Shown in pieces: positions 1 to 64,000 of a stretch of DNA of 64,000 nucleotides (positions within the stretch are counted from its first letter, which is position 1; every line of letters starts with the position of its first letter). Made by a program: the position numbers and the translations under genes. Source of the DNA: Nitratireductor sp. B36 (GTDB taxonomy: Bacteria; Pseudomonadota; Alphaproteobacteria; Rhizobiales; Rhizobiaceae); the NCBI RefSeq assembly GCF_020833685.1, contig NZ_JACKZY010000002.1:1-64000 (forward strand), given 5' to 3'. Below the pieces are notes generated by a model that saw only the letters and a list, made by a program, of their open reading frames with translations, ran no database searches and was not told the DNA's origin.

Positions 1-223
1 CCAGCCCCCCCGGGTAGCCTCACGCCAGCTTCATTCAACCACGTGCAACAGTGAATTGCTCACCTTGTGCTCGATCCTCCATGCCTCCACGGCCAGGGGC
101 AGCTGCAAGACAAATGATCCCGAACAAACGAATCGCGAAGGCGGCGCATGCCGTGATCATCCCTTCCTCCCCTCCATGCGAGAGCCGAGTTTTCGACGGG
201 TGTTTGGTGTCGATGGGGCGGTT

Positions 224-1081
224 TCACGGCCGCCCTGGAATTTTCTCCACCAAACGGGTCAGCACCTTGCCGGGGCCGACTTCGATGAACTCAACGCCGG
301 TTCTGGCTTTCAGGCGGGCAATTGCGGGCGCGAACAGCACTCGGGAGGCGAGTTGGCGCACAAGAAGCGAGCGAATTTCCTGGTCCGGTTCTTTCGGATA
401 GGGAAGCGCGGTCACATTTGATATCACCTCAACGCGCAGGGCGCGAAAGGGAATGTCACGCAGAAACTGCGCTAAAGCGTCAGTGGCCGGTTCCATGAAG
501 CGGGAGTGGAAAGCAGCTCCCACAGCCAACGGGATACAGGCCATGGCCCCAGCTTCGATCAATCCCTCCGATGCTTCCTCAAGCGCTGCAACCGCACCTG
601 AGATGACGATCTGATCCGGCGCGTTCACATTGGCGATCTCAGCGTCAGGGAACGCCTCGAGGTGCCGGCTCACCGCTTTCTCATCAAGCCCGATGACAGC
701 CATCATCCCGCCTTCCCGCTGCTCCGCCATCAATTGTCCGCGCCGGGTCACGATGCGCAAGCCGGTGAGCAGGTCGAAGGCCCCGGCGGCCTGAAGAGCG
801 TTGTATTCGCCAAGGCTGTGACCAATAAAGCAGTCCGGGCGTCGCCCCGCCGCCAGTGTTTGTTCAAGGGTGAGGGCGTTCACGACATAGAGGCAGGGCT
901 GTGTGATCTCGGTGCGCTGGAGCGTGCTCTCATCTGCATTCAGACAGGTATCGCGAACGGGAAAGCCGGCGATCTGGTCTATTCGGCTTTCAAGCGCGCC
1001 GAAGATCCGGCTCGCGTCGAACAGTTCCTTGCCCATTCCGGGGAATTGTGATCCTTGTCCTGGGAACATGAATACGAGCAT
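224..1081 (-). CDS. Free-standing malonyl-CoA acyltransferase (trans-AT)
   Basis: This 285-residue FabD-like acyltransferase should load malonyl units from malonyl-CoA onto carrier proteins in the cytoplasm. The N-terminal PGQGSQ motif, the nucleophile motif GHSLGEY and a later AFHS motif (typical of malonyl rather than methylmalonyl specificity) are all present. The open frame extends upstream to 1261, but homology starts at the ATG at 1081, so that start is used. It is divergent from the phosphopantetheinyl transferase gene. None of the PKS proteins in the window contains its own AT, so this protein probably serves them in trans. It could instead be a housekeeping FabD, but its position among the NRPS/PKS genes, away from fatty-acid genes, argues against that. 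Confidence 0.88.
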   Translation of the reverse strand: MLVFMFPGQGSQFPGMGKELFDASRIFGALESRIDQIAGFPVRDTCLNADESTLQRTEITQPCLYVVNALTLEQTLAAGRRPDCFIGHSLGEYNALQAAGAFDLLTGLRIVTRRGQLMAEQREGGMMAVIGLDEKAVSRHLEAFPDAEIANVNAPDQIVISGAVAALEEASEGLIEAGAMACIPLAVGAAFHSRFMEPATDALAQFLRDIPFRALRVEVISNVTALPYPKEPDQEIRSLLVRQLASRVLFAPAIARLKARTGVEFIEVGPGKVLTRLVEKIPGRP

Positions 1082-1095
1082 GTGCGAGTTCTCTT

Positions 1096-1899
1096 GTGTC
1101 AGAGGGGAGAGATTTGGGGGATGACGCACGGTTTCCAGCGCAAGCGGAGCGTCACGAGCGGAAAGCAGAAGGTGCCTTGAACCCTGCATCGAATGTTGTT
1201 GATGTCTGGTGGGCGCCTCTCGAGGGTTTTGACCTGCCATCCCAGGGGACTGCGCTTGCACTTCTCGATGAATCCGAGATGTCGCGCTACCACGCTTTCA
1301 GGGCTCATGGCGCCCGTATACAGTTCCTCGCGGGTCGCGCTCTCGTGCGGCAGTGTCTGTCCCGTTACCGCGCTCTCCAGCCCACGGACTGGCGTTTTTG
1401 CGAGAATGCGTATGGCCGCCCCTATATCGCTGATGCTTGCGGGGTGGATGGCTTGTTCTTCAACCTCTCCCATACGGATGGGCTTGTGGCCTTCGCCATT
1501 GGATCGTTTCGCGAAATTGGCGTGGATGTGGAACGGCGCGACCGGCAGACCGGTATCGAGGAGCTGTCGGAAACGGTCCTGGCTTCTTCGGAGAAAACGC
1601 AATTGGCGGGGCTTGCTGGCGCTGCGTACCGCGAGGCTTTTCTTAAGTACTGGATGCTCAAGGAATCCTATCTCAAGGCGCGGGGCGTGGGTCTCTCGTT
1701 GCCGATGAGCAGTGTTCGTTTTGACCTTGCTGGATCGCCACCTGCGGCCCTGTTCGACCCCGAAATTGGGGATTGCGCCGACCATTGGAGCTTTCGCCTG
1801 CTGACGCTCACAGGCGAGCATATTGCTGCTGTGGCAGCATCCGCCCCTGGCGGATCGCTTACAGTGCGTCCAATTGAGACTTCGCTTGTCCAAGCCTGA
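1096..1899 (+). CDS. 4'-phosphopantetheinyl transferase, Sfp type
   Basis: The product transfers the phosphopantetheine arm of CoA to the conserved Ser of carrier proteins, here presumably those of the neighbouring NRPS and PKS. Family signatures are FNLSHT, IGVDVER (Mg-binding Asp and Glu) and a KYWMLKESYLKARGVG stretch, which contains the WxxKEA-like motif. The GTG at 1096 gives 267 residues and leaves only 14 bases to the divergent acyltransferase start. A TTG at 1177 is preceded by AGAAGG at about 4 bases and lies near where family similarity begins, so the true start may be there. The gene converges on the NRPS gene. Confidence 0.9.
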   Translation: MSEGRDLGDDARFPAQAERHERKAEGALNPASNVVDVWWAPLEGFDLPSQGTALALLDESEMSRYHAFRAHGARIQFLAGRALVRQCLSRYRALQPTDWRFCENAYGRPYIADACGVDGLFFNLSHTDGLVAFAIGSFREIGVDVERRDRQTGIEELSETVLASSEKTQLAGLAGAAYREAFLKYWMLKESYLKARGVGLSLPMSSVRFDLAGSPPAALFDPEIGDCADHWSFRLLTLTGEHIAAVAASAPGGSLTVRPIETSLVQA

Positions 1900-1967
1900 T
1901 GCGCAAGAGCGCAGGGTCCGCTGATCGGACGGCGGAAGCAAGGTGCTGCGAGGGTCCTGCCGGTTCA

Positions 1968-4900
1968 TTACCGGCTTCCGACTGTTATGCCTGAAGCTCT
2001 TCCGTCCTTAGGCCGAGGCTTTGGGGCCTTCATTTCGCCCGGAGGCCTCTTGCTGCAGTCGATCCGCGCCATGTCGTTACACAGTTGCAGCCCTATGGTT
2101 TCGCTACTGGGCGGCTGCATGATCGAATAGTGATCAGCGTCCAGCTCAATAATCTTGATTTCAGGCGCCAGTGCGCGCCATTCCTGTTTGACGCGCTCAA
2201 GGTCTGGTCGCCGGGCGGCAGCAAAAAGCAGGAGCCGCGACGCCATCGTAGATGGGACGTGGTCTTCGAGAGCCGTGCTCCCAGCGTCGAAAACGCGGTA
2301 AATATCGTCAAGACCGGATGCCTCGATCGGCACCCCTGCCGTTTCCAGCCGCGCCGCAAGAAGTTTCATCCTTTCGTTCAAAGGAAGGGAAATTTGTTCT
2401 TCGCTCCAGTCATTGGGGCCGACGCCGGCAATTGCCTCGATGTCTCTTGCGAAATGGAGAAAGCGCCTTTGATCGCCTGGACCGCTGGGCTTTGCGCGTG
2501 GAACAGCGCTGTCAATCATCGCCACCGTCCCCAAGGTCGCGCCCTGACTGTGAAGGACGCGCGCCATCTCCTGCGCCACAAGTCCGCCAAGCGACCAGCC
2601 GGCAAGGTGATAAGGACCGTGCGGCTGAATTTTTCTGATTTCTGCCAGATAGTGGTCAGCCATCTTCGGGATCGAGCAAAGCGGCGTCTCAGAGCGCGAG
2701 GAAAGCCCCGGCGCGCGCAGGCCGTAGATCGGCCGTTCATCCGGCATGGAGCGTGCAAGCGCGAGATAGCACATAACGTTCCCGCCGATCGGATGGATGC
2801 AGAACAGCGGTGTCTCGTCCGGGTCCCCTTTTCTGATCGTCACCAGCAGCGCTTCGGTCTGGCCTCGGTCGTCTGCGCTTATCGCTTGCGAGAGCCCAGC
2901 TATGGTGGGGTGACTTGCAAGCATCGCGAAGGATACCGGTTTTCCAAACCGCTTCTCCATACGCGCCATAAGGCGCATTCCGGCAAAGGAGGAGCCACCG
3001 AGTGTGAAGAAGTTGTCATCTCGGCCGATCGGGCCGGTATTGTCGAGCACGTCGCGCCACATCGCCGCTATCTCAGCCTCCGCTCCCTCGCGTGGTGGGT
3101 CATACGCGCGGGTCTCTTGCATCGATGCGCCGAAATCGGGTGCTGGAAGGGCAGAGCGAACGACCTTGCCATTGTCGCTCAACGGCAGTTTTTCCAGAAT
3201 TTTGAAATAGGTGGGCACCATATAGGCAGGCAGAATTGCACGCAGCCGATTGCTCAGGGAGGGAATGTCAGGCTCAGATCTGCCGTCCGTCGGCACAATG
3301 TATGCCACCAGGTGACGGGTTCCTCGACTGTCGCTCGCTGCGGAAACGATCGCGCGGTTTATTTCCGGGTCCGAGAGCAATGCAGCCTCCACCTCCGCGC
3401 ATTCCACACGGTAGCCCTGGATCTTCACCTGAAAATCCGCGCGTCCCAGAAACTCGATTTCGCCGTCGGAAAGGTAGCGGCCAAGGTCGCCGGTTCTGTA
3501 AAGACGCTCGCCGGTTCTCGGATGGCGGATGAAGCTGGCCTCGGTCTTGGTTCTGTCATTCAGATAGCCTAACGCCACGCCGATGCCGCCAATGTAAAGC
3601 TCTCCTGGTACCCAGGGAGGACATAGCTGCAGATTTTCATCCAGAACGTGGATCGACTGGTTTTTCATGGCGTGGCCATAAGGGATGGAACGCCATTCAG
3701 GTTCGATGCGGTCGATCGGATAGAGCACAGACCAGATCGACGCTTCCGTTGCCCCGCCGAGGCTGTGGATTTGCGAGCAAGGTGCAGCGATCCGAACCTG
3801 GTCTGGGAGCGTGAGCGGAATCCAATCCCCGCTGAGCATGACGAGGCGGAGCGGTTCCAGAACAGGCCCGGTGGTGCCTTCAACGGCCAGCTGCATCAGG
3901 GCGGGAACAGAGTTCCAGACCGACACCTGATGGGCGCACACAAGTGCGCGCCAGTGCGCAGGGTCGCGCATGGAATCCGGGGCCGGCATGACAATGGTGG
4001 CCCCGGCGGCGAGAGTGCCGAAGATATCATATACGGAAAGATCAAAGCTGAGCGACGAGAGGGCGAGAACTTTGTCTCGTGGCGTGAGAGCGAAGCGTTG
4101 GTTGAGATCGGCGATCGTGTTCCAAGCTCCTCGGTGATCGATCATCACGCCTTTCGGTGTGCCGGTCGAACCCGAGGTAAAGATCACATAGGCCAAATCC
4201 GTTGCTTTGCCGGAAGGCTGCCGCACGTTTTTCTGATGCACGGGCAGGCGGTCAATCCTGATGGGTTCGACAGTCTCCGGCCAATCGAGTTCGGTATAGA
4301 GTGCCTCACTGGTTACGGCATGGCGCGCACCGCTGCTTTTCAGAAGAAGGGCGCGCCTCTCATCCGGTAGATCCGGATCCACCGGCACATAGGCGGAACC
4401 TGCGTACAGGATGCCGAGTACTGCGGCTACCTGTTCCCAACCCTTGCGAAGCGTTACGGCCACCAGCATGCCGGGCGCGACCCCGCGGTGGACGAGCTCG
4501 GCGGAAAGGGCCAGTGCCTTCTCGCGAAGCTTTGCATAGGTGATGCTGCCTGCGGGTGAAATGATTGCTGTCCGGTCGGGCGCTGCTATCGCCTGCCGGT
4601 CGAACATTGCTTCCAGACGTTGAGGCGCCTCGGGAGATATGGAGGTGGCAGGGTCCGGGTCACGAGATGTGCCGGCGGTTGGATCGGGAAGGTCCCAGCA
4701 TGCCTCATCGCCGGCAAGAGCGCTGATCAGCTCAAAATGGGCCTCACTGACGGTTTCGATAAAACCTGCCGGAAACATTTCAACGACGTAGTCCCAGTTG
4801 AACACTGCCGTTCCATCTGGTTCGAAGTGCAATTGATGATCCAGGTGAACCTGAGGCACTTCGAGGCGCGCGGTTTCATGGTGGACCTTTGCGGGGTGCG

Positions 4901-6017
4901 CGCCGGTGAGAGTGTCCGCAGGTGCATTCACCGCGGTGAATGTGACAGGGATGCCGATGCTCGCACCGCTTCCGGAGCGCTGTTGCAAAGCACGCGTCAC
5001 GTCGATGCCGCTTACCTCAATGTGCTCGCTGTCGTGCCAAAACTGCATCTGGAGAGCGCGGGCCCGTTCCATGAAGGACTTGTCGGCCGCTGCATCGACT
5101 TCGAGCAGTATGGTTGTGCCGAAATTGCCGAACACGCGATCGGCCTGCGGAAGGTGCTGGAAACGGCCGGAATAAAGCAAGGTGACCGCGAAATGACGGC
5201 TTCCGGAAAACCGTGAAAGCACTTCGGTATAGGCGGCGCAGGCCAGTAGGCTCGGCGTGATGCGCCGCGAGGTCGCGATGCGTGCGATCCTGTCCCAAAG
5301 ATGGGGAGGGAGTTTGTGGACAAGATGACGAAAGCTCGGACGCTGACCTTGTTCGAGCCGGGGGCTGAGGGGGAGGGAGGGCGGTCCTGGAAAAGTGTCA
5401 AGACGCGCTCGCCAGTAGGACCATGCCTCCTGTCGTCTTGAGACGGCCTCCTCTCCGTGCCGGTCCTTGAGATAGTCCGGGAACCGCATTTCCAAAGGCG
5501 GCAAAGAGGCAGACGGATCAGCGGTAAGCGCGGCAAGCTCCTGGATCAGGATGTGAAAGCTCCATCCGTCCATCAGCCACAATGCGATGGAAAGGTGCAG
5601 GCGCAGGCCGTTCTCTTGCTTGGTGGCGCGAATATCAAACTGTGGCCAGCTGTCTGATGCCAGTTCCTGCATCTTCATGGTCTCACGAAGCTTACGGAGG
5701 CGGGTTTCCGTTTCCGTAGGGCCGCAGTTTTCGAGATTTGTGCAATCCAGACGATAGGTCGGAACGTCCTGAAGAATATGCTGTTCGCCGTTCTCGGAGA
5801 TGATTGCGCGGAGCATTTCGTGACGCTCGATCAGCGCATTCAACGCTCGCTCAACAGCGTGGTGGTCATGGCAGGCAAGATCAACCTCGACATAGTAGCG
5901 TGCCGGAATGCCGAGCTCGAGCGCGCCGGATTGGCCAACCCAGTAGGCCTGCTGAATTCCTTCCAGAAGGAAGCTTTCCTGCGCCTCTTCCGCCGTGTTT
6001 TCTGTCTCCTTCGCCAT
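1968..6017 (-). CDS. NRPS module Cy-A-PCP-TE, predicted cysteine-activating
   Basis: This single-module nonribosomal peptide synthetase has about 1349 residues. A heterocyclization-type condensation domain covers about residues 15-440 (QQAYWVG start). An adenylation domain covers about 455-960, a PCP with LGGSS has its phosphopantetheine Ser near 1010, and a thioesterase has GWSLGG (Ser near 1142) and a C-terminal DHYS His. Reading the A-domain pocket against GrsA gives D-L-Y-N-M-S-L-I-W-K, one change from the known cysteine code DLYNLSLIWK. It is therefore likely to add Cys, possibly cyclize it to a thiazoline, and release the product. The Cy motif DxxxxDxxS reads A145-x4-D150-x2-S153, so the first Asp is missing. 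The ATG at 6017 follows a strong GGGAGGAG. An operator-like palindrome lies 78 bases upstream. Confidence 0.93.
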   Translation of the reverse strand: MAKETENTAEEAQESFLLEGIQQAYWVGQSGALELGIPARYYVEVDLACHDHHAVERALNALIERHEMLRAIISENGEQHILQDVPTYRLDCTNLENCGPTETETRLRKLRETMKMQELASDSWPQFDIRATKQENGLRLHLSIALWLMDGWSFHILIQELAALTADPSASLPPLEMRFPDYLKDRHGEEAVSRRQEAWSYWRARLDTFPGPPSLPLSPRLEQGQRPSFRHLVHKLPPHLWDRIARIATSRRITPSLLACAAYTEVLSRFSGSRHFAVTLLYSGRFQHLPQADRVFGNFGTTILLEVDAAADKSFMERARALQMQFWHDSEHIEVSGIDVTRALQQRSGSGASIGIPVTFTAVNAPADTLTGAHPAKVHHETARLEVPQVHLDHQLHFEPDGTAVFNWDYVVEMFPAGFIETVSEAHFELISALAGDEACWDLPDPTAGTSRDPDPATSISPEAPQRLEAMFDRQAIAAPDRTAIISPAGSITYAKLREKALALSAELVHRGVAPGMLVAVTLRKGWEQVAAVLGILYAGSAYVPVDPDLPDERRALLLKSSGARHAVTSEALYTELDWPETVEPIRIDRLPVHQKNVRQPSGKATDLAYVIFTSGSTGTPKGVMIDHRGAWNTIADLNQRFALTPRDKVLALSSLSFDLSVYDIFGTLAAGATIVMPAPDSMRDPAHWRALVCAHQVSVWNSVPALMQLAVEGTTGPVLEPLRLVMLSGDWIPLTLPDQVRIAAPCSQIHSLGGATEASIWSVLYPIDRIEPEWRSIPYGHAMKNQSIHVLDENLQLCPPWVPGELYIGGIGVALGYLNDRTKTEASFIRHPRTGERLYRTGDLGRYLSDGEIEFLGRADFQVKIQGYRVECAEVEAALLSDPEINRAIVSAASDSRGTRHLVAYIVPTDGRSEPDIPSLSNRLRAILPAYMVPTYFKILEKLPLSDNGKVVRSALPAPDFGASMQETRAYDPPREGAEAEIAAMWRDVLDNTGPIGRDDNFFTLGGSSFAGMRLMARMEKRFGKPVSFAMLASHPTIAGLSQAISADDRGQTEALLVTIRKGDPDETPLFCIHPIGGNVMCYLALARSMPDERPIYGLRAPGLSSRSETPLCSIPKMADHYLAEIRKIQPHGPYHLAGWSLGGLVAQEMARVLHSQGATLGTVAMIDSAVPRAKPSGPGDQRRFLHFARDIEAIAGVGPNDWSEEQISLPLNERMKLLAARLETAGVPIEASGLDDIYRVFDAGSTALEDHVPSTMASRLLLFAAARRPDLERVKQEWRALAPEIKIIELDADHYSIMQPPSSETIGLQLCNDMARIDCSKRPPGEMKAPKPRPKDGRASGITVGSR

Positions 6018-6094
6018 GCACCGCTCCTCCCCTGTTTCCTCCATGGTCCACCCGGCTACTGCGTTGCAGCTTCGGTGGATGAGGCTTGCTATGT

Positions 6095-6108
6095 ACTAAT
6101 ATATTAGT
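6095..6108. promoter_or_regulatory. Putative GntR operator, site 1 (perfect palindrome)
   Basis: ACTAATATATTAGT is a perfect 14-base palindrome between the divergent NRPS and monooxygenase genes. It is followed by GTAAC. The core TATATTAGT recurs upstream of the sugar genes, the GntR gene and the PKS operon. Binding by the GntR protein at 13093-13767 is inferred. Confidence 0.7.
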
Positions 6109-6168
6109 GTAACTATAGCCGCAAGCTTATGGACAGCCAGACGACATCGCGATTGGGAGGAGCGACGG

Positions 6169-7686
6169 GTGCCAGAGGGAGTAGATGACCGTACCGCGCA
6201 AACTTTGATGGCTCCCTCTGCGAGTGGAGCTGCCGCTCATGACGAAGTGGCAGCTCAGGCTATTGCGCTGCGGGGCGGGTTCCCCGAAAATTGGGTTCCT
6301 GTACACAAGGGTACGGACCACGATGTCGTGATCGTGGGGGGCGGACAGTCCGGGGTCGCGATTGCTTTTGCACTCAGGAGAGCGGGTATCGCGCGGGTCA
6401 GTGTGATCGATGCAGCCCAGCGCGGGTCAGAGGGTATCTGGCGCACCACCGCCCGCATGAAGACGCTGCGTTCACCCAAACAGCTTCCCGGCCCCGAACT
6501 GGATATACCCGAGTTGAGCTTCCGCGCCTGGTACTCCGCCCGCTTCGGAGACGTGGCCTACGAAAACCTTCAAGCAATCCCCCGTCTCGACTGGGCCGAT
6601 TATCTGGACTGGTTTCGGGATGTCACGGGCGTAGAGGTTCGTTATGAACACCGGCTTCAGAGAATTGAGCCCGTGCCGGAAGGATTGCGACTTTGTTTGG
6701 AGGCCGCTGGAACGCAGCGGGTCGAGACTTGTCGCAAATTGGTGCTCGCCACCGGTTTTCCCGGAAGCGGCGGCGTGAAGATGCCGGCATTTGTAAAAGA
6801 TGCGTTGCCTCAAGATTTCTACGCCCACTCTGATGCAGCTATCGACTTTTCGGCTTTAAGGGGCCGGCGCGTAGCGGTTTTCGGCGCTGCCTCGTCGGCC
6901 TTCGATGCAGCTGCTTCCGCACTGGAGGAAGGGGCAGATTCAGTACACCTGTTCTGCCGTCACGAAGATCTGGAGCGGTTCTCGCGTATGCGGGTTCTTT
7001 ATTATCCTGGCTCGGTCGAACATTTCCGGCTGCTTCCGGATGACAAGAAATGGCATATAATGAACAGGTTCTGCCGCAGGGCGCAGGGGCCGGTTCCCGA
7101 TACCGTTCGCCGTGCCACCCGATTCAAGAATTTTCATCTCCACCTGGGCGCGCGCGATCCTGTGCTTTGTTTCGACGGTGGGTCGGTGGCCGTGAGCGTA
7201 AACGGTCGTTCTACTGGTCTCTCCTTTGACTTCGTTATTGCCGGTACAGGCTACCGGGTCGACCTCGCCCAACGCCCGGAACTCGCAAACATTGCTGGGA
7301 GGATCGCACTGTGGAGCGATCGCTACCGCGCTCCGGAGCATGAGCGTAATGAGGAACTTGCGCGCTATCCTTATCTGACACCTGGCTTCGCTTTCACCGC
7401 AAAGAGGGAGGGCGAAGACAGTTTTGTCAAAGACATTCACCTCTTCACTGCCGGCGCGATGCTGAGCAACGGCCGCAACCCTGCCGAGGTCAGCGGATTT
7501 GGCCATGGTATTCCGCAGCTCGTGTCAGCCATCGGCGGTGATCTTTTCACTGCTGATGCCGAGTTGCATGTTGATCGGGTTATGGCGCCGGTCAAACCCA
7601 TACTGAGTAGTGCTGAATTCAGGCACAGCGTTCGGATGATGGACGAAGAAGAACATGAGCGGGAAAGGGTAGATGCGGGTGCGTGA
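6169..7686 (+). CDS. FAD-dependent NAD(P)-binding monooxygenase
   Basis: This 505-residue flavoprotein has an FAD-binding GGGQSG motif at residues 57-62 and a second dinucleotide site at GAASSAFD. Its overall layout resembles Baeyer-Villiger and N-hydroxylating monooxygenases. It starts at a GTG with a strong GGGAGGAG six bases upstream. It is divergent from the NRPS gene across operator site 1 and is followed by a free carrier-protein gene. It most likely oxidizes a carrier-bound or released intermediate, for example by hydroxylation or thiazoline oxidation. The exact reaction cannot be read from the sequence. The second Rossmann motif is GxAxS rather than GxGxS, which may affect cofactor use. 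Confidence 0.8.
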   Translation: MPEGVDDRTAQTLMAPSASGAAAHDEVAAQAIALRGGFPENWVPVHKGTDHDVVIVGGGQSGVAIAFALRRAGIARVSVIDAAQRGSEGIWRTTARMKTLRSPKQLPGPELDIPELSFRAWYSARFGDVAYENLQAIPRLDWADYLDWFRDVTGVEVRYEHRLQRIEPVPEGLRLCLEAAGTQRVETCRKLVLATGFPGSGGVKMPAFVKDALPQDFYAHSDAAIDFSALRGRRVAVFGAASSAFDAAASALEEGADSVHLFCRHEDLERFSRMRVLYYPGSVEHFRLLPDDKKWHIMNRFCRRAQGPVPDTVRRATRFKNFHLHLGARDPVLCFDGGSVAVSVNGRSTGLSFDFVIAGTGYRVDLAQRPELANIAGRIALWSDRYRAPEHERNEELARYPYLTPGFAFTAKREGEDSFVKDIHLFTAGAMLSNGRNPAEVSGFGHGIPQLVSAIGGDLFTADAELHVDRVMAPVKPILSSAEFRHSVRMMDEEEHERERVDAGA

Positions 7687-7812
7687 GCGACCGAGGCGCT
7701 GCATAGACTTGAAGTGCGAGCTGCGCTTCGAAAACCCGGTTTAAGCATTTGTGCAGATGCGCGCTCGACCTTGTCAGCCTGCGGCAGGGGTGAGCCAACA
7801 AGGGAGAAGACC

Positions 7813-8067
7813 ATGACCGGAGCCACCGCCATAGATGAGGCCGAAGCGCTGCGCCGGATACTCGACATCGCGGCTGCGCTGCTTAGGGCGGAAGACGTTG
7901 GCCCGGAAGATCATTTTCTTGCGTTGGGTGGTGATTCCCTGCTTGCACCAATGCTCGCTCGCAAGATCGAGGGGGTCACGGGAACAAGGCCTGCACTGGC
8001 CGACATTTTCAGCTCTTCTTTCAAGGATTTGGCAAAGATCGTAGCCTCTCGCACCCCGATCGGGTGA
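7813..8067 (+). CDS. Free-standing acyl/peptidyl carrier protein
   Basis: This 84-residue carrier protein has the phosphopantetheine motif LGGDS, with Ser42 as the attachment site. The ATG at 7813 follows AGGGAGAAG at proper spacing. An in-frame ATG at 7714 exists, but its extension is unrelated to carrier proteins. It lies 126 bases after the monooxygenase gene and is probably co-transcribed with it from the site 1 promoter. GGDS is more typical of PCPs than of PKS ACPs (GxDS). It may present a substrate to the monooxygenase or receive an aminoacyl or acyl group in trans. Confidence 0.85.
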   Translation: MTGATAIDEAEALRRILDIAAALLRAEDVGPEDHFLALGGDSLLAPMLARKIEGVTGTRPALADIFSSSFKDLAKIVASRTPIG

Positions 8068-8078
8068 TGGCACGCAAA

Positions 8079-8101
8079 AAGGGCCGCTTATGGCGGCCCT
8101 T
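8079..8101 (-). terminator. Hairpin terminator, minus-strand reading
   Basis: A 9-base stem (8079-8087 with 8093-8101) has a 5-base loop. Read on the minus strand it is followed by a run of five T, so it fits an intrinsic terminator for the sugar operon ending at 8119. It may also stop transcripts of the convergent carrier-protein gene. Confidence 0.75.
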
Positions 8102-8118
8102 GGTGGTCTTGGCTTCGA

Positions 8119-8958
8119 TTACCCTTCGGAGCGCACATCCTGGCGCTGCTCACCAAGACCTTCAATGCCGAGTTCCACCACATCTCCGGCCTTCAGGTAG
8201 CGAGGTGGTTTCATGCCCTGGCCTACCCCCGGCGGCGTACCGGTCGAGATGATGTCGCCCGGATGAAGTGTCATGAAGTCCGACAGATAGCTCACCACAT
8301 GAGCGACGCCATAGACCATGGTGGCGGATGATCCGTTCTGCATCGTCTCACCATTCACCTTGAGCCACATTTTGAGGTTTTGTGGATCGGAGATGTCGTC
8401 ACGCGTCACGAGCCATGGCCCGACCGGGCCGAACGTGTCGCAGGATTTTCCTTTGGTCCACTGGCCTGAACGCTTTGTCTGAAAGTCGCGCTCGGAAACG
8501 TCGTTGATCACGCAATAGCCGGCGACATGGTCGAGCGCCTCCTTCTGGGAGACATGCTTGGCGGGCTTGCCGATCACGATCCCGAGTTCGACTTCCCAAT
8601 CGGTGGCGGTCGAGCCGCGGGGAATGACGACGTCATCATTGGGGCCAATGATCGCTGATGTCGCCTTCATGAAAATTACTGGCTCGGGCGGGACCTCCAT
8701 GCCGGACTCGGCTGCGTGGTCGGCAAAGTTCAACCCGATGCAAATGAATTTTCCCGTGCCTGCAACACAGGGGCCGAGGCGCGGTGTGCCTTCCACTAGG
8801 GGGAGGGTAGAGGGATCGAGGCTTTCGGTCCAGGAAAGGTCCGCCAGCCACTTGCCCTCCAAATCATCAACGATGCCGGAGAGATCGCGGATCTTGCCTT
8901 CACTGTCGAGAATGCCCGGGCGCTCCTGCCCCACAGGTCCGTAACGCAGTAGTTTCAA
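8119..8958 (-). CDS. FAH-family hydrolase (2,4-diketo-3-deoxy-L-fuconate hydrolase-like)
   Basis: This 279-residue fumarylacetoacetate hydrolase family protein has the usual GLNFADHAAE, FMK and DWEVELGIVIGK stretches (acidic metal ligands) and a GDIISTGTPPGVG motif. In the diketo route of L-fucose or L-rhamnose breakdown, this family cleaves the 2,4-diketo-3-deoxy acid to pyruvate and lactate. The start is a TTG at 8958 with GGAGAG upstream; no better in-frame ATG was seen. It lies 15 bases after the dehydrogenase gene that would make its substrate, which strengthens the assignment. The precise sugar (L-fucose, L-galactose, L-rhamnose or D-arabinose) is not proven. Confidence 0.85.
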   Translation of the reverse strand: MKLLRYGPVGQERPGILDSEGKIRDLSGIVDDLEGKWLADLSWTESLDPSTLPLVEGTPRLGPCVAGTGKFICIGLNFADHAAESGMEVPPEPVIFMKATSAIIGPNDDVVIPRGSTATDWEVELGIVIGKPAKHVSQKEALDHVAGYCVINDVSERDFQTKRSGQWTKGKSCDTFGPVGPWLVTRDDISDPQNLKMWLKVNGETMQNGSSATMVYGVAHVVSYLSDFMTLHPGDIISTGTPPGVGQGMKPPRYLKAGDVVELGIEGLGEQRQDVRSEG

Positions 8959-8973
8959 TGTTGCTCTCCAAAA

Positions 8974-9720
8974 TCAGTAGGTGGTTCGTCCGCCAGAAAG
9001 GTCAAAGGTTGCGGCGGTGGTGAAGCTGTTCTCGCGGGAAACGAGCCACGCGACCATCGCCGCTGCCTCGTCCACCTCGAGCAGGCGGCCGCGTGGAATG
9101 CGTGAACGCATGTATTCGATATGCTCGGCTGTCAGCTGTTCCAGAATCCGTGTCTGGGCGGTGGCCGGCGTGATGCAGTTCACCGCTATGTTGTACTCGG
9201 CGAGCTCCTTGCCGAGCGATTTTGTCAGGCCCATCACCGCAGCCTTGGATGCCGAGTAGGCGGCCGCGTTGGGGTTGCCCTCCTTGCCGGCCACCGAGGC
9301 AATGTTGACGATCCTGCCATAGTTGCGCGCCTTCATGCCCGGTATCACGGCGCGGTTCACATGAAATGTGCCGTTCACATTGATGTCGATCACCTTCTTC
9401 CAGGCATCGATATCGTAAGTGTCGAGCGGAGCAGCAGGACCTGCAATGCCTGCAGAATTGACAAGAATAGAGATCTTGCCGCTTTCCTTTTCGGTGGCCG
9501 CGCATGCTGCCTTTACGGACGTCCAGTCGGCCACATCGGCTGCCTGTACCGTCGCTGCATCACCGAGTTCCTCACGTGCCGTTTGAAGCAGTGTCTCATC
9601 GATATCCCACAGCGTGACCGTGGCACCGGACGCTACGAAGCGGCGGGCCATGGCGAAGCCCAGACCCTGAGCCCCGCCGGTAACGACGGCATGCTCGCCG
9701 TTTAGATCAATCTTGTTCAT
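8974..9720 (-). CDS. Short-chain dehydrogenase (2-keto-3-deoxy-L-fuconate 4-dehydrogenase-like)
   Basis: A classical SDR of 248 residues. It has the cofactor motif GGAQGLG (residues 15-21), Asp39 at the end of beta-2 (favouring NAD over NADP), Asn115, Ser142, Tyr155 and Lys159. The C-terminus GGRTTY resembles sugar-acid dehydrogenases of the L-fucose and L-rhamnose diketo pathways. It would oxidize the 4-hydroxyl of the 2-keto-3-deoxy acid, giving the substrate of the downstream FAH hydrolase. The gene is read from the control region that contains operator site 2. Confidence 0.87.
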   Translation of the reverse strand: MNKIDLNGEHAVVTGGAQGLGFAMARRFVASGATVTLWDIDETLLQTAREELGDAATVQAADVADWTSVKAACAATEKESGKISILVNSAGIAGPAAPLDTYDIDAWKKVIDINVNGTFHVNRAVIPGMKARNYGRIVNIASVAGKEGNPNAAAYSASKAAVMGLTKSLGKELAEYNIAVNCITPATAQTRILEQLTAEHIEYMRSRIPRGRLLEVDEAAAMVAWLVSRENSFTTAATFDLSGGRTTY

Positions 9721-9806
9721 TCACTGGTTTCCTCCGATGCATTGGTCGAGGGGCGGCAGGACTGCGCCGTCCGGGCGCATGTGAAAATATGCCCCTTGAA
9801 CGCATT

Positions 9807-9823
9807 CATTATATTAGTGTAAC
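9807..9823. promoter_or_regulatory. Putative GntR operator, site 2
   Basis: CATTATATTAGTGTAAC contains the exact core TATATTAGT plus the flank GTAAC also found at site 1. It sits between the divergent SDR and aldo/keto reductase genes and could control both. Confidence 0.65.
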
Positions 9824-9876
9824 AGATGGAGCAAGGCTTGGTTCTTGCCGGCCGGCGTTCAGGGATGGAGGACTTT

Positions 9877-10899
9877 GTGAAAGCAACTGAAAGACGGAAG
9901 GTGGGGCAAACCGGCCTTGAAGTGACCAGACTGGGCATGGGGTGTGCGTCGTTGGGTGGCCTCTATGCGCCGGTGGACGCGTCGACATGCCTTGCCACCC
10001 TTCAGGCGGCCTGGGATCTGGGGCTTCGCTATTTTGATGTTGCGCCGATGTATGGACGCGGACGCTCCGAGCATATGCTTGGACATTTCCTGCGCGAGCA
10101 AGCGGCTTCCGATGACGTCGCGATCAGCACCAAGGTGGGGCGTCTTATGGTGCAGCAACGTCCGGGCCGTGAATTGCCGCCTGTTCGGGAGAAGAACCGC
10201 CTGGATTCGGGTTGGCGCAATGGGCTGCCCTTCACTGAGGTTTTCGACTACTCATATGACGCGATCATGCGGAGTTTCGATGATAGTCTTCAGCGGCTCG
10301 GCCGTGGCGGAGTGGATATCCTGTTTGTCCACGATATTGGAAAAGTCACCCATGGTGAGGTCGCTGAGGCCCACTGGACTGACCTGACCGACGGAGGTGG
10401 TTTCCGTGCTTTGTCCGAGCTGCGCGATGCCGGAATCATCAAAGGCTTTGGGCTCGGTGTCAACGAAGCGGAGATCGTGCTGGAGGCTATGGATGAAGTC
10501 CAGCTCGATTGCACGCTGCTTGCTGGCCGCCACACTCTGCTCGAGCAAAATGCGAACGCGCTGATGCAGCGGGCGGTCAGTGACGGAATGAGTATCATGA
10601 TTGGCGGGGTGTTCAATTCGGGGATTCTCGCCGCTCGGCATGGGGGGCGGAGCAAGTTTGACTATCAGGATGCGCCCGAATCCGTCATCCGCAAGGTCGA
10701 AGAACTGGAAAAGGTTTGTCTTTCCTTCGATGTACCGCTTGCCGCAGCAGCGATTCAGTTTCCTTGCCGACACGAGGCCGTGACCTCGGTGTTGATCGGG
10801 GCCAAGCACCCCGACCGGGTCCGTCAGAACGTCGGCTGGTTTGAGCAGCCGATCCCCGATGAACTCTGGCAGGCGCTCGCTGAAAAGGAGCTGGTATAG
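9877..10899 (+). CDS. Aldo/keto reductase, L-fucose (D-threo-aldose) 1-dehydrogenase-like
   Basis: A TIM-barrel aldo/keto reductase of about 340 residues. The catalytic tetrad can be seen as Asp in FDVAP, Tyr in PMYGRGRSE, Lys in STKVGR and His in LFVHDIG. Members of this subgroup oxidize L-fucose and related aldoses to the 1,5-lactone, the first step of the pathway encoded around it. The frame is open from an ATG at 9826, but the GTG at 9877 is preceded by GGAGG at five bases and matches the usual N-terminus. It is divergent from the SDR gene. Confidence 0.83.
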   Translation: MKATERRKVGQTGLEVTRLGMGCASLGGLYAPVDASTCLATLQAAWDLGLRYFDVAPMYGRGRSEHMLGHFLREQAASDDVAISTKVGRLMVQQRPGRELPPVREKNRLDSGWRNGLPFTEVFDYSYDAIMRSFDDSLQRLGRGGVDILFVHDIGKVTHGEVAEAHWTDLTDGGGFRALSELRDAGIIKGFGLGVNEAEIVLEAMDEVQLDCTLLAGRHTLLEQNANALMQRAVSDGMSIMIGGVFNSGILAARHGGRSKFDYQDAPESVIRKVEELEKVCLSFDVPLAAAAIQFPCRHEAVTSVLIGAKHPDRVRQNVGWFEQPIPDELWQALAEKELV

Positions 10900-10948
10900 G
10901 GCCGTGCAGCCCTCATGGGCCCTGTCAACGTCCCTCGCATCATTCTCT

Positions 10949-10975
10949 CACGTGCCGGTTACAAGCCGGCACGTG
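10949..10975. terminator. Strong hairpin between convergent genes
   Basis: A 10-base stem (10949-10958 with 10966-10975) with a 7-base loop lies between the aldo/keto reductase stop and the stop of the convergent dehydratase gene. There is no clear T-run, so it is only a possible bidirectional terminator. The rest of 10900-11095 shows no gene. Confidence 0.5.
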
Positions 10976-11095
10976 GGATCGAGCCGTTGGCCGGTCGAGA
11001 TCGGCACTGTCCAATCTTTCCCGGTGGCATTTGTCACCGTGATCAAACCGCCGGCGGTTCTGAGAGGTCTTGCCGCAGACCGGCACAATACCTGA

Positions 11096-12607
11096 CTACA
11101 TCGTGGCTCCGAGGCTCCATGGCACAAATTCATTGTCGCCATAGCCAAGTTCTTCCGATTTCGTCCTGCCACCGGAAGCAACGCGGAGGATTTCGTTGAA
11201 GATTTCCTGACCTTTCTCGGCCAGTGACACACCTTCAAGAACGTCCCCGCAATTGATGTCCATGTCGTCGTTCATCTGCTCGAAGATGAAGGAGTTGGAG
11301 GCGAGTTTGATCGAAGGGGTCGGTTTGCAGCCGAACGCCGAGCCGCGCCCGGTCGTGAAGCACAGGACATTTGCCCCTCCCGCAACCTGCCCCGTGGCCG
11401 AAACGGGATCATAGCCGGGAGTGTCCATGAAAATCAGGCCATGTTCGCGTACCGGTTCGGCATATTCGAGCACCGCTCTGAGATTGGTGCTGCCCCCTTT
11501 GGCAGCCGCGCCAAGCGATTTCTCAAGGATCGTTGTCAGTCCCCCAAGCTTGTTGCCCGGAGAGGGGTTGTTGTTCATTTCCATTTCGTGCCGGGCGGTA
11601 TACTCCTCCCACCAGCGGATTCGCTCAATGAGCTTCTCTCCCACTTCTCGCGTTTCAGCACGGAGTGTCAGAAGGTGCTCTGCACCATAGATCTCCGGGG
11701 TCTCCGACAGAATTGCCGTGCCGCCCTGGGCTACGAGCAGATCCACCGCAGCCCCCAGGGCCGGGTTGGCGCTGATGCCGGAATATCCGTCAGAGCCGCC
11801 GCATTGGAGCGCGAGGATGAGTTCGGAGGCCGGCTGAGGCGTGCGTTCGGCAGCGTTGACTGTAGGCAGCATGTCGAGAATCGCCTGAACGCCCGCCTCG
11901 ACGGTTTTCTTCGTGCCGCCAGTCTCCTGGATTGTCATGGTGCGGAAGGTGCCGCTTTCCTGGATGTCGTAGGATTTCATCCAGCGCGGAATCTGGAAGG
12001 CTTCACAGCCCAGGCCCACCATCAGAACCCCGCCCACATTCGGGTTGGTGGCAAACCCCCATTGGGTTCGTTTCAGCACATCATAGGCCGGGCCCTTCAC
12101 ATCGATTCCGCAGCCGGTTCCGTGAACCAGTGAAATGACGCCATCAACATTGGGATAATCGTTGAGGACACCCGACCGGTTGATCTCTTCAGCGATGAAC
12201 CGAGCGACGCTCGCCGAACAGTTCACTGAGGTGAGCGTGGCAATATAGTTGCGAGTGCCTACCTTGCCGTTGGCCCTTTTGTAGCCCTGGAAGACCGCGC
12301 GCTGATCCTCGGCGATAAACTCCGTCGGGTGAACGCTCGTTCCAAAAGCATAGTCGCGTTCAAATGCGCGGACATAGACATTGTGTTCATGGACCCAGTC
12401 ACCGGCTGCAATGTCTTCGCGCGCGAAGCCGATCGTTTGACCATACTTCACAATCGGATCATCCTTGCGGATTTTCCGAACCGCCATCTTGTGTCCGCGA
12501 GGGACCCTGGCCATGGCTTCGACCCCCACAAGGGTTTCTCCGGGCTTTAGCGGTTCCAGCGCCAGAACAATGTTGTCGGCATCGGATAGCTTTATGAAAC
12601 GTTTCAT
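11096..12607 (-). CDS. UxaA-family sugar-acid dehydratase (altronate/galactarate dehydratase type)
   Basis: This 503-residue protein has a short N-terminal SAF-like domain (about 1-90) and a C-terminal altronate/galactarate dehydratase domain with conserved Cys residues (NCSAS, HGTGCG, GLGCE, QCGGSDG) that may bind iron. It would dehydrate the sugar acid, L-fuconate or a stereoisomer, to the 2-keto-3-deoxy acid. Many L-fucose pathways use an enolase-superfamily dehydratase for this step, and none is seen here. ATG 12607 is preferred over the longer frame to 12682 because homology starts there. Its ribosome site is weak. Operator site 3 lies 55 bases upstream. Confidence 0.85.
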   Translation of the reverse strand: MKRFIKLSDADNIVLALEPLKPGETLVGVEAMARVPRGHKMAVRKIRKDDPIVKYGQTIGFAREDIAAGDWVHEHNVYVRAFERDYAFGTSVHPTEFIAEDQRAVFQGYKRANGKVGTRNYIATLTSVNCSASVARFIAEEINRSGVLNDYPNVDGVISLVHGTGCGIDVKGPAYDVLKRTQWGFATNPNVGGVLMVGLGCEAFQIPRWMKSYDIQESGTFRTMTIQETGGTKKTVEAGVQAILDMLPTVNAAERTPQPASELILALQCGGSDGYSGISANPALGAAVDLLVAQGGTAILSETPEIYGAEHLLTLRAETREVGEKLIERIRWWEEYTARHEMEMNNNPSPGNKLGGLTTILEKSLGAAAKGGSTNLRAVLEYAEPVREHGLIFMDTPGYDPVSATGQVAGGANVLCFTTGRGSAFGCKPTPSIKLASNSFIFEQMNDDMDINCGDVLEGVSLAEKGQEIFNEILRVASGGRTKSEELGYGDNEFVPWSLGATM

Positions 12608-12661
12608 TATCCAACTCTGCGTGAGGGGCCGGATGGAACATCCAGGATATGAAGAGATGAG

Positions 12662-12680
12662 TATACTAATATAATAATAC
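12662..12680. promoter_or_regulatory. Putative GntR operator, site 3
   Basis: On the minus strand this reads GTATTATTATATTAGTATA, with the exact core TATATTAGT. It lies directly upstream of the dehydratase gene. Confidence 0.65.
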
Positions 12681-12736
12681 AAGAGCGCGCAAGACCTGAC
12701 GCGATTTCTTGGGATAAGGATATCAACCGGGACATA

Positions 12737-13066
12737 TTAAGGGTGGTGAAACACCTCTTCCATGCGGGCCCACCACTCGTGGGTCGCCCGGCTTGCGAGC
12801 GGTTCCTGCATTGGGTCACACAATTCCCACCACTTCTGCATGGCCGGGGCCGCGGCCATTCGTGCTGCGTCCGCGGCGAAATCGGTGCCGTGGTATTCCC
12901 AATAGGCAAACAGCAGGTTTTCAGGTTCGCGCAGGAAAATCGAGTAATTGCGGATGTTGGCCTGGCTGATCAACTCGAGCACTTCCGGCCAGACCTCTGA
13001 ATGAACGCGCTTGTAAATCTCGATCGCATCCGGCTTCAGGCCGATGCAATGGGCCATTCTCTGCAT
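12737..13066 (-). CDS. L-rhamnose/L-fucose mutarotase (RhaM family)
   Basis: A 109-residue dimeric ferredoxin-fold mutarotase. It shows the family features EIYKRVHSEVWPE with a conserved His, YSIFL, and paired Trp residues near KWWELCDP and HEWWARMEEVF. The enzyme interconverts the anomers of 6-deoxy sugars, feeding the correct anomer to the dehydrogenase. The ATG at 13066 has GAGGA seven bases upstream. It lies between the GntR regulator gene and the dehydratase gene, 26 bases after the former. Confidence 0.85.
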   Translation of the reverse strand: MQRMAHCIGLKPDAIEIYKRVHSEVWPEVLELISQANIRNYSIFLREPENLLFAYWEYHGTDFAADAARMAAAPAMQKWWELCDPMQEPLASRATHEWWARMEEVFHHP

Positions 13067-13092
13067 GCCGATATCCTCGTTCGGCTGGAAAT

Positions 13093-13767
13093 TCAGTCGG
13101 TGAGATCGATCGCGACTTCGAGCGTGTTTTGCAGCGAGGTGTTCAGGTGGCTTTCCATCGCCTTGGCCGCGCCTTCGGCATCGTGTTTTTTGAGAGCCTC
13201 CAGAATAGCCTCGTGCTGCTCGATCGTCTGAGTGCCGTAGCCAGGCTTGGGAATGGCGATATAGCGACCGCGGTCCATCTGGGCTTTCGAAATATCAACG
13301 GCACGCCAGATTGAAGGATAGCCGCTGATCTCTGCAATGGTGCGGTGGAAAACATCATCCAGCTGGATGGCGGTCGCGTATTTGCCGCGCGCAATGGCGC
13401 GGCGGTGCGCGGCGATGTTGTCCTCAAGGGCTTCGGCCGCTGAAGCCGTAAAGTTCGCGGAGGCATGGCGGGCGCTTTCCATTTCAAGCGCACGCCGTAT
13501 TACATAGGCTTCTTCCAGATCCTTGCGGCTGATCGGCGCAACATATGTGCCGGTCTGAGCGAGGATTTTGACCATCCCTTCGTCACTGATGCGCTTGACC
13601 GCTTCCCGCACCGGTGTTCGTGAAACACCGAGCGCCTCAGCGATGGCGATTTCGTTGATCGGTTCGCCAGGTTTCAGCTTTCCGCCCACAATCATGGTAC
13701 GGATCATCTGATAAATCTGATCCCTGAGCGGCAGGGCGCGGTTCAGGGTGGAGGGATCGAAATCCAT
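13093..13767 (-). CDS. GntR-family transcriptional regulator, FCD subclass
   Basis: This 224-residue regulator has an N-terminal winged helix (about 14-75, with GVSRTPVREAVKRI as recognition region) and a C-terminal all-helical FCD ligand domain whose Asp and His residues (LDDVFHRTI, QHEAI, ESHL) would hold a metal and a sugar-acid effector. It is the only GntR gene in the window. It lies at the centre of the sugar genes and carries operator site 4 just upstream, so autoregulation is likely. The inferred regulon of eight sites includes the NRPS, FAAL/PKS and glycosyltransferase genes. Confidence 0.9.
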   Translation of the reverse strand: MDFDPSTLNRALPLRDQIYQMIRTMIVGGKLKPGEPINEIAIAEALGVSRTPVREAVKRISDEGMVKILAQTGTYVAPISRKDLEEAYVIRRALEMESARHASANFTASAAEALEDNIAAHRRAIARGKYATAIQLDDVFHRTIAEISGYPSIWRAVDISKAQMDRGRYIAIPKPGYGTQTIEQHEAILEALKKHDAEGAAKAMESHLNTSLQNTLEVAIDLTD

Positions 13768-13800
13768 AGGTTCGTTCCAGTCTAGGCTCGCCTACGGCCA

Positions 13801-13818
13801 TTATTATATTAGCGTGTC
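13801..13818. promoter_or_regulatory. Putative GntR operator, site 4
   Basis: TTATTATATTAGCGTGTC has the core with one change (TATATTAGC). It lies 34 bases upstream of the GntR start and fits negative autoregulation. Confidence 0.55.
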
Positions 13819-13917
13819 AAACACCTTATAGTATGTCAAACACATTGTTCCAGTTTGCAATGGTCGGGGACCAAAGCGCTGCGCTGCTTAAATGCGCTGT
13901 CAAATTCCACTTGTCAA
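13815..13917. repeat. Four TGTCAA repeats in the regulator/transporter control region
   Basis: TGTCAAACAC occurs twice (13815-13824 and 13834-13843, 19 bases apart). TGTCAA recurs at 13898-13903 and 13912-13917. The region 13768-14121 holds no gene. The repeats are distinct from the TATATTAGT sites and may bind a second regulator or RNA polymerase. Confidence 0.4.
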
Positions 13918-13920
13918 CGC

Positions 13921-13938
13921 TATTATATTAGTGCAATA
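13921..13938. promoter_or_regulatory. Putative GntR operator, site 5
   Basis: TATTATATTAGTGCAATA contains the exact core TATATTAGT. It lies midway between the divergent GntR and ABC transporter genes. Confidence 0.6.
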
Positions 13939-14040
13939 GAGGCCGCGAGAGGCTGGTGGCATCTCCATTCCAAATGGGCGACGAGGGTGGTTTGGGCCAC
14001 AATTGAATCTTGGACGTTGGCAAACGCGCTTGAGTTAACT

Positions 14041-14058
14041 GTTATACTAACATAACAT
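14041..14058. promoter_or_regulatory. Putative GntR operator, site 6
   Basis: On the minus strand this reads ATGTTATGTTAGTATAAC, with one change in the core. It lies 63 bases before the transporter ATPase start and is the nearest site to that operon. Confidence 0.55.
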
Positions 14059-14121
14059 GCGCGGGTCAGAGTGTTGTGGAGGCGACGCTCTGGCTTTCAA
14101 AGGGAGGGGACCAAACCGGTC

Positions 14122-15621
14122 ATGACGGAAGCTCACTGTGCATTGGATATGCGAGGCATTACCAAGACGTTTCCGGGCGTCAAGGCGCTCTCCAATGTCA
14201 ACTTCAAGGTCAAGTTTGGCACTGTCCATGCTGTGGTGGGAGAGAATGGTGCTGGCAAATCGACCCTTATGAAGGTGTTGAACGGGACCTATGCTCCGAC
14301 CAGCGGCACCATCCACATCGCCGACAAGGAAGTGCGTATGAGACGACCGGCGGATGCCCAGGCTCTCGGCATCCGAATGGTGCATCAGGAGATCAACCTG
14401 GTGCCCGATCTCAGCGTCGCGGAGAATGTCTTTCTCGGGCGCATGCCGGGGCGGATGGGATATCTGCACCGCAGTGAAATGATCGCGAGAACGACCGCCA
14501 TACTTGAAGAGCTTGGTGCTGTTGTGAAGCCCCGCGAGCGGCTGGGCGATCTTTCAATCAGCCAGCAGCAGCTTGTCGAGATTGCAAAGGCCTACGCAGC
14601 CAATCCACGCATCATCGTTTTGGATGAGCCGACCTCCAGTCTGAGTGACCATGAGACGGCGGCACTGTTCCGCATCCTCCGCAAGATGCGGGATGACGGG
14701 ATTGCGATCATCTATATCAGCCATCGTGTCAAAGAGGTCTTGCAGATCGCCGACGAAGTGACCGTTCTGCGCGACGGCGCAATGATCGAGACACGCCCCA
14801 TTTCCGGCATCACATCGGCTGAAATGATACGGCTGATGGTTGGACGTGACGTCAGCAATGTCTTTCCCAAGACGCCAGCCACCGTTGGAGAGCCGGTCCT
14901 CAAGGTCGAGAATATCAGCGACGGTGTACATTTCCGTGACGTCAGTTTTGAGGTTCGCGCAGGCGAAATTCTGGGGCTCACCGGCCTTGTCGGTGCCGGA
15001 CGAACTGAGGTGGCGCAGACGATCTTCGGCCTCTCGAAGCTTGTCGAAGGGAAGGTCTCCCTGAATGGGCGGACATTATCGATAGCAACACCTGCAGATG
15101 CGGTCCGGGCGGGCATCGCCTACGTTCCTGAGGATCGCAAGGGTGACGGTATCATTCCGGAAATGACGATCCGCGAGAACATAAGCCTGCCGATCCTGCG
15201 CAAGCTGAGCCGGATTGGACGCATTAGCGGAAGCGCTGATCGCGCCCTCGCCGGCAAATATGTGAAGCAGTTCGCAATCTCTCCACCTGACGGGGAACGG
15301 CGGATCAATCTCCTTTCAGGCGGCAACCAGCAGAAAGCGGTGATCGCGAAATGGTTGGCGGCAAAGCCAAGCGTACTGATTCTGGACGAACCGACGCGCG
15401 GCGTTGACGTGGGCGCCAAGGCGGAAATCCACAACATCATCGGACGACTCGTCGGCGAAGGCATGGCGGTGCTGATGATTTCCTCGGAATTGCCGGAGGT
15501 GATGGGCGTCTGCGATCGCGTCGTGGTCATGCGGGACGGGCGTGCTTCCGCGCCGCTGTCGCGCGAAGAATTGAGCGAGGAAAAGATCATGACCCTGGCG
15601 ACGGACGAGGAGGCGGCATGA
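14122..15621 (+). CDS. Sugar ABC importer ATPase with two nucleotide-binding domains
   Basis: A 499-residue RbsA/XylG-type ATPase with two cassettes. The first has Walker A GENGAGKST and Walker B IIVLDEPTSSL, with SISQQQ as signature. The second has a degenerate Walker A (GLVGAGRTE), signature LSGGNQQK and Walker B LILDEPTRGVD. It powers uptake through the two permeases that follow, to which it is translationally coupled (ATGA overlap at 15618-15621). The start at 14122 gives the usual N-terminus. The substrate is probably the sugar degraded by the neighbouring pathway. Confidence 0.93.
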   Translation: MTEAHCALDMRGITKTFPGVKALSNVNFKVKFGTVHAVVGENGAGKSTLMKVLNGTYAPTSGTIHIADKEVRMRRPADAQALGIRMVHQEINLVPDLSVAENVFLGRMPGRMGYLHRSEMIARTTAILEELGAVVKPRERLGDLSISQQQLVEIAKAYAANPRIIVLDEPTSSLSDHETAALFRILRKMRDDGIAIIYISHRVKEVLQIADEVTVLRDGAMIETRPISGITSAEMIRLMVGRDVSNVFPKTPATVGEPVLKVENISDGVHFRDVSFEVRAGEILGLTGLVGAGRTEVAQTIFGLSKLVEGKVSLNGRTLSIATPADAVRAGIAYVPEDRKGDGIIPEMTIRENISLPILRKLSRIGRISGSADRALAGKYVKQFAISPPDGERRINLLSGGNQQKAVIAKWLAAKPSVLILDEPTRGVDVGAKAEIHNIIGRLVGEGMAVLMISSELPEVMGVCDRVVVMRDGRASAPLSREELSEEKIMTLATDEEAA

Positions 15622-16616
15622 GCGATCTTGTTGCCGCTGCTGAAAGCATGAAGAAGACTGAACGTTTTACCCGCGCAAACTGGGTGGCGGAACTGGCATC
15701 GCGCGCAGGTCTTCTGATCGCGATCCTTGCCGTGATCGCCTATGGTTCGATTGCCAATCCCGCCTTTTTCTCGACCGGTAATTTCGTGAATGTGCTGACC
15801 TCGATGTCCATCGTCGGCATCGTGGTGGTGGGGATGACCTTTGTCCTGGTTGTCGGCGGCCTCGCGGATCTTTCCGTGCCCGCCACCATAGCCTGTGGTG
15901 CAATCCTGTCGCTCGGCCTGCAGCCGATGATCGGGCCTGTCCCGGCATTTGTGGTCGCGATCGCGCTCGCCGGCGTCATCGGCATGTTGAATGGTGCGTT
16001 GGTTGGATATGCGGGCGTCAATCCGATCATTGCGACGCTTGGCGTCGGCACGGTCGGTCTGGGCATTGTTCAGGCGGCTGTCGGCGGCGTCATCGTCTAT
16101 GGAACCAATCCTGCCTCAGCCGAACTGGTGAAAGGGCGTATCCTGGGAATTCCGACGGTGGTCATCATCTTTGCCGTGATCGCTCTGATAGGGCATTTCA
16201 TCCTTTCACGGTCGTATTGGGGCCGTTGGACAACGGCGACCGGCGGCAATTATTCCGCCGCTCAGGCGAGTGCGGTTCCGGTGCGCGCGGTCAAAGCGGG
16301 TGCGTTCGTCATCACCGGAATTGCAGCAGGCATCAGCGGCGGGCTTCTTGGGCTGACCTTGCAAAGCGCGCGGCCGCTGGTGGGAACGGGATATGAGTTC
16401 AGCGCGATCACGGCTGTCGTTGTCGGCGGGGTGTCCATCATGGGGGGCTTCGGCTCGGTTCCTCGAGCGATTGCCGGGCTGATCTTCGTTCAGCTTTTGA
16501 CCAATGTCATGGTGCTTGAGGGCGTGCGTACGCCGGTTCAGGGCTTCGTTCTGGGGATTCTGATTGCCGGCGCGGTTGGTATGGATGCCGCGTTGCGCAA
16601 ACGAGGAGGCGGTTGA
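15618..16616 (+). CDS. Sugar ABC importer permease 1 (RbsC type)
   Basis: This 332-residue hydrophobic protein of the BPD_transp_2 family has about eight to ten membrane segments starting near residue 31. The GGLADLSV stretch corresponds to the family GxIDLSV motif. It overlaps the ATPase gene by four bases and the next permease by one. It should form a heterodimeric channel with permease 2. Confidence 0.92.
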   Translation: MSDLVAAAESMKKTERFTRANWVAELASRAGLLIAILAVIAYGSIANPAFFSTGNFVNVLTSMSIVGIVVVGMTFVLVVGGLADLSVPATIACGAILSLGLQPMIGPVPAFVVAIALAGVIGMLNGALVGYAGVNPIIATLGVGTVGLGIVQAAVGGVIVYGTNPASAELVKGRILGIPTVVIIFAVIALIGHFILSRSYWGRWTTATGGNYSAAQASAVPVRAVKAGAFVITGIAAGISGGLLGLTLQSARPLVGTGYEFSAITAVVVGGVSIMGGFGSVPRAIAGLIFVQLLTNVMVLEGVRTPVQGFVLGILIAGAVGMDAALRKRGGG

Positions 16617-17608
16617 TGCGATATCTTGCACTCGCTTTGCAGTATCGGGTTGGTATCATTCTTGGCCTGACGCTGTTGATCTCGGCGCTCGTTGTTCCCG
16701 GCTTTCTCGGCCTGACAACGCTCAACCTCGGCCTCGACCGAGCTTCCACCATTGGCATTATTGCCATCGGGCTCACGGTCCTTCTGATCGCCGGGCAGAT
16801 TGATCTGTCGGTGGGCTCGGTCTTTGCCCTGTCGGGAGTTGTATCGATCATACTTCAACCGCAGCTCGGTATTTTACCGGCAGCCGTGGTGGGCATTCTG
16901 GCGGGAATGCTTGCGGGGGCTGTCAACGGCCTGCTCGTCGTGGGGCTTAAGGTGAACTCGCTGGTTCTCACCCTAGCCACGATGCTCATCTTCCGCTCGA
17001 TTGCGCATTGGATCACCGACAGCCAGCCGGTGAGCGGTATAGACATCATGTTCTCGCTCAAGGTGTCGCAAACCTACCTGGAAATATTCTCTATTCGAAG
17101 CGCACTGTTCCTGGCGGCGATTGTCCTTCTTCACGTTTGGCTTACCCGGACGATCCCTGGCCGAAACGTGTTTGCAGTCGGTTCGAATGCCGTTGCCGCG
17201 AAGGAAAGTGGCATCGCCTCGGGGCGCATTATCTTTCTGAGCTTCATGTTCGCTGGCGGCATGGCCGGCGTGGCCGGTGTGCTCCAGAGCCTGGTGACCA
17301 ATACCGGCTCTCCCGTATTCGGATCGGAACTCACGGTCATGGTTATCGCCGCCGTGGTTGTTGGCGGTACCCGGTTGGAAGGAGGCCGAGGTTCCGCGCT
17401 TGGGACACTCGGCGGTGTGCTGACCATTGGCGCGCTGACCGTCGCCATGGAGTTCCAGTCGGTGCCGGCATACATCCAGCAGGTTGTGTCAGGGTGCATC
17501 CTGATCCTGCTCGTGGTGTTGGACCGCACCGTTCATATCAGACCTGGCACGGGCCGGGAGCCCGCCAGAGCTGTTCAACCCATCACTCAAGGAGGAGGAA
17601 GTGCATGA
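16616..17608 (+). CDS. Sugar ABC importer permease 2 (RbsC type)
   Basis: A 330-residue membrane protein of the same family, with the classic AGQIDLSVGS motif and multiple hydrophobic helices. GAGGAGG seven bases before ATG 16616 supports this start rather than the TTG at 16613. It pairs with permease 1. The stop overlaps the start of the binding-protein gene (ATGA). Confidence 0.92.
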   Translation: MRYLALALQYRVGIILGLTLLISALVVPGFLGLTTLNLGLDRASTIGIIAIGLTVLLIAGQIDLSVGSVFALSGVVSIILQPQLGILPAAVVGILAGMLAGAVNGLLVVGLKVNSLVLTLATMLIFRSIAHWITDSQPVSGIDIMFSLKVSQTYLEIFSIRSALFLAAIVLLHVWLTRTIPGRNVFAVGSNAVAAKESGIASGRIIFLSFMFAGGMAGVAGVLQSLVTNTGSPVFGSELTVMVIAAVVVGGTRLEGGRGSALGTLGGVLTIGALTVAMEFQSVPAYIQQVVSGCILILLVVLDRTVHIRPGTGREPARAVQPITQGGGSA

Positions 17609-18540
17609 CTGGGAATAAATTCATTCTTGCCATGGCTGCAGCTGCAACGCTGGCGAGTGCCGGCTGGGCGAATGCCAAGACCGTCTGTTACGTTAACGCG
17701 GCGGATTCGCATGCCTATGCGACGCCGGCCAACGAAGCGCTGCAGGCCCGCGCAAAAGAATTGGGACTGGAAATTCTGAGCCTGAGTCAGGATTTCGACG
17801 TTCAGAAGGGTACGGAGCAGCTCAACACCTGTGTCGCGCGTGGTGTCGATGGCATCATCCTTTGGCCTCTTGATCCGCAGGCCTATATTCCGGGCCTTGC
17901 CCGCGCTCAGCAGGCCAATATCCCGGCCATCATCATCAACTCGCCGGTGAGCGATGACGCAAAGCCGTTCCTCAAATCCTTCACCGGGCCTGACGTGTAC
18001 GAGGAAGGCGAGATGGCCGCGGATGCGCTCAATGAAGCCATGGGCGGCGAGGGGTCAGTGGTGGTCATTGCCGGTCAGGCCGGCAACGGCACGACGCTGG
18101 GCCGGGTCGGCGGTTTCATGGATCGTTTGAAGGAGACCGGTTCCAAGATCGAAGTTCTGGATACGGTCAACGCGGATTTTGATCAGCAGAAGGCTCTTGT
18201 GATGAGCCGCGACCTGATCACCCGTTTCGGCGACAAGATCCAGGGCGTCTACGCCAATGATGACACGATGGCGCGCGGCTTCATCGATGCGTGGAAGGAA
18301 GCCAAGCCTTCCGAGAAAATGCCTCCGATTGTCGGCATCAACGGACAGAAGGATGCGTTTGAATCCATTCGCGTCGGCGACATGTATGCAACGATCGTGC
18401 AGTCTCCTGCCGAAGACGGGAAACTGGCTGCGGAAACCATCGCCAAAATCCTCGACGGTGAAGAGGTCGATGATCGCCTGCCCATACCGTTGACCGTGGT
18501 GACTTCGGAAAACGTGGATTCGGTCGAGCCGGCATTCTAA
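17605..18540 (+). CDS. Sugar ABC importer periplasmic binding protein
   Basis: A 311-residue periplasmic binding protein of the RbsB class (Peripla_BP_4). Residues 1-24 are a Sec signal peptide ending in ANA. GGAGGAGG precedes the ATG at 17605. A much longer in-frame opening from 17008 is rejected because it lies inside the permease gene. Ligand-binding pattern residues such as CVARGVDGIILWPLD and ANDDTMARG are typical. It is the last gene of the transporter and is followed by hairpins. Confidence 0.92.
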   Translation: MTGNKFILAMAAAATLASAGWANAKTVCYVNAADSHAYATPANEALQARAKELGLEILSLSQDFDVQKGTEQLNTCVARGVDGIILWPLDPQAYIPGLARAQQANIPAIIINSPVSDDAKPFLKSFTGPDVYEEGEMAADALNEAMGGEGSVVVIAGQAGNGTTLGRVGGFMDRLKETGSKIEVLDTVNADFDQQKALVMSRDLITRFGDKIQGVYANDDTMARGFIDAWKEAKPSEKMPPIVGINGQKDAFESIRVGDMYATIVQSPAEDGKLAAETIAKILDGEEVDDRLPIPLTVVTSENVDSVEPAF

Positions 18541-18549
18541 TCGGGTTTT

Positions 18550-18573
18550 GCCGGCCCGGTTTTCCGGGCCGGC
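18550..18573 (+). terminator. Hairpin after the sugar transporter operon
   Basis: A 10-base GC-rich stem (18550-18559 with 18564-18573) has a TTTT loop, 9 bases after the binding-protein stop. A second 7-base stem follows at 18578-18598. There is no T-tract after it, so it may only attenuate transcription or protect the 3' end, allowing some readthrough to 18743. Confidence 0.6.
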
Positions 18574-18742
18574 ATGTCCCGGAGCGTTGCTCTCCGGGCG
18601 CAAAAGGCTCTCTCACATTCCCTTTTGCTCGTCCGGCCAAACGAAACTTGTTCTTGTTGCATCTGCCTGTCCCGGATGGCCGGTGCAGTTTCATCGGGTG
18701 TATCTGCACGCCTGAATTGCGCAACTCCTTTGGAGGGCGACG

Positions 18743-19792
18743 ATGAAATTCAGTCTCATCTTCTTTTCGAATTCCTATCCAGAAGACGCCGGTGGCGCCT
18801 ATGGGGCCATTTCCGAATTTGCGCGTTTTGGTGATGCGAACGGCTTCGAGGCCGTGTGGATTCCGGAGCGGCATTTTCATACGATGGGCGGCATCTACCC
18901 GAACCCGGCGGTAATGGCGGCTTATCTGGCCTCTATTACGGAGAACATCCGCCTGCGTGCGGGGAGTGCCGTGGTGCCGCTGCATCATCCCGCCAGCATC
19001 GTTGAATCCTGGTCCATGGTTGATCACCTGTCCAATGGCCGTGTTGATCTCGCACTGGCGAGCGGCTGGAACGTCAATGATTTCGTTCTGGCACCCAATG
19101 CCTATTCGGACCTGCGGAATATCTGGCTGGAGCGTATCGAGGAAATACGAAATCTATGGCGTGGGCGCCCCCAAAGTTATCCCAACGGCGCCGGTGCTGA
19201 AACGGAAGTGATCACCTATCCGCGTCCGGTGCAGCCCAATCTCAATCTTTGGCTCACAGCCACCAAGCAGCCTGAGACCTTTCGGAAGGCCGGCGAAATG
19301 GGTATGAACGTGCTGACCATGCTTGCCGGAATATCTCTTGACCAGCTGGCGGAAAAAACAGCGCTTTACCGTGAAGGCAGGGTCTCGGCAGGGCTCGACC
19401 CGGATGCAGGGAATGTGACCCTGATGCTGCACACCTATGTGCACAACGACATTGCGACCGTGCAACGCGCCGTTCGCGAACCCTTCCTGCAATATATCCG
19501 AACCAGCCTTCTCAGCCATCTTCAGGGCGGTGCAGTCAGTGCAGGGCGGAGCCTCTCGGAAGAGGAGATTGACGGCATGGCGGAATATTCATTCGAACGC
19601 TACTTCCAAACCGCCGCCTTGTTTGGGACCGTGGAGGACACGCGCAGGTTCGCGCTCAATGCCCGTGAGGCCGGTGTCGACGAAATCGCCTGCCTTCTGG
19701 ATTACGGACCTTCGCTTGCCGATATCCGCATGAGCCTTCCATTTCTGGCCGAGTTGAAAAAGAGCTTTGAAAGCGTCGATGTCTCTGCCTGA
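18743..19792 (+). CDS. Luciferase-like flavin monooxygenase of secondary-metabolism type
   Basis: A 349-residue bacterial-luciferase-fold enzyme that should use reduced FMN. The EAVWIPERHFHTMGG start and the ALASGWNVNDFVLAPNAY segment match the subgroup found in NRPS/PKS clusters, where it oxygenates carrier-bound substrates. It is encoded on the plus strand 200 bases after the sugar transporter, with no operator-like core upstream, so it may be expressed by readthrough. The KS gene overlaps its 3' end. The reaction (hydroxylation or Baeyer-Villiger type) is unknown. Confidence 0.85.
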   Translation: MKFSLIFFSNSYPEDAGGAYGAISEFARFGDANGFEAVWIPERHFHTMGGIYPNPAVMAAYLASITENIRLRAGSAVVPLHHPASIVESWSMVDHLSNGRVDLALASGWNVNDFVLAPNAYSDLRNIWLERIEEIRNLWRGRPQSYPNGAGAETEVITYPRPVQPNLNLWLTATKQPETFRKAGEMGMNVLTMLAGISLDQLAEKTALYREGRVSAGLDPDAGNVTLMLHTYVHNDIATVQRAVREPFLQYIRTSLLSHLQGGAVSAGRSLSEEEIDGMAEYSFERYFQTAALFGTVEDTRRFALNAREAGVDEIACLLDYGPSLADIRMSLPFLAELKKSFESVDVSA

Positions 19793-21476
19793 TATGACGG
19801 ATGCCATGGCAATCATCGGCCTGTCTTGCCGGTTTCCCGGCAGCCGGGATGCCGAGGCGTATTATCGCTCGCTGATAGGGGGGAATGCGCTCTACGCACC
19901 GCCCCCAAGAGAACGCTGGAACTGGTGCTCAGAAGATCGTGTGGCCGTACGCAGCATGGGGGTGCTCGATGACGTTTTCGATTTCGACAACGCGCTCTTC
20001 CAGTTGTCGCCGCGCGAAGCAGAAACCATCGATCCCCATCAGCGCCTGATGCTGGAAGAGGTCTGGCTGGCAATCGAGCACGCTGGCTATAGACCGGAGG
20101 CGTTTCGCGGCAGCGATACCGGCGTTTTCGTCGCCATGTATAATCAGGATTTTCAGTTCTACGCTCGTTCAGGCGATTGGGACGAGATCTCGCGCATGTA
20201 TCTCGCCATGGGGGGCGCGCATTCGCTCGTACCCAATCGCGTCTCCTATGCTTTCGACCTCCACGGGCCCAGCGAGGTGGTTGATACTGCCTGTTCGAGT
20301 GCGCTAGTGGCCGTTCACCGCGCTGTCGAGGCGATCCGCCAAGGCGAGTGCGATCAGGCGATCGTCGGCGGTGTCAGCCTCCTGCTGGAGCCCGGCAGGC
20401 TCGTCATGCTCCAGGACCTCGGCTTGCTGGCGGAAAATGGCGATTGCGCTCCCTTCGATGAGCGTTCTGGCGGGCAGGTCCTTGGCGAGGGAGCTGCGGC
20501 GATCCTCATCAAACCGCTCGCTCGGGCGATCGCCGATCATGACACGGTTCACGCCGTTGTCCGCGCCACCGGTGTCAATCATCAGGGCGCACGGTCCGGC
20601 GGGCTGACACGACCAAGCGCAGCCGCCCAGGCCGAGCTTATCAGCAACACATATAGCCGCCATGGTATCGACCCGGCTGCGATCGGATATGTAGAGGCGC
20701 ACGGCAATGGCGGTGGCGGCGATGTCAGCGAACTGCTCGCCTTTCAGCATGTGTTTCCCGCCGGCATTGCAATTGGTTCGGTCAAGGGCAATATCGGCTT
20801 TCTGGAGGCGGCAGGTGGTTTGTCGCAGATCGTGAAGCTTGTGCTTTCGATGCGCCACGAAGTGATCCCGGCAACGCGATCCCATCGGCAAATGATCCAA
20901 AACGACGAACTTGATCCAGCCTCTTGTCGTGTCCTCACGGTCAACACGCCGCTGGATGCACTTCGAGCCCCGGAAGATCAATCATTCATGGCGGGTGTTC
21001 ACGCCTATGGGCTCGGCGGCTGCAATGCACATGTCGTGCTTGCCGAAGCCTTGCCGACTGCAGACATCCCGGAACCGACTGATCCGCTTCCGCTTCTTTT
21101 TTCCGGTGAAAGCCATGTGGATCTTCGCGCGCGCGTAGAGCGTTTCATCAGTTGGTATGGTGGCGAACCGTATGCATCGCTCAGAGATATCGCCTACACG
21201 CTCGCGACCTGCGGTTTCCATGAAGCACACCGCGTGGTGGTCTTTGCCTCGACGAGGGAGGAGGCTATCGCACGTCTGTCGGAATGGATGCAAGACAGTG
21301 AGCCGGACCAACACATCCTCTCTTTCACCGATGATCACGCCCTTCTTCGGGAGGCTCGCGCATGGTGCGCCGGGGAGAAACGAGACTGGAGCCGTCTCTT
21401 GGACGGGTCGAGAGTGGCAATGCCGCTGACCACCTGGCGGCGTAGACACTTTCCATTGCCTCCGCTGCGCGTGTGA
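19779..21476 (+). CDS. Ketosynthase lacking the second catalytic His (KS0-like)
   Basis: A stand-alone KS of about 565 residues with C-terminal linker. The active-site Cys172 is in DTACSS and His308 is in EAHGNGG, a changed form of EAHGTGT. The normal NIGH motif reads NIGF, so the second His needed for decarboxylative condensation is Phe341. Such domains in trans-AT systems usually pass chains on without extending them. The start is ambiguous: TTG 19767, ATG 19779, 19794 and 19806 all lie in frame. ATG 19779 is used and overlaps the monooxygenase gene by 14 bases. No AT, KR or ACP is present. Confidence 0.87.
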   Translation: MSLPDMTDAMAIIGLSCRFPGSRDAEAYYRSLIGGNALYAPPPRERWNWCSEDRVAVRSMGVLDDVFDFDNALFQLSPREAETIDPHQRLMLEEVWLAIEHAGYRPEAFRGSDTGVFVAMYNQDFQFYARSGDWDEISRMYLAMGGAHSLVPNRVSYAFDLHGPSEVVDTACSSALVAVHRAVEAIRQGECDQAIVGGVSLLLEPGRLVMLQDLGLLAENGDCAPFDERSGGQVLGEGAAAILIKPLARAIADHDTVHAVVRATGVNHQGARSGGLTRPSAAAQAELISNTYSRHGIDPAAIGYVEAHGNGGGGDVSELLAFQHVFPAGIAIGSVKGNIGFLEAAGGLSQIVKLVLSMRHEVIPATRSHRQMIQNDELDPASCRVLTVNTPLDALRAPEDQSFMAGVHAYGLGGCNAHVVLAEALPTADIPEPTDPLPLLFSGESHVDLRARVERFISWYGGEPYASLRDIAYTLATCGFHEAHRVVVFASTREEAIARLSEWMQDSEPDQHILSFTDDHALLREARAWCAGEKRDWSRLLDGSRVAMPLTTWRRRHFPLPPLRV

Positions 21477-21509
21477 AGGCCGCTCTCGCGACGCGGAAAA
21501 GGGCCAGCT

Positions 21510-24500
21510 TCACACCCGCTCAGATCTGCAGCGCTCGATCTCTTCAGCCATGCTATCGACACTCGGATAGCGGACAAACCACTGTGGCGATATTCCGATA
21601 TTGAACTGCCGTTTGAGCTCGGCGGCCAATTTGACAGCCATGATCGAATCCACCCCGATTGCGGCGAAGCGCGCATCCGCAGCAATGTCCTCGGAACGCA
21701 GCATCGCCTTGAGTTTGGCGATCAGGATTGCCGCAGTGTTGTCGTCTGATGGCGAAACTTCAATGTTGTCGGAGTTCTTGTCACCCAGAAATGCAGCCAG
21801 TTCAGCCACACTTTGATGCCTCAGCAGTTCTTTTGGTGTCAGCGTGTAGCCGAGTTCCTTGTCGATCAGCACAATCAGGCGGATGGCCATAACGGAGTCG
21901 AGCCCGATGGCGGAAAATCGTGCATTGGCATCCAACGTTTCGATTTTCAGCAAGTCGCAGATGATGGTGATCAGGAGACGTTCGAGCGATTCCTCATGAA
22001 CTCTTCCCCCCTTTGCATCGCCGTCGGTTGATGCTTTGAGCGAGGCTGTCGGCAGCGAGGGCAGGCCATCGCCCTTTTCAATGGGCTGCAAGTCGGGGGA
22101 AATGGGAGTTGTGTGCGGGCTCTGTCCTCGCAGAAGGGCCCTGTCACGGTCGAGGGATGTCCATATACGATCTTTCGCCCCATGGAGGATCAGGATCTCG
22201 CAGCCCTCGTGGATCAGTGCCTCCTGAAGGGCGGTCATTCCGGTGTTCAGGTCAATGAATGTGAAGCCAAGGTTTTCGAACCATGCATCAAACGCCGGGG
22301 TCACGTATTTGTCCCATTTCCAGCGAGACCAGCACAGTGACTTGCTTTGGCCGTGTCGTTGCCCCGCTGAAACCGCCTTCGCGCGCCATGTCGTGAAGGC
22401 ATTCTGGAAGGCGCAACCATACGCATAGTCGGACCCGCCGGCCAGACCGAGCGAGGCCAGTGAAGAAAAGGCCATGAAGAAGTCGAGCTTGAGCGTTGAA
22501 GTTGCTTGATCGAGATTGACCGTGCCTTGAACCTTCGAGGCCGCTACGCGTGAAAAGTCCTGCCAGCTCTTGCGAAACAGATAGGCATCGTCGTGGGCTG
22601 TCACGAGATTCAACACCCCGTCGAGATGGCCGTGCTCCTTCACAATCTGTTCGATCAGACGCCTGGTCTGTGCGCCATCGGTGATGTCGCACTGAAGATA
22701 TATGAACCGGCTTGAGTTACCGGCTGCGAGGCCTTGGGTTTTCTTATGAAGGCCTTGTTCGGGGGATGTCCGTCCGCACACAATGAATGTGGCTTCGACC
22801 GTGCTTCCCAGTTGCTTCAGAAGACGGAGGCCGAGTTCACCTGCGCCGCCCGGAATGAGGTAGACACCGCCGTCGCAAAAGCAGGGAGGCGCGGGATTCT
22901 TCGCGGTTTCGCGGGTGGTTTCACAAAGCGATTGGACAGAGCGGGAGGGGCTATAGCGCACCGTGACCGGAGAGGCAGGCGGGCGAGCGTTGATCTCCGT
23001 CATAAGCATCGTCAGAGCTTCTGCTCGTGTCGTTTGCCCCGGATACAGAGTATGGATTCTCAGATGCTCATTTTCCAGAAAGGCTGATTTCGCCAGAGCT
23101 GGGATGGCGTCGAGGGCTGGGTGGACGCCGAAGTCCTCTGGCGCGACATAGAAGACATCGATTTCGCGTCCGAACGCTCTGTCCATCAGCTCCTTTGCGA
23201 GCGCAAACACCAGTTCTGTCTCACTGAGACTGTGGGCCGATGCAATTTTGCCCTCGGATGGCAAGATGATGATCACTTCGGGCTCGGCGCCCGAAAGGTG
23301 CCAGACGTCCAGCGAGGGCTGAAAGCCTGCGTTCGGTGCATGGAAGACAGAGGTAACGACTGAAGCTTTTCCCGCACACTCTCTTTCAAGATCGGGAACG
23401 AAGGCGGCGAGCTGTTCATCGCTGCGCCCGATCACCCACATGCATTTGTGCTGCCAGTTGCGCGATTGCGGATCGGCCGGTTGTTCCGTCCAGGACGGTT
23501 CAAGATAAATCAGTTCGGCGTGCGGGTGCTCGGACGGCTGTTCGTCCGAAGGGCGGGGCTCGAACCAGCATTTCCGGTCCGGCCATGGAGCAATCGGCAG
23601 AGAGAGACGCCTTGCATCAGGCATATCCGGCCAGGTGCAGTGTGCTCGATCGAGCCACTCCGAGACGTGCTCGGGCAGTCCCAACCGTGCAGCCGTCGCC
23701 GCATCGCCCACGATCGCTTCATCAGTTAAGCTTCCGGAGCGGAGAGCTTCCAGTCCCGCCTCAAGCTCTTTGAGGCTGGATACGGATAACAAAATACGGC
23801 AGGGCCATTTCTCGCCGCGCTGCTGGAGTGTGAAGGCGATATCGGCCAGAAGGGTCACAGGATCGGCGGCTGCTTTCAAGGATCCTATCGCATCCGCCAA
23901 TTTTGCTGCGTGGTTTGTCAGCCGAGCCATGGTTGGCGCGGCGAGAGGGACAAAGACGGGGGTAAGGTGGGCAGCATCGTGCACCCGATCTGCGGTCTGA
24001 TGTTCCTGAATCACGAGTGAGGCGTTCGCGCCGCCGAAGCCAAAGGAATTGACAATGCCTGCCAACGGAAGGGAAGGGTCGTTCACAGGCCAAGGACCTG
24101 GAGCGGCCTGAAGTGTCAGTCCGTCTGTCAGAACAATATGCGGATTGAGCGACTGAAAGTTCGACAGGCCCGGCAGCATCCGGTGCCGCATCGCCATAAC
24201 GACGTTGATGACACCAGCCACACCCGCAGCGGGTTCCAGATGCCCGATATTGGTTTTTACCGACCCCACAGCGCAGGGTGTCGGGGCGAGCGCCTGCGCA
24301 GTACGGCTTGCGCGAAAGGCGCTCTTGACGGCTTCGATCTCGATGGGATCGCCAAGTTCAGTGCCCGTGCCGTGCATCTCGACGTAGGAAATCTCATTCG
24401 GTGTCATCCCCGCATCCCGCAAGCCAGCTTGCATGAGCTGCGCCTGTGCGCGGCTGTTCGGGGCAGTCAGCGAGGCGGCCTTGCCACCATGGTTGACTGC

Positions 24501-25613
24501 GCTTCCACGGATCACGCCGTAGATATGATCCCGATCGCGCAATGCGTCGCCGTAAGGCTTGAGGAGGAGCACGCCTACGCCTTCGCCCCGGACATAGCCA
24601 TCAGCTTTTGCGTCAAAGGTGCGGCATTGCCCCGTTGGTGATAGGACGCCCAGCTGACGTCCCATGATGAACATGTCCGGTGAAAGCAGGAGGTTGACGC
24701 CACCTGCCAGCGCCATGTCGCACTCTCCGTGTCGGATCGCTTGGACGGCATTGTGAATGGCAACGAGGCTGCTGGAGCAGGCCGTATCGATCGCAGCGCT
24801 GGGGCCATTGACATCGAGCAGAAAAGAGACCCGATTGGCGATCATCGCATGGGCGTTGCCGGTGCAGGCCTGCGCGCTGGTGAGACCGCGCGCGTCGAGC
24901 AGCTTTTGGTAGTCCTGAAACTGGACGCCTGCAAAAACGCCTACGGATTGACCGGCAAGTTTGGATGGATCGCGGCCCGAGTCCCAGATTGCCTCCCAGG
25001 CACTCATCAGAAACAGTCGATGCTGCGGATCCATGCACTCGGCTTCATACTGGGAGATGCCAAAAAACTCAGGCGCAAAGCGCTCCTCATCCTCGATGAA
25101 CGCGCCCCATTTCACGTCTGTACGCCCGTCTTCGCGCAGGGGATCGCCATGGATATCGCGCCAGTTCCATCGGCGACGTGGTATCTCGGTGATCGCATTG
25201 CGCGAAGCACGCTGGTTTTCCCAGAACGCTTCCTTGTTGGCTGCGCCCGGCAGACGACAGGAGAGTCCGACGATAGCGACATCATGGCGAGATGTCTGCG
25301 CCGGGCCAATTTCCTCTTCCGGAGCGGCGGGGATTTCCTGTGCCCTGCCGCTTGCCGCGCCCTCCTCGCTAAGGTGATCAGCCAGTTCGCCGAGTGTGGG
25401 AAAGGTAAACAGGGTCACCGTGTCCACAGGGTGACCAAAATGCTCGGTTATGCGTTTGGCGAACAATTTCAGGGAAGCGGAATCAAATCCCAGATTTCCG
25501 AGAGGCTCGTCTGTGTCGAGGTTGGTCTGTGCCGACTCTAGAACTGTTGCGGCAAGGCGTTCGATCTCTTGCAGGATTTGAGCCGACCGGGCGCATGACA
25601 TATCGGTATTCAT
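21510..25613 (-). CDS. AT-less PKS: ACP-KS-KR-ACP-ACP
   Basis: This 1367-residue polyketide synthase starts with an ACP (LGFDS, Ser45). A KS follows at about 110-530 with complete DTACSSS, EMHGTGT and NIGHLE motifs, then a linker and a KR at about 850-1140 with the NADPH motif GGAGELG. In the KR, FSSL carries the Ser and DYAYGC the Tyr; the usual Asn four residues after Tyr reads as Cys. Two C-terminal ACPs follow (IGLDS and IGVDS). There is no AT, so malonyl must come in trans. ATG 25613 follows AGGAGA and shares one base with the upstream KS gene's stop, indicating coupling. Confidence 0.92.
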   Translation of the reverse strand: MNTDMSCARSAQILQEIERLAATVLESAQTNLDTDEPLGNLGFDSASLKLFAKRITEHFGHPVDTVTLFTFPTLGELADHLSEEGAASGRAQEIPAAPEEEIGPAQTSRHDVAIVGLSCRLPGAANKEAFWENQRASRNAITEIPRRRWNWRDIHGDPLREDGRTDVKWGAFIEDEERFAPEFFGISQYEAECMDPQHRLFLMSAWEAIWDSGRDPSKLAGQSVGVFAGVQFQDYQKLLDARGLTSAQACTGNAHAMIANRVSFLLDVNGPSAAIDTACSSSLVAIHNAVQAIRHGECDMALAGGVNLLLSPDMFIMGRQLGVLSPTGQCRTFDAKADGYVRGEGVGVLLLKPYGDALRDRDHIYGVIRGSAVNHGGKAASLTAPNSRAQAQLMQAGLRDAGMTPNEISYVEMHGTGTELGDPIEIEAVKSAFRASRTAQALAPTPCAVGSVKTNIGHLEPAAGVAGVINVVMAMRHRMLPGLSNFQSLNPHIVLTDGLTLQAAPGPWPVNDPSLPLAGIVNSFGFGGANASLVIQEHQTADRVHDAAHLTPVFVPLAAPTMARLTNHAAKLADAIGSLKAAADPVTLLADIAFTLQQRGEKWPCRILLSVSSLKELEAGLEALRSGSLTDEAIVGDAATAARLGLPEHVSEWLDRAHCTWPDMPDARRLSLPIAPWPDRKCWFEPRPSDEQPSEHPHAELIYLEPSWTEQPADPQSRNWQHKCMWVIGRSDEQLAAFVPDLERECAGKASVVTSVFHAPNAGFQPSLDVWHLSGAEPEVIIILPSEGKIASAHSLSETELVFALAKELMDRAFGREIDVFYVAPEDFGVHPALDAIPALAKSAFLENEHLRIHTLYPGQTTRAEALTMLMTEINARPPASPVTVRYSPSRSVQSLCETTRETAKNPAPPCFCDGGVYLIPGGAGELGLRLLKQLGSTVEATFIVCGRTSPEQGLHKKTQGLAAGNSSRFIYLQCDITDGAQTRRLIEQIVKEHGHLDGVLNLVTAHDDAYLFRKSWQDFSRVAASKVQGTVNLDQATSTLKLDFFMAFSSLASLGLAGGSDYAYGCAFQNAFTTWRAKAVSAGQRHGQSKSLCWSRWKWDKYVTPAFDAWFENLGFTFIDLNTGMTALQEALIHEGCEILILHGAKDRIWTSLDRDRALLRGQSPHTTPISPDLQPIEKGDGLPSLPTASLKASTDGDAKGGRVHEESLERLLITIICDLLKIETLDANARFSAIGLDSVMAIRLIVLIDKELGYTLTPKELLRHQSVAELAAFLGDKNSDNIEVSPSDDNTAAILIAKLKAMLRSEDIAADARFAAIGVDSIMAVKLAAELKRQFNIGISPQWFVRYPSVDSMAEEIERCRSERV

Positions 25614-27499
25614 CAACGGTCTCCTGCCGTGAAGTGGATGCCGCTTTCGGAAGGCGCGACATCCATTTCCTCTCTTTGGTGATCGGATGAGGTTGCCTCG
25701 CCTTCTGAGAACCAGTAGCGGCTTCGCGAAAACGGATAGACAGGGGCGGAAACGCGGCCCGCGCCCCGGCCATCGTATAGCGTGCTAAAGTCTCGTTTCT
25801 GCCCAGCGACCCATTGTTGGGCAAAGGCGATGGCAAGTCTCTCCAACTCGTCATCCGACGGCGTGTCGACGTCAGGCGAAATGATGCGCGTGTCTTCGCG
25901 GCCATCGAGCCATTGGCGTAGAACTTCGTGCAGTGATGTCCATGTTTTGCCTAGAAAGGCAGCGCGCCGCGGGAGGGCAATACGGCCGACCTGAAAGGTG
26001 AACAGAAAATCCTCGAGAAGAACGGTCTTGCCAACGGCAGTGCCGGGTTCTTCCTTGCGCGCGGGGCAGCTTTGCCGTTGGGCGAAGTCTGCAAGGCTAC
26101 GGACGTAGTGAGTAAGTTCTGCCTCGCTGTTGGCAGAAACTGGAAGCACGGGCAGGATATGGTCTCGGCCTGGACCGGCTGGAGGTGCCGGTGGCTCCTC
26201 CAGCACCACGTGACCATATGCACCGCCGAAACCGAATGCGCTAACCCCTGCACGCCGCGGTAGGGGAGACCCGGGTTCGTTCGTGACGCGCGGCCAATCC
26301 TGCGTCCGGTGTGCAAGGCGCAGGCGACCGCCGGCAATCTTGCACAGTGGGTTGGGTGTGGTCAGGTAGGGGTTGCCGGGGATTTTTCCATGTTTCATGG
26401 AAAGGAGAACCTTGAGGACGCCTGCCAGCCCGGAGGCTGCTTCCAGGTGGCCGACATTGGGTTTTACCGAGCCAACCAAACAGGAAGGGTGTTGCGCGGA
26501 TGTCTCGCCGACAAGCAGAGCGTCGTCGGCTTTGTGGATCGCATTAAACTCGATGGCATCCCCGAGCGATGTGCCTGTTCCATGCGCCTCGACATAGGTT
26601 ATCGTGTGTGGTGGGACGCATGCCCGTTGCCAGGCCTTTGTCACCAGATTCTGCTGGGCGATCGCATTGGGAGCAGTCAGCCAATTGGCGCGCCCGCCAT
26701 GGGAGATCGCCGAGGCGAGCAGTAGGCCGTGAATATGATCGCCATCCGCTTCGGCTGCCCTTAACGGTTTCAACAGCAGGAAAATCACCCCTTCACCACG
26801 GGCATATCCATTTGCCGTCGCATCGAAGCTTCGTGTCTGGAAATCGGGGCTCACCGTCCCCTCATGCGCCAGCCCCTCGGTAAGTGTGTCACTCAAGATG
26901 ACATTGGCGCCGCCGACCAGTGCTGTTGAACAATCCCCATTGCGGAGGGCCTGGGCGGCAAGGTGAAGAGCTGTCAGCGAGCCGGAGCACGCGGTGTCAA
27001 GCGTGATACTGGGGCCCGTCAGCCCGAGCGCGAAGGATATGCGGTTCGCGATGATGGCGCTGGCGACACCGGTAGGCAGAAATCCGGTCGGGGTGATCCC
27101 CGCCCTGTGAATGTGTTCTTCGTAGTCCGATTTGCCGGAGGCGACAAACACGCCGGTTTCGCTTTTTGCAAGGTCGCTGGGGCGCCATCCTGCTTCTTCG
27201 ACACAGTGCCACGCTGTTTCCAGAGAAAGCCGCTGCACGGGATCCATGAGCCGGGCTTCTTCCTCCGTGATGGCGAAGAAGCCGGCATCAAAGCCTGTCA
27301 CGTCGTCCAAAAAACCGGCATTTGCCAGTTTGGGATGCTCCGTTCTGGCCGGGGGCAGAGGCCCCACACTGCTCTTGCAGGCGACAAGATTGTCCCAAAA
27401 AGCATCCAGATCCGAAGCGCCGGGGAGCCGCGCGCTGCAGCCGATAATGGCGATCGGCTCGGCCGCGGTTTGGCTTGTCGGGTCAAAGGCGGTGCTCAT
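25613..27499 (-). CDS. Stand-alone ketosynthase of an AT-less PKS
   Basis: This 628-residue protein holds one intact KS (DTACSGS Cys, EAHGTGT His, NVGHLEA His) and a C-terminal flank ending in a YPFSRSRYW-type motif, as after KS domains of trans-AT PKSs. It would extend the starter acid delivered by the FAAL. The product would then sit on the ACP that opens the next protein, so the module is split between two polypeptides. Its start overlaps the FAAL stop by four bases. Confidence 0.92.
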   Translation of the reverse strand: MSTAFDPTSQTAAEPIAIIGCSARLPGASDLDAFWDNLVACKSSVGPLPPARTEHPKLANAGFLDDVTGFDAGFFAITEEEARLMDPVQRLSLETAWHCVEEAGWRPSDLAKSETGVFVASGKSDYEEHIHRAGITPTGFLPTGVASAIIANRISFALGLTGPSITLDTACSGSLTALHLAAQALRNGDCSTALVGGANVILSDTLTEGLAHEGTVSPDFQTRSFDATANGYARGEGVIFLLLKPLRAAEADGDHIHGLLLASAISHGGRANWLTAPNAIAQQNLVTKAWQRACVPPHTITYVEAHGTGTSLGDAIEFNAIHKADDALLVGETSAQHPSCLVGSVKPNVGHLEAASGLAGVLKVLLSMKHGKIPGNPYLTTPNPLCKIAGGRLRLAHRTQDWPRVTNEPGSPLPRRAGVSAFGFGGAYGHVVLEEPPAPPAGPGRDHILPVLPVSANSEAELTHYVRSLADFAQRQSCPARKEEPGTAVGKTVLLEDFLFTFQVGRIALPRRAAFLGKTWTSLHEVLRQWLDGREDTRIISPDVDTPSDDELERLAIAFAQQWVAGQKRDFSTLYDGRGAGRVSAPVYPFSRSRYWFSEGEATSSDHQREEMDVAPSESGIHFTAGDR

Positions 27500-29610
27500 T
27501 CAGGTTCGCTCTGACGTTCGCGGATTTCACCACCAAGAGCGTTTTTCAGGGCCTGAACCATGTCCTGTCGCGCTGAACCATCCGGCGTCTTCGGTGGGGC
27601 GATGTGATTTGTTCCAGATGCGGAAAGATGACGCGCGAGAAGGGCGGGTGTTGAGTACTCCCAGACAATTGTCGGATCCAGCGCCAGTTCGAGATCCGCG
27701 TTGAGGGCGGTGACAAAGCGGGCGGCCAGAACCGAATCGATGCCGATCGCACCAAAGCTGTCCTCGGCGGAGAAACGGCCAGCCTGGTCGCCCAGCAGGG
27801 CGCGAAGCTGCTGCATCAGACCCGCCTCTATTTCACTGGCGCTCTTTGCGTGGCCCGCTGCCTGATGCGTTTCTTCACACCGTCCCTTTTTATTGGGGAG
27901 CGACTTGATCTGACCTGCCAGATAGAGATCCCGGGTGAGGCGGCGCTGGACCTTGCCGCTCGTGGTTTTCGGAAGGGAGGCCGGGGGTATGAAAATGATG
28001 TCGGAAAGCGTGACGTCATGGTTGCGCCAAACCGCATCGCGTACCACACGCTCCAGCTCGCCAAGATCGGTCGTATGACGCGCGGTGCGCTCGATCTCGT
28101 GCACAACGGCAATTGTCTCGCCATCGTCGCCATCGATGGCAAAGGCTGCGCCGTTCACGGTACGGAAAGCGGGGTGGCAGTCCTTCACCGTCAGTTCAAT
28201 GTCCTGCGGATAGATGTTCCGCCCGCGCATGATGATGATGTCTTTCAAGCGTCCGGCAATGTAAAGCTCACCATCTTGAAGGAAGCCGAGGTCGCCGGTG
28301 CGCATGAAGTGCGGGTTGTCTTCTCCGGCAGGGCTCTGGCCAAACGTCGCTGCGCTTGCCGCGGGCGCTTGCCAGTAACCGGTGGTAATGCTGTCACCGC
28401 TGACCCACACTTCGCCGATCTCGGCGTCCTTGCAGCGCAAGTGGGTATCCGGATTGACGATGGCTATTTCCATATCGCTCGCCGGGCGACCCGAACTGAC
28501 CAGTTCGACTGCGTTTCCCTCCTGGCCAACCGGTTTCAGACTGCCGGCTGCCAATGCCTCCTTGTTCACAGATAGGAGGACCGGGGGTTCCCTCACACGC
28601 GACGTGGTGCTGAGAAGTGTCGCCTCAGCAAGTCCATAGGCTGGAAAGAAGGCTTCAGGCGAAAAGCCGTAGGGGCCAAACCGATCCTGAAAGCTTCTGA
28701 GCGTGGACGCATAAATCGGTTCGGCGGCGTTGAGGGCGTTGCGCCAGCAGCTAAGGTCCACGCCGTCGAGCTGCTCGGGTCGGATGGACTTGACGCAGAG
28801 CCTGTATCCGAAATCGGAGGACATGCTTGTGGTTGCGCGGTATCGACTGATCGCTTGAAGCCAGAGTGCCGGATTGCCGCTGAAGGCGGCGGGGCTCATC
28901 ATGTAGCAGGTGGCACCGACAAACAGCGTCTGGATGACAATGCCGATCAGCCCAAGATCGTGAAACAGCGGCAGCCAGCTGACGATGACCGTTGTCTCGT
29001 CATGGCCCATGTGGCGCGCGGTGAGACCGGCATTGTGCATGAGATTGCCGTGACTGACCATCACCCCCTTCGGGCTGCTCGTGGAGCCGGATGTGTATTG
29101 CAAAAAAGCGATGTCCTTCTGCGCCGGCCAAACCGGCGTCCAGTCGCTGGCTTCGTGTTCCTCCGCGAGGTCTTCAATGCACAAGAGGTCGAGCGCGCGA
29201 ATGGAAGGATAGGGCTGGGACCATGCCACGATGTTGTCGCGGATCGAACGACAGGTGAGGATATAGCGAGGCTGGCAATCCGCCACGATCGCTTCGAATG
29301 TCGCCCAGCTCCGCTTGTTGGGTTTCGGCGTATGAGCCGGCACGGCGATGGCCGCCCCGAACAAGGTTGCAAGGAACCCCACCACAAACTCGGAGCCCTG
29401 CGGAAACAGGAGCATGATCCGCTCGCCGGCTGCGTTTCGCCTTTGAAGCGCCGCACCAATGCGACGGCATGTGGCGTCAAGCACTTCATACCCAAGATGG
29501 CCCTGTTCCTCGACACCGTTTTTCAGATTCACATAGGCGGTTTTTCGACCGAGCTTTTGTGCGTTGTCGCGAACCACGTGAACGACGGATTCAGGCAAGC
29601 TGGTCTGCAT
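27496..29610 (-). CDS. Fatty-acyl-AMP ligase fused to ACP (loading protein)
   Basis: This 704-residue protein carries an AMP-binding domain with P-loop YTSGSTSSPKG, a SWLPLFHDLGL motif typical of FAALs, AYGLAEATL and a RTGDLG motif. A C-terminal ACP has GIDS near residue 630. It should activate a free fatty acid as acyl-AMP and load it on its own ACP, starting the chain. ATG 29610 follows GGAGGAG. It is first in the minus-strand operon with the two PKS genes, under operator site 7. Confidence 0.92.
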   Translation of the reverse strand: MQTSLPESVVHVVRDNAQKLGRKTAYVNLKNGVEEQGHLGYEVLDATCRRIGAALQRRNAAGERIMLLFPQGSEFVVGFLATLFGAAIAVPAHTPKPNKRSWATFEAIVADCQPRYILTCRSIRDNIVAWSQPYPSIRALDLLCIEDLAEEHEASDWTPVWPAQKDIAFLQYTSGSTSSPKGVMVSHGNLMHNAGLTARHMGHDETTVIVSWLPLFHDLGLIGIVIQTLFVGATCYMMSPAAFSGNPALWLQAISRYRATTSMSSDFGYRLCVKSIRPEQLDGVDLSCWRNALNAAEPIYASTLRSFQDRFGPYGFSPEAFFPAYGLAEATLLSTTSRVREPPVLLSVNKEALAAGSLKPVGQEGNAVELVSSGRPASDMEIAIVNPDTHLRCKDAEIGEVWVSGDSITTGYWQAPAASAATFGQSPAGEDNPHFMRTGDLGFLQDGELYIAGRLKDIIIMRGRNIYPQDIELTVKDCHPAFRTVNGAAFAIDGDDGETIAVVHEIERTARHTTDLGELERVVRDAVWRNHDVTLSDIIFIPPASLPKTTSGKVQRRLTRDLYLAGQIKSLPNKKGRCEETHQAAGHAKSASEIEAGLMQQLRALLGDQAGRFSAEDSFGAIGIDSVLAARFVTALNADLELALDPTIVWEYSTPALLARHLSASGTNHIAPPKTPDGSARQDMVQALKNALGGEIRERQSEPE

Positions 29611-29643
29611 GCGGTCTTCTCCTCCTGTGACCGGCCGGGCTCT

Positions 29644-29669
29644 CCCGCTGTCGTCCTCGCTACAGCGGG
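29644..29669 (-). other. Leader hairpin upstream of the FAAL gene
   Basis: An 8-base stem (29644-29651 with 29662-29669) lies between operator site 7 and the FAAL start. It could be an mRNA leader structure or a terminator for transcripts coming from the lactonase gene. No T-run follows on the minus strand. Confidence 0.35.
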
Positions 29670-29700
29670 GCTTTCGGCCGCTTGACCGATCTGCCCATCA

Positions 29701-29718
29701 ATTACACTAATATAATAG
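29701..29718. promoter_or_regulatory. Putative GntR operator, site 7
   Basis: On the minus strand this reads CTATTATATTAGTGTAAT, with the exact core TATATTAGT and flank GTAA. It lies about 90 bases upstream of the FAAL start and links the PKS operon to the sugar regulon. Confidence 0.68.
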
Positions 29719-29785
29719 AATTATTGTTGTAAACCGCATGCATGCCGTCGGCTTGTTTTGCGGGCGGTATTTTTGAATGCGGGGG

Positions 29786-30625
29786 TTAGGTGACCTCGTG
29801 CTTAAGGTCGTAGAACCGGATCGCGTTCTCTCCGAAGATGCGGCGATCATGCGCCAATTCCCGCGGGAGTGCCGCCATCGTTGCAGCCAGCACGTCTGAG
29901 TAGTTTCCAGCCGTCAGACAGACCGGCCAGTCGCTCCCGAAGATGAGCCGCTCGGGACCAAACATCTTAACGGTGTGAGCAACGAAAGGGCGCAGATCGT
30001 CAACGGTCCAGCCATCAGGATCCGCTTCGGTGATCATGCCGGAAATCTTGCAGTAAACATTCTTGAATGCCGCCACCTGTTCGATGCCGTCGCGCCAGCT
30101 GGTGCATATGCCTTTGGCGATGGGTGGTTTGGCAAGATGGTCGATGACAGCGCGCAGTTCGGGTAACTGCTCGAGCATTTTCACGATCTGCGGCAGGTGC
30201 CTTGGATAGATAAGGACATCGAAAGCGAGACCGTGCTTTGCCACCTCCCTCAATGCCCGCATGACTGCCGGGCTCAGGATCCAGTCGTCGTCGGCAATAT
30301 CCTGAAGCATCGGCCGCACCCCGACGAATTTCGGTTTCCCGGCATAGTATGCGAGCCGTTCGGGGAAGTTCTCGTCTTCCATGTCCAGCCAGCCCACCAC
30401 GCCGGCGATAAAATCTGTCTCTTGCGCAATGTTGAGCAGAAAATCGGTTTCCTCCTGGGTCGGTGCCGCCTGTATGAGCACCGACCGCCCGATGCCGAAC
30501 CGCCCAAACAGCGGTGCAAGGTCGGCGGCCAGGTAATCCCTCTGGAGAACTTCAGGGGCGCCGTCCATCCAAGGATAGTCGCCGCGGGCCTTGGCCCATA
30601 AATGATGATGTGCGTCGACGAACAT
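29786..30625 (-). CDS. Amidohydrolase-family sugar lactonase (L-fuconolactonase-like)
   Basis: A 279-residue metal-dependent TIM-barrel hydrolase of the amidohydrolase_2 family. Signatures are the N-terminal DAHHHLW, a central IDHLAKP and the C-terminal FGSDWPV with the catalytic Asp. This family opens L-fucono-1,5-lactone and L-rhamnono-lactone, the second step of the pathway; no other lactonase is seen. ATG 30625 follows GGAGAG. It lies 65 bases downstream of the glycosyltransferase gene in the same direction, so both probably share the promoter near operator site 8. Confidence 0.86.
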   Translation of the reverse strand: MFVDAHHHLWAKARGDYPWMDGAPEVLQRDYLAADLAPLFGRFGIGRSVLIQAAPTQEETDFLLNIAQETDFIAGVVGWLDMEDENFPERLAYYAGKPKFVGVRPMLQDIADDDWILSPAVMRALREVAKHGLAFDVLIYPRHLPQIVKMLEQLPELRAVIDHLAKPPIAKGICTSWRDGIEQVAAFKNVYCKISGMITEADPDGWTVDDLRPFVAHTVKMFGPERLIFGSDWPVCLTAGNYSDVLAATMAALPRELAHDRRIFGENAIRFYDLKHEVT

Positions 30626-30690
30626 GGTCTCTCCGGAAAAACTGCAGACAGGCTGACAATTTCAGCGTTTATCCCCCTGCTATCCTCCTG

Positions 30691-31584
30691 CTATCCCCCG
30701 GCGCTGCGTTGCTCCGCCAATGCATCGTTGAGGTCGAACGATTGCACGTCGATCAGCATTTCCGTTTCCATGCGCTGGAACTTGCCATGGAGGTAGATCT
30801 TGTTTGGCCGTGAAGAGGTTGAATTGACTTCGTGGGATTTGTTGTGGGGAACATGTATGGAACTGGCGTCGCGGCAGAGCCTGAACTCAACTCCTTCCTG
30901 GAAGAGAGCCAACGCGAAATCGAGATCTTCAGCTCCCCAGGTTTTGAAATTCTCGTCAAAACGGAAGCGCTGGCCCAGTGTCTGACGGTGGATGGAAAGG
31001 TTGCAGCCCCAGGATATGGCCCATGGCGCGGGCAGATCCATAAGCCGTTCACCGAACTTCTGGTAGGTGCGCTCGCGCATATCCGGAAAGAGCCCCTGCG
31101 AGCGGAAGAGCTGAAGCGTGGCTTCAACATTGTCGAGATCGAGTGAAGCCTCTAGCGCCTCGCTTAGTTTCTCGTCGTCGTCGCCCGTGTTGCTGAAGCC
31201 AAAGACATAGCCGAGGACGAGGCGGCCAGGCTCGGAATGCGCCTCGATATGAGCCCGGATGCATCCTTGCGAAACAATGACCCCGCAATCCAGAAGAACG
31301 CAGACATTTCCCTCTGCCATCTGGATGCCGAGATTTCTTGCCCGTGACAGCCGGTACCCCTCATCTTTCTGGTAGATATAGCGAATCTGGCAGTCTGCCC
31401 TCCCGATGAACTCGTGAACGAGGTCGAAGGTGCCATCTGACGAACCATCATCAACGATGATGATTTCGAAGGCGTCACTGGGCAAATCGCTCGCGAGCAG
31501 AGACTGGATTGTCTTGGAGAGCAGCTCCCTGCGATTGTAGGTCGGCACGATGACGCTCGCAGCGAATGTCTTGTTGTTCTGCAT
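30691..31584 (-). CDS. Family 2 glycosyltransferase
   Basis: A 297-residue GT-A fold glycosyltransferase. The nucleotide-sugar site shows VIVPTYNRRE and VDDGSSDGT, and a C-terminal WGAEDLDFALAL motif resembles the GT7-C/GT2 acceptor region. The usual DxD metal site reads LDCG. No signal peptide or membrane segment is seen, so it acts in the cytoplasm. Control by operator site 8 suggests that it glycosylates the NRPS/PKS product, though a role in surface polysaccharide cannot be excluded. The downstream lactonase gene probably shares its transcript. Confidence 0.83.
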   Translation of the reverse strand: MQNNKTFAASVIVPTYNRRELLSKTIQSLLASDLPSDAFEIIIVDDGSSDGTFDLVHEFIGRADCQIRYIYQKDEGYRLSRARNLGIQMAEGNVCVLLDCGVIVSQGCIRAHIEAHSEPGRLVLGYVFGFSNTGDDDEKLSEALEASLDLDNVEATLQLFRSQGLFPDMRERTYQKFGERLMDLPAPWAISWGCNLSIHRQTLGQRFRFDENFKTWGAEDLDFALALFQEGVEFRLCRDASSIHVPHNKSHEVNSTSSRPNKIYLHGKFQRMETEMLIDVQSFDLNDALAEQRSAGG

Positions 31585-31656
31585 GTAACTTCTGTCCTCC
31601 CACGAACGATGATGCAGTCCTTCGCGGCGTTGATCCGGAAGGTCTCATATTGAAAT

Positions 31657-31675
31657 TCTAATATATTAATGTGCA
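31657..31675. promoter_or_regulatory. Putative GntR operator, site 8
   Basis: TCTAATATATTAATGTGCA is closely related to site 1, with one change in the core (TATATTAAT). It lies 73 bases upstream of the glycosyltransferase start. Confidence 0.55.
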
Positions 31676-32196
31676 TTTTGTGGTGCGTGTCAACGATCCT
31701 CGGGAGAGGCACACCCCGCCAGGTTCTGCTGCGCCATTGATCGGGTGGGCGGTGGTGAAGCGTTTTCGCTTATGTGGCCGCGGCGTGTGCATCGATCCGT
31801 GGAAGTGCCATCGAAGGGGTGTCAGCCCTGCCTCTTTGAACTGGTGACCACTCTTGAAACTGTTCGCTGTAGCGCGCTCTTCCCGCCGGAACACACGCGA
31901 TCCCCATGACATCAAGCGGACGCAGGTGGTGTTTTCTTCTTCTTGGAGCGGAGGGAGGGCATTTTGCGAGAACGTGGCGCCGTTCGCGGCCTGTTTCGTG
32001 TTGTGGAGAAAATGCTCTGAAACGTTGAGATCTGGGGTAAGTGCGTGCGGTGATCGCTAACAGCAAACCTTCAAAGTCATGTGGGGTAGGCGTTAAACTC
32101 TCTCCCGACGGAATTGCGAATCTTCAATATGGAGCAGTCTGTCGCCGTCGGAGACACATGGAAGCATCAAGTGCGCACCCATGGTTGTTTGAAAAA
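31676..32196. other. Intergenic region without recognizable gene
   Basis: No open frame here has a credible start, ribosome site or family pattern. It separates the NRPS/PKS/sugar region from the IclR locus and may mark a boundary between two insertions. Confidence 0.5.
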
Positions 32197-32211
32197 TGGA
32201 ATCGTATTCCA
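32197..32211. promoter_or_regulatory. Putative IclR operator upstream of the IclR gene
   Basis: TGGAAT-CGT-ATTCCA is a 6-base inverted repeat with a 3-base spacer, followed by another TTGGAAT half site. It lies 47 bases upstream of the IclR start. The same arrangement occurs at 41194-41210. Confidence 0.65.
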
Positions 32212-32258
32212 ATTTGGAATTTGATGTTGTATAGTCCAATTCGACCTGGGAGGAATGG

Positions 32259-33095
32259 TTGACTGTAGCCGCTATAGATCGTTGCTTGACGATGCTGGAA
32301 GCGCTCGCTGGCGAGCGCGATCCGATCGAACTGACGGATCTCGCGAACCGGCTGGGCATGCCGGCAAGCGCGGTTCATCGCACGCTGACAACACTTGTCT
32401 CTCGAGGATGGGTGTTGCAGCACAGCGGAACCCAACGCTATGCGCTCTCTCTCCGCATGAGCACTCTCGCCTTCCGCAATCTTGATGTGCGCGCGGTGCC
32501 TGACGTGGTCCAGTCGGTTCTGGACAAGCTGGCACGCGAGACGCGCGAATATTGCCGTCTGGCTATTGTCGAGGGCGAGGATCTTGTCTGGGTCGCTCGT
32601 GCCCAGGGTGCGGTCACGGGGCTGCGCTACGACCCCGAGATGGGGCAGGAGATCGTTTTGCATGCCACCGCCAACGGCAAGGCCTGGCTTTCCACTTTGC
32701 CGGAATCGGAGGCGCTGCGCATAGTCTGCTCCCGCGGGTTCGGCGCGCGGCGGCCGCTGGGGCCAAACAGCGCCACCAATGTTGATGAATTCCGCGCCCG
32801 CCTCGCAGAAACGCGCGAGCGCGGATACGGGGTCTCCGTGGAAGAAGCCGAAGCGGGGACCGGCGCTGTGGCCGTGCCCTTCTTCAACGGGGTGGGGCCT
32901 GATGCGCCGGTGGCTGGAACGATGAGCGTCGCCGGCCCTCTCGTGCGCATCACCCCCGAGCGTTATGAAGAGCTTGCGACCGCACTGAAGAAGGCTGCCG
33001 TCGAGGTTGCTGAAATCTGGTCTTTGCGCAGCCGTCAGCGCGGCTACCAACCGGCTGTGGCTGCACCGCGCTCGCCGGTCCCTGCGGACGTTTGA
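32259..33095 (+). CDS. IclR-family transcriptional regulator
   Basis: A 278-residue regulator with an N-terminal winged helix (about 1-65, LANRLGMPASAVHRTL as recognition region) and a C-terminal GAF-like effector domain with the family sequence GSAxANGKAWLS (here HATANGKAWLS). It starts at TTG 32259, preceded by GGGAGG at five bases; an ATG at 32255 is out of frame. The downstream permease begins 8 bases later. It probably controls the importer and the enzymes up to 42192 through the TTGGAAT-type inverted repeats. Confidence 0.88.
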   Translation: MTVAAIDRCLTMLEALAGERDPIELTDLANRLGMPASAVHRTLTTLVSRGWVLQHSGTQRYALSLRMSTLAFRNLDVRAVPDVVQSVLDKLARETREYCRLAIVEGEDLVWVARAQGAVTGLRYDPEMGQEIVLHATANGKAWLSTLPESEALRIVCSRGFGARRPLGPNSATNVDEFRARLAETRERGYGVSVEEAEAGTGAVAVPFFNGVGPDAPVAGTMSVAGPLVRITPERYEELATALKKAAVEVAEIWSLRSRQRGYQPAVAAPRSPVPADV

Positions 33096-33103
33096 GGCGG
33101 AAA

Positions 33104-33865
33104 ATGATGCGACGCAACCCGATATCGCAGCGCGTTCTGGAGCCGGTCCTCTGGTTCGCCGGTCTTTTGCTGGTGTGGGAGGTGCTGGTCAGGGTGCTGC
33201 AGGTTCCGGTTTACGTCTTGCCCGCGCCATCGCAGTTTCTCTCGCGCATCGTGGAGGATTATCAGAGACTGGGATACCACGCGCTCGTGACGACGAGGCT
33301 CATCGTCTACGGATTTGTCGCTGGTGCCATACCCGGTGTCGTGCTCGGTTACCTGATAGCGAAATTCCGTCTCGCCGAGCAGGTGCTTTATCCGCTGGTC
33401 GTGTTCATCCAGGGGTTGCCGAAGATCACTTTGGCTCCGCTCATGCTGGTCTGGTTCGGCTTTGCCGATTTCCCGAAGATACTGCTCACAGCGTTGATCA
33501 CTTTCTTTCCGATTTTGGTCGACAGCGTGACCGGTTTTAAGTCGATCGATCCGCGGCAGTACTATCTCAGTCGCTCGGTCGGGGCCTCATGGTGGCAGAC
33601 ATTCCGGTTGTTCGAACTGCCTTCGGCGGCACCCAGCATTTTTTCAGGGTTCAAGATCACCGTTGTCATTGCGGTCACAGTGGTCATCGTCGTGGAGTGG
33701 ATGAACTCGCAGAACGGGCTTGGGTATCTGGTCCTGCGTGGCATGGATGATTCCGACACATCACTCATCTTTGCGGTGCTTGTGGTCGGTTCGATGATCG
33801 GCGTTCTGCTCAGTTGGGGGATGGAACTGGCCGAACGGGCATTGCTGCCCTGGCAGCGTCGCTGA
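33104..33865 (+). CDS. ABC importer permease (SsuC/TauC type), first copy
   Basis: A 253-residue BPD_transp_1 permease with about six membrane segments and the cytoplasmic EAA-like loop RSVGASWWQTFRLFELPSAAPSIFSGF. Such permeases import nitrogen- or sulfur-containing or aromatic small acids. ATG 33104 (after GAGGCGG) is preferred over the TTG at 33092 that overlaps the IclR stop. It works with the binding protein, a second permease and the ATPase downstream. Confidence 0.9.
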   Translation: MMRRNPISQRVLEPVLWFAGLLLVWEVLVRVLQVPVYVLPAPSQFLSRIVEDYQRLGYHALVTTRLIVYGFVAGAIPGVVLGYLIAKFRLAEQVLYPLVVFIQGLPKITLAPLMLVWFGFADFPKILLTALITFFPILVDSVTGFKSIDPRQYYLSRSVGASWWQTFRLFELPSAAPSIFSGFKITVVIAVTVVIVVEWMNSQNGLGYLVLRGMDDSDTSLIFAVLVVGSMIGVLLSWGMELAERALLPWQRR

Positions 33866-33917
33866 GCGGTTCGTGGTCGGCAGGCAGTCATCACGATAAA
33901 CAAAAGGGAGGAAGAAA

Positions 33918-34919
33918 ATGCAATTCAGATTGAAGCATGTGGCGGCGGGGGCGATGTTCGCACTGCTCGCCGGTGGGGTTTCCGTGTCGGCGCAGGACAA
34001 GCTGCAGATGCAGATGAACTGGACGGCGGATTCGGCCCATCTCGGTTTTGCGGTGGCTCAGTCCAAGGGAATCTATAAGGACCATAATCTTGATGTCACC
34101 TTGACGGAGGGGCGCGGTTCCGCTGTTGCAGCGCAGCTCGTGGCGACCGGGCAGACCGAGCTTGGCTATGCCGATACCGGCGCGACACTGAATGTGGCCG
34201 CCCAGGGGGCGCCGATCAGGATCTTCGCCACCATCTGGAAGTCCGGTCAGTTCGGTATCCAGTATCTGGCCGATTCAGGCATCAAGGAACCGAAAGACCT
34301 TATCGGCAAAAAGCTGGCGGTTTCTCCCGGATCCGCCATGCTTCCGCTCATCCCGGTCTTCCTGCGGGCAAACGGCATCGAAGAGTCTCAGGTAGAAATC
34401 GTCTCGGCGGCTGAAAGCGCATTTATCGGCCTTTTGACATCCAAACAGGTCGACGCGGTGTCGCAAACGCCGGAAAACATTGTTGTGCCGCTTGCCGCCC
34501 AGGGCATCGAGGCGGGCAATATGTATTTCTACAACAATGGTGTTCCGATCGCGAGCCTCGCCTTGGTGGCCCGTGAAGACAAACTTGAAGCCAACCCTGA
34601 TGTCTACAAACGCTTTGTCGAAGCAACGGCGCTGGGCTGGCAGGAAGCGATGAAGGATCCGGAAGCCGCGGTCGATGCGCTGCTCGAGATTTTCCCCGAG
34701 ACCGCCCATTCCAAGGAGAACCTCCTTCAGTCGGCCAAGTTCAGCTTTGCCTCGGTTTGTCCAGGCGGGGCTGGTGACGCCATCGGTGTGACGGATGCGG
34801 AAACCTGGGAAACCATGTACGGGGTCATGACCTCGGTGATGAACCTTCCCGACACCAAGCCGGTAACCGATTACTATACGCTCGACTATCTGCCGGAAAC
34901 GCCGGTGACCTGCCCCTGA
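33918..34919 (+). CDS. NMT1/SsuA-type periplasmic substrate-binding protein
   Basis: A 333-residue periplasmic binding protein. Residues 1-25 are a signal peptide cleaved after VSA. The mature part starts with LQMQMNWTADSAHLGFAVAQSKGIY, the standard opening of the NMT1/ABC-type nitrate/taurine/pyrimidine group. A good ribosome site (AAAGGGAGG) precedes it. The ligand is unknown. The downstream AroE-like enzymes suggest a cyclic polyhydroxy or hydroaromatic acid. Confidence 0.9.
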   Translation: MQFRLKHVAAGAMFALLAGGVSVSAQDKLQMQMNWTADSAHLGFAVAQSKGIYKDHNLDVTLTEGRGSAVAAQLVATGQTELGYADTGATLNVAAQGAPIRIFATIWKSGQFGIQYLADSGIKEPKDLIGKKLAVSPGSAMLPLIPVFLRANGIEESQVEIVSAAESAFIGLLTSKQVDAVSQTPENIVVPLAAQGIEAGNMYFYNNGVPIASLALVAREDKLEANPDVYKRFVEATALGWQEAMKDPEAAVDALLEIFPETAHSKENLLQSAKFSFASVCPGGAGDAIGVTDAETWETMYGVMTSVMNLPDTKPVTDYYTLDYLPETPVTCP

Positions 34920-34996
34920 GGCATGTCGGTCGTAACCTCCGGTCCGGGCGTGTGAGGCGCCCGGACATCACTCTCACGCGGAAAGTTTCATAAGGC

Positions 34997-35818
34997 ATGT
35001 CGCAAACAGCTTCTGCCATGGCACCGGCACAGTCAGGCACGCGCGCGCGCTTGATGGCGGCGTTCGGCGGTTCCTATTTGTCGTCCGTTCTCATCGGAAC
35101 GGTCGCGGTGTTGTTGCTGCTCGGCGCGTGGGAGATAGCGCTCCGCTTCTTCGAGGTGCCCATATGGCTCGCGCCCAAGCCTTCAGATTTCCTGGCGCGG
35201 CTTTATACAGATCGGGTGTTGATCGCCGGTGATGCATTCTGGACTTCACTCACAATCGTGGAGGGTTTTGCCCTTGGTGTGGTGGTGGCGATCCCACTGG
35301 CCCTGGCGATTGTTTCGGTCGGTGCGCTGGAGCGAGGCCTCTATCCCGTCATCGTGTTTTTGAACATCATGCCCAAGACGGTGATCGGGCCCATCCTGAT
35401 CATCTGGTTCGGGATTGGCCCGCTGGTGGCCGCGCTGATCGTTTTCCTGATGAGTTTCTTTCCGGTTCTGGTCGACTCCATGTCAGGCTTCCGGTTGGTC
35501 GACCGTCGCCTTTTCTACATTTCGCGGTCCATGGGCGCGAGTTCATGGCAGACGTTCTGGAAGGTCAGGCTGCCCGCCGCCATGCCTCACATTTTTTCAG
35601 GCATGAAGATCGGCGTGGTGAAGGCGGTGGAGGGCGTCATCATCGCCGAATTCATCGCTTCGAACAAAGGTCTGGGCTTCATGATCGTGCGGGCCTCGGC
35701 CTTTATGGACATGACACTGATGTTTTCCGGGCTGGTGGCTGCAGCGATCGTCGCGCTGATCTTCAACGGTGCAATGAGCATGATAGGGCAATGGCTGATG
35801 CCGTGGTCCAGACACTGA
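34997..35818 (+). CDS. ABC importer permease (SsuC/TauC type), second copy
   Basis: A 273-residue paralogue of the permease at 33104, with an EAA-like loop SRSMGASSWQTFWKVRLPAA. Importers of this group normally use one permease gene as a homodimer. Two divergent genes suggest a heterodimer. It lies 16 bases before the ATPase gene. Confidence 0.9.
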   Translation: MSQTASAMAPAQSGTRARLMAAFGGSYLSSVLIGTVAVLLLLGAWEIALRFFEVPIWLAPKPSDFLARLYTDRVLIAGDAFWTSLTIVEGFALGVVVAIPLALAIVSVGALERGLYPVIVFLNIMPKTVIGPILIIWFGIGPLVAALIVFLMSFFPVLVDSMSGFRLVDRRLFYISRSMGASSWQTFWKVRLPAAMPHIFSGMKIGVVKAVEGVIIAEFIASNKGLGFMIVRASAFMDMTLMFSGLVAAAIVALIFNGAMSMIGQWLMPWSRH

Positions 35819-35834
35819 ACCCGGACAAAAGACA

Positions 35835-36686
35835 ATGACGGACACGACCATGGCAGACATGAAACCCAGCACTCCTTCCGGGCTGGTGCATCCGGTTGGC
35901 GAGGTGAACGCCACGGGCGCCTCGATCCATGCCAAGGGGCTGACAAAAGTCTTCGGAAGCGGGGAAAACGCATTCCACGCGCTCGGGCCCATTGATCTGG
36001 ATATAAAGCCGGGGGAGTTCGTTTCCATCATCGGACCCTCCGGCTGCGGAAAGAGCACGACCATGCTTCTCGTCACCGGGCTGGAACCACCGAGTGCCGG
36101 TTCGGTGGAGATCGACGGGAAACCGCTTACGGCACCTATTTCGGAGATCGGGATCGTCTTTCAAGATCATCTGCTTCTGGATTTTCGCACTGCCATCAAC
36201 AATGTCATGCTGCAGCAGGAGATCAGGGGGCTCGATAAGGCCAAGTTTAGAGAACGGGCTGATGCGCTGTTTGCGCGGCTCGGTCTCACAGGAGCGGAAA
36301 ACCGGTATCCGTGGCAGCTCTCCGGCGGTATGCGTCAACGCGTTTCCATTGCGCGGGCACTCGTTCACGATCCCTCGATGCTGCTGATGGACGAGCCTTT
36401 CGGCGCGCTCGACGCGATCACACGCACCCAGATCCGGCATGATCTGGAAATGCTTTGGCTCGAAACACGCAAGACGGTGCTGTTCATCACCCACTCCATT
36501 GAGGAGGCGGTTGGGCTTTCGGATCGTGTACTGGTCATGTCGAAGAGCCCCGGCACCATCGTCGAGGAGATTGTCATCGATCTGCCGCGTCCGCGTCCGG
36601 CGCATCTGGGCGAGTATCCCGAGTTCTCGAAATATGCCGAAAGAATCTATCGGATCTTCGAGAAACTCGGCGTTTACAAATTCTAG
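35835..36686 (+). CDS. ABC importer ATPase (SsuB/TauB type)
   Basis: A 283-residue ATPase with Walker A GPSGCGKST, Q-loop FQDHLLLDF, signature LSGGMRQR, Walker B LLMDEPFGALD and switch His in FITHS. It completes the four-gene importer. An N-terminal extension of about 30 residues precedes the core. It lies 9 bases before the TIM-barrel enzyme gene. Confidence 0.92.
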   Translation: MTDTTMADMKPSTPSGLVHPVGEVNATGASIHAKGLTKVFGSGENAFHALGPIDLDIKPGEFVSIIGPSGCGKSTTMLLVTGLEPPSAGSVEIDGKPLTAPISEIGIVFQDHLLLDFRTAINNVMLQQEIRGLDKAKFRERADALFARLGLTGAENRYPWQLSGGMRQRVSIARALVHDPSMLLMDEPFGALDAITRTQIRHDLEMLWLETRKTVLFITHSIEEAVGLSDRVLVMSKSPGTIVEEIVIDLPRPRPAHLGEYPEFSKYAERIYRIFEKLGVYKF

Positions 36687-36695
36687 CGCGGCGTC

Positions 36696-37550
36696 ATGGT
36701 CGAAGCTTTGCAATTGCCCGAGTTCATCTTCAATGAAGCGACCATCCGCGAGAAGTGGGGCCTGGAGCCGTTTCTCGAAGGATGTGCGCAGCGCGGTCTG
36801 TCGCGCGCCTCCTTATGGGGTGATGAAATCGAAAAGGTCGGCCTCCGGGAGGCGCGGCGTATGCTGTCCCGCACGGGGGTATCAACTTTCGGCTTCAATC
36901 GGGCCGGGCCTCTCCTGGGAACGGAAGGGGCCGGGCGCGCGGAATCCCTTGATCGCGCGCGTCGCGCAGTGGACATGGCTGCCGAGCTTTCAGCCGACCA
37001 TGTCCTTGTCTTCTCGGGAGGGCTCCCGCACGGCAGCCGCGATCTTGCTGCGGCTCGGGGCGAGGTGGAGGAGACGATCGGGATGCTCCTCGATCATGCC
37101 CGCTCCGTTGGCATGACCCTTGCGCTGGAGCCGCTGCATCCCATGGTCGCCGGTGACAGGGCGGTGATTTTGACCCTCGGTCATGCCAATCGACTCTGTG
37201 ATCAGCTGGGCGACGGGATCGGCATCGTGGCGGACGCCTATCACATTTGGTGGGATGAGCGCCTGGAGGTCGAACTCGCACGCGCCGGTTCTGCCGGCAG
37301 GATACTGGGCTTCCACGTCAGCGACTGGCTGGTGCCGACGAAACACGTTCTGCGTGATCGGGGTATGATGGGTGATGGCATCATCGATCTGGCCGGCATG
37401 TGGCGCCAGGTGCAGAGAGCCGGCTATGCCGGCCCGATCGAGATCGAGATATTCTCCGATCGCTGGTGGGGCGAAGATCCTGATCTGGTGCTCGATACGG
37501 CGCTTGCCCGATGCCGGAACATATTTTCCGGGGGGATGATCACATCATGA
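36696..37550 (+). CDS. Sugar phosphate isomerase/epimerase-like TIM barrel enzyme
   Basis: A 284-residue AP-endonuclease-2 family TIM barrel. Likely metal ligands are Glu in LALEPLHP, Asp and His in VADAYHIWWDE, His in GFHVSDW and Glu in IEIEIFSD. Members include 2-keto-myo-inositol dehydratase, hydroxypyruvate isomerase and 3-dehydroshikimate dehydratase. Coupled to an AroE-like gene (ATGA overlap), it may act on a dehydroshikimate- or ketoinositol-like intermediate. This is an inference. Confidence 0.78.
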   Translation: MVEALQLPEFIFNEATIREKWGLEPFLEGCAQRGLSRASLWGDEIEKVGLREARRMLSRTGVSTFGFNRAGPLLGTEGAGRAESLDRARRAVDMAAELSADHVLVFSGGLPHGSRDLAAARGEVEETIGMLLDHARSVGMTLALEPLHPMVAGDRAVILTLGHANRLCDQLGDGIGIVADAYHIWWDERLEVELARAGSAGRILGFHVSDWLVPTKHVLRDRGMMGDGIIDLAGMWRQVQRAGYAGPIEIEIFSDRWWGEDPDLVLDTALARCRNIFSGGMITS

Positions 37551-38371
37551 GCGACAGCATTCCAAATCTGGGCGGTGGATCGCGCGTCTATGCGGTGTTC
37601 GGCGATCCTGTGGCTCAGGTGCAGACACCCACTCTCATCAATCCGCTTTTTGCCGCAAGGAGCCTTGATCTCTACGCCGTTCCGTTTCATGTCACCCGGG
37701 AAAATTTCGAGGCCGCATGGGGCGTTTTCGCAGCGATGGACAATGTGGCCGGCATCGGCGTGACCGTGCCGCACAAGATTGCAGCGGCTCGTTTGTGTGA
37801 CGAACTGACACCGGCCGCTGAGGCCGTCGGCGCAGTGAATTCCATTCAGCGACGAAGCGACGGCTCCATGTATGGTGCGCTTTTCGACGGGCTGGGTTTC
37901 GTGCGTGGATTGGCCGCCAATCGCAGCCGTCTGGCGGGAGCGTCGGTTATGCTCGTCGGCGCTGGCGGGGCGGGACGTGCCATCGCCCATGCCTTGTGCG
38001 GTGAGCAGATCGGCCGGCTCTCCGTGATCGACCTCGATGAGGATGCACTGCAATTCACCATCGGCATGGTCAATCGGGAGATCGGTGGGCCGGTGGTGCA
38101 ACGCGGCTCCAGCGATCTGGCGGGTATCGATGTGCTGATCAACGCAACGCCGATCGGGCTGAAATCCGCAGACGCCTTTCCTGTCGATCTCCGGGATTTG
38201 AACTCTGAAATGCTGGTGGCCGACATTGCCGCCTTGGCGCGGGACACCGAATTGCTGAAGCTCGCGCGGGAGCGTGGCGCGGCTACAAGCGATGGCCGTG
38301 ACATGCTTGAGGCGCAGATCGCGCTGATCGGTGGCTTCGCGGCCGGGCAGGATGCTGGAGCACCGCTCTGA
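37547..38371 (+). CDS. AroE-like dehydrogenase 1 with altered substrate motif
   Basis: A 274-residue protein of the shikimate/quinate dehydrogenase fold. The catalytic Lys lies in GVTVPHK, the NAD(P) site is GAGGAGRA, and Asn and Asp are seen in VGAVNS and DGLGF. Where AroE has a Ser-x-Ser-Pro shikimate-binding motif, this protein has V25-Q26-T27-P28, so shikimate is probably not the substrate. It is coupled by ATGA to the TIM-barrel gene and converges on a paralogue. It is likely an oxidoreductase of a related cyclic acid in the catabolic pathway. Confidence 0.85.
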   Translation: MSDSIPNLGGGSRVYAVFGDPVAQVQTPTLINPLFAARSLDLYAVPFHVTRENFEAAWGVFAAMDNVAGIGVTVPHKIAAARLCDELTPAAEAVGAVNSIQRRSDGSMYGALFDGLGFVRGLAANRSRLAGASVMLVGAGGAGRAIAHALCGEQIGRLSVIDLDEDALQFTIGMVNREIGGPVVQRGSSDLAGIDVLINATPIGLKSADAFPVDLRDLNSEMLVADIAALARDTELLKLARERGAATSDGRDMLEAQIALIGGFAAGQDAGAPL

Positions 38372-38398
38372 GATAGGGTTTCGGTCGTTGCCCGTTTG

Positions 38399-39211
38399 TT
38401 AAGCGGCCATGTGAGCCGCAATGAGATCGATCTGCCCGTGGATCATGTGAATGCCTGAATGGATTTGCGCACCCCGCCTGCGCGCGGCCTCGAGCAGAGG
38501 TGTCACCTCCGGCTTGGCGATGACCTCGGCGATCAGCATCGTCTCGTCGATCAGACCTGCATCGAAGGGGTGTGGGTCGCTCGCCGAAAGGCCGAGCGAC
38601 GTCGCGTTTATGACGATCAGGCCCGATGCGGTATGCGTTTGGCCGGACATTTCGGCGCGTGCGAAAGACCGCCCAGCGACGCGGTTCACAGCCTCTGCCA
38701 GTTCCTCGGCTTTTTGTCGGGTGCGGTTTGCGATGATCAGGGATGCGGCGCCTTCCTCGGCGAGCGCGAACGCTATCGCGATCGCTGCCCCGCCGGCGCC
38801 GATCATGAGGCAATGCCTACCGGTCACCGTATGGCCCTGGCGCTTCAAGCCGCGAACAAAACCCTTGCCGTCAAACTGGTAGCCCTTGAAGGAGCCGTCG
38901 GTTTCCCGCCGCACGAGATTGACCGCTCCGACCCGCTCGGCGAGAGGGTCCAGGCTGTCACAGAGCGGGAGCGCGGCCTGCTTGTGCGGAAGGGTGATAC
39001 CGAAACCGATCAGGTTTCTGAGAGCCTTGAGCCCCGCCCATGCGGTCTCCAGCTCCTGCGCACCGATATGGAGGGGGAGGCACACAATGTTCGCCCCACG
39101 GGCCGCAAAGATGGGGTTGATCGCCGTCGGGGTCATCACCTGGGCGATGGGGTCGCCAATAACACCCATGATCTTCGTCGAGCCGTCGATCGTAGCGGGA
39201 AGATCTACCAT
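38399..39211 (-). CDS. AroE-like dehydrogenase 2 with altered substrate motif
   Basis: A 270-residue paralogue of the preceding gene, on the opposite strand. It has ITLPHK with the catalytic Lys, GAGGAAIA for the dinucleotide, VGAVN and DGKGF. The substrate motif reads V25-M26-T27-P28, at the same residue numbers as in copy 1. GGGAGGAA precedes ATG 39211. The gene overlaps the FG-GAP gene stop by seven bases, so both are co-transcribed. Its homology starts at 39211 although the frame is open to 39598. Confidence 0.85.
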   Translation of the reverse strand: MVDLPATIDGSTKIMGVIGDPIAQVMTPTAINPIFAARGANIVCLPLHIGAQELETAWAGLKALRNLIGFGITLPHKQAALPLCDSLDPLAERVGAVNLVRRETDGSFKGYQFDGKGFVRGLKRQGHTVTGRHCLMIGAGGAAIAIAFALAEEGAASLIIANRTRQKAEELAEAVNRVAGRSFARAEMSGQTHTASGLIVINATSLGLSASDPHPFDAGLIDETMLIAEVIAKPEVTPLLEAARRRGAQIHSGIHMIHGQIDLIAAHMAA

Positions 39212-41175
39212 GAGAGTTCCTCCCGTTTCAGCCATACGAGACTGCCATCTTCCACGCCAACCACGAGGCCGAGCTTGCCGCTTCCATCCCAGTCCACGGC
39301 TTCCGGTGAAGCGACGTGCATGGCCATCTGGATGGTTTCGCCGCGAAACTTGAACGCTTTTGGAAAAGCGAAAACCGGCTTGTCGTTGGAGCCAATGTTC
39401 TCCAGCAGAAAGATGCCAGCCTGGCCGGTCGTGTTGCGTGGCTGGCCGGTCGGGCCGGGGGGCACGGACGCACGCGCGTGTGTCCCGATAATGAGATCGA
39501 TCCGTCCATCGCCGGTCCAGTCCACGGCACAGAGTTTCACGCGGCCGCGCCCGCCGCCCACATCCTGGGTGAAACGCATTTGCGCGCCGTCCTCCCATTG
39601 CAGATGCCGTTTGTCGGCAAGTTCCGTGTCTGTTGCGCGGCGGAAATCCGACAACACGCCATCCTCGTCGAGTGCGAGGTAGTGGAGCTGGCCGTTGCCC
39701 ATCCAGTCAACCACGGCCGGTCGCACTCGCCAGACGGTTTTCAGTGGCTTGCCCTGCCAGATCAAGGGGCGTGGCGCTTCGAAACGGGGAGGCACGGAAC
39801 CACCGTCATTGCGGTAGAAATTGTGCGCGCCGTTGACGTCGCTGACAAGCAGGTCCGGCAATCCGTCGCCATCCCAATCGGCGATGGTGGGGCAGGAATA
39901 GCCGAACATTTTCTCCGAAGGCCCCTGTATGGAGCCGGTCAGACCGGCGGCGATGCGCACGGGCTCGCCGCCCGCTTCGATCATCACTTCCCGCGCGAGC
40001 GCGGGCGCACCATTTGGGCCAAGGTTCTCGTAGAACAGAAGCTCGCCGGTGCTGTTGCCGACCACAAGATCGGGCAGGCCATTGCCTGTGAAATCGTGAG
40101 CCGCGGGTGAGGGCAGAACGCCGGCGTGTATCGATGGCTCTGTGCCCTCGACACGTCCGATCTTTTGAAAGGCTGGCCGCCCGTCAGCGCCGGAGCCGGT
40201 GTTCCGAAGAAATGTGACATAACCATCTTCCGCGCCAACCAGAATATCGAGACGCCCGTCGCCATCCCAGTCGACGGCGCAAGGCAGATGAATGCATTGG
40301 TCCAGAAGCACCGGTTCGCCGGCGGCGTCGGCGACAAGCGTGGGTTGTTCAAAGGTGAAAGGGCCGGTCTGATCGGCGAAATGCAGGATGTTCCAGAATT
40401 CGCCACACACGAGGGCGGTGCGCCCCTCACCGGAAAAACCGCCGAAGGCTGGTGCACATTGACCATACACCTCCAGCGGGGTCTCACCCCCGATGATCGG
40501 TCTGCCGCGGCCTAACACGGGCGCGCTCAGAGTGCCCGTGTTCTTGAATGCATAGAGGAACCCGCGTAGCGGCCCACCCAGCCAGCGACCCGCCGCATCA
40601 TAGGCGCGGTAGCCCACATCGTTCCATTCCAGCCCGTTCGGCCAGTAGTCATCCCATGAATCCGTGCCCACGACGAGTTCGGGAACACCATCGCCGTCAA
40701 TGTCATGGAAGCGGGCCATGTGAAAATACTCGTTGCCTTTGACCCAGTCCGCTTCCAGATCCAGCGCGACCGGATCACCAAAACGCGGCTCGCGCGCAGT
40801 GCCAATGTTGGGAAACAGATAAATCTGCCGCCGCATGCGTGACACGGAGAGGAGATGAAAGCGGTCGCCATCGGGCACTGCGGTGACATAGCCGCGCACA
40901 CCTTCGACAATCTGTTCGCGCCCGAGAAGGGGCGTACCATCCGGCTTCGTCCCGATTTGCTGATAAAGAAAAACGCGTCCCTCATAGCATGTATCCCAAC
41001 TGGACAGGAGGAGGTCGCGTCCGCCATCGCCATCCCAGTCGACCACGTCGACGCAGGTGATGATACGGCCCGCGACCGGTGCCGAAGTCACATCGGGATC
41101 ATAGCGAATGGCCTGCTCCACATAAGTCGGGCCGGTCCAGACAGACGCGTCATCCTCCCATCGGGTCACGCTCAA
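39205..41175 (-). CDS. FG-GAP/VCBS repeat protein without signal peptide
   Basis: This 656-residue protein has about eight beta-propeller-type repeats with DxDGDG calcium-binding loops (such as DWDGDGGRDLLL, DIDGDGVPELVVG, DWDGDGRLDILVG and DWTGDGRIDLIIG). Such repeats are normally exported, but none of the possible starts gives a signal peptide. TTG 41175 has GGAGGAG seven bases upstream and fits the first repeat. The longer frame to 41475 runs across the control region. Its function is unknown. It shares the transcript with AroE-like gene 2 and starts next to an IclR-type site. Confidence 0.82.
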   Translation of the reverse strand: MSVTRWEDDASVWTGPTYVEQAIRYDPDVTSAPVAGRIITCVDVVDWDGDGGRDLLLSSWDTCYEGRVFLYQQIGTKPDGTPLLGREQIVEGVRGYVTAVPDGDRFHLLSVSRMRRQIYLFPNIGTAREPRFGDPVALDLEADWVKGNEYFHMARFHDIDGDGVPELVVGTDSWDDYWPNGLEWNDVGYRAYDAAGRWLGGPLRGFLYAFKNTGTLSAPVLGRGRPIIGGETPLEVYGQCAPAFGGFSGEGRTALVCGEFWNILHFADQTGPFTFEQPTLVADAAGEPVLLDQCIHLPCAVDWDGDGRLDILVGAEDGYVTFLRNTGSGADGRPAFQKIGRVEGTEPSIHAGVLPSPAAHDFTGNGLPDLVVGNSTGELLFYENLGPNGAPALAREVMIEAGGEPVRIAAGLTGSIQGPSEKMFGYSCPTIADWDGDGLPDLLVSDVNGAHNFYRNDGGSVPPRFEAPRPLIWQGKPLKTVWRVRPAVVDWMGNGQLHYLALDEDGVLSDFRRATDTELADKRHLQWEDGAQMRFTQDVGGGRGRVKLCAVDWTGDGRIDLIIGTHARASVPPGPTGQPRNTTGQAGIFLLENIGSNDKPVFAFPKAFKFRGETIQMAMHVASPEAVDWDGSGKLGLVVGVEDGSLVWLKREELSW

Positions 41176-41193
41176 GATGCTTCTCCTCCGTTT

Positions 41194-41210
41194 TTGGAAT
41201 CCTATTCCAA
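41194..41210. promoter_or_regulatory. Putative IclR operator between FG-GAP and DHDPS genes
   Basis: TTGGAATCCTATTCCAA is a 7-base inverted repeat with a 3-base spacer, the same spacing as at 32197. It lies between two divergent genes, 19 bases from the FG-GAP start. TATCAT at 41221 may be the -10 element for the plus-strand gene. Confidence 0.7.
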
Positions 41211-41262
41211 TTTCATTTCGTATCATATAGCGTGGCAAATGAAACCTGCAGATGGGCAAGAA

Positions 41263-42192
41263 ATGAAAATTGAGATTGATGGCCTCGTGCCGGTGATGCT
41301 CACGCCGTTCACGGCGACCGACAGTATCGACCAGGATGGTCTCGCACGGCTGACCGACTGGTATATTGAAGGCGGTGCACAGACCTTGTTCGCGGTCTGC
41401 CAGTCGAGTGAGATGCAGAAGCTGCAACTGGACGAACGCGTCATGCTGGCGCGCCGCACACTCGAATACGCGCATGGGCGGCTGCCGGTAATTGCTTCAG
41501 GGCACATATCCGAGGCGTTGGATGACCAGCTCACCGAGCTAAAGGCGATGGCAGAAACGGGGGTCGATGCGCTGGTTCTGGTCACCAACAGGCTGGATCC
41601 CAACAATGCTGGCTTCGAGGCTTTCCGGAATGCGCTTGAGGCAATCCTGCAAGCCTTGCCAGACGATCTGCCGCTCGGGCTCTACGAATGTCCTGCTCCG
41701 TATCGCCGCCTGCTCAGTGATGACGAGTTGAAGCTGTGTCTGGATACAGGCCGCTTTGCCGTGCTCAAGGATGTCAGTTGCGATCTGCCGACGGTGGCCC
41801 GCCGCGCTGCGATGACTGCGGGGACGTCCTTTGCCATCGTCAATGCCAATGCAGCGATTGCGCTTGCCGCCATGCGTGCCGGGTCACGCGGCTTTGGTGG
41901 CGTCTTTGGCAATTTCCATCCGGATCTCTATGCTTGGCTGTACGAGCATAAGGACGAGGATACGGAACTGGTGCGTGATCTTGCGGTTTTTCTCGCACTG
42001 GCCGGAATGGCTGAGGGGATGGGATATCCAAAGCTGGCCAAGCTATGGCATCTGAGGATGGGAACCTTTGCGAGTGCTCATTCCCGCGTGGTGGACTACG
42101 ACCCTCTGGAGCGGCATTGGGCCGCCGCTGATCTGCTCGATCATATCGAGCGGGGCACGGAGCGTTTCCGTTCCAGGATTGCAGCAGCCTGA
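41263..42192 (+). CDS. DHDPS/NanA-family aldolase or dehydratase
   Basis: A 309-residue TIM-barrel lyase of the dihydrodipicolinate synthase family. The barrel start GLVPVMLTPF, the Tyr in LGLYECPAPY and the Schiff-base Lys in AVLKDVS are visible. The typical GTTGE substrate motif reads CQSSE, so its ligand differs from that of DapA. It may cleave a 2-keto acid made by the pathway. ATG 41263 is chosen. An in-frame ATG at 41239 would leave almost no leader after the apparent -10 element. Confidence 0.83.
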   Translation: MKIEIDGLVPVMLTPFTATDSIDQDGLARLTDWYIEGGAQTLFAVCQSSEMQKLQLDERVMLARRTLEYAHGRLPVIASGHISEALDDQLTELKAMAETGVDALVLVTNRLDPNNAGFEAFRNALEAILQALPDDLPLGLYECPAPYRRLLSDDELKLCLDTGRFAVLKDVSCDLPTVARRAAMTAGTSFAIVNANAAIALAAMRAGSRGFGGVFGNFHPDLYAWLYEHKDEDTELVRDLAVFLALAGMAEGMGYPKLAKLWHLRMGTFASAHSRVVDYDPLERHWAAADLLDHIERGTERFRSRIAAA

Positions 42193-42343
42193 AAACCTAA
42201 AAAATCCCACTCCATTCTCGCCCGGTGAGGGGCGGCTGGCCGGCAACTGAAACGCCGTTGACGCGAGTAGGTCTCGGGTTCCGCCGCCTTCCGGCGTCAT
42301 TGCCGCTCCAATCCACCGCACCTCATCGCGTAACCGTGTAATG

Positions 42344-42359
42344 TCACCCAAATGGGTGA
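42344..42359. promoter_or_regulatory. Palindrome A, copy 1
   Basis: TCACCCAAATGGGTGA (7-base arms, AA centre) lies about 100 bases before the VWA protein gene. The identical 16-mer is at 50184-50199. The rest of 42193-42450 shows no gene. Confidence 0.6.
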
Positions 42360-42450
42360 GGTGCGGTTGCGAAGCAGGCGATAGTTCTTCTGGGTGTTGG
42401 CCTTTGTCCGCTTTCCCGGCGGGTGAAGGCGCACGAGAATGGAGCCCGGA

Positions 42451-45400
42451 ATGCCTGCCAAATCGTCGTCTCGAAGCGCACCCTTTCAGCGTTTCCTTTT
42501 CCTGATGTGCAATCTCCTGGCATTCGGTCTGCCCACCAATGTGTATGCTCAGGAGGCAGACACCATCGTCGTTTTCGATGGGTCCGGTTCCATGTGGGGG
42601 CAGATCGAAGGCCGCACCAAGATCGAGATTGCGCGTGAGACGCTTTCATCGGTGTTGCGCGAAATAGAACCCTCAAGCCGGATCGGCATGATCGCCTATG
42701 GGCATCGACAGAAAGGTGCTTGTTCGGACATTGAAACGGTGGTTCCGGTGGAGCAGGCTTCCCGGTCCGTGCCTCAGATGATCTCTGTGGCCAATGGTTT
42801 GCAGCCGAAGGGCAAGACACCGCTTTCAGATGCCGTACGGATCGCTGCAAACGAGCTCCGCTTTACCGAAAATGCAGCGACCGTCATTCTTGTCACAGAC
42901 GGTATCGAGACCTGCGATGCCGATCCCTGCGCTCTTGCTTCGGAACTGGAAAATCTGGGCGTTAATTTCACGACGCATGTGGTCGGGTTCGGTCTATCGC
43001 AGGATGAAGGCCGCCAGGTGCAATGTTTGGCCGAGAACACGGGCGGGCTTTACCTTGCCGCCAAGGATGCGGATGAGCTGGGCGAGGCGCTGCGCCGTAC
43101 CGTTGCCAACAATGCCATTTCGCCAAATGAGGACGATTTTGGATCTGAGATCTCACTCGGTCGCCCCATACGATTCATTTTCCGCGATACGGATGCGGGA
43201 GAACAGATCGGTGTGCGCCAATTGAGCGGTGGCCTTGAGCATGCCGATGGGACGCCCGTGGAGAACGCGCAATTTCAACTCGAATATCCTGAAGCAAAGG
43301 GAAACTCTGCGACAGCGGTGCTGGAACCCGGGCAGTATGTGGCAAAACTTCAGCGCGAGGGCGCAGGCGGCAGTGGTTACACGGCGCGTTACGCGTTTGA
43401 AGTGCCGGAGGGAGAGAGCGAGTATCTTGTTGAAGCCAGCCTGTCTGGCAGCCTAACCCTCAATCTGTTCATCAACCCGAATCTGCCATATGTGAAGGGA
43501 GAAGCCTTTCCGACTGCGGTGGGAGGCTCGCGACCGCGTTTCCACTTCGCGATCTATCCGATCGTCGACGGGGCCAAGGCTGAACAGCCTGCCGCAACAA
43601 TTGCTGGCGCTGACGATCTGACCCGCCCGCTGCCGCCGGGTACTTATCTGATACAGGGCAATATCGACAGCGGGACCTCGGTCGAGCGCGTCGTGGAGGT
43701 TAAGCCAGCTCGACCAACCGTTTACGATTTCTCGTTCGACGCCACACGGGTGTTTGTGGATGCTCGTGAAACCGATGGTTCGCCAGTCAAGCGTCAGACG
43801 ACATATTGGTACGACAAAGTGCCTTCGGGGCGAAACTACTGGGTTCACGGTGCGGGTGCCCGCGATGGCGATCTGCAGCCCTTCTACCTCCCGACCGGAG
43901 ACTGGGTCATCAATGTGGGTGGGGAAGGCTATGGAAAACGCCGCAGCGAGCTCGTTGTGACGGTGCCCGGGGACTTCAGGGACCTTCGGCTTGAGGTTGG
44001 CGAGGGCAGGACCCTCACGGAGGCAGAAAAAGCCATGCTTGAAGCGCGTGGCAGCGGTTGTCTGGAAATCCTGCGCGTTGTTCGTGATGGATGTCTGGTC
44101 GAGAAGGCTCAGCTTTCTTCCATTGAGCCCTCGGGAGAGCAACCCGCTGCTTCCGAAACTGTGACCCAGAAGGCCAGCGTTGCTCCTTCGATTATCTTCA
44201 ACAACAGAAGCACAAAGAAAACCGTTCTGTCTTTCCAGGAATCGGATGCAGAGGCGGGCCGCATGATCCTCGGTGATGGCTGGTGTGGGCGTGGTGGTTG
44301 CGCTGCCCGGGATGTCGAGGTCCCTGCAGCGCTCATGGATGCCGTTCGCAACGGACAGACCGCCACTTTCGATCTAAGCGAGAACGCCCTGCGCATCTTC
44401 ACTGCGCCCGGCGGTTTCGAAGACACGTTGACGGTGATTGAGAACCCGGACTCGAACCGGCCCGTCAAAGCCGTGATGGTGCTGGCGCCCGAAGGGCAAA
44501 CGATGGAACCGGGGAAGCCTGTTTCGGAGCACACCGGTGTCCGTCTCGTGTTTGGAGATGCGTTCACCGGGAAACGTTACGTCGTGATCGACTATCCGCC
44601 GGAAGCGGATGGAGCCGCTCGCATCGTGCTTGCTGAAGGCTGGTGCGGACAGGGCCTGGACTGTGCGGGTTCGATCGCTGGCCTGCCCGCAGGCATCATC
44701 GACGCGCTGGAGGAAGGGCGGACACAGACTTTCCAGGACTCCTGGGGGATCGGCACCGTGACCGTCAATCCTGAGGGACAACGCAATTTCATCGAAGTAG
44801 CGGAGAAGGGTAAGTACGGGAAATTCCAGCTGCTGGAGCGCAACGGCTCCGGTACCGGTGACAAAAGCAGCGCCGCCCCTGCACCGTCAGGAAATCAAGC
44901 GGAGGCGTCGCAAGGAAATGCTTCTGGAACCATGTCGCCGCCGGAAGAGGTCTCGCTAGACGATCAGGTCAACAGGGTCTTCGGTGTCTTCAACATCAAT
45001 CAGACGGGCGCGTCGGTGGACGAAGTGGTGGGAAACTACGCGCATGTGGATCAATGTCAGAGAGCGCCGACGGTTATCTGGCCCGACGGGACGATGGCGC
45101 GGAAGCAGTTCGTGCAACCGCAGGGTCCTGACGAAAACCCGTACAAGACGGTTGCTTCCGGGCAATGTCAGATTTCAGGCACCCAGTTCAATTGCTCCAT
45201 CACCGATCGTCAGAATGGTGACGTTCAGAACCTCACCTTCAAGTCCAGGCTTCTGGGAAACAATCATTACGTACTGGAGGTGAAAGACCAGGAGAATAGC
45301 TGGCTTGCTGTTTCCTGTTTCTTCCCCGATGGCGAACTAAGGGCAGACACGGTCATGCCCAATGGAAGGTCCCTGGCCGAGTTGATCATGGAGCGGACGG

Positions 45401-45459
45401 ATGCCCAGTCTCCAGGCATGGGCTTCGACAGGAACAACATGGCATTCCGGGGTCAGTGA
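42451..45459 (+). CDS. Exported von Willebrand factor A-domain protein
   Basis: A protein of about 1002 residues with a signal peptide (about 1-34, ending VYAQ). A VWA domain follows (about 38-215) with the metal site DGSGS (Asp43, Ser45, Ser47), Thr in GKTPLSD and Asp in VTDGIE. A long beta-rich region follows, with two Cys-containing repeats around GDGWCGRGGC and AEGWCGQGLDC, then a C-terminal domain of about 150 residues. It is probably periplasmic or surface-attached and could bind a protein partner. ATG 42451 has GGAG six bases upstream; ATG 42439 is the alternative. Its stop overlaps the small gene that follows. Confidence 0.82.
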   Translation: MPAKSSSRSAPFQRFLFLMCNLLAFGLPTNVYAQEADTIVVFDGSGSMWGQIEGRTKIEIARETLSSVLREIEPSSRIGMIAYGHRQKGACSDIETVVPVEQASRSVPQMISVANGLQPKGKTPLSDAVRIAANELRFTENAATVILVTDGIETCDADPCALASELENLGVNFTTHVVGFGLSQDEGRQVQCLAENTGGLYLAAKDADELGEALRRTVANNAISPNEDDFGSEISLGRPIRFIFRDTDAGEQIGVRQLSGGLEHADGTPVENAQFQLEYPEAKGNSATAVLEPGQYVAKLQREGAGGSGYTARYAFEVPEGESEYLVEASLSGSLTLNLFINPNLPYVKGEAFPTAVGGSRPRFHFAIYPIVDGAKAEQPAATIAGADDLTRPLPPGTYLIQGNIDSGTSVERVVEVKPARPTVYDFSFDATRVFVDARETDGSPVKRQTTYWYDKVPSGRNYWVHGAGARDGDLQPFYLPTGDWVINVGGEGYGKRRSELVVTVPGDFRDLRLEVGEGRTLTEAEKAMLEARGSGCLEILRVVRDGCLVEKAQLSSIEPSGEQPAASETVTQKASVAPSIIFNNRSTKKTVLSFQESDAEAGRMILGDGWCGRGGCAARDVEVPAALMDAVRNGQTATFDLSENALRIFTAPGGFEDTLTVIENPDSNRPVKAVMVLAPEGQTMEPGKPVSEHTGVRLVFGDAFTGKRYVVIDYPPEADGAARIVLAEGWCGQGLDCAGSIAGLPAGIIDALEEGRTQTFQDSWGIGTVTVNPEGQRNFIEVAEKGKYGKFQLLERNGSGTGDKSSAAPAPSGNQAEASQGNASGTMSPPEEVSLDDQVNRVFGVFNINQTGASVDEVVGNYAHVDQCQRAPTVIWPDGTMARKQFVQPQGPDENPYKTVASGQCQISGTQFNCSITDRQNGDVQNLTFKSRLLGNNHYVLEVKDQENSWLAVSCFFPDGELRADTVMPNGRSLAELIMERTDAQSPGMGFDRNNMAFRGQ

Positions 45460-45686
45460 TGGGCAGGTTCCTCGAAACGACCTTCGCTGCCGCTGTGGGC
45501 TTGGCAGGGGTGCTGATAACAACGTTGGCACCCCTTGCCGCACCCGCTCAAACCCAGTCGGCCGGGCAATGCCGGCTGTATCAGCAGACAATTGGTGGTG
45601 TGAGGTTTCATCCTCTGCCGGAAGGTGACGGGGCTTCCGTGGGCTTCCGATATGTCGACAACGCCACGATCGAGTTTCAGGAGTGA
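45459..45686 (+). CDS. Small exported protein of unknown function
   Basis: A 75-residue protein with a signal peptide (about 1-31, ending APAQ) and a short mature part with one Cys. Its ATG overlaps the VWA gene stop and it is followed within 6 bases by the next gene, so it belongs to this operon. No family is recognized. Confidence 0.55.
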   Translation: MGRFLETTFAAAVGLAGVLITTLAPLAAPAQTQSAGQCRLYQQTIGGVRFHPLPEGDGASVGFRYVDNATIEFQE

Positions 45687-45691
45687 CGCCG

Positions 45692-47437
45692 ATGATCGGA
45701 TATTGTGTCCATCGGATTTTCCGTGCAGCGGCGTTTGCCGCATTGATGTGCTCGCCCTCCTTGAGTGCTGACTGGAACGGAGACTGGGACTCCACCTATG
45801 GTCAGCTCCGGTTGCTTCAAAACGGTGATCGCCTTTATGGAGACTATGCCGAAATCGGCACGATCGAGGGCCGCCTCGGAAAAGACGGGCGCACCGCGCG
45901 TGCTTACTTTGTTTATCATGATGGCCGTTGGGGGACTGTGGAATGGCGTATCGCCAATGACCGCCTGAGCGGACACTGGAGCTGGAGTAGCGATGGCCTG
46001 CCACAGCCAAAGGGGGGTAAAAGCTGGACTGCCACGCGCAGTTCGGCCCGCACCTCGCCCTTGAAATATGCCAGCCAGACGCGGTCCGCTCTACCGAAAG
46101 ATGACGCCGTAAACCAGGATCCGTTCCGGCCCTGGTTTACGTTCGCGGCGGACAAGGCATCGCCATCCGTATCGGTTGATCCCCGCGATGGTCTTTCTCG
46201 CTGGTATCGGGGCTATGATCTCGTCAACATCGATCCGGCCTTCGAGATCGGTGTCGATGTCATTCACTATGAAGGGGCTGACGCAGCCGCCGTCGACCTC
46301 AGCATCTATGTCCGGCCGGGCGGCACATGTGCGCAGACCCTCCACACCGGCTTCTGCAAGGAACTGCATGACAAGGCGGACAGCCGCGGCTTCCTCTCGG
46401 CGACCGTGACGGGGGCACGTCTCAAAAACCGCGGCTCCGTCGATGAGCTGATCGAAGCCACATTCCGCCTTCCGGGGGACAGCCACGAGCGATTGCTGCG
46501 CATCCGAGAAGACGTTACCTATCACAGCGTTTTCATCCATCACCCGCAGCGAGGGGTCGATTATGAGGGGTTCGCGCGTTTGCGACCGCATCTCTGCGAG
46601 CAGACTCGGTGCAGCAATGACATTTTCAATGATCTGAGACAGCGGCCCGGGACCTACCGCATCAAGTTGGGCGAAGCTTACATCGCCCGCATGATCGGCC
46701 TGCCAAACCGCATCGGGGCATCGCATCAGACTTCCAAACCGCATCCCGATTCCACCAGACCGCCGCAACAGGCCGGCGGCGGCCGGCCTATGATGTCGGA
46801 TCCCTGGGCCATTCTCGAAGAGACCGGTGATAATCTCGGCGAGATCTCATTCGACCAGTCTGCCGGCGGCTTGACGGCGACAGGAAAGTTGCGCGGTTTC
46901 TTTGAAACCGACGAGGATCATCAGGTCGAATTCAAACTCGCAGGAAAGACCGATGAAGCGCTCGCCTGGGAACTCACGGTCTATTCGGGTCAATCGGGCG
47001 AACGCAAACATGGGCGCATGCTGACTGAATTGCCTTCTCATGCTCGCAGAAATCCGCGGGGCACCCTGATCGTCGGTGAGGATATCCTGCTCTTCGAGCT
47101 TGTGCGTCCCGTACGCGGACTTGATGCCTCGGAGGCCGGCGATACGCCTGCGATAGGCATTTACAGCGTGAGCTACCGGCTGCGCGATGTTCCCTTAAAC
47201 CGCACCATGAACCTGCGCCAGAAGCCCAGCCGTTCGTCCGCTGTCATCGGTTCGATCTCGCCCCGCGCAACGGGTCTGCAAATGCTCAAATGCGCCGACG
47301 AGATCAATGCACAAGCATTTCAGGAGGCTGGTTTCGAGCGCCGGCTTTCGATGTTGTCAGCGACCTGGTGTCAGATCACCAACAATAAAGTGTCCGGATG
47401 GGTGCCCGGCATCTATCTCGCGCCTGAAACGTATTGA
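45692..47437 (+). CDS. Exported protein with C-terminal SH3 domain
   Basis: A protein of about 581 residues. A signal peptide (about 1-27) is followed by a lipocalin-like beta region (DWNGDWDSTYGQLRLLQNG). A middle region of unknown fold has Cys pairs, and a C-terminal bacterial SH3 domain starts near LNRTMNLRQKPSRSS. Such SH3 domains often bind peptidoglycan or proteins in the periplasm. ATG 45692 follows AGGAG at ten bases. It is operonic with its neighbours. Confidence 0.72.
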   Translation: MIGYCVHRIFRAAAFAALMCSPSLSADWNGDWDSTYGQLRLLQNGDRLYGDYAEIGTIEGRLGKDGRTARAYFVYHDGRWGTVEWRIANDRLSGHWSWSSDGLPQPKGGKSWTATRSSARTSPLKYASQTRSALPKDDAVNQDPFRPWFTFAADKASPSVSVDPRDGLSRWYRGYDLVNIDPAFEIGVDVIHYEGADAAAVDLSIYVRPGGTCAQTLHTGFCKELHDKADSRGFLSATVTGARLKNRGSVDELIEATFRLPGDSHERLLRIREDVTYHSVFIHHPQRGVDYEGFARLRPHLCEQTRCSNDIFNDLRQRPGTYRIKLGEAYIARMIGLPNRIGASHQTSKPHPDSTRPPQQAGGGRPMMSDPWAILEETGDNLGEISFDQSAGGLTATGKLRGFFETDEDHQVEFKLAGKTDEALAWELTVYSGQSGERKHGRMLTELPSHARRNPRGTLIVGEDILLFELVRPVRGLDASEAGDTPAIGIYSVSYRLRDVPLNRTMNLRQKPSRSSAVIGSISPRATGLQMLKCADEINAQAFQEAGFERRLSMLSATWCQITNNKVSGWVPGIYLAPETY

Positions 47438-47448
47438 GGAGCACGCCG

Positions 47449-48099
47449 ATGCAGCGAGTTTTTTCATATATCGTGACTGTTCTGCTCACCGGGTGGATAC
47501 TGATCGCAACGGCATCTGCAGCCGACTATCTTTATGACCACAACGGTTCGCGTATGCGCGTCAATGTCGAAGGCAACAAGGTGAAAATCTACTACCAAAA
47601 GCCCAGGCAGGGGCTTGCTGGTGCCGGCGTGCGGGCAGGAACGCTCCTTTTTGATGGCAAGGTCTCAAACGGCTATCTCGAAGGCATGAGCCGGATCTTC
47701 AATCCCAATTGCGGGGAGGTCGATTACTTTGTCTATGGGGATTTCACGCCCGGCCGATCCTTCATGCTGAACGGGGCAGCTCCGGTATTGTCGAATATGA
47801 GCTGCCGGATCGTGGACAATGTCTATGAGGGGGATAATGCCAATCTGCGCTTCTCCGCAATCGGCAAATCAAGCCAGACACCTTCGTCAAAAACCAATCA
47901 GGGCGGGGCAAACTGCGTGGTGGGTGTCAATACAAGCTTGAACGTAAGGGTGGGCCCTGGGGCAGACTATGGGCGTATTGGTGAACTGCCGGCCAATGTC
48001 TGCGGCTTGAAAATCCTCGATCGCTGTCAGGACGATTGGTGCGTGGTCGCATTCAACGATCTCACGGGCTGGGTTTCCATGCGCTACATCCGACGTTGA
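47449..48099 (+). CDS. Small exported SH3-domain protein
   Basis: A 216-residue protein with a signal peptide (about 1-25, ending ASA), an N-terminal beta-rich part and a C-terminal SH3 domain (LNVRVGPGADYGRIG to GWVSMRYI) with a Cys pair. ATG 47449 follows GAGGAG at nine bases. It is the last gene before the LuxR regulator and shares the SH3 theme with the gene upstream. Confidence 0.72.
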   Translation: MQRVFSYIVTVLLTGWILIATASAADYLYDHNGSRMRVNVEGNKVKIYYQKPRQGLAGAGVRAGTLLFDGKVSNGYLEGMSRIFNPNCGEVDYFVYGDFTPGRSFMLNGAAPVLSNMSCRIVDNVYEGDNANLRFSAIGKSSQTPSSKTNQGGANCVVGVNTSLNVRVGPGADYGRIGELPANVCGLKILDRCQDDWCVVAFNDLTGWVSMRYIRR

Positions 48100-48299
48100 C
48101 ACTGTCGGGTGACGGAATGGTTCTTCTCGCAGGAGCCTAAAAAATCTGGTGTTCCTTTCGCCTGCAAACACTCTTCTGCAGCAACACTGCCTGTTGCATC
48201 GCGGTGTTGCGAATGTAATCTTCCCCTCCGTTAGCTGAACAAGACTTTCATGGGGCATTCATGCGGGCGGGGGAAGAATGTGCGCGAAAGGAGTCGGTC

Positions 48300-50174
48300 A
48301 TGCAGAACCGAAATCTCGTCGCGCCCGATGGCACACCGCTGATGCACCGCACTATTGTCGGTGAAGACAGAACCGGCAGGGTTGCCTATGTGACGCATTC
48401 GCAGGCACAGCATTCGCTCAATTTGCGGCCAACTCTGGAAGGAATCGCCGCCAGGGGATGGACGGTCCATTCGACCGATCTCCGTGGACATGGATTCTCC
48501 TCGGGCCCGAGAGCGCCGCTTGCCCATATGGACATCGATCAAGGATGGGAACGCCTGGTCGGGGACCTGGTTCTGGGCTTGAGTACGGCTTTCGAAGGCG
48601 TGCCTTGGGAGGATCGAATGGTCGTAGCTCCCAATATCGGGGCCGTTCTTCTGTTGGAGGCCCTCAAGGAGTGGCCGGATCTGGCGCGGAGTATTGTGTT
48701 TATTGCTCCGCCACCCAATCAACCGACCCTCCTGAAACTTGCCCGCAGCATCGTCAAGGCTCGCAGTCTCTTTCACCCGCTTGATGAGCCGGATGAACTC
48801 ACACTGCATCAACTCTACACATTTCTCGGCGCGCGGCTCTCGGATCGCAAGCGCCTCATCGATGTTATCTCCAGTGACCGCGAGCTCACCGATGCTCTAC
48901 TGGAAGACGAATACGCCTGGCCCACCCCGACGACCGGCTATTTCTATGAAATGTTCCGCGGAATCGAAAAGGCCTGGAAGTGGCCACAGGATCTTCAGGT
49001 AGCCGAGGGCACGCGGCTTCTCATCCTCTATGGAGGGGATGATCCGATGACGGCCAATGGAAAGTTTGTCGGGCCGATGCGCCGTCAGCTCGACACCATG
49101 GGTTTCAGGGAGATCCAGGTTCATTGCGTGGAGCAAGGCAGATCGGGCCTGTTCATAGAGGAAAAACGCCTAGGCATCTCAGAGATCATCGAGAACTGGA
49201 TTTCGGGTGACGGAAACGCATTCAACAGTGCGCCAACGGCCGAACATGAGGACCTGTCGGGCATCTCCACCGGCGTTCTGAACAAGCTCGGCCTGACCGA
49301 CGTCAACAGTGAGTTGAGTACCGAAGAGCTCGTCGAATTGTGCTACCACGCCATTGACGACGAGAGCCGCTGGATCGAGATGCTCTATCGTGTCACCTAC
49401 GCACTGTCCGCAGATGACACGATCGACGACGGTCATCTGGAGGCGCTCGTTCACGCTCTGATGCCCCATTGGGACCGCTCGTTCCAGCTCAATCGTCAAA
49501 TTATGCAGTCCGCGGCAATCGGCGCGGTGCTGCAGAATGTCCTGGACCGCTTCAATCTCGGCATGGCGATCGTATCGCCCGATATGGCTGTGACGTATTC
49601 GAACCTTCTGTTCAACCAGCGTTTGGCTTCCCTGCTCGGGGATGAAACCCTCGCTGCCGGCAATGTCGATGCTGTGTCTCGGTCACTTCGTGATTGTGTG
49701 GGCCCGGATTTCGTTTCTCGATGTCATTCAGGTTCCGGCGAAGCCTTGCTCGTCATTGGCGGTGAGGTCGTTGGCTTTCACTTCCGTCCGAAGGCTTTGC
49801 GCCAGACGGCTCTGCAGCGCGGCGGTGCTTCGGGTGTTCTTATTTTGCGCACGCGGACGCAGATGGAAGAATACCCTGCAGATCAGACGATCGAGCTTTT
49901 GCAATTTGCCTACGGGTTGACGAACAAGGAGGCTGAGGTTGCCCTTTGCCTTCTGGAGGGGTTATCCCCTGATGCCATTGCAAGGCGCAGCGATGTGACG
50001 GTCAACACCATCCGCACTCATCTAAAGCGAATCTACGAGAAAACAGGGGTTCAAGGGCAAACCGAGTTGGCCGCGCGTCTGCTCAACGGTCCGGTGGGCC
50101 TTATATTCCGGAGCGCAGGGACGACCTCATCGCCTGCCGAACACCTTCACATCGAGACCAGCGAACCGCGATAG
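48300..50174 (+). CDS. LuxR-type regulator with degenerate alpha/beta-hydrolase sensor
   Basis: A 624-residue regulator. About residues 1-290 form an alpha/beta-hydrolase domain (STDLRGHGFSSGP). Its nucleophile elbow reads A110-P111-N112-I113-G114 instead of GxSxG, so it is probably inactive and may bind a ligand. A PAS-like region (about 420-520) follows. A C-terminal LuxR helix-turn-helix covers LTNKEAEVALCLLEG to TVNTIRTHLKRIYEKTGV. ATG 48300 has AAAGGAG six bases upstream; ATG 48261 has no such site. The identical palindromes at 42344 and 50184 are candidate targets. Confidence 0.86.
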   Translation: MQNRNLVAPDGTPLMHRTIVGEDRTGRVAYVTHSQAQHSLNLRPTLEGIAARGWTVHSTDLRGHGFSSGPRAPLAHMDIDQGWERLVGDLVLGLSTAFEGVPWEDRMVVAPNIGAVLLLEALKEWPDLARSIVFIAPPPNQPTLLKLARSIVKARSLFHPLDEPDELTLHQLYTFLGARLSDRKRLIDVISSDRELTDALLEDEYAWPTPTTGYFYEMFRGIEKAWKWPQDLQVAEGTRLLILYGGDDPMTANGKFVGPMRRQLDTMGFREIQVHCVEQGRSGLFIEEKRLGISEIIENWISGDGNAFNSAPTAEHEDLSGISTGVLNKLGLTDVNSELSTEELVELCYHAIDDESRWIEMLYRVTYALSADDTIDDGHLEALVHALMPHWDRSFQLNRQIMQSAAIGAVLQNVLDRFNLGMAIVSPDMAVTYSNLLFNQRLASLLGDETLAAGNVDAVSRSLRDCVGPDFVSRCHSGSGEALLVIGGEVVGFHFRPKALRQTALQRGGASGVLILRTRTQMEEYPADQTIELLQFAYGLTNKEAEVALCLLEGLSPDAIARRSDVTVNTIRTHLKRIYEKTGVQGQTELAARLLNGPVGLIFRSAGTTSSPAEHLHIETSEPR

Positions 50175-50183
50175 CGTGCCAAC

Positions 50184-50199
50184 TCACCCAAATGGGTGA
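50184..50199. promoter_or_regulatory. Palindrome A, copy 2
   Basis: The same 16-mer TCACCCAAATGGGTGA lies 10 bases after the LuxR stop and 35 bases before the next exported protein gene. It fits an operator of that gene pair. Confidence 0.62.
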
Positions 50200-50233
50200 C
50201 GCGGGATGGTAACCCTCATGTCAGCTTGCCGGC

Positions 50234-51181
50234 ATGGAAAGAACCGTTTGTCTTGTCCTCCGAGCCTGCTTGATCACGAGTCTGCTGTTCAGCCAGCTCG
50301 TTTCCGCTTTCGCGCAATCTGGCGGCTTCTATACAATGACCGAGTCCTACAGCACGGTCACCGCCATTGAGGAAGGTTCCCCCACCGATGGCTGGCCGGA
50401 CGGCAAACCAAATGTGGTGGCGGATCCGGATGATCCGGGAAGCGTGATCCTTCACAGCGGTTGGTCTGGCGAAGCGATGTTCGGCAGAGGCTGGATCAGG
50501 CTGGGGGAAACGACATTCGTCCAGCGCAACCTGACATTGCCGGAGGTCAATCTTCTTTTTCCCTATTTTTATGTGGCGGGCGACGGTTACGACCCGGATA
50601 TCTTTCCCCTGGACAAGCGTTTCATTGGTCCCAGGGCACTGACATTGCTCTCGCGACGGCCTGACTTTCCGAGCGCAAGGCTTTTCTTTGAAGCCGAGCC
50701 AGGATTCGGCGAGTTGCGCGCGCTCCTGCCCATCGACGACCATCTGATTCAGATCTCCTTCCAAACGGTTTGGATTGAGGAGGACCTTGTTGGTGAGGCG
50801 CTCGCCACAGTGGCCGTTTTCGAGCCAGACGAGCCAGGGTTGGTTTTTTCGGAGGCTGAAGCTGACCCCTCGCTTCTCGGTGATGATCTGGAATTTACCG
50901 AGGAAGAGGCGCTGGAAGCGCTCGCAGGCGGTCCTCGTTCAGACGCGCGAGCCGATTCCCAGGATGAGGAGGGTCTGAATTTCACCGAAGATGACGTTCG
51001 CCGCTTCATCGATCAGGAAAACGACGACTACCTAAAGATATTGGGCTGTGCAGCCGGATGGCGTGCCTGCCCATACGACCTCGACCCGGAAGCGGTTCGT
51101 ATCTGGATGCAAATCGAAGAAGACCCTGCCGAACTTCTCGCTGAGATCGTCAATGAGCGGCGCGCAGCGGAAGGTCGATAG
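50234..51181 (+). CDS. Exported acidic protein of unknown function
   Basis: A 315-residue protein with a signal peptide (about 1-28, ending AFAQ). The mature part is rich in Asp and Glu, notably a LEFTEEEALEAL / LNFTEDDVRRFI pair that looks like an internal repeat, and a C-terminal ILGCAAGWRACPYD Cys pair. No known family is recognized. It lies directly after palindrome A and 7 bases before the next gene. Confidence 0.65.
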   Translation: MERTVCLVLRACLITSLLFSQLVSAFAQSGGFYTMTESYSTVTAIEEGSPTDGWPDGKPNVVADPDDPGSVILHSGWSGEAMFGRGWIRLGETTFVQRNLTLPEVNLLFPYFYVAGDGYDPDIFPLDKRFIGPRALTLLSRRPDFPSARLFFEAEPGFGELRALLPIDDHLIQISFQTVWIEEDLVGEALATVAVFEPDEPGLVFSEAEADPSLLGDDLEFTEEEALEALAGGPRSDARADSQDEEGLNFTEDDVRRFIDQENDDYLKILGCAAGWRACPYDLDPEAVRIWMQIEEDPAELLAEIVNERRAAEGR

Positions 51182-51188
51182 AGGAGAC

Positions 51189-52874
51189 ATGACAACAATG
51201 CTCGTTCACCAGCTCAAAGCAAAATTCTGTGCGCCGCTGCGGCAATGGTCTGCTTGTTTCGCCTTGGGTTTTGGCGTCCTGTCGATCCTGTTCGCATTTG
51301 GTGCATCGGCTTCCGCTGAAACCACCGGCTACAAGGTGTTCGGGCAGGCCGGTATCGCGATATCCATCGCCGACAATCCGCTCAACGGACGGCATGACAC
51401 CAGCTTTACGGTGGTGGCCCGAAATGCCGAAGACTGTTTCAAGCTGGGTGATGGCGTTGAAGCGTTGGAACGCATCTGTGAGAAAATGGGTAAGGAGGGC
51501 CTGAGCCGTCTTGTGTTTCAAGGCAAGCTGCGCCGCGTCGAGGCGCAGACACTGGAAGGGGCGATGGCCCTGCCGGACGGTGGATTCTCCTTCGATGTGC
51601 GTTTGATGCTCAGGGGAAGCCGTGTCGCGATTGCGCAGCTCTCGTTCAATGGCGGACCGATGAGAAGCCTGCTGACAACCCACGAGGCGGCGATGTTTGA
51701 ACGCCTCTCCGGCAATGTTCCGCCAGCCAACCTGCCTGCCGAAAACTGGCGCTTGCCACAGGAAAAGCTCCCGACGATCGGATTTGATCTGGAAGCCAGC
51801 TTTGTGGCCGATGGTACGGGCTATCGCGCCACGGCCGTCCTCTGGTTTCGTGCGGAAACCGATGAGGTAAGCGGTTTTTGTCCTGATACGGATGCGTTGC
51901 GCCGCATCTGCGAACGCATCTACAAGGACGGGCCTCTTGAGATGCGCATGAGCCTGGATAAGCCGGCGCCACATGGCACGGCTGGTTGGCATGGCACCGT
52001 CAGCTCGACGGGCTGGCCCGCAGGAACGTTTGAAGTCGATCTTTACCGTGGCAGCGCAATTGCTGATTGGGGCGATGAAGAGCCCGGTGCCTTCTACCTG
52101 CGCTTTCGCTCCCCTGGTGTTCTGCCGGGCGGTGAGGAAGTCGGTTGGTTGAAGATCGAGCCGATGGGAGGTGCGCCGGTGTCACTTGATGAACTGGCTG
52201 AACGGGGCACTTTTGATCGCCCACCAGCGATGCCTCCGGCGCCTCCATCCGGTGCTCAGGGCTTGGCCGGCGATGCGTGCGCCGCGCTGCGGGCGCGCAT
52301 GTCCGGTCTTCCGGATCGAGAGGCGCGGGAGAGAGCGGCTCAGGTGCTCGGCGAGGCGGGCTTTTGGGGTGGTATTCTACCGGGCGATCCGGAGGGGTGC
52401 CGGCGTGCCGCGGCAGCTCTTGACGCTGCAGGTGTCGCGCCTGCGGAGGGGGCTGCCCGTGACAGCGCCGAGCGGGCCAACAATCCTGCCTGGAGACATG
52501 TGAACGGTTCTGTTTGGCCGGGCCTTGAAAACGCCTTCCATATCCGCACCAATGGGACGAACGGCCCTAAGCTGGAGCTTTCAACAGACAGAAGCGGGCG
52601 GCCCATCATTCGTATCGCACCCTTCGACGGCTGCACCCGGCAAAGTGACCGGCAAAGTGAATTGTGCGCGTTGCTTCAAAGAAACCCCGGCGAGCATGCG
52701 ATACAGGATGCCGCATCCAGCCGTGACATCCTTTATGGCAGGTTCAGCCTTGAGGGTGCTTCATTGCTGCTTCGCGTGACAAAATCGGCGGATGGTAAAG
52801 TTTTGGCAAATCTCTCCTACCTCGACACGCGGGCGGCCCTGACGTTCGGTGATTTCGCTGGTGGTTCTCAGTGA
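51189..52874 (+). CDS. Exported protein with internal duplication
   Basis: A 561-residue protein with a signal peptide (about 1-43). Two related beta-rich segments each carry a Cys-x(12-15)-Cys helix-like stretch, around CFKLGDGVEALERICEK and CPDTDALRRICERIYK, suggesting duplication. A Pro-rich linker and a C-terminal domain follow. ATG 51189 after GAGGAG is used; the earlier frame to 51048 lies inside the previous gene. The function is unknown. It appears to be the last gene of this exported-protein group. Confidence 0.68.
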   Translation: MTTMLVHQLKAKFCAPLRQWSACFALGFGVLSILFAFGASASAETTGYKVFGQAGIAISIADNPLNGRHDTSFTVVARNAEDCFKLGDGVEALERICEKMGKEGLSRLVFQGKLRRVEAQTLEGAMALPDGGFSFDVRLMLRGSRVAIAQLSFNGGPMRSLLTTHEAAMFERLSGNVPPANLPAENWRLPQEKLPTIGFDLEASFVADGTGYRATAVLWFRAETDEVSGFCPDTDALRRICERIYKDGPLEMRMSLDKPAPHGTAGWHGTVSSTGWPAGTFEVDLYRGSAIADWGDEEPGAFYLRFRSPGVLPGGEEVGWLKIEPMGGAPVSLDELAERGTFDRPPAMPPAPPSGAQGLAGDACAALRARMSGLPDREARERAAQVLGEAGFWGGILPGDPEGCRRAAAALDAAGVAPAEGAARDSAERANNPAWRHVNGSVWPGLENAFHIRTNGTNGPKLELSTDRSGRPIIRIAPFDGCTRQSDRQSELCALLQRNPGEHAIQDAASSRDILYGRFSLEGASLLLRVTKSADGKVLANLSYLDTRAALTFGDFAGGSQ

Positions 52875-53218
52875 AGACAGGTGCCCGTATTGCCTCGCGC
52901 GGTTCCGCCCGTCTGCGGTCTGGAGGTCGTTTTAGGGCCAAGCCGCTTATCCATCGGCCACCCCGCTTGTAGTAAATGTTCTTTTAACGCCACGCTCGCG
53001 GTAAACCCCTACTTTTCAATATCTTTTGGGTTTCAACGCCAGCAACGCGTCCAATTTTTCTGGTTCAACTCCGCAATTTACCTTTGATCACAAAAACAAG
53101 CGGTATTTGGATAGCAAAACGATACCGTTCTACTAGCCTGCCAGCTTGTTGATCGAGTGGGCGGCTGATCAAATCAAGGATGCATGCCCGCTTTCCAGGG
53201 TGGTAACCGGGGGTGCGG
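52875..53218. other. Intergenic region upstream of the autotransporter
   Basis: No gene is seen. The stretch 52980-53140 is more AT-rich than the rest and contains CGGTAT/ATACCG arms around 53100-53130, which may mark the autotransporter promoter. Confidence 0.4.
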
Positions 53219-56200
53219 ATGACAGGGTGCAGCAAGATCGGTCCTAGCGGCAAGCGCCGTCGAAAATTCAGACTTACCCTTCTTCTTTCCGGCACGTCCT
53301 TGCTATGCGCTCCAGCTGCAGGCCTGGCAGCCGACTTCACCCTCGGGAATTATGCTCCGGGTCACTATCCCGTTGGCGATTATGATGGGGATCCTGCGGC
53401 AGTCGTCGGCGGTCAGAACGATGATCACGTCGGCCAGACAGAGGTCAACAACGGTGTCACCAACACGCTGCAGGGCAGCTACGATACGATTGAGGGCGGT
53501 GTTCCGAACTGGACCCAGATGACCCTGGACCAGATCGAGGCTGATGGCCGCGTTCTGAACGGGGCCATTTTGCCGGATGGCGTGCTTACCACCGGCCAGC
53601 AGAACCAGACCGTCACCTATTTCGACGAGACCAACCAGGAAAACGTCACGGTCAACGTCTACAATTCCGGCAATTTCAATGTGGCGCCGGATGCCCGGAC
53701 CTTCACCATCTGGGACGATGTGGACGATCAGGAAGCCTATCTGGACCCGCGTCTTGCAACCGTGAGCAATGGTTCGAGCCTTTCCGTAGTCGTGGGTACG
53801 CCTGGAGGCGACACATCGGCTGCGGGGAACCAGCTCAACATGCCGATGAAGGCAAGCCCCAACACCGGGGGCAGCGTCATCAGCGCCTACAAGGTGGAGG
53901 GCAACTCCAGCCTGTCATACGACACGTCCACGCGGTTCGATCTTGGAGAATACGCAACCCCAGGCCAGGAGAACAACACGGCCCGTGTCTCCGGCGTGAA
54001 TTTTGATCAGGGCGTGGTGGTTCCTGAAGGCGCCACCTGGATCAATCCTGTTTCAGGGGTGGAGGAAGCCATACCGGCCGGGCCCGTCGTCGACGTCGCT
54101 TCCTTTCAGAACTACAACAATTACCTGATCGGTCAGATCCAGAAGGGCGAGTTTTCAGTGCCCGAGGGTGTCGCTCTCGAACAGGCTTACAAGGATAAAC
54201 TGGCCACCGCCTACAGCACGCACACGGTCGATGTCGAATATCGTCAGGCGGTGAAGCCGAAATATGTGCAGGACATGCCGCTTGGCCAACGCACGCTTAT
54301 CCATGGAACCGACACGGCAGCGATCACCATCAAGGCAGGAGAAACCATCGAGGACGTGACCGCAGGCGGCTCGCATTCCATCGCCAACCTTGAAGACAAC
54401 GCAACCCTCCAGAACAACGGCACGCTTTCCAGCCGGTACAGCGCCCACGCAATCATCGGCAAGGATGATACCGACATCCACAACACCGGAACGGGCGTGA
54501 TCTCCAACTTCATTCCCGACGCATCGGGCAATGTGGATCTGGCCGGTCCCTATTCACGAGGCGTGGTGATCGATGGCAACGCCAACTTCACCAATGATGG
54601 CATCGTCAATGTCGCCGCTTCCACCAGTCTTCCCCACTGGCTTTCCCGACCTGAGAACAACCCTGACAGTCAGCGACAGGACGAGGACACCGGGTTCTGG
54701 AATGCCGGTGTGGTGATGGGGGGGAATTCCACCGCAACGAACACAAGCAGCGGCATCATCAATGTCGGCACGAATGGCGCGGGAGGCAATGTAAGCCTCG
54801 TCGACGGTGTGTTCCTTCAGGGGCAAGCGTCTTTCAACAACGAGGGTTCCATCAATATCGGCAAGACCGCGCAGCTCGAAAAGGCGGATTCGCAGACCGA
54901 TACCAGCAACAACTCTGCGATACTCACGGGCATTCGTGTGCTCGGTGATGCAAAGGCCGAGAATGCGTCCGGCGCAACGATCACGATTGGCGCGAACACC
55001 GGACGGGCAGCGGCCATGTATGCCGGATCGGGTACGGCCGGCACGGAAGCCGAGGGCACGGGTGCTCTGGAGCTCATCAACAATGGTACGATCATCATCA
55101 ACGGCAATCGTGGCGGTTCGCCCAACGTAAATTACGCGATGGCCGCCGAGAATGTCGAAGGCACAATCACGCACAATGGTGACATCCAGCTCAATGGTGT
55201 GAATGCGCGCGGCGTCTATCTTTATGGTACCCGCGTGGACACCCACGCCGATGTGACCGACACGTCGACCATTCTTGTTGGCGGTGGCTTCAATGCCGGA
55301 ACCAACACCCGAAATTATGGTGTTTGGGTTCAGGGCAGTCACGCAACGGCCAATGTCGACGGTATCGTCAATCTGGATGGTGTTGGCGGTATCGGCGTTC
55401 ATGCGCGACAGGGCGGCGTGATCGATCTTGGCAACACAGCAGAAGTCAACTTCATCGGCGGCTCGGACCAGATCGGCTACTTCATCCATGGCAACGGGTC
55501 GGCGATCAACAATGTCGCCAATGACCTTGATGTCAGCACCGATAATTCGACGCTGTTCCGCATCGAGGATGGCGCCTCTTATGATGGTGTGGGCGGTGGC
55601 AACGCCCGCACATTGACTGCTTCAGGCGCGAATTCCACCATCCTTCAGGTCACCGGCAACAACACCAACGCTGAAACAGGCGCAGGCACCTATAGCCTTA
55701 CCGGCGACGGCGCTGTGGCTGTTCGCTCCGAAGGTGGTGCCCATGTGGACGTCAACGCGAACACGCAGATTGGTCTCGACGGCGACAACACGATCGGCGG
55801 TATCGTGGATGGGCGCAAGATGGATCTGGCCGGCAATGTCACGGATACGGGCCGCAACTCCGTGCTGGTCAATCAGGCGCCCCTTTCTTCCGCGAGCAAT
55901 GGTGTAACGGGTCTCATCACCCGGCACGGTGGCAATCTCACCAACGATGCCGCGATTGCCTTCACTGGCACCCAGGCCACGGGCATTATCGCTGAATCCA
56001 GCGGTCGCGGCGTGAACAATGGCGCGATCTCCATCTCGGACGGCACCGGCATTCTGGTGCGCAAGTCCGGTCGTATCACCAATCAGAACACGATCAACAT
56101 TACACAGGGGCAGGGCGCGGTTGTTCAGGACCGGGGTGTGTTCGACAATGCGGATGGCGGCAACATTACGGTTCAGGATGGGACAGGCATCCTGGTTGAG

Positions 56201-59038
56201 AACACGGATGGAAAGACGTCCACTGCTCAGGTGAGCAATGCCGCGAACATCGTCGTGAATGACGGTGTCGCAGGCATCCATGTTCGCAATGGTGCCGCTC
56301 TGGATGGGGCAGGTCTTGCCGGTACGATCACCGCTCGCAATGCGGCCCACGGCGTTCTGATCGGCAACAATGCTTCAGGGCTTTTGCTGGGTGCCACGCG
56401 GATCACCACAACCGGTTCCGGCAATGGTATCGAGAATGCCGCCGAACTTGGAAATGTCGAACTCCAGAACACGGAAATCCGGGTCAACGGATCAGGTGCG
56501 GGCATCCGCACTGGCACGAGTTTCACGGCGGCATCGAAAGCACAGATTGATGTAAACGGCACCTCGGCGACGGGTTTTTTGTTCGAACTTGCCGGTGGCG
56601 GTGCCACCAGCAAAGATCTGCTTATCACCGACAATTACACGATCAATCTGAACCCATCGACAAATGGGGCCCGCGGTGTCGACGCCAATACGTCGGGCGA
56701 TGTCGAGGTGCGCAGCACACTCAACGATAAGGGAAATGGAAACACCGCAATACATCTGACACAGGCCGGCACAGCGCATGTCGGCGGTGCCATCTCCGTC
56801 AACACGGGCTCCGGAGCAAACGGCACAGGCGTCTATGTGGAGAATGCGGAACGCGTCATTCTGGACGGTACGATCGATGTCGGCCAGGCGGGCGGCTCGG
56901 CTCTCGCTGTGGAAAGCGTCGCCACGGAAGCCGTCAATCTTGGATCGATGGTCTCCGCGAGTTCCGCGCCGGTGGTCGATCTTTCTCCCTCATCCGGCAC
57001 CGCATTCAGGAATTTCGGCACCGTCAAGGCGTACGCTTTTGATGCAACAGCCGTCCTCGGCAGCAGCGGTGCCGATACGATCTCTTTGGGGCGGCTTGCA
57101 GGTTTTTCCAGCGCTGTAACCGGTATTATCAATGCCGGCGCTGGTACGGACAGCGTGCTTTGGAATGCTGGTTCGCTCATCGGCAGCATCGAGATGGGTG
57201 CTGGCAACAATGAGCAGCTCACGATCGTGGGTCGTGACTTGTCTACCGTCTACCACCTGGATGGTGGGGGCGGCACCGGCGACACGCTCAATCTCGCCAA
57301 TATCACCTATCACGGCGGCTCGTTCGCTCAGGATGATGCCTTCGGCCAGCGCATAAAGGGGATCAATCTCGGTCAGGATTGGGAAACCATCAACATGACC
57401 GACAATACAGATTTCACCCTGACCGGTGATCTTCTCTATGGGAACATCCTCTACCTCGACAATTTCAGCGTTCTGCATGTCGGAGACAACGTCAATGCGC
57501 GCCTCGGCCTTCCCGGATCAGTCTACCGAAACCGCGGTGTGCTCGATCTGACGAACGGGGCTTACTCGCTGACCGACACGTCCACGATATCCGGAGACTA
57601 TATCGGGGCCGGCCAGAGCCAGTTATGGCTCAACACGCGGCTTTACGACGACTTCTCACCGACCGACATGCTGATCATCAACGGCTCCTCCGAGGGAACC
57701 ACGTCGATCAGGGTCAATGTGGATCCGGGCAGCCCCGGCGCGCTGACATACAACGGCATCAAGGTCGTGCAGGTTGATCAGGACGCCCAATCGAACGCGG
57801 TGTTCACCTTGCAGGGTGACTATGAGTTCCAGGGCGATCCGGCTGTTGTCGGCGGTGCATTCGCTTACCGACTGTATAAAAACGGTATCACCGATCCCAC
57901 CGATGGCGACTGGTACTTACGTTCGACCATCGAAAACCCACAGGTGCCGCCGGGCGGCGGGCCGCAGATACAGCCCTCACGGCCGCTTTATCAGCCAGGC
58001 ACGCCGATATACGAAAACTATGGGAATGCCCTGCTCGGCCTGAATTCCATGCCAACCCTGCAACAGCGCGCGGGCAATCGTTACTGGAATCGCAACCAAC
58101 CGCCCCAGACCATTTTCTGCAAGGATCCCGAGCAGAACTACCGCTGTGTGGTGAGCAGCGAGCAGGAAAGCTACTATCAGCAGGACAAGGTCATCGTCGG
58201 CGACAATGGTGTTTGGGGTCGTATCGAGGCTTCGCACGGCTCCTTTGATCCGGGCGGCTCAACCACCGGCTCGAGCTATTCGCTGGGACAGTGGAAGATG
58301 CAGGCAGGCGTAGATGGCGCTGTGGCGGAGACCGAGCATGGCCTACTGGTCGGCAGCCTTGGCGGCCACCTCGGCACCGGGCATGCTTCTGTCGACTCCT
58401 TCTTTGGTTCCGGCAAGATCGATACATTTGGCATTGGCCTTGACGCGAGCCTGACCTGGTATGGTGAAAACGGTTTCTATGCCGACGCCCAAGGAAGCTT
58501 GAATTTCTACGACACCAAACTCAGCTCCGATTTGGCGGGTGAGCTCGTCGGCGGTGCCGGTGCGTTCGGCTATGCCGCATCTCTCGAACTGGGCAAGCGG
58601 TTCACGCTGAACCCGCACTGGACCGTAATACCGCAGGCCCAGTTGCTCTATTCCTCGGTAAAGATTGACCGGTTTGAGGATCGTTTCGGTGCTGTGGTGA
58701 CACCTGATGACGCCGACAGCCTGCGCGGGCGCATCGGGCTGGCTCTGGAGTACCAGACCGAGTGGACCACAGAGGACGGTCAGGAGCGACAGGCAGCAAT
58801 CTACGGCATTGCCAATCTTCATCGTGAGTTCCTCGACACACAGGCAACCACTGATGTCGTGGGGACGAAGTTCAGCAACGGCACAGCTGATCTCTGGGGT
58901 GAAGTGGGCGTCGGTGCTTCCGTCAAGGTTTCCCAAACGATGGATGTGTTCGGCGAAGCCCGCTACGGCGCTTCTTTGCACGGTGAGGGCTCGGACCAGA
59001 GTTTCGGTGGCAATCTCGGGCTGCGTGTTACCTGGTGA
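53219..59038 (+). CDS. Large autotransporter adhesin (type Va)
   Basis: A protein of about 1939 residues. An extended basic signal region (about 1-38) precedes a long Asn/Gly-rich passenger with repeated beta-helix turns (NNGTI, NTSSGIINVG types). A short Cys pair near residue 1640 and a C-terminal beta-barrel of about 270 residues (GVWGRIEASHG to GNLGLRVTW, ending in Trp) follow, as needed for outer-membrane insertion. It should sit on the cell surface and may mediate adhesion or aggregation. ATG 53219 is used; a GTG at 53213 is in frame. An intrinsic terminator follows at 59067. Confidence 0.92.
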   Translation: MTGCSKIGPSGKRRRKFRLTLLLSGTSLLCAPAAGLAADFTLGNYAPGHYPVGDYDGDPAAVVGGQNDDHVGQTEVNNGVTNTLQGSYDTIEGGVPNWTQMTLDQIEADGRVLNGAILPDGVLTTGQQNQTVTYFDETNQENVTVNVYNSGNFNVAPDARTFTIWDDVDDQEAYLDPRLATVSNGSSLSVVVGTPGGDTSAAGNQLNMPMKASPNTGGSVISAYKVEGNSSLSYDTSTRFDLGEYATPGQENNTARVSGVNFDQGVVVPEGATWINPVSGVEEAIPAGPVVDVASFQNYNNYLIGQIQKGEFSVPEGVALEQAYKDKLATAYSTHTVDVEYRQAVKPKYVQDMPLGQRTLIHGTDTAAITIKAGETIEDVTAGGSHSIANLEDNATLQNNGTLSSRYSAHAIIGKDDTDIHNTGTGVISNFIPDASGNVDLAGPYSRGVVIDGNANFTNDGIVNVAASTSLPHWLSRPENNPDSQRQDEDTGFWNAGVVMGGNSTATNTSSGIINVGTNGAGGNVSLVDGVFLQGQASFNNEGSINIGKTAQLEKADSQTDTSNNSAILTGIRVLGDAKAENASGATITIGANTGRAAAMYAGSGTAGTEAEGTGALELINNGTIIINGNRGGSPNVNYAMAAENVEGTITHNGDIQLNGVNARGVYLYGTRVDTHADVTDTSTILVGGGFNAGTNTRNYGVWVQGSHATANVDGIVNLDGVGGIGVHARQGGVIDLGNTAEVNFIGGSDQIGYFIHGNGSAINNVANDLDVSTDNSTLFRIEDGASYDGVGGGNARTLTASGANSTILQVTGNNTNAETGAGTYSLTGDGAVAVRSEGGAHVDVNANTQIGLDGDNTIGGIVDGRKMDLAGNVTDTGRNSVLVNQAPLSSASNGVTGLITRHGGNLTNDAAIAFTGTQATGIIAESSGRGVNNGAISISDGTGILVRKSGRITNQNTINITQGQGAVVQDRGVFDNADGGNITVQDGTGILVENTDGKTSTAQVSNAANIVVNDGVAGIHVRNGAALDGAGLAGTITARNAAHGVLIGNNASGLLLGATRITTTGSGNGIENAAELGNVELQNTEIRVNGSGAGIRTGTSFTAASKAQIDVNGTSATGFLFELAGGGATSKDLLITDNYTINLNPSTNGARGVDANTSGDVEVRSTLNDKGNGNTAIHLTQAGTAHVGGAISVNTGSGANGTGVYVENAERVILDGTIDVGQAGGSALAVESVATEAVNLGSMVSASSAPVVDLSPSSGTAFRNFGTVKAYAFDATAVLGSSGADTISLGRLAGFSSAVTGIINAGAGTDSVLWNAGSLIGSIEMGAGNNEQLTIVGRDLSTVYHLDGGGGTGDTLNLANITYHGGSFAQDDAFGQRIKGINLGQDWETINMTDNTDFTLTGDLLYGNILYLDNFSVLHVGDNVNARLGLPGSVYRNRGVLDLTNGAYSLTDTSTISGDYIGAGQSQLWLNTRLYDDFSPTDMLIINGSSEGTTSIRVNVDPGSPGALTYNGIKVVQVDQDAQSNAVFTLQGDYEFQGDPAVVGGAFAYRLYKNGITDPTDGDWYLRSTIENPQVPPGGGPQIQPSRPLYQPGTPIYENYGNALLGLNSMPTLQQRAGNRYWNRNQPPQTIFCKDPEQNYRCVVSSEQESYYQQDKVIVGDNGVWGRIEASHGSFDPGGSTTGSSYSLGQWKMQAGVDGAVAETEHGLLVGSLGGHLGTGHASVDSFFGSGKIDTFGIGLDASLTWYGENGFYADAQGSLNFYDTKLSSDLAGELVGGAGAFGYAASLELGKRFTLNPHWTVIPQAQLLYSSVKIDRFEDRFGAVVTPDDADSLRGRIGLALEYQTEWTTEDGQERQAAIYGIANLHREFLDTQATTDVVGTKFSNGTADLWGEVGVGASVKVSQTMDVFGEARYGASLHGEGSDQSFGGNLGLRVTW

Positions 59039-59066
59039 ACCCTTTCCTGCTGCATGGTCGGAACGG

Positions 59067-59098
59067 ACCAGGGCCCCGCATGGAGGCCCTGGTTTCTT
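59067..59098 (+). terminator. Intrinsic terminator after the autotransporter
   Basis: A 9-base stem (59067-59075 with 59085-59093) with a 9-base loop is followed by TTCTT. The likely ATG of the next gene (59080) lies in the loop. Confidence 0.7.
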
Positions 59099-59691
59099 GG
59101 CGCGGGTTCCTTGCCTTGTTCTGTGTGGCGACGCTCACTGCCTGCAATTCAGCCCGCATCGAGACCACGGTCCCCACAGAGACGGCGTATGCGGGGGAGC
59201 AATTTCCCGTTCGGCTGGTTGATCGAAGCAAGTTCGACAAGTCCTATTGGCCAAAGGACGTGGTCAATGAGACGGGTCTTCCTGCCGGGACGATCCTGAT
59301 CGATACCGAAAGCAATTTTCTTTATCTGGTGAAATCCGACGCGGTCGCACGCCGCTACAGGATCGCGGTGGGTGCCGCAGGCAAGGCCTGGAAGGGCGAG
59401 GCAGTGGTGGCACGCAAAAGCAAATGGCCGGCCTGGCATCCCACGGATGACATGCATGCCGAAGCCCCCGGGCTCCCGCAGCGCATAGAGCCCGGCCCGC
59501 ACAACCCTCTGGGTGCCAGAGCGCTCTATCTATACCGCGATGGCCGCGACACGCTCTATCGGATCCACGGAACCTCAGAGCCGTGGACGATCGGCACCAA
59601 GGCGTCTTCTGGCTGCATTCGTCTCTTCAATGAAGATGTGATCGAACTGTTCGATCAGGTGCCTGAAGGCACCAGGGTCATCGTTCACTAG
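59080..59691 (+). CDS. L,D-transpeptidase (YkuD) lipoprotein
   Basis: A 203-residue protein with a lipoprotein signal (ATLTAC, Cys near residue 22). Its YkuD catalytic domain has the HGTSEPWTIGTKASSGCIR motif containing the active His and Cys. It would form 3-3 peptidoglycan cross-links or attach proteins to the wall in the periplasm. ATG 59080 gives a normal lipoprotein signal. A GTG at 59035 overlapping the autotransporter stop is also possible. The start lies inside the preceding terminator hairpin. Confidence 0.85.
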   Translation: MEALVSWRGFLALFCVATLTACNSARIETTVPTETAYAGEQFPVRLVDRSKFDKSYWPKDVVNETGLPAGTILIDTESNFLYLVKSDAVARRYRIAVGAAGKAWKGEAVVARKSKWPAWHPTDDMHAEAPGLPQRIEPGPHNPLGARALYLYRDGRDTLYRIHGTSEPWTIGTKASSGCIRLFNEDVIELFDQVPEGTRVIVH

Positions 59692-59853
59692 AGCATGAAT
59701 CCACACCCGTTCTCCACGGGACCAGTGTCTTTCCCTTCTCCCTCTGCTTCACTCTGACCCGCTGATGCTGGCTGTGAAGGCCGTGTCAGTCCAGCACGTC
59801 CGGAGATGCTACGCTTGAATCATGCTGCTGGTTGTCTGCCCGATGCTTCGCTA

Positions 59854-59868
59854 GAGTTATGATAACTC
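59854..59868. promoter_or_regulatory. Palindrome upstream of the SorC-type regulator
   Basis: GAGTTATGATAACTC (6-base arms, 3-base spacer) lies 30 bases before the regulator start, a position suited to autoregulation. Confidence 0.45.
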
Positions 59869-59898
59869 GAGTGACAAGCAGGGCATGAGTAAAGACGT

Positions 59899-60846
59899 AT
59901 GAGCGCACGCGGAAATCGACTGGATGACGCCGCACGGGCAGGATGGCTCTATTACGTGGCAGGGAACACGCAGGATCAGATTGCCGCGGCACTGGGCGTT
60001 TCACGGCAGTCGGCGCAACGTCTGGTTTCTCTTGCTGTGTCGGAGGGGCTTGTTCGGGTGCGGATCGACCATCCGATTGCTGCTTGTATGGAATTGGCGC
60101 GCAGGTTGAAGGAGCGCTTCGCTCTTCAGTTCGCCGAAGTGGTGCCCAGTGACCCTGAATCGAATTCGACCACTGTGGGCGTGGCGGAGGCGACAGCGGC
60201 CCAGATTGAGCGTCATCTGCTTTCGCCGGAGCCGATTATTATGGCAATCGGTACAGGGCGAACGCTCAAGGCTGCGATCGAACAGCTGCCGCCGATGGAA
60301 TGTCCTCAACACCGCATCGTTTCGCTGACAGGAAACATCGCGCCCGATGGTTCGGCGGCCTATTACAACGTCATCTTCACCATGGCGGATACCGTAAAGG
60401 CACGCAGTTTTCCCATGCCCCTGCCGGTTATCGTTTCATCCTCCGAGGAGCGAAATCTCCTTCACGAGCAGCCGATGATTCGTCCCGCGCTCGAATTGGC
60501 GAGAAGGGCGGATGTCACGTTTGTGGGTATCGGCGACATGACTGACAAGGCACCGGTGTTTGAAGACGGCTTCGTTTCCAGGCCGGAGCTGGAAGCTCTC
60601 CAAAAGGCTGGTGCTGTGGGGGAGATCGTGGGGTGGTCTTTCGGCACAGACGGTACCTTCATCGAGGGCGGTCTGAACGAGCGTGTTGCAAGCGCGCCAT
60701 TGCCGTCGTCGGAAACCTCGCTCGTCATTGCAGCCGCGATGGGCGCGCGGAAACTTCCCGCCATCAAGGCTGCCGTCAGTCGCCACATCGTCAATGGGCT
60801 GATCACCGATGAGCGCACAGCGACAGCTCTGCTGGAGGCTGGCTGA
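59899..60846 (+). CDS. SorC-family sugar-responsive regulator
   Basis: A 315-residue regulator with an N-terminal helix-turn-helix (about 20-60, GNTQDQIAAALGVSRQSAQRLV) and a sugar-phosphate-type binding domain of the SorC/DeoR class (GTGRTLKAAIEQL, TFVGIGD, GALIGEIVGWSF-like region). It is adjacent to a polyol transporter operon in the same direction, so it probably controls sorbitol/mannitol uptake and resembles the regulator usually called SmoC. Sugar identity is inferred from neighbours. Confidence 0.87.
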   Translation: MSARGNRLDDAARAGWLYYVAGNTQDQIAAALGVSRQSAQRLVSLAVSEGLVRVRIDHPIAACMELARRLKERFALQFAEVVPSDPESNSTTVGVAEATAAQIERHLLSPEPIIMAIGTGRTLKAAIEQLPPMECPQHRIVSLTGNIAPDGSAAYYNVIFTMADTVKARSFPMPLPVIVSSSEERNLLHEQPMIRPALELARRADVTFVGIGDMTDKAPVFEDGFVSRPELEALQKAGAVGEIVGWSFGTDGTFIEGGLNERVASAPLPSSETSLVIAAAMGARKLPAIKAAVSRHIVNGLITDERTATALLEAG

Positions 60847-60914
60847 GCCGGATTTTCGGGCGCGCACTTCTGTTTAGCCAAGACAGAAGGGCTTGACTTT
60901 GTGGTGAAGTGAGT

Positions 60915-60942
60915 ATTTGCTCACTAACATAGCATTTGCTCA
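60915..60942. repeat. Direct repeat ATTTGCTCA before the polyol transporter
   Basis: ATTTGCTCA occurs at 60915-60923 and 60934-60942, 19 bases apart, just before the ribosome site GGGAGGAG. It is a candidate operator for the SorC-family regulator. Confidence 0.5.
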
Positions 60943-60960
60943 AATCTTTGGGAGGAGACC

Positions 60961-62268
60961 ATGAGGGCGAAGCTTCTGGCCATGATGACGTGCTCGGCAA
61001 TAACCATTGCTGTCGCGGCGCAGGCGGAAACACTGACAATCGCGACCGTGAACAATGGCGATATGATCCGTATGCAGAAGCTTGCGGGTGCGTTCACGGA
61101 AAAGCATCCCGATATCGAACTGGAATGGGTGACGCTGGAGGAGAATGTCCTGCGTCAGCGCGTCACGACTGACATTGCCACCAAAGGCGGCCAGTACGAC
61201 ATCATGACCATCGGCACTTACGAAGTGCCGATCTGGGCGGCGCAGAAATGGCTTGTGCCACTCGATTTCGGCCCGGAATACGACGTCGATGACCTATTGC
61301 CCGCCATCCGGGCAGGGCTCTCGATGGATGGAACGCTTTATGCGGCGCCATTCTACGGTGAGAGTTCCTTCGTCATGTATCGCAAGGACCTGTTCGAGGA
61401 AGCAGGGCTTGAGATGCCCGAGGCCCCCAGTTGGGATTTTATCGGCGAAGCCGCGCGCAAGATCACGGACAAGGACAATGAGGTTTACGGCATTTGTCTT
61501 CGTGGCAAGGCTGGCTGGGGCGAGAACATGGCCTTCCTTACCGCCATGGCAAACTCGTTCGGTGCGCGCTGGTTCGACATGGAATGGAAGCCGCAGTTCG
61601 ATCAGCCGGAATGGAAGGAAGCCCTGCAGTTCTACATCGATCTCATGAACGATGCCGGACCGCCCGGAGCCTCCTCCAACGGCTTCAACGAGAATCTGGC
61701 GCTTTTCCAGACTGGAAAATGCGGCATGTGGATCGACGCCACGGTAGCGGCATCCTTTGTCAGCAACCCGGATGAAAGCCAGGTGGCCGACAAGGTGGGG
61801 TTTGCACTTGCGCCCGACAAGGGGCTTGGCAAACGCGGAAACTGGCTCTGGGCGTGGTCTCTGGCCGTTCCCGCAGGTTCGCAGAAAACTGATGCCGCAA
61901 AGACCTTCATCGCCTGGGCGACCAGCAAGGAATACAGTGAACTCGTCGCGGAGAAGGAAGGCTGGGCCAATGTGCCGCCCGGCACGCGGACCTCGCTCTA
62001 TGAAAACCCCGCCTACCAGGAAGCTGCGCCTTTTGCGGACCTGACCATTAAATCCATTCAGGCAGCCGATCCGACCAGCCCAACGGTCGAGGAGGTGCCA
62101 TATGTGGGAGTGCAGTTCGTCGCGATCCCCGAATTTCAGGGTATCGGGACGGCAGTCGGCCAGCAATTCTCGGCAGCGCTTGCCGGGCAATCCAGCGTTG
62201 ATCAGGCGCTCTCCAACGCGCAGGCTCTGACCCAGCGCGAAATGCAAAAGGCGGGATATCCCAAATAA
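60961..62268 (+). CDS. smoE: Polyol (sorbitol/mannitol) ABC transporter binding protein
   Basis: A 435-residue extracellular solute-binding protein of family 1. A signal peptide (about 1-22, ending AQA) is followed by the typical LTIATVNNGDMIRMQKLAGAF opening. Similarity in style and gene order (binding protein, two permeases, SorC regulator) matches SmoE of the sorbitol/mannitol importer. ATG 60961 follows GGGAGGAG. It is the first gene of the operon. Confidence 0.85.
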   Translation: MRAKLLAMMTCSAITIAVAAQAETLTIATVNNGDMIRMQKLAGAFTEKHPDIELEWVTLEENVLRQRVTTDIATKGGQYDIMTIGTYEVPIWAAQKWLVPLDFGPEYDVDDLLPAIRAGLSMDGTLYAAPFYGESSFVMYRKDLFEEAGLEMPEAPSWDFIGEAARKITDKDNEVYGICLRGKAGWGENMAFLTAMANSFGARWFDMEWKPQFDQPEWKEALQFYIDLMNDAGPPGASSNGFNENLALFQTGKCGMWIDATVAASFVSNPDESQVADKVGFALAPDKGLGKRGNWLWAWSLAVPAGSQKTDAAKTFIAWATSKEYSELVAEKEGWANVPPGTRTSLYENPAYQEAAPFADLTIKSIQAADPTSPTVEEVPYVGVQFVAIPEFQGIGTAVGQQFSAALAGQSSVDQALSNAQALTQREMQKAGYPK

Positions 62269-62362
62269 GCCCGCCAACCCCCGGGGTCGCGGCCGGCCCT
62301 CTCTCTCGGCTGCGATCCCGGTCTCGCCTATCGGTCAACATTCGGTTTGAAGAGGCAGGCTC

Positions 62363-63232
62363 ATGGCCACGCTACAGACCCGCGCCAGCGCCCGGCTGAT
62401 GATGACGCCCGCAGTCGTTCTGCTCCTTTTGTGGATGGCTGTGCCGCTGGCCATGACGCTCTACTTCTCGATGCTGCGCTACAACCTCTTGATGCCGGGC
62501 ATGGAGGAGTGGGCGGGTTTTCTCAACTACCGGTTTTTCCTCACGGATCCCGCCTTCATCACAGGCCTGCTGAATACGCTGCTTCTGGTGGGGGGTGTGC
62601 TTCTCATCAGTGTCGGTGGTGGCATTCTGATGGCGCTTTTGCTCGACCAGCCGTTCTTCGGGCAGGGCATAGTGCGCCTGATGGTCATCGCCCCGTTCTT
62701 CGTCATGCCAACCGTGTCGGCACTCGTCTGGAAGAACATGCTGATGCATCCGGTGAACGGGCTGTTTGCCTGGATCGCGCGCACATTTGGCCTTCAGCCT
62801 GTCGACTGGTTCGGCGAGGCACCGCTCTTTTCGATTGTCATGATCGTGTCCTGGCAGTGGCTACCCTTCGCAACGCTCATCCTGCTGACGGCTCTCCAGT
62901 CGCTCGATACGGAACAGAAGGAAGCTGCGGAAATGGATGGCGCAGGGGCGCTCTCCCGCTTCATTTACATCGTGCTGCCCCACATGGCGCGGGCGATCAC
63001 CGTGGTGGTGCTCATCGAGACCATTTTCCTGCTCTCCGTTTTCGCGGAAATCCTCGTGACCACCAATGGCGGGCCGGGCGTGCAAACAACCACGGTGACC
63101 TATCTGGTCTATGTGCAGGCGCTGTTGCAGTTCGACGTGGGTGGCGCCTCCGCCGGCGGCATCGTTGCCGTGGTGCTGGCGAACATCGTTGCCATTTTCC
63201 TCGTCCGCCTCATTGGCAAGAACCTGGAATAG
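62363..63232 (+). CDS. smoF: Polyol ABC transporter permease 1
   Basis: A 289-residue MalF-type permease with six membrane segments and the cytoplasmic EAA loop EAAEMDGAGALSRFIYIVLPHM. It lies 10 bases before the second permease gene. It should form a heterodimer with it. Confidence 0.87.
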   Translation: MATLQTRASARLMMTPAVVLLLLWMAVPLAMTLYFSMLRYNLLMPGMEEWAGFLNYRFFLTDPAFITGLLNTLLLVGGVLLISVGGGILMALLLDQPFFGQGIVRLMVIAPFFVMPTVSALVWKNMLMHPVNGLFAWIARTFGLQPVDWFGEAPLFSIVMIVSWQWLPFATLILLTALQSLDTEQKEAAEMDGAGALSRFIYIVLPHMARAITVVVLIETIFLLSVFAEILVTTNGGPGVQTTTVTYLVYVQALLQFDVGGASAGGIVAVVLANIVAIFLVRLIGKNLE

Positions 63233-63242
63233 GAGAGACCCG

Positions 63243-64000
63243 ATGGCCCGCGCCGTTTCCACCCGCACCCGTCTCACCTTCACAGTCATAGGCTGGCTCG
63301 TTGGCTTCGTGATCTTCTTTCCAATCCTCTGGACGGTGTTGACCAGCTTCAAGTCCGAGGGTGCTGCGATCGCAACGCCCCCACAATTCCTGTTCTTCGA
63401 GTGGACAGCGGAGAACTATGTCGAGGTCAACAGTCGGTCCGACTACCTGAAGCATTTCATGAACTCGGTGGTGATCTCGCTTGGTTCGACCCTGCTTGGC
63501 CTCCTCATCGCCATCCCGGCAGCCTGGGCCATGGCCTTCGCTCCGACAAAGCGGACCAAGGACGTGCTCTTGTGGATGCTGTCCACAAAGATGCTGCCGG
63601 CAGTCGGTGTTCTGGTGCCGATCTACCTTCTGTTTCGCGATGCGGGGCTGCTCGATACGCGCATCGGTCTGGTGCTCGTCCTTACCATGGCGAACCTGCC
63701 GATCATCGTTTGGATGCTCTACACCTATTTCCGTGAGATCCCCGGAGACATCCTGGAAGCTGCCCGTATGGACGGCGCCTCGCTCGCCAAGGAAATCATC
63801 TATGTGCTGACGCCGATGGCGGTCCCGGGCATCGCCTCCACCTTGCTTCTCAACATCATTCTCGCCTGGAACGAGGCCTTCTGGACGCTCAACCTCACCG
63901 CAGCCAAGGCAGCGCCGCTCACGGCCTTCATCGCTTCCTATTCCAGCCCGGAGGGGCTGTTCTGGGCAAAGCTCTCCGCCGCATCGACACTCGCCATCGC
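63243..64000 (+). CDS. smoG: Polyol ABC transporter permease 2, cut by the window edge
   Basis: At least 252 residues of a MalG-type permease are visible from ATG 63243 after GGAGAG. The frame stays open to the right edge. Membrane segments and the EAA loop EAARMDGASLAKEIIYVLTPM are seen. About 25 residues are probably missing. The ATPase and dehydrogenase of the operon would follow outside the window. Confidence 0.87.
   Translation, partial: MARAVSTRTRLTFTVIGWLVGFVIFFPILWTVLTSFKSEGAAIATPPQFLFFEWTAENYVEVNSRSDYLKHFMNSVVISLGSTLLGLLIAIPAAWAMAFAPTKRTKDVLLWMLSTKMLPAVGVLVPIYLLFRDAGLLDTRIGLVLVLTMANLPIIVWMLYTYFREIPGDILEAARMDGASLAKEIIYVLTPMAVPGIASTLLLNIILAWNEAFWTLNLTAAKAAPLTAFIASYSSPEGLFWAKLSAASTLAI

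Follow-up and report, generated by a model that had tools for sequence, protein, structure and literature searches.

Results

Gene Content of the Window

The window, which is the complete 64-kb stretch of DNA that was analyzed, contains the gene for a GntR/FCD transcription factor together with genes for a sugar pathway, a sugar importer, and a set of NRPS and PKS proteins. The genes are given below with their coordinates and strands.

224..1081, minus: stand-alone FabD-like acyltransferase (AT), without an operator of its own
1180..1899, plus: 4'-phosphopantetheinyl transferase (PPTase), without an operator of its own
1968..6044, minus: NRPS (C/Cy-like-A-T-TE), A-domain code DLYNMSLIW in 7/7 cluster genomes
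6169..7686, plus: FAD/NAD(P)-dependent monooxygenase-like protein (FMO)
7813..8067, plus: stand-alone carrier protein
8119..8958, minus: FAH-family protein, probable 2,4-diketo-3-deoxy-sugar-acid hydrolase (NCBIfam DhyDRhmHlse score of 424 of 500, below the curated cut-off)
8974..9720, minus: SDR, probable 2-keto-3-deoxy-fuconate/pentonate 4-dehydrogenase, the role being assigned from the pathway
9826..10899, plus: aldo-keto reductase (AKR), probable L-fucose/L-galactose/D-arabinose dehydrogenase
11096..12607, minus: UxaA/GarD-superfamily sugar-acid dehydratase, start set after the annotated 503-aa Martelella protein
12737..13066, minus: RhaM-family sugar mutarotase
13096..13767, minus: GntR/FCD transcription factor (Pfam GntR and FCD), presumed reader of the operators
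14071..18540, plus: sugar ABC importer (ATPase, two permeases, binding protein)
18743..21476, plus: MupA/Atu3671-family luciferase-like monooxygenase (LLM) and KS protein, 202 bp 3' of the importer binding-protein gene and without an operator of their own
21510..29610, minus: operon for a PKS (ACPs, KS, KR), a KS, and a FAAL-ACP
29786..30625, minus: amidohydrolase, probable L-fucono-1,5-lactonase (NCBIfam FuconLaconase score of 219 of 400 bits, below the curated cut-off)
30691..31584, minus: GT2 glycosyltransferase

The traits of a trans-AT PKS/NRPS system are present, namely KS proteins without a built-in AT, a stand-alone AT, carrier proteins, a PPTase, and an NRPS with a TE domain. The A-domain code of the NRPS is one that we take to be cysteine-like. 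All five protein families of a non-phosphorylative L-fucose/D-arabinose pathway are represented by predicted enzymes, namely a dehydrogenase, a lactonase (in the GT2 operon), a dehydratase, a 2-keto-3-deoxy-acid dehydrogenase, and an FAH hydrolase.

In its protein families this gene set resembles the non-phosphorylative L-fucose/D-arabinose pathway of Herbaspirillum huttiense (FucC, FucF, FucG). The available text of PMC6336799 and PMC11199699 describes for that pathway a D-arabinonate dehydratase of the UxaA/GarD superfamily that is also active on L-fuconate, an SDR L-KDF dehydrogenase, and the hydrolase FucG; the dehydratase family of the window is the one treated in the available text of PMC6336799. 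No NRPS/PKS linkage appears in the available text of either paper, and the word GntR is absent from the main text of PMC6336799.

Putative Operator Sites

The 9-mer TATATTAGT is matched with at most one mismatch 11 times in the window against 0.69 expected, and 0 of 100 shuffles reach 11. Exact copies are found at five distinct sites, 6095/6100 (both strands), 9810, 12665, 13924, and 29706, and copies with one change at 13805, 14046, and 31657. The eight sites listed in the first-pass annotation (five exact and three with one change) were reproduced at positions that agree within a few bases, and a further one-mismatch match at 60923, absent from that list, was detected. The accompanying remark was that so AT-rich a 9-mer is rare in GC-rich DNA; the window is only moderately high in GC (58.9%). 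The sites were also scored as the 14-bp palindrome ACTAATATATTAGT with mismatches counted. This palindrome precedes sugar genes and three biosynthetic promoters, as listed below.

6095..6108: putative operator, perfect palindrome ACTAATATATTAGT (0 mismatches), between the NRPS (minus) and FAD monooxygenase (plus) genes; 0-2 mismatches ahead of the NRPS/FMO pair in 7/7 cluster genomes, window counted
9805..9818: putative operator, one half intact (TATATTAGTGTAAC), 4 mismatches to the palindrome, between SDR (minus) and AKR (plus); 2-4 mismatches in 7/7 genomes
12665..12678: putative operator, 2 mismatches, ahead of the gene for the UxaA/GarD-type dehydratase; 2-3 mismatches in 7/7 genomes
13800..13813: putative operator with 3 mismatches, 32 bp before the gntR gene; both Martelella have one too
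13919..13932: putative operator, 2 mismatches, ahead of the operon for the sugar importer; 2 mismatches in 7/7 genomes
14038..14059: weak, degenerate operator-like stretch (the 14041 site of the first-pass annotation), 5 mismatches in its best register; the weakest site, present in M. limonii and, altered, in M. mediterranea
29706..29719: putative operator with 2 mismatches, 95 bp before the FAAL-KS-PKS operon; 1-3 mismatches in 7/7 genomes, ahead of a FAAL-KS-PKS (5) or KS-PKS (2) operon
31657..31670: putative operator with 2 mismatches, 72 bp before the GT2-lactonase operon; both Martelella have one too

In 7/7 genomes the 17-bp spacer that separates TTGTCA from (C/T)AATAG is occupied by the importer operator, and this placement would suit a repressor. 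A scan for sigma-70 consensus promoters returned no more sites than shuffles. The TTGTCA/(C/T)AATAG pair fails the rule of that scan, and one promoter only (13897-13926) from the scan overlaps an operator. The gap between the AT and PPTase genes (5 genomes) and the gap between the binding-protein and LLM genes (6 genomes) were searched and contain no operator, the best stretches having 7 or more mismatches. A strong hairpin without a T-run follows the binding-protein gene at 18550-18573; with this hairpin and no operator in the gap, read-through into the LLM-KS pair is unsure.

Distribution in the Genome

A genome-wide search, proposed as a check with the first-pass annotation, was run as a pattern search and places 6 of the 7 exact copies of TATATTAGT in the 4.19-Mb genome inside the window, all within about 24 kb. 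The palindrome with at most 2 mismatches has five sites in the genome, all five of them in the window, and a limit of 3 mismatches gives 10, of which the window holds 6. The binomial chance of such a concentration is ~4e-13 to ~5e-11, varying with how the sites are counted, under a uniform model and for a region picked after the fact. Two of the four 3-mismatch sites outside the window lie within mechanically called open reading frames and two lie between them. In both Nitratireductor, among the matches listed, 4/4 genome-wide matches with at most 2 mismatches fall in the cluster.

The genome totals are not above those for a reversed-pattern control (10 vs 34 for the palindrome, per strand, and 7 vs 8 for the exact 9-mer, both strands, in the window's own genome). 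For the relatives, among the matches listed, totals are below the reversed control in 9 of 10, and the total for N. alexandrii exceeds it (20 vs 13). The signal is therefore carried by the position of the sites and not by their number.

Conservation across Cluster Genomes

The mixed cluster was found, in part rearranged, in six other genomes (Martelella, Nitratireductor, and Mesorhizobium), and its genes are arranged in a different order in each of the Martelella/window, Mesorhizobium, and Nitratireductor clusters. The KS protein is a poor marker for the cluster across the order, with matches in 132 of 397 genomes, since KS domains are common. The FAD monooxygenase is a better marker: it is found at an identity of at least 66% in 5 of 394 genomes of the family, own genome included, and at E 1e-130 in the own genome alone among 397 genomes of the order, these draws being samples of larger groups with few candidates scored per genome. 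Three plasmid matches to the FAD monooxygenase (two from Azospirillum and one from Mesorhizobium, chosen from those at 48-55% identity) were inspected and lie in other contexts without such a cluster.

The consensus CTAwTATATTAG is common to 19 biosynthetic and 22 catabolic sites, all 41 hand-picked beside cluster genes. Omitted from this set were the 14041 stretch, the two SDR/AKR sites of Martelella (4 mismatches each), the match at 21339 in N. alexandrii, and the site at the MFS gene of Mesorhizobium Root554. Between genera the operators are 76-86% identical and their flanks 28-37%; this comparison took one genome from each genus (4 of the 7) and covered the NRPS, FAAL/KS, dehydratase, and importer promoters as four classes. 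For the operators of the NRPS/FMO pair and of the FAAL-KS-PKS or KS-PKS operon the values are 82-86%, with flanks at 31%. The eight best conserved 14-mers all overlap the operator, both at the NRPS promoter (of 111) and at the FAAL promoter (of 165). Lineage-specific genes also carry putative operators, namely the mega-PKS operon of Nitratireductor (2/2, 3 mismatches) and the aforementioned MFS gene of Root554. A search for FAAL at E 1e-40 gave no match in the two Nitratireductor, in which the mega-PKS operon is found instead.

An operator family common to the sugar genes and the NRPS/PKS operons is strongly supported. The proposal of a single family over both gene sets stands with respect to the regional concentration of the sites and their retention in four genera despite differing gene order, but it does not extend to the AT/PPTase and LLM-KS pairs, which have no site of their own in the genomes searched.

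The GntR/FCD Regulator

The N-terminal winged helix of GntR (PF00392, E 2.9e-18) is supported by the structural model and by fold search, and the C-terminal FCD domain (PF07729, E 5.8e-27) has six C-terminal helices in the model. Residues D137, D138, H141, H185, and H207 are invariant across 25 homologues and are presumably the Asp/His residues of the FCD metal/effector site. Solved FCD/GntR regulators (7u5q, PmiR, VanR, AlkR, and NanR) have the same fold and domain order. The best structural match is 7u5q (40% identity, TM-score of 0.87), whereas PmiR, VanR, AlkR, and NanR are about 20-26% identical. Regulators of the DasR type possess a HutC/UTRA effector domain; the window GntR has FCD in its place.

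GntR is the sole transcription factor that was found by Pfam among the cluster genes of the window. A site is present in 36/36 GntR loci with dehydratase or importer orthologues versus 1/22 without them, and some of the 36 have GntR proteins that are only 51-62% identical. Outside the cluster, the two best matches of M. limonii (1 mismatch each) stand immediately before two other GntR/FCD genes. The palindrome class therefore belongs to GntR/FCD operators, and another GntR could for the same reason bind or compete. GntR is thus the probable reader of the shared operators, with indirect support from its standing as the sole transcription factor found in the cluster of the window, the 36/36 co-occurrence, and the off-cluster sites of M. 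limonii.

Some Mesorhizobium have a GntR that is 80-84% identical, with neither the catabolic cluster nor a site nearby (59 of 60 rows were kept in this comparison, one being too short). The operator search covered 7 of 8 of these lone-GntR genomes. One of them has two operator-like sites elsewhere, with 2 and 3 mismatches, one before a gene without a Pfam match and the other before an unrelated binding-protein gene.

Discussion

The GntR/FCD regulator of the non-phosphorylative L-fucose/D-arabinose-type pathway is most likely a repressor that keeps the NRPS/trans-AT-PKS cluster off as well, until a pathway intermediate brings about its release. The palindrome ACACTAATATATTAGTGT would be recognized by a repressor of the GntR/FCD family. 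The predicted targets of this repressor are its own gene, the genes for the sugar ABC importer, and those for a non-phosphorylative pathway of the L-fucose/L-galactose/D-arabinose type (AKR dehydrogenase, lactonase, UxaA/GarD-type dehydratase, SDR, FAH hydrolase, and mutarotase). Because the same operators are found at the NRPS/FMO, FAAL-KS-PKS, and glycosyltransferase-lactonase promoters, the repressor most likely also holds off the hybrid lipid-polyketide-(cysteine) cluster. Upon uptake of the sugar, an intermediate (e.g., a sugar acid or its 2-keto-3-deoxy derivative) would bind to the FCD domain and the repressor would come off its sites; import of the sugar, its breakdown, and synthesis of the natural product would then begin together. 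It was observed that the sites are shared, that they are concentrated in one region of the genome, and that reordered clusters retain them; binding by GntR, repression, the effector, and the product are predictions.

The same sites could act in another manner. GntR might activate at some of them, or those at the biosynthetic promoters might affect the cluster little; some GntR proteins do act as activators, and the distance from site to annotated start codon ranges from 7 to 138 bp. The biosynthetic sites match the consensus and are conserved as well as the catabolic ones, however, and we regard such a role as unlikely. Slightly less likely still is that the operators are joint because the sugar pathway also feeds the product (with a sugar or sugar-acid unit, or with pyruvate, lactate, or glycolate), so that the whole stretch would be one biosynthetic cluster with its own importer. 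The lactonase shares an operon with GT2 in the window and in Martelella, two Mesorhizobium have relatives of GT2 placed between SDR and FAH, and in all 7 genomes the LLM-KS pair comes after the importer genes. Orthologues of the importer, dehydratase, SDR, and GntR nevertheless co-occur in many of the retrieved loci (up to 20 kb in length) that lack NRPS/PKS matches, which argues for an independent catabolic role, and the A-domain code is like that for an amino acid (cysteine).

The adjacent GntR might instead control the sugar genes through other DNA, with the shared sequence being bound by another regulator (e.g., an unlinked GntR/FCD paralogue) or serving as a special promoter element. The AT-rich core does look like a -10 element, and the very similar palindromes before the two other GntR/FCD genes of M. 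limonii would fit such a reader. We consider this quite improbable: the palindrome is nearly confined to the cluster in its own genome, it accompanies this GntR in every one of the catabolic loci, the more divergent GntR proteins included, and no second transcription factor was found in the cluster of the window. Chance, with AT-rich 9-mers simply falling in promoters, was dismissed. The raw totals for the genome do not exceed those of the reversed control, but the clustering of nearly all exact copies and the conservation in four genera make chance extremely improbable.

Repression of the biosynthetic cluster by the sugar regulator would have a precedent. DasR of Streptomyces, a GntR-family regulator that responds to N-acetylglucosamine, binds the promoters of pathway-specific antibiotic regulators according to the available text of PMC4398421, and the available text of PMC9404778 describes direct repression by DasR of the dptE operon in the daptomycin lipopeptide cluster of S. 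roseosporus. In the window, a presumed sugar regulator of the GntR family is accompanied by putative sites at biosynthetic promoters. The earlier suggestion that such a system had not been described does not hold in kind: a GntR link from sugar to antibiotic is known, and the proposed FCD-type alphaproteobacterial case differs from it. DasR is an actinobacterial regulator of the GntR/HutC type with a wide regulon. The alphaproteobacterial GntR of the window is of the FCD type and lies within one compact stretch with both gene sets, and close operator matches are nearly confined to the cluster in its own genome. No described GntR link between fucose catabolism and a polyketide or other natural-product cluster was recognized among the papers listed in searches of the open-access literature. 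If the proposed control is correct, it would suggest that the sugar-to-antibiotic link known from DasR arose separately with another GntR subfamily in alphaproteobacteria, within one apparently movable cluster.

A more tentative possibility, to which we give appreciable weight, is that the locus is a mobile island in which the sugar repressor, the catabolic pathway, and the lipid-polyketide-cysteine cluster travel and reshuffle jointly between genera. Rearranged or recruited biosynthetic operons would keep or gain the sugar operator, and a plant or algal fucose-type sugar would be the direct switch for the compound. Many bacterial natural-product clusters are silent in the laboratory, the trigger being missing. 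The conserved operators point here to a specific and cheap trigger, a sugar of the L-fucose, L-galactose, or D-arabinose type, for a compound of strains that can be cultured, such as the type strain Martelella mediterranea DSM 17316.

Gene Content of the Mixed Cluster

The window covers the opening 64 kb of a contig of 1.08 Mb in a genome of 4.19 Mb, and a mixed catabolic and biosynthetic gene cluster spans bases 224–31584. The catabolic genes encode a sugar ABC importer, a RhaM-type mutarotase, an AKR dehydrogenase, an amidohydrolase-type lactonase, a UxaA/GarD-type dehydratase, an SDR, and an FAH hydrolase. The biosynthetic genes encode a stand-alone AT, a PPTase, an NRPS (C/Cy-like-A-T-TE), an FAD monooxygenase (FMO), and a carrier protein, together with a MupA/Atu3671-type luciferase-like monooxygenase, three KS-bearing proteins, a FAAL, and a GT2. 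A single GntR/FCD regulator is located mid-cluster, and no second transcription factor was detected with Pfam among the cluster genes. The principal features are as follows.

1968–6044, NRPS
6169–7686, FMO
13096–13767 (−), GntR/FCD regulator, the presumed reader of the operator
18743–21476, luciferase-like monooxygenase and KS pair (LLM-KS)
21510–29610, FAAL-KS-PKS operon
29786–31584 (−), GT2-lactonase operon

The Operator and Its Conservation

The first-pass annotation described eight sites with the core TATATTAGT and proposed one GntR regulon for the sugar and NRPS/PKS genes. All eight were recovered as described in a mismatch search of the window. The core is one half of the palindrome ACTAATATATTAGT, of which a perfect copy appears at 6095. 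The exact 9-mer occurs 7 times genome-wide, 6 of them within the window, and all five palindromes with ≤2 mismatches fall there. The binomial (uniform) probability of such a concentration is ∼4e-13 to 5e-11 for a region that was picked after being seen. The total count of the operator pattern is ordinary, the reversed pattern matching at least as often both here and in nine of the ten relatives. With matches concentrated in the window and a total no higher than that of the reversed pattern, the genome does not show the comparable density of unrelated matches that would have refuted the proposal. In both Nitratireductor relatives, the four matches with ≤2 mismatches found genome-wide likewise all fall inside the cluster. 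A one-mismatch TATATTAGT at 60923–60931, upstream of a solute-binding-protein gene, is probably the site of another regulator; the adjoining regulator has a SorC-like sugar-binding domain.

A protein search with the GntR provided 58 loci. The same catabolic and NRPS/PKS genes were found in five genomes from this search (Martelella limonii, Nitratireductor arenosus, N. alexandrii, Mesorhizobium B2-3-4, and Mesorhizobium Root554) and on the Martelella mediterranea plasmid pMM593. The biosynthetic proteins of these relatives are ∼45–82% identical to those of the window, and operon order is altered in the Mesorhizobium and Nitratireductor clusters.

Table. Operators in the seven cluster genomes
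NRPS/FMO pair: in front, 7/7; 0–2 mismatches
FAAL-KS-PKS (5) or KS-PKS (2): in front, 7/7; 1–3 mismatches
Dehydratase: in front, 7/7; 2–3 mismatches
Importer: in front, 7/7; 2 mismatches
SDR/AKR gap: within, 7/7; 2–4 mismatches
GT2-lactonase: in front, window and both Martelella

Between genera (one genome per genus), the operators are 76–86% identical and their flanks 28–37%. In a motif-blind scan of 111 14-mers in the NRPS promoter and 165 in the FAAL promoter, the eight most conserved of each promoter all overlap the operator. A FAAL search gave no match in the Nitratireductor cluster genomes, which carry in its place an AT and KS-DH-KR-MT-ACP-ER mega-PKS operon preceded by an operator with 3 mismatches (2/2). 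An MFS gene of Root554 is likewise preceded by an operator. The GT2 gene sits between the sugar-pathway SDR and FAH genes at three Mesorhizobium loci (L107, L110, and L111; B2-3-4 and Root554).

Regulator Assignment and Proposed Mechanism

Dehydratase or importer orthologues are present in 36 of the 58 GntR loci, and an operator lies ≤600 bp from a cluster gene in 36/36. Among the 22 loci without these orthologues an operator was found in one, a 3.7-kb fragment. The motif is also kept alongside more distant GntRs (51–62% identity), such as those of Kaistia and Roseibacterium. The structure model of the GntR (mean pLDDT 91.3) is that of a normal FCD regulator, with 7u5q nearest in a fold search.

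Two 1-mismatch palindromes outside the cluster of M. limonii (L188:7832 and L189:8764) lie directly upstream of other GntR/FCD genes, one of which adjoins an aldehyde dehydrogenase gene. From this placement, the palindrome class is assigned to the GntR/FCD family. The two paralogues are 28–33% identical to the window GntR, and such regulators might cross-bind at these palindromes. Some Mesorhizobium loci (L012, L016, L019, L020, L022, L027, and others) hold a lone GntR, 80–84% identical to that of the window, with neither catabolic genes nor an intact operator nearby; at one of them a decayed site precedes the gene. This protein looks like either a leftover after regulon loss or a regulator with other targets. 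One such genome has two operator-like sites elsewhere, before a Pfam-less gene and before a binding-protein gene.

TTGTCA and (C/T)AATAG flank the importer operator, which occupies the 17-bp spacer separating them in 7/7 genomes, and the remaining operators lie 7–95 bp ahead of annotated starts. This arrangement favors a mode in which the GntR would repress at these sites and a pathway intermediate would release repression; a consensus promoter scan spoke neither for nor against it. The AT/PPTase and LLM-KS genes have no operator of their own in the genomes checked. LLM-KS begins 111–202 bp after the importer genes and might be transcribed by read-through from them. In the window, however, a perfect 10-bp GC hairpin without a T-run (18550–18573) lies directly past the sugar-binding-protein gene and ahead of LLM-KS; it was absent from the terminator-scan output.

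DasR, also of GntR type, controls both sugar use and antibiotic genes (PMC4398421), and its control extends to lipopeptide genes (PMC9404778). Control of natural products by a sugar-linked GntR is thus already known in kind. The present system differs in GntR subfamily, phylum, and sugar pathway and, unlike DasR, has both gene sets in one rearranging cluster to which close operator matches are nearly confined.

Predicted Pathway and Product

The catabolic gene set matches the non-phosphorylative L-fucose/D-arabinose type of route, as described for Herbaspirillum (PMC6336799 and PMC11199699). Two NCBIfam models diagnostic for the sugar score below cut-off in the window, so that L-fucose, L-galactose, and D-arabinose are all candidate substrates.

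The A-domain code of the NRPS is DLYNMSLIW in 7/7 genomes, which we take to be cysteine-like. Among the NRPSs of solved structure, BmdB (the bacillamide enzyme) and dihydroaeruginoic acid synthetase are two of the closest. The presence of a FAAL and of trans-AT-like KS proteins suggests a product in which a lipid-polyketide chain is attached to cysteine. At NRPS residues 149–170, ALWxMDGWS stands in place of the cyclization-domain motif DxxxxDxxS in 7/7 genomes. With its first Asp replaced, the Cy-like domain may condense cysteine without ring closure.

Origin of the Cluster and Other Genes

Neither the GntR (E 1e-40) nor the monooxygenase (>40% identity) was found in nine other genomes of the window's genus, two of which are only 86% complete. 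The GntR of M. limonii, in contrast, shares 91% identity with that of the window, and the M. mediterranea cluster is plasmid-borne. Together these observations point to horizontal movement of the cluster. On the GntR tree (short tree search) the cluster label requires two changes, implying either loss of the cluster in some lineages or two separate associations with the GntR.

Elsewhere in the window, an NMT1-type ABC importer is followed by TIM-barrel isomerase-like and shikimate-dehydrogenase-like genes (33092–38371). A 637-aa protein has an alpha/beta hydrolase domain fused to a LuxR-type DNA-binding domain (48261–50174), and a 1941-aa autotransporter protein has its C-terminal beta-domain as the sole Pfam match (53213–59038).
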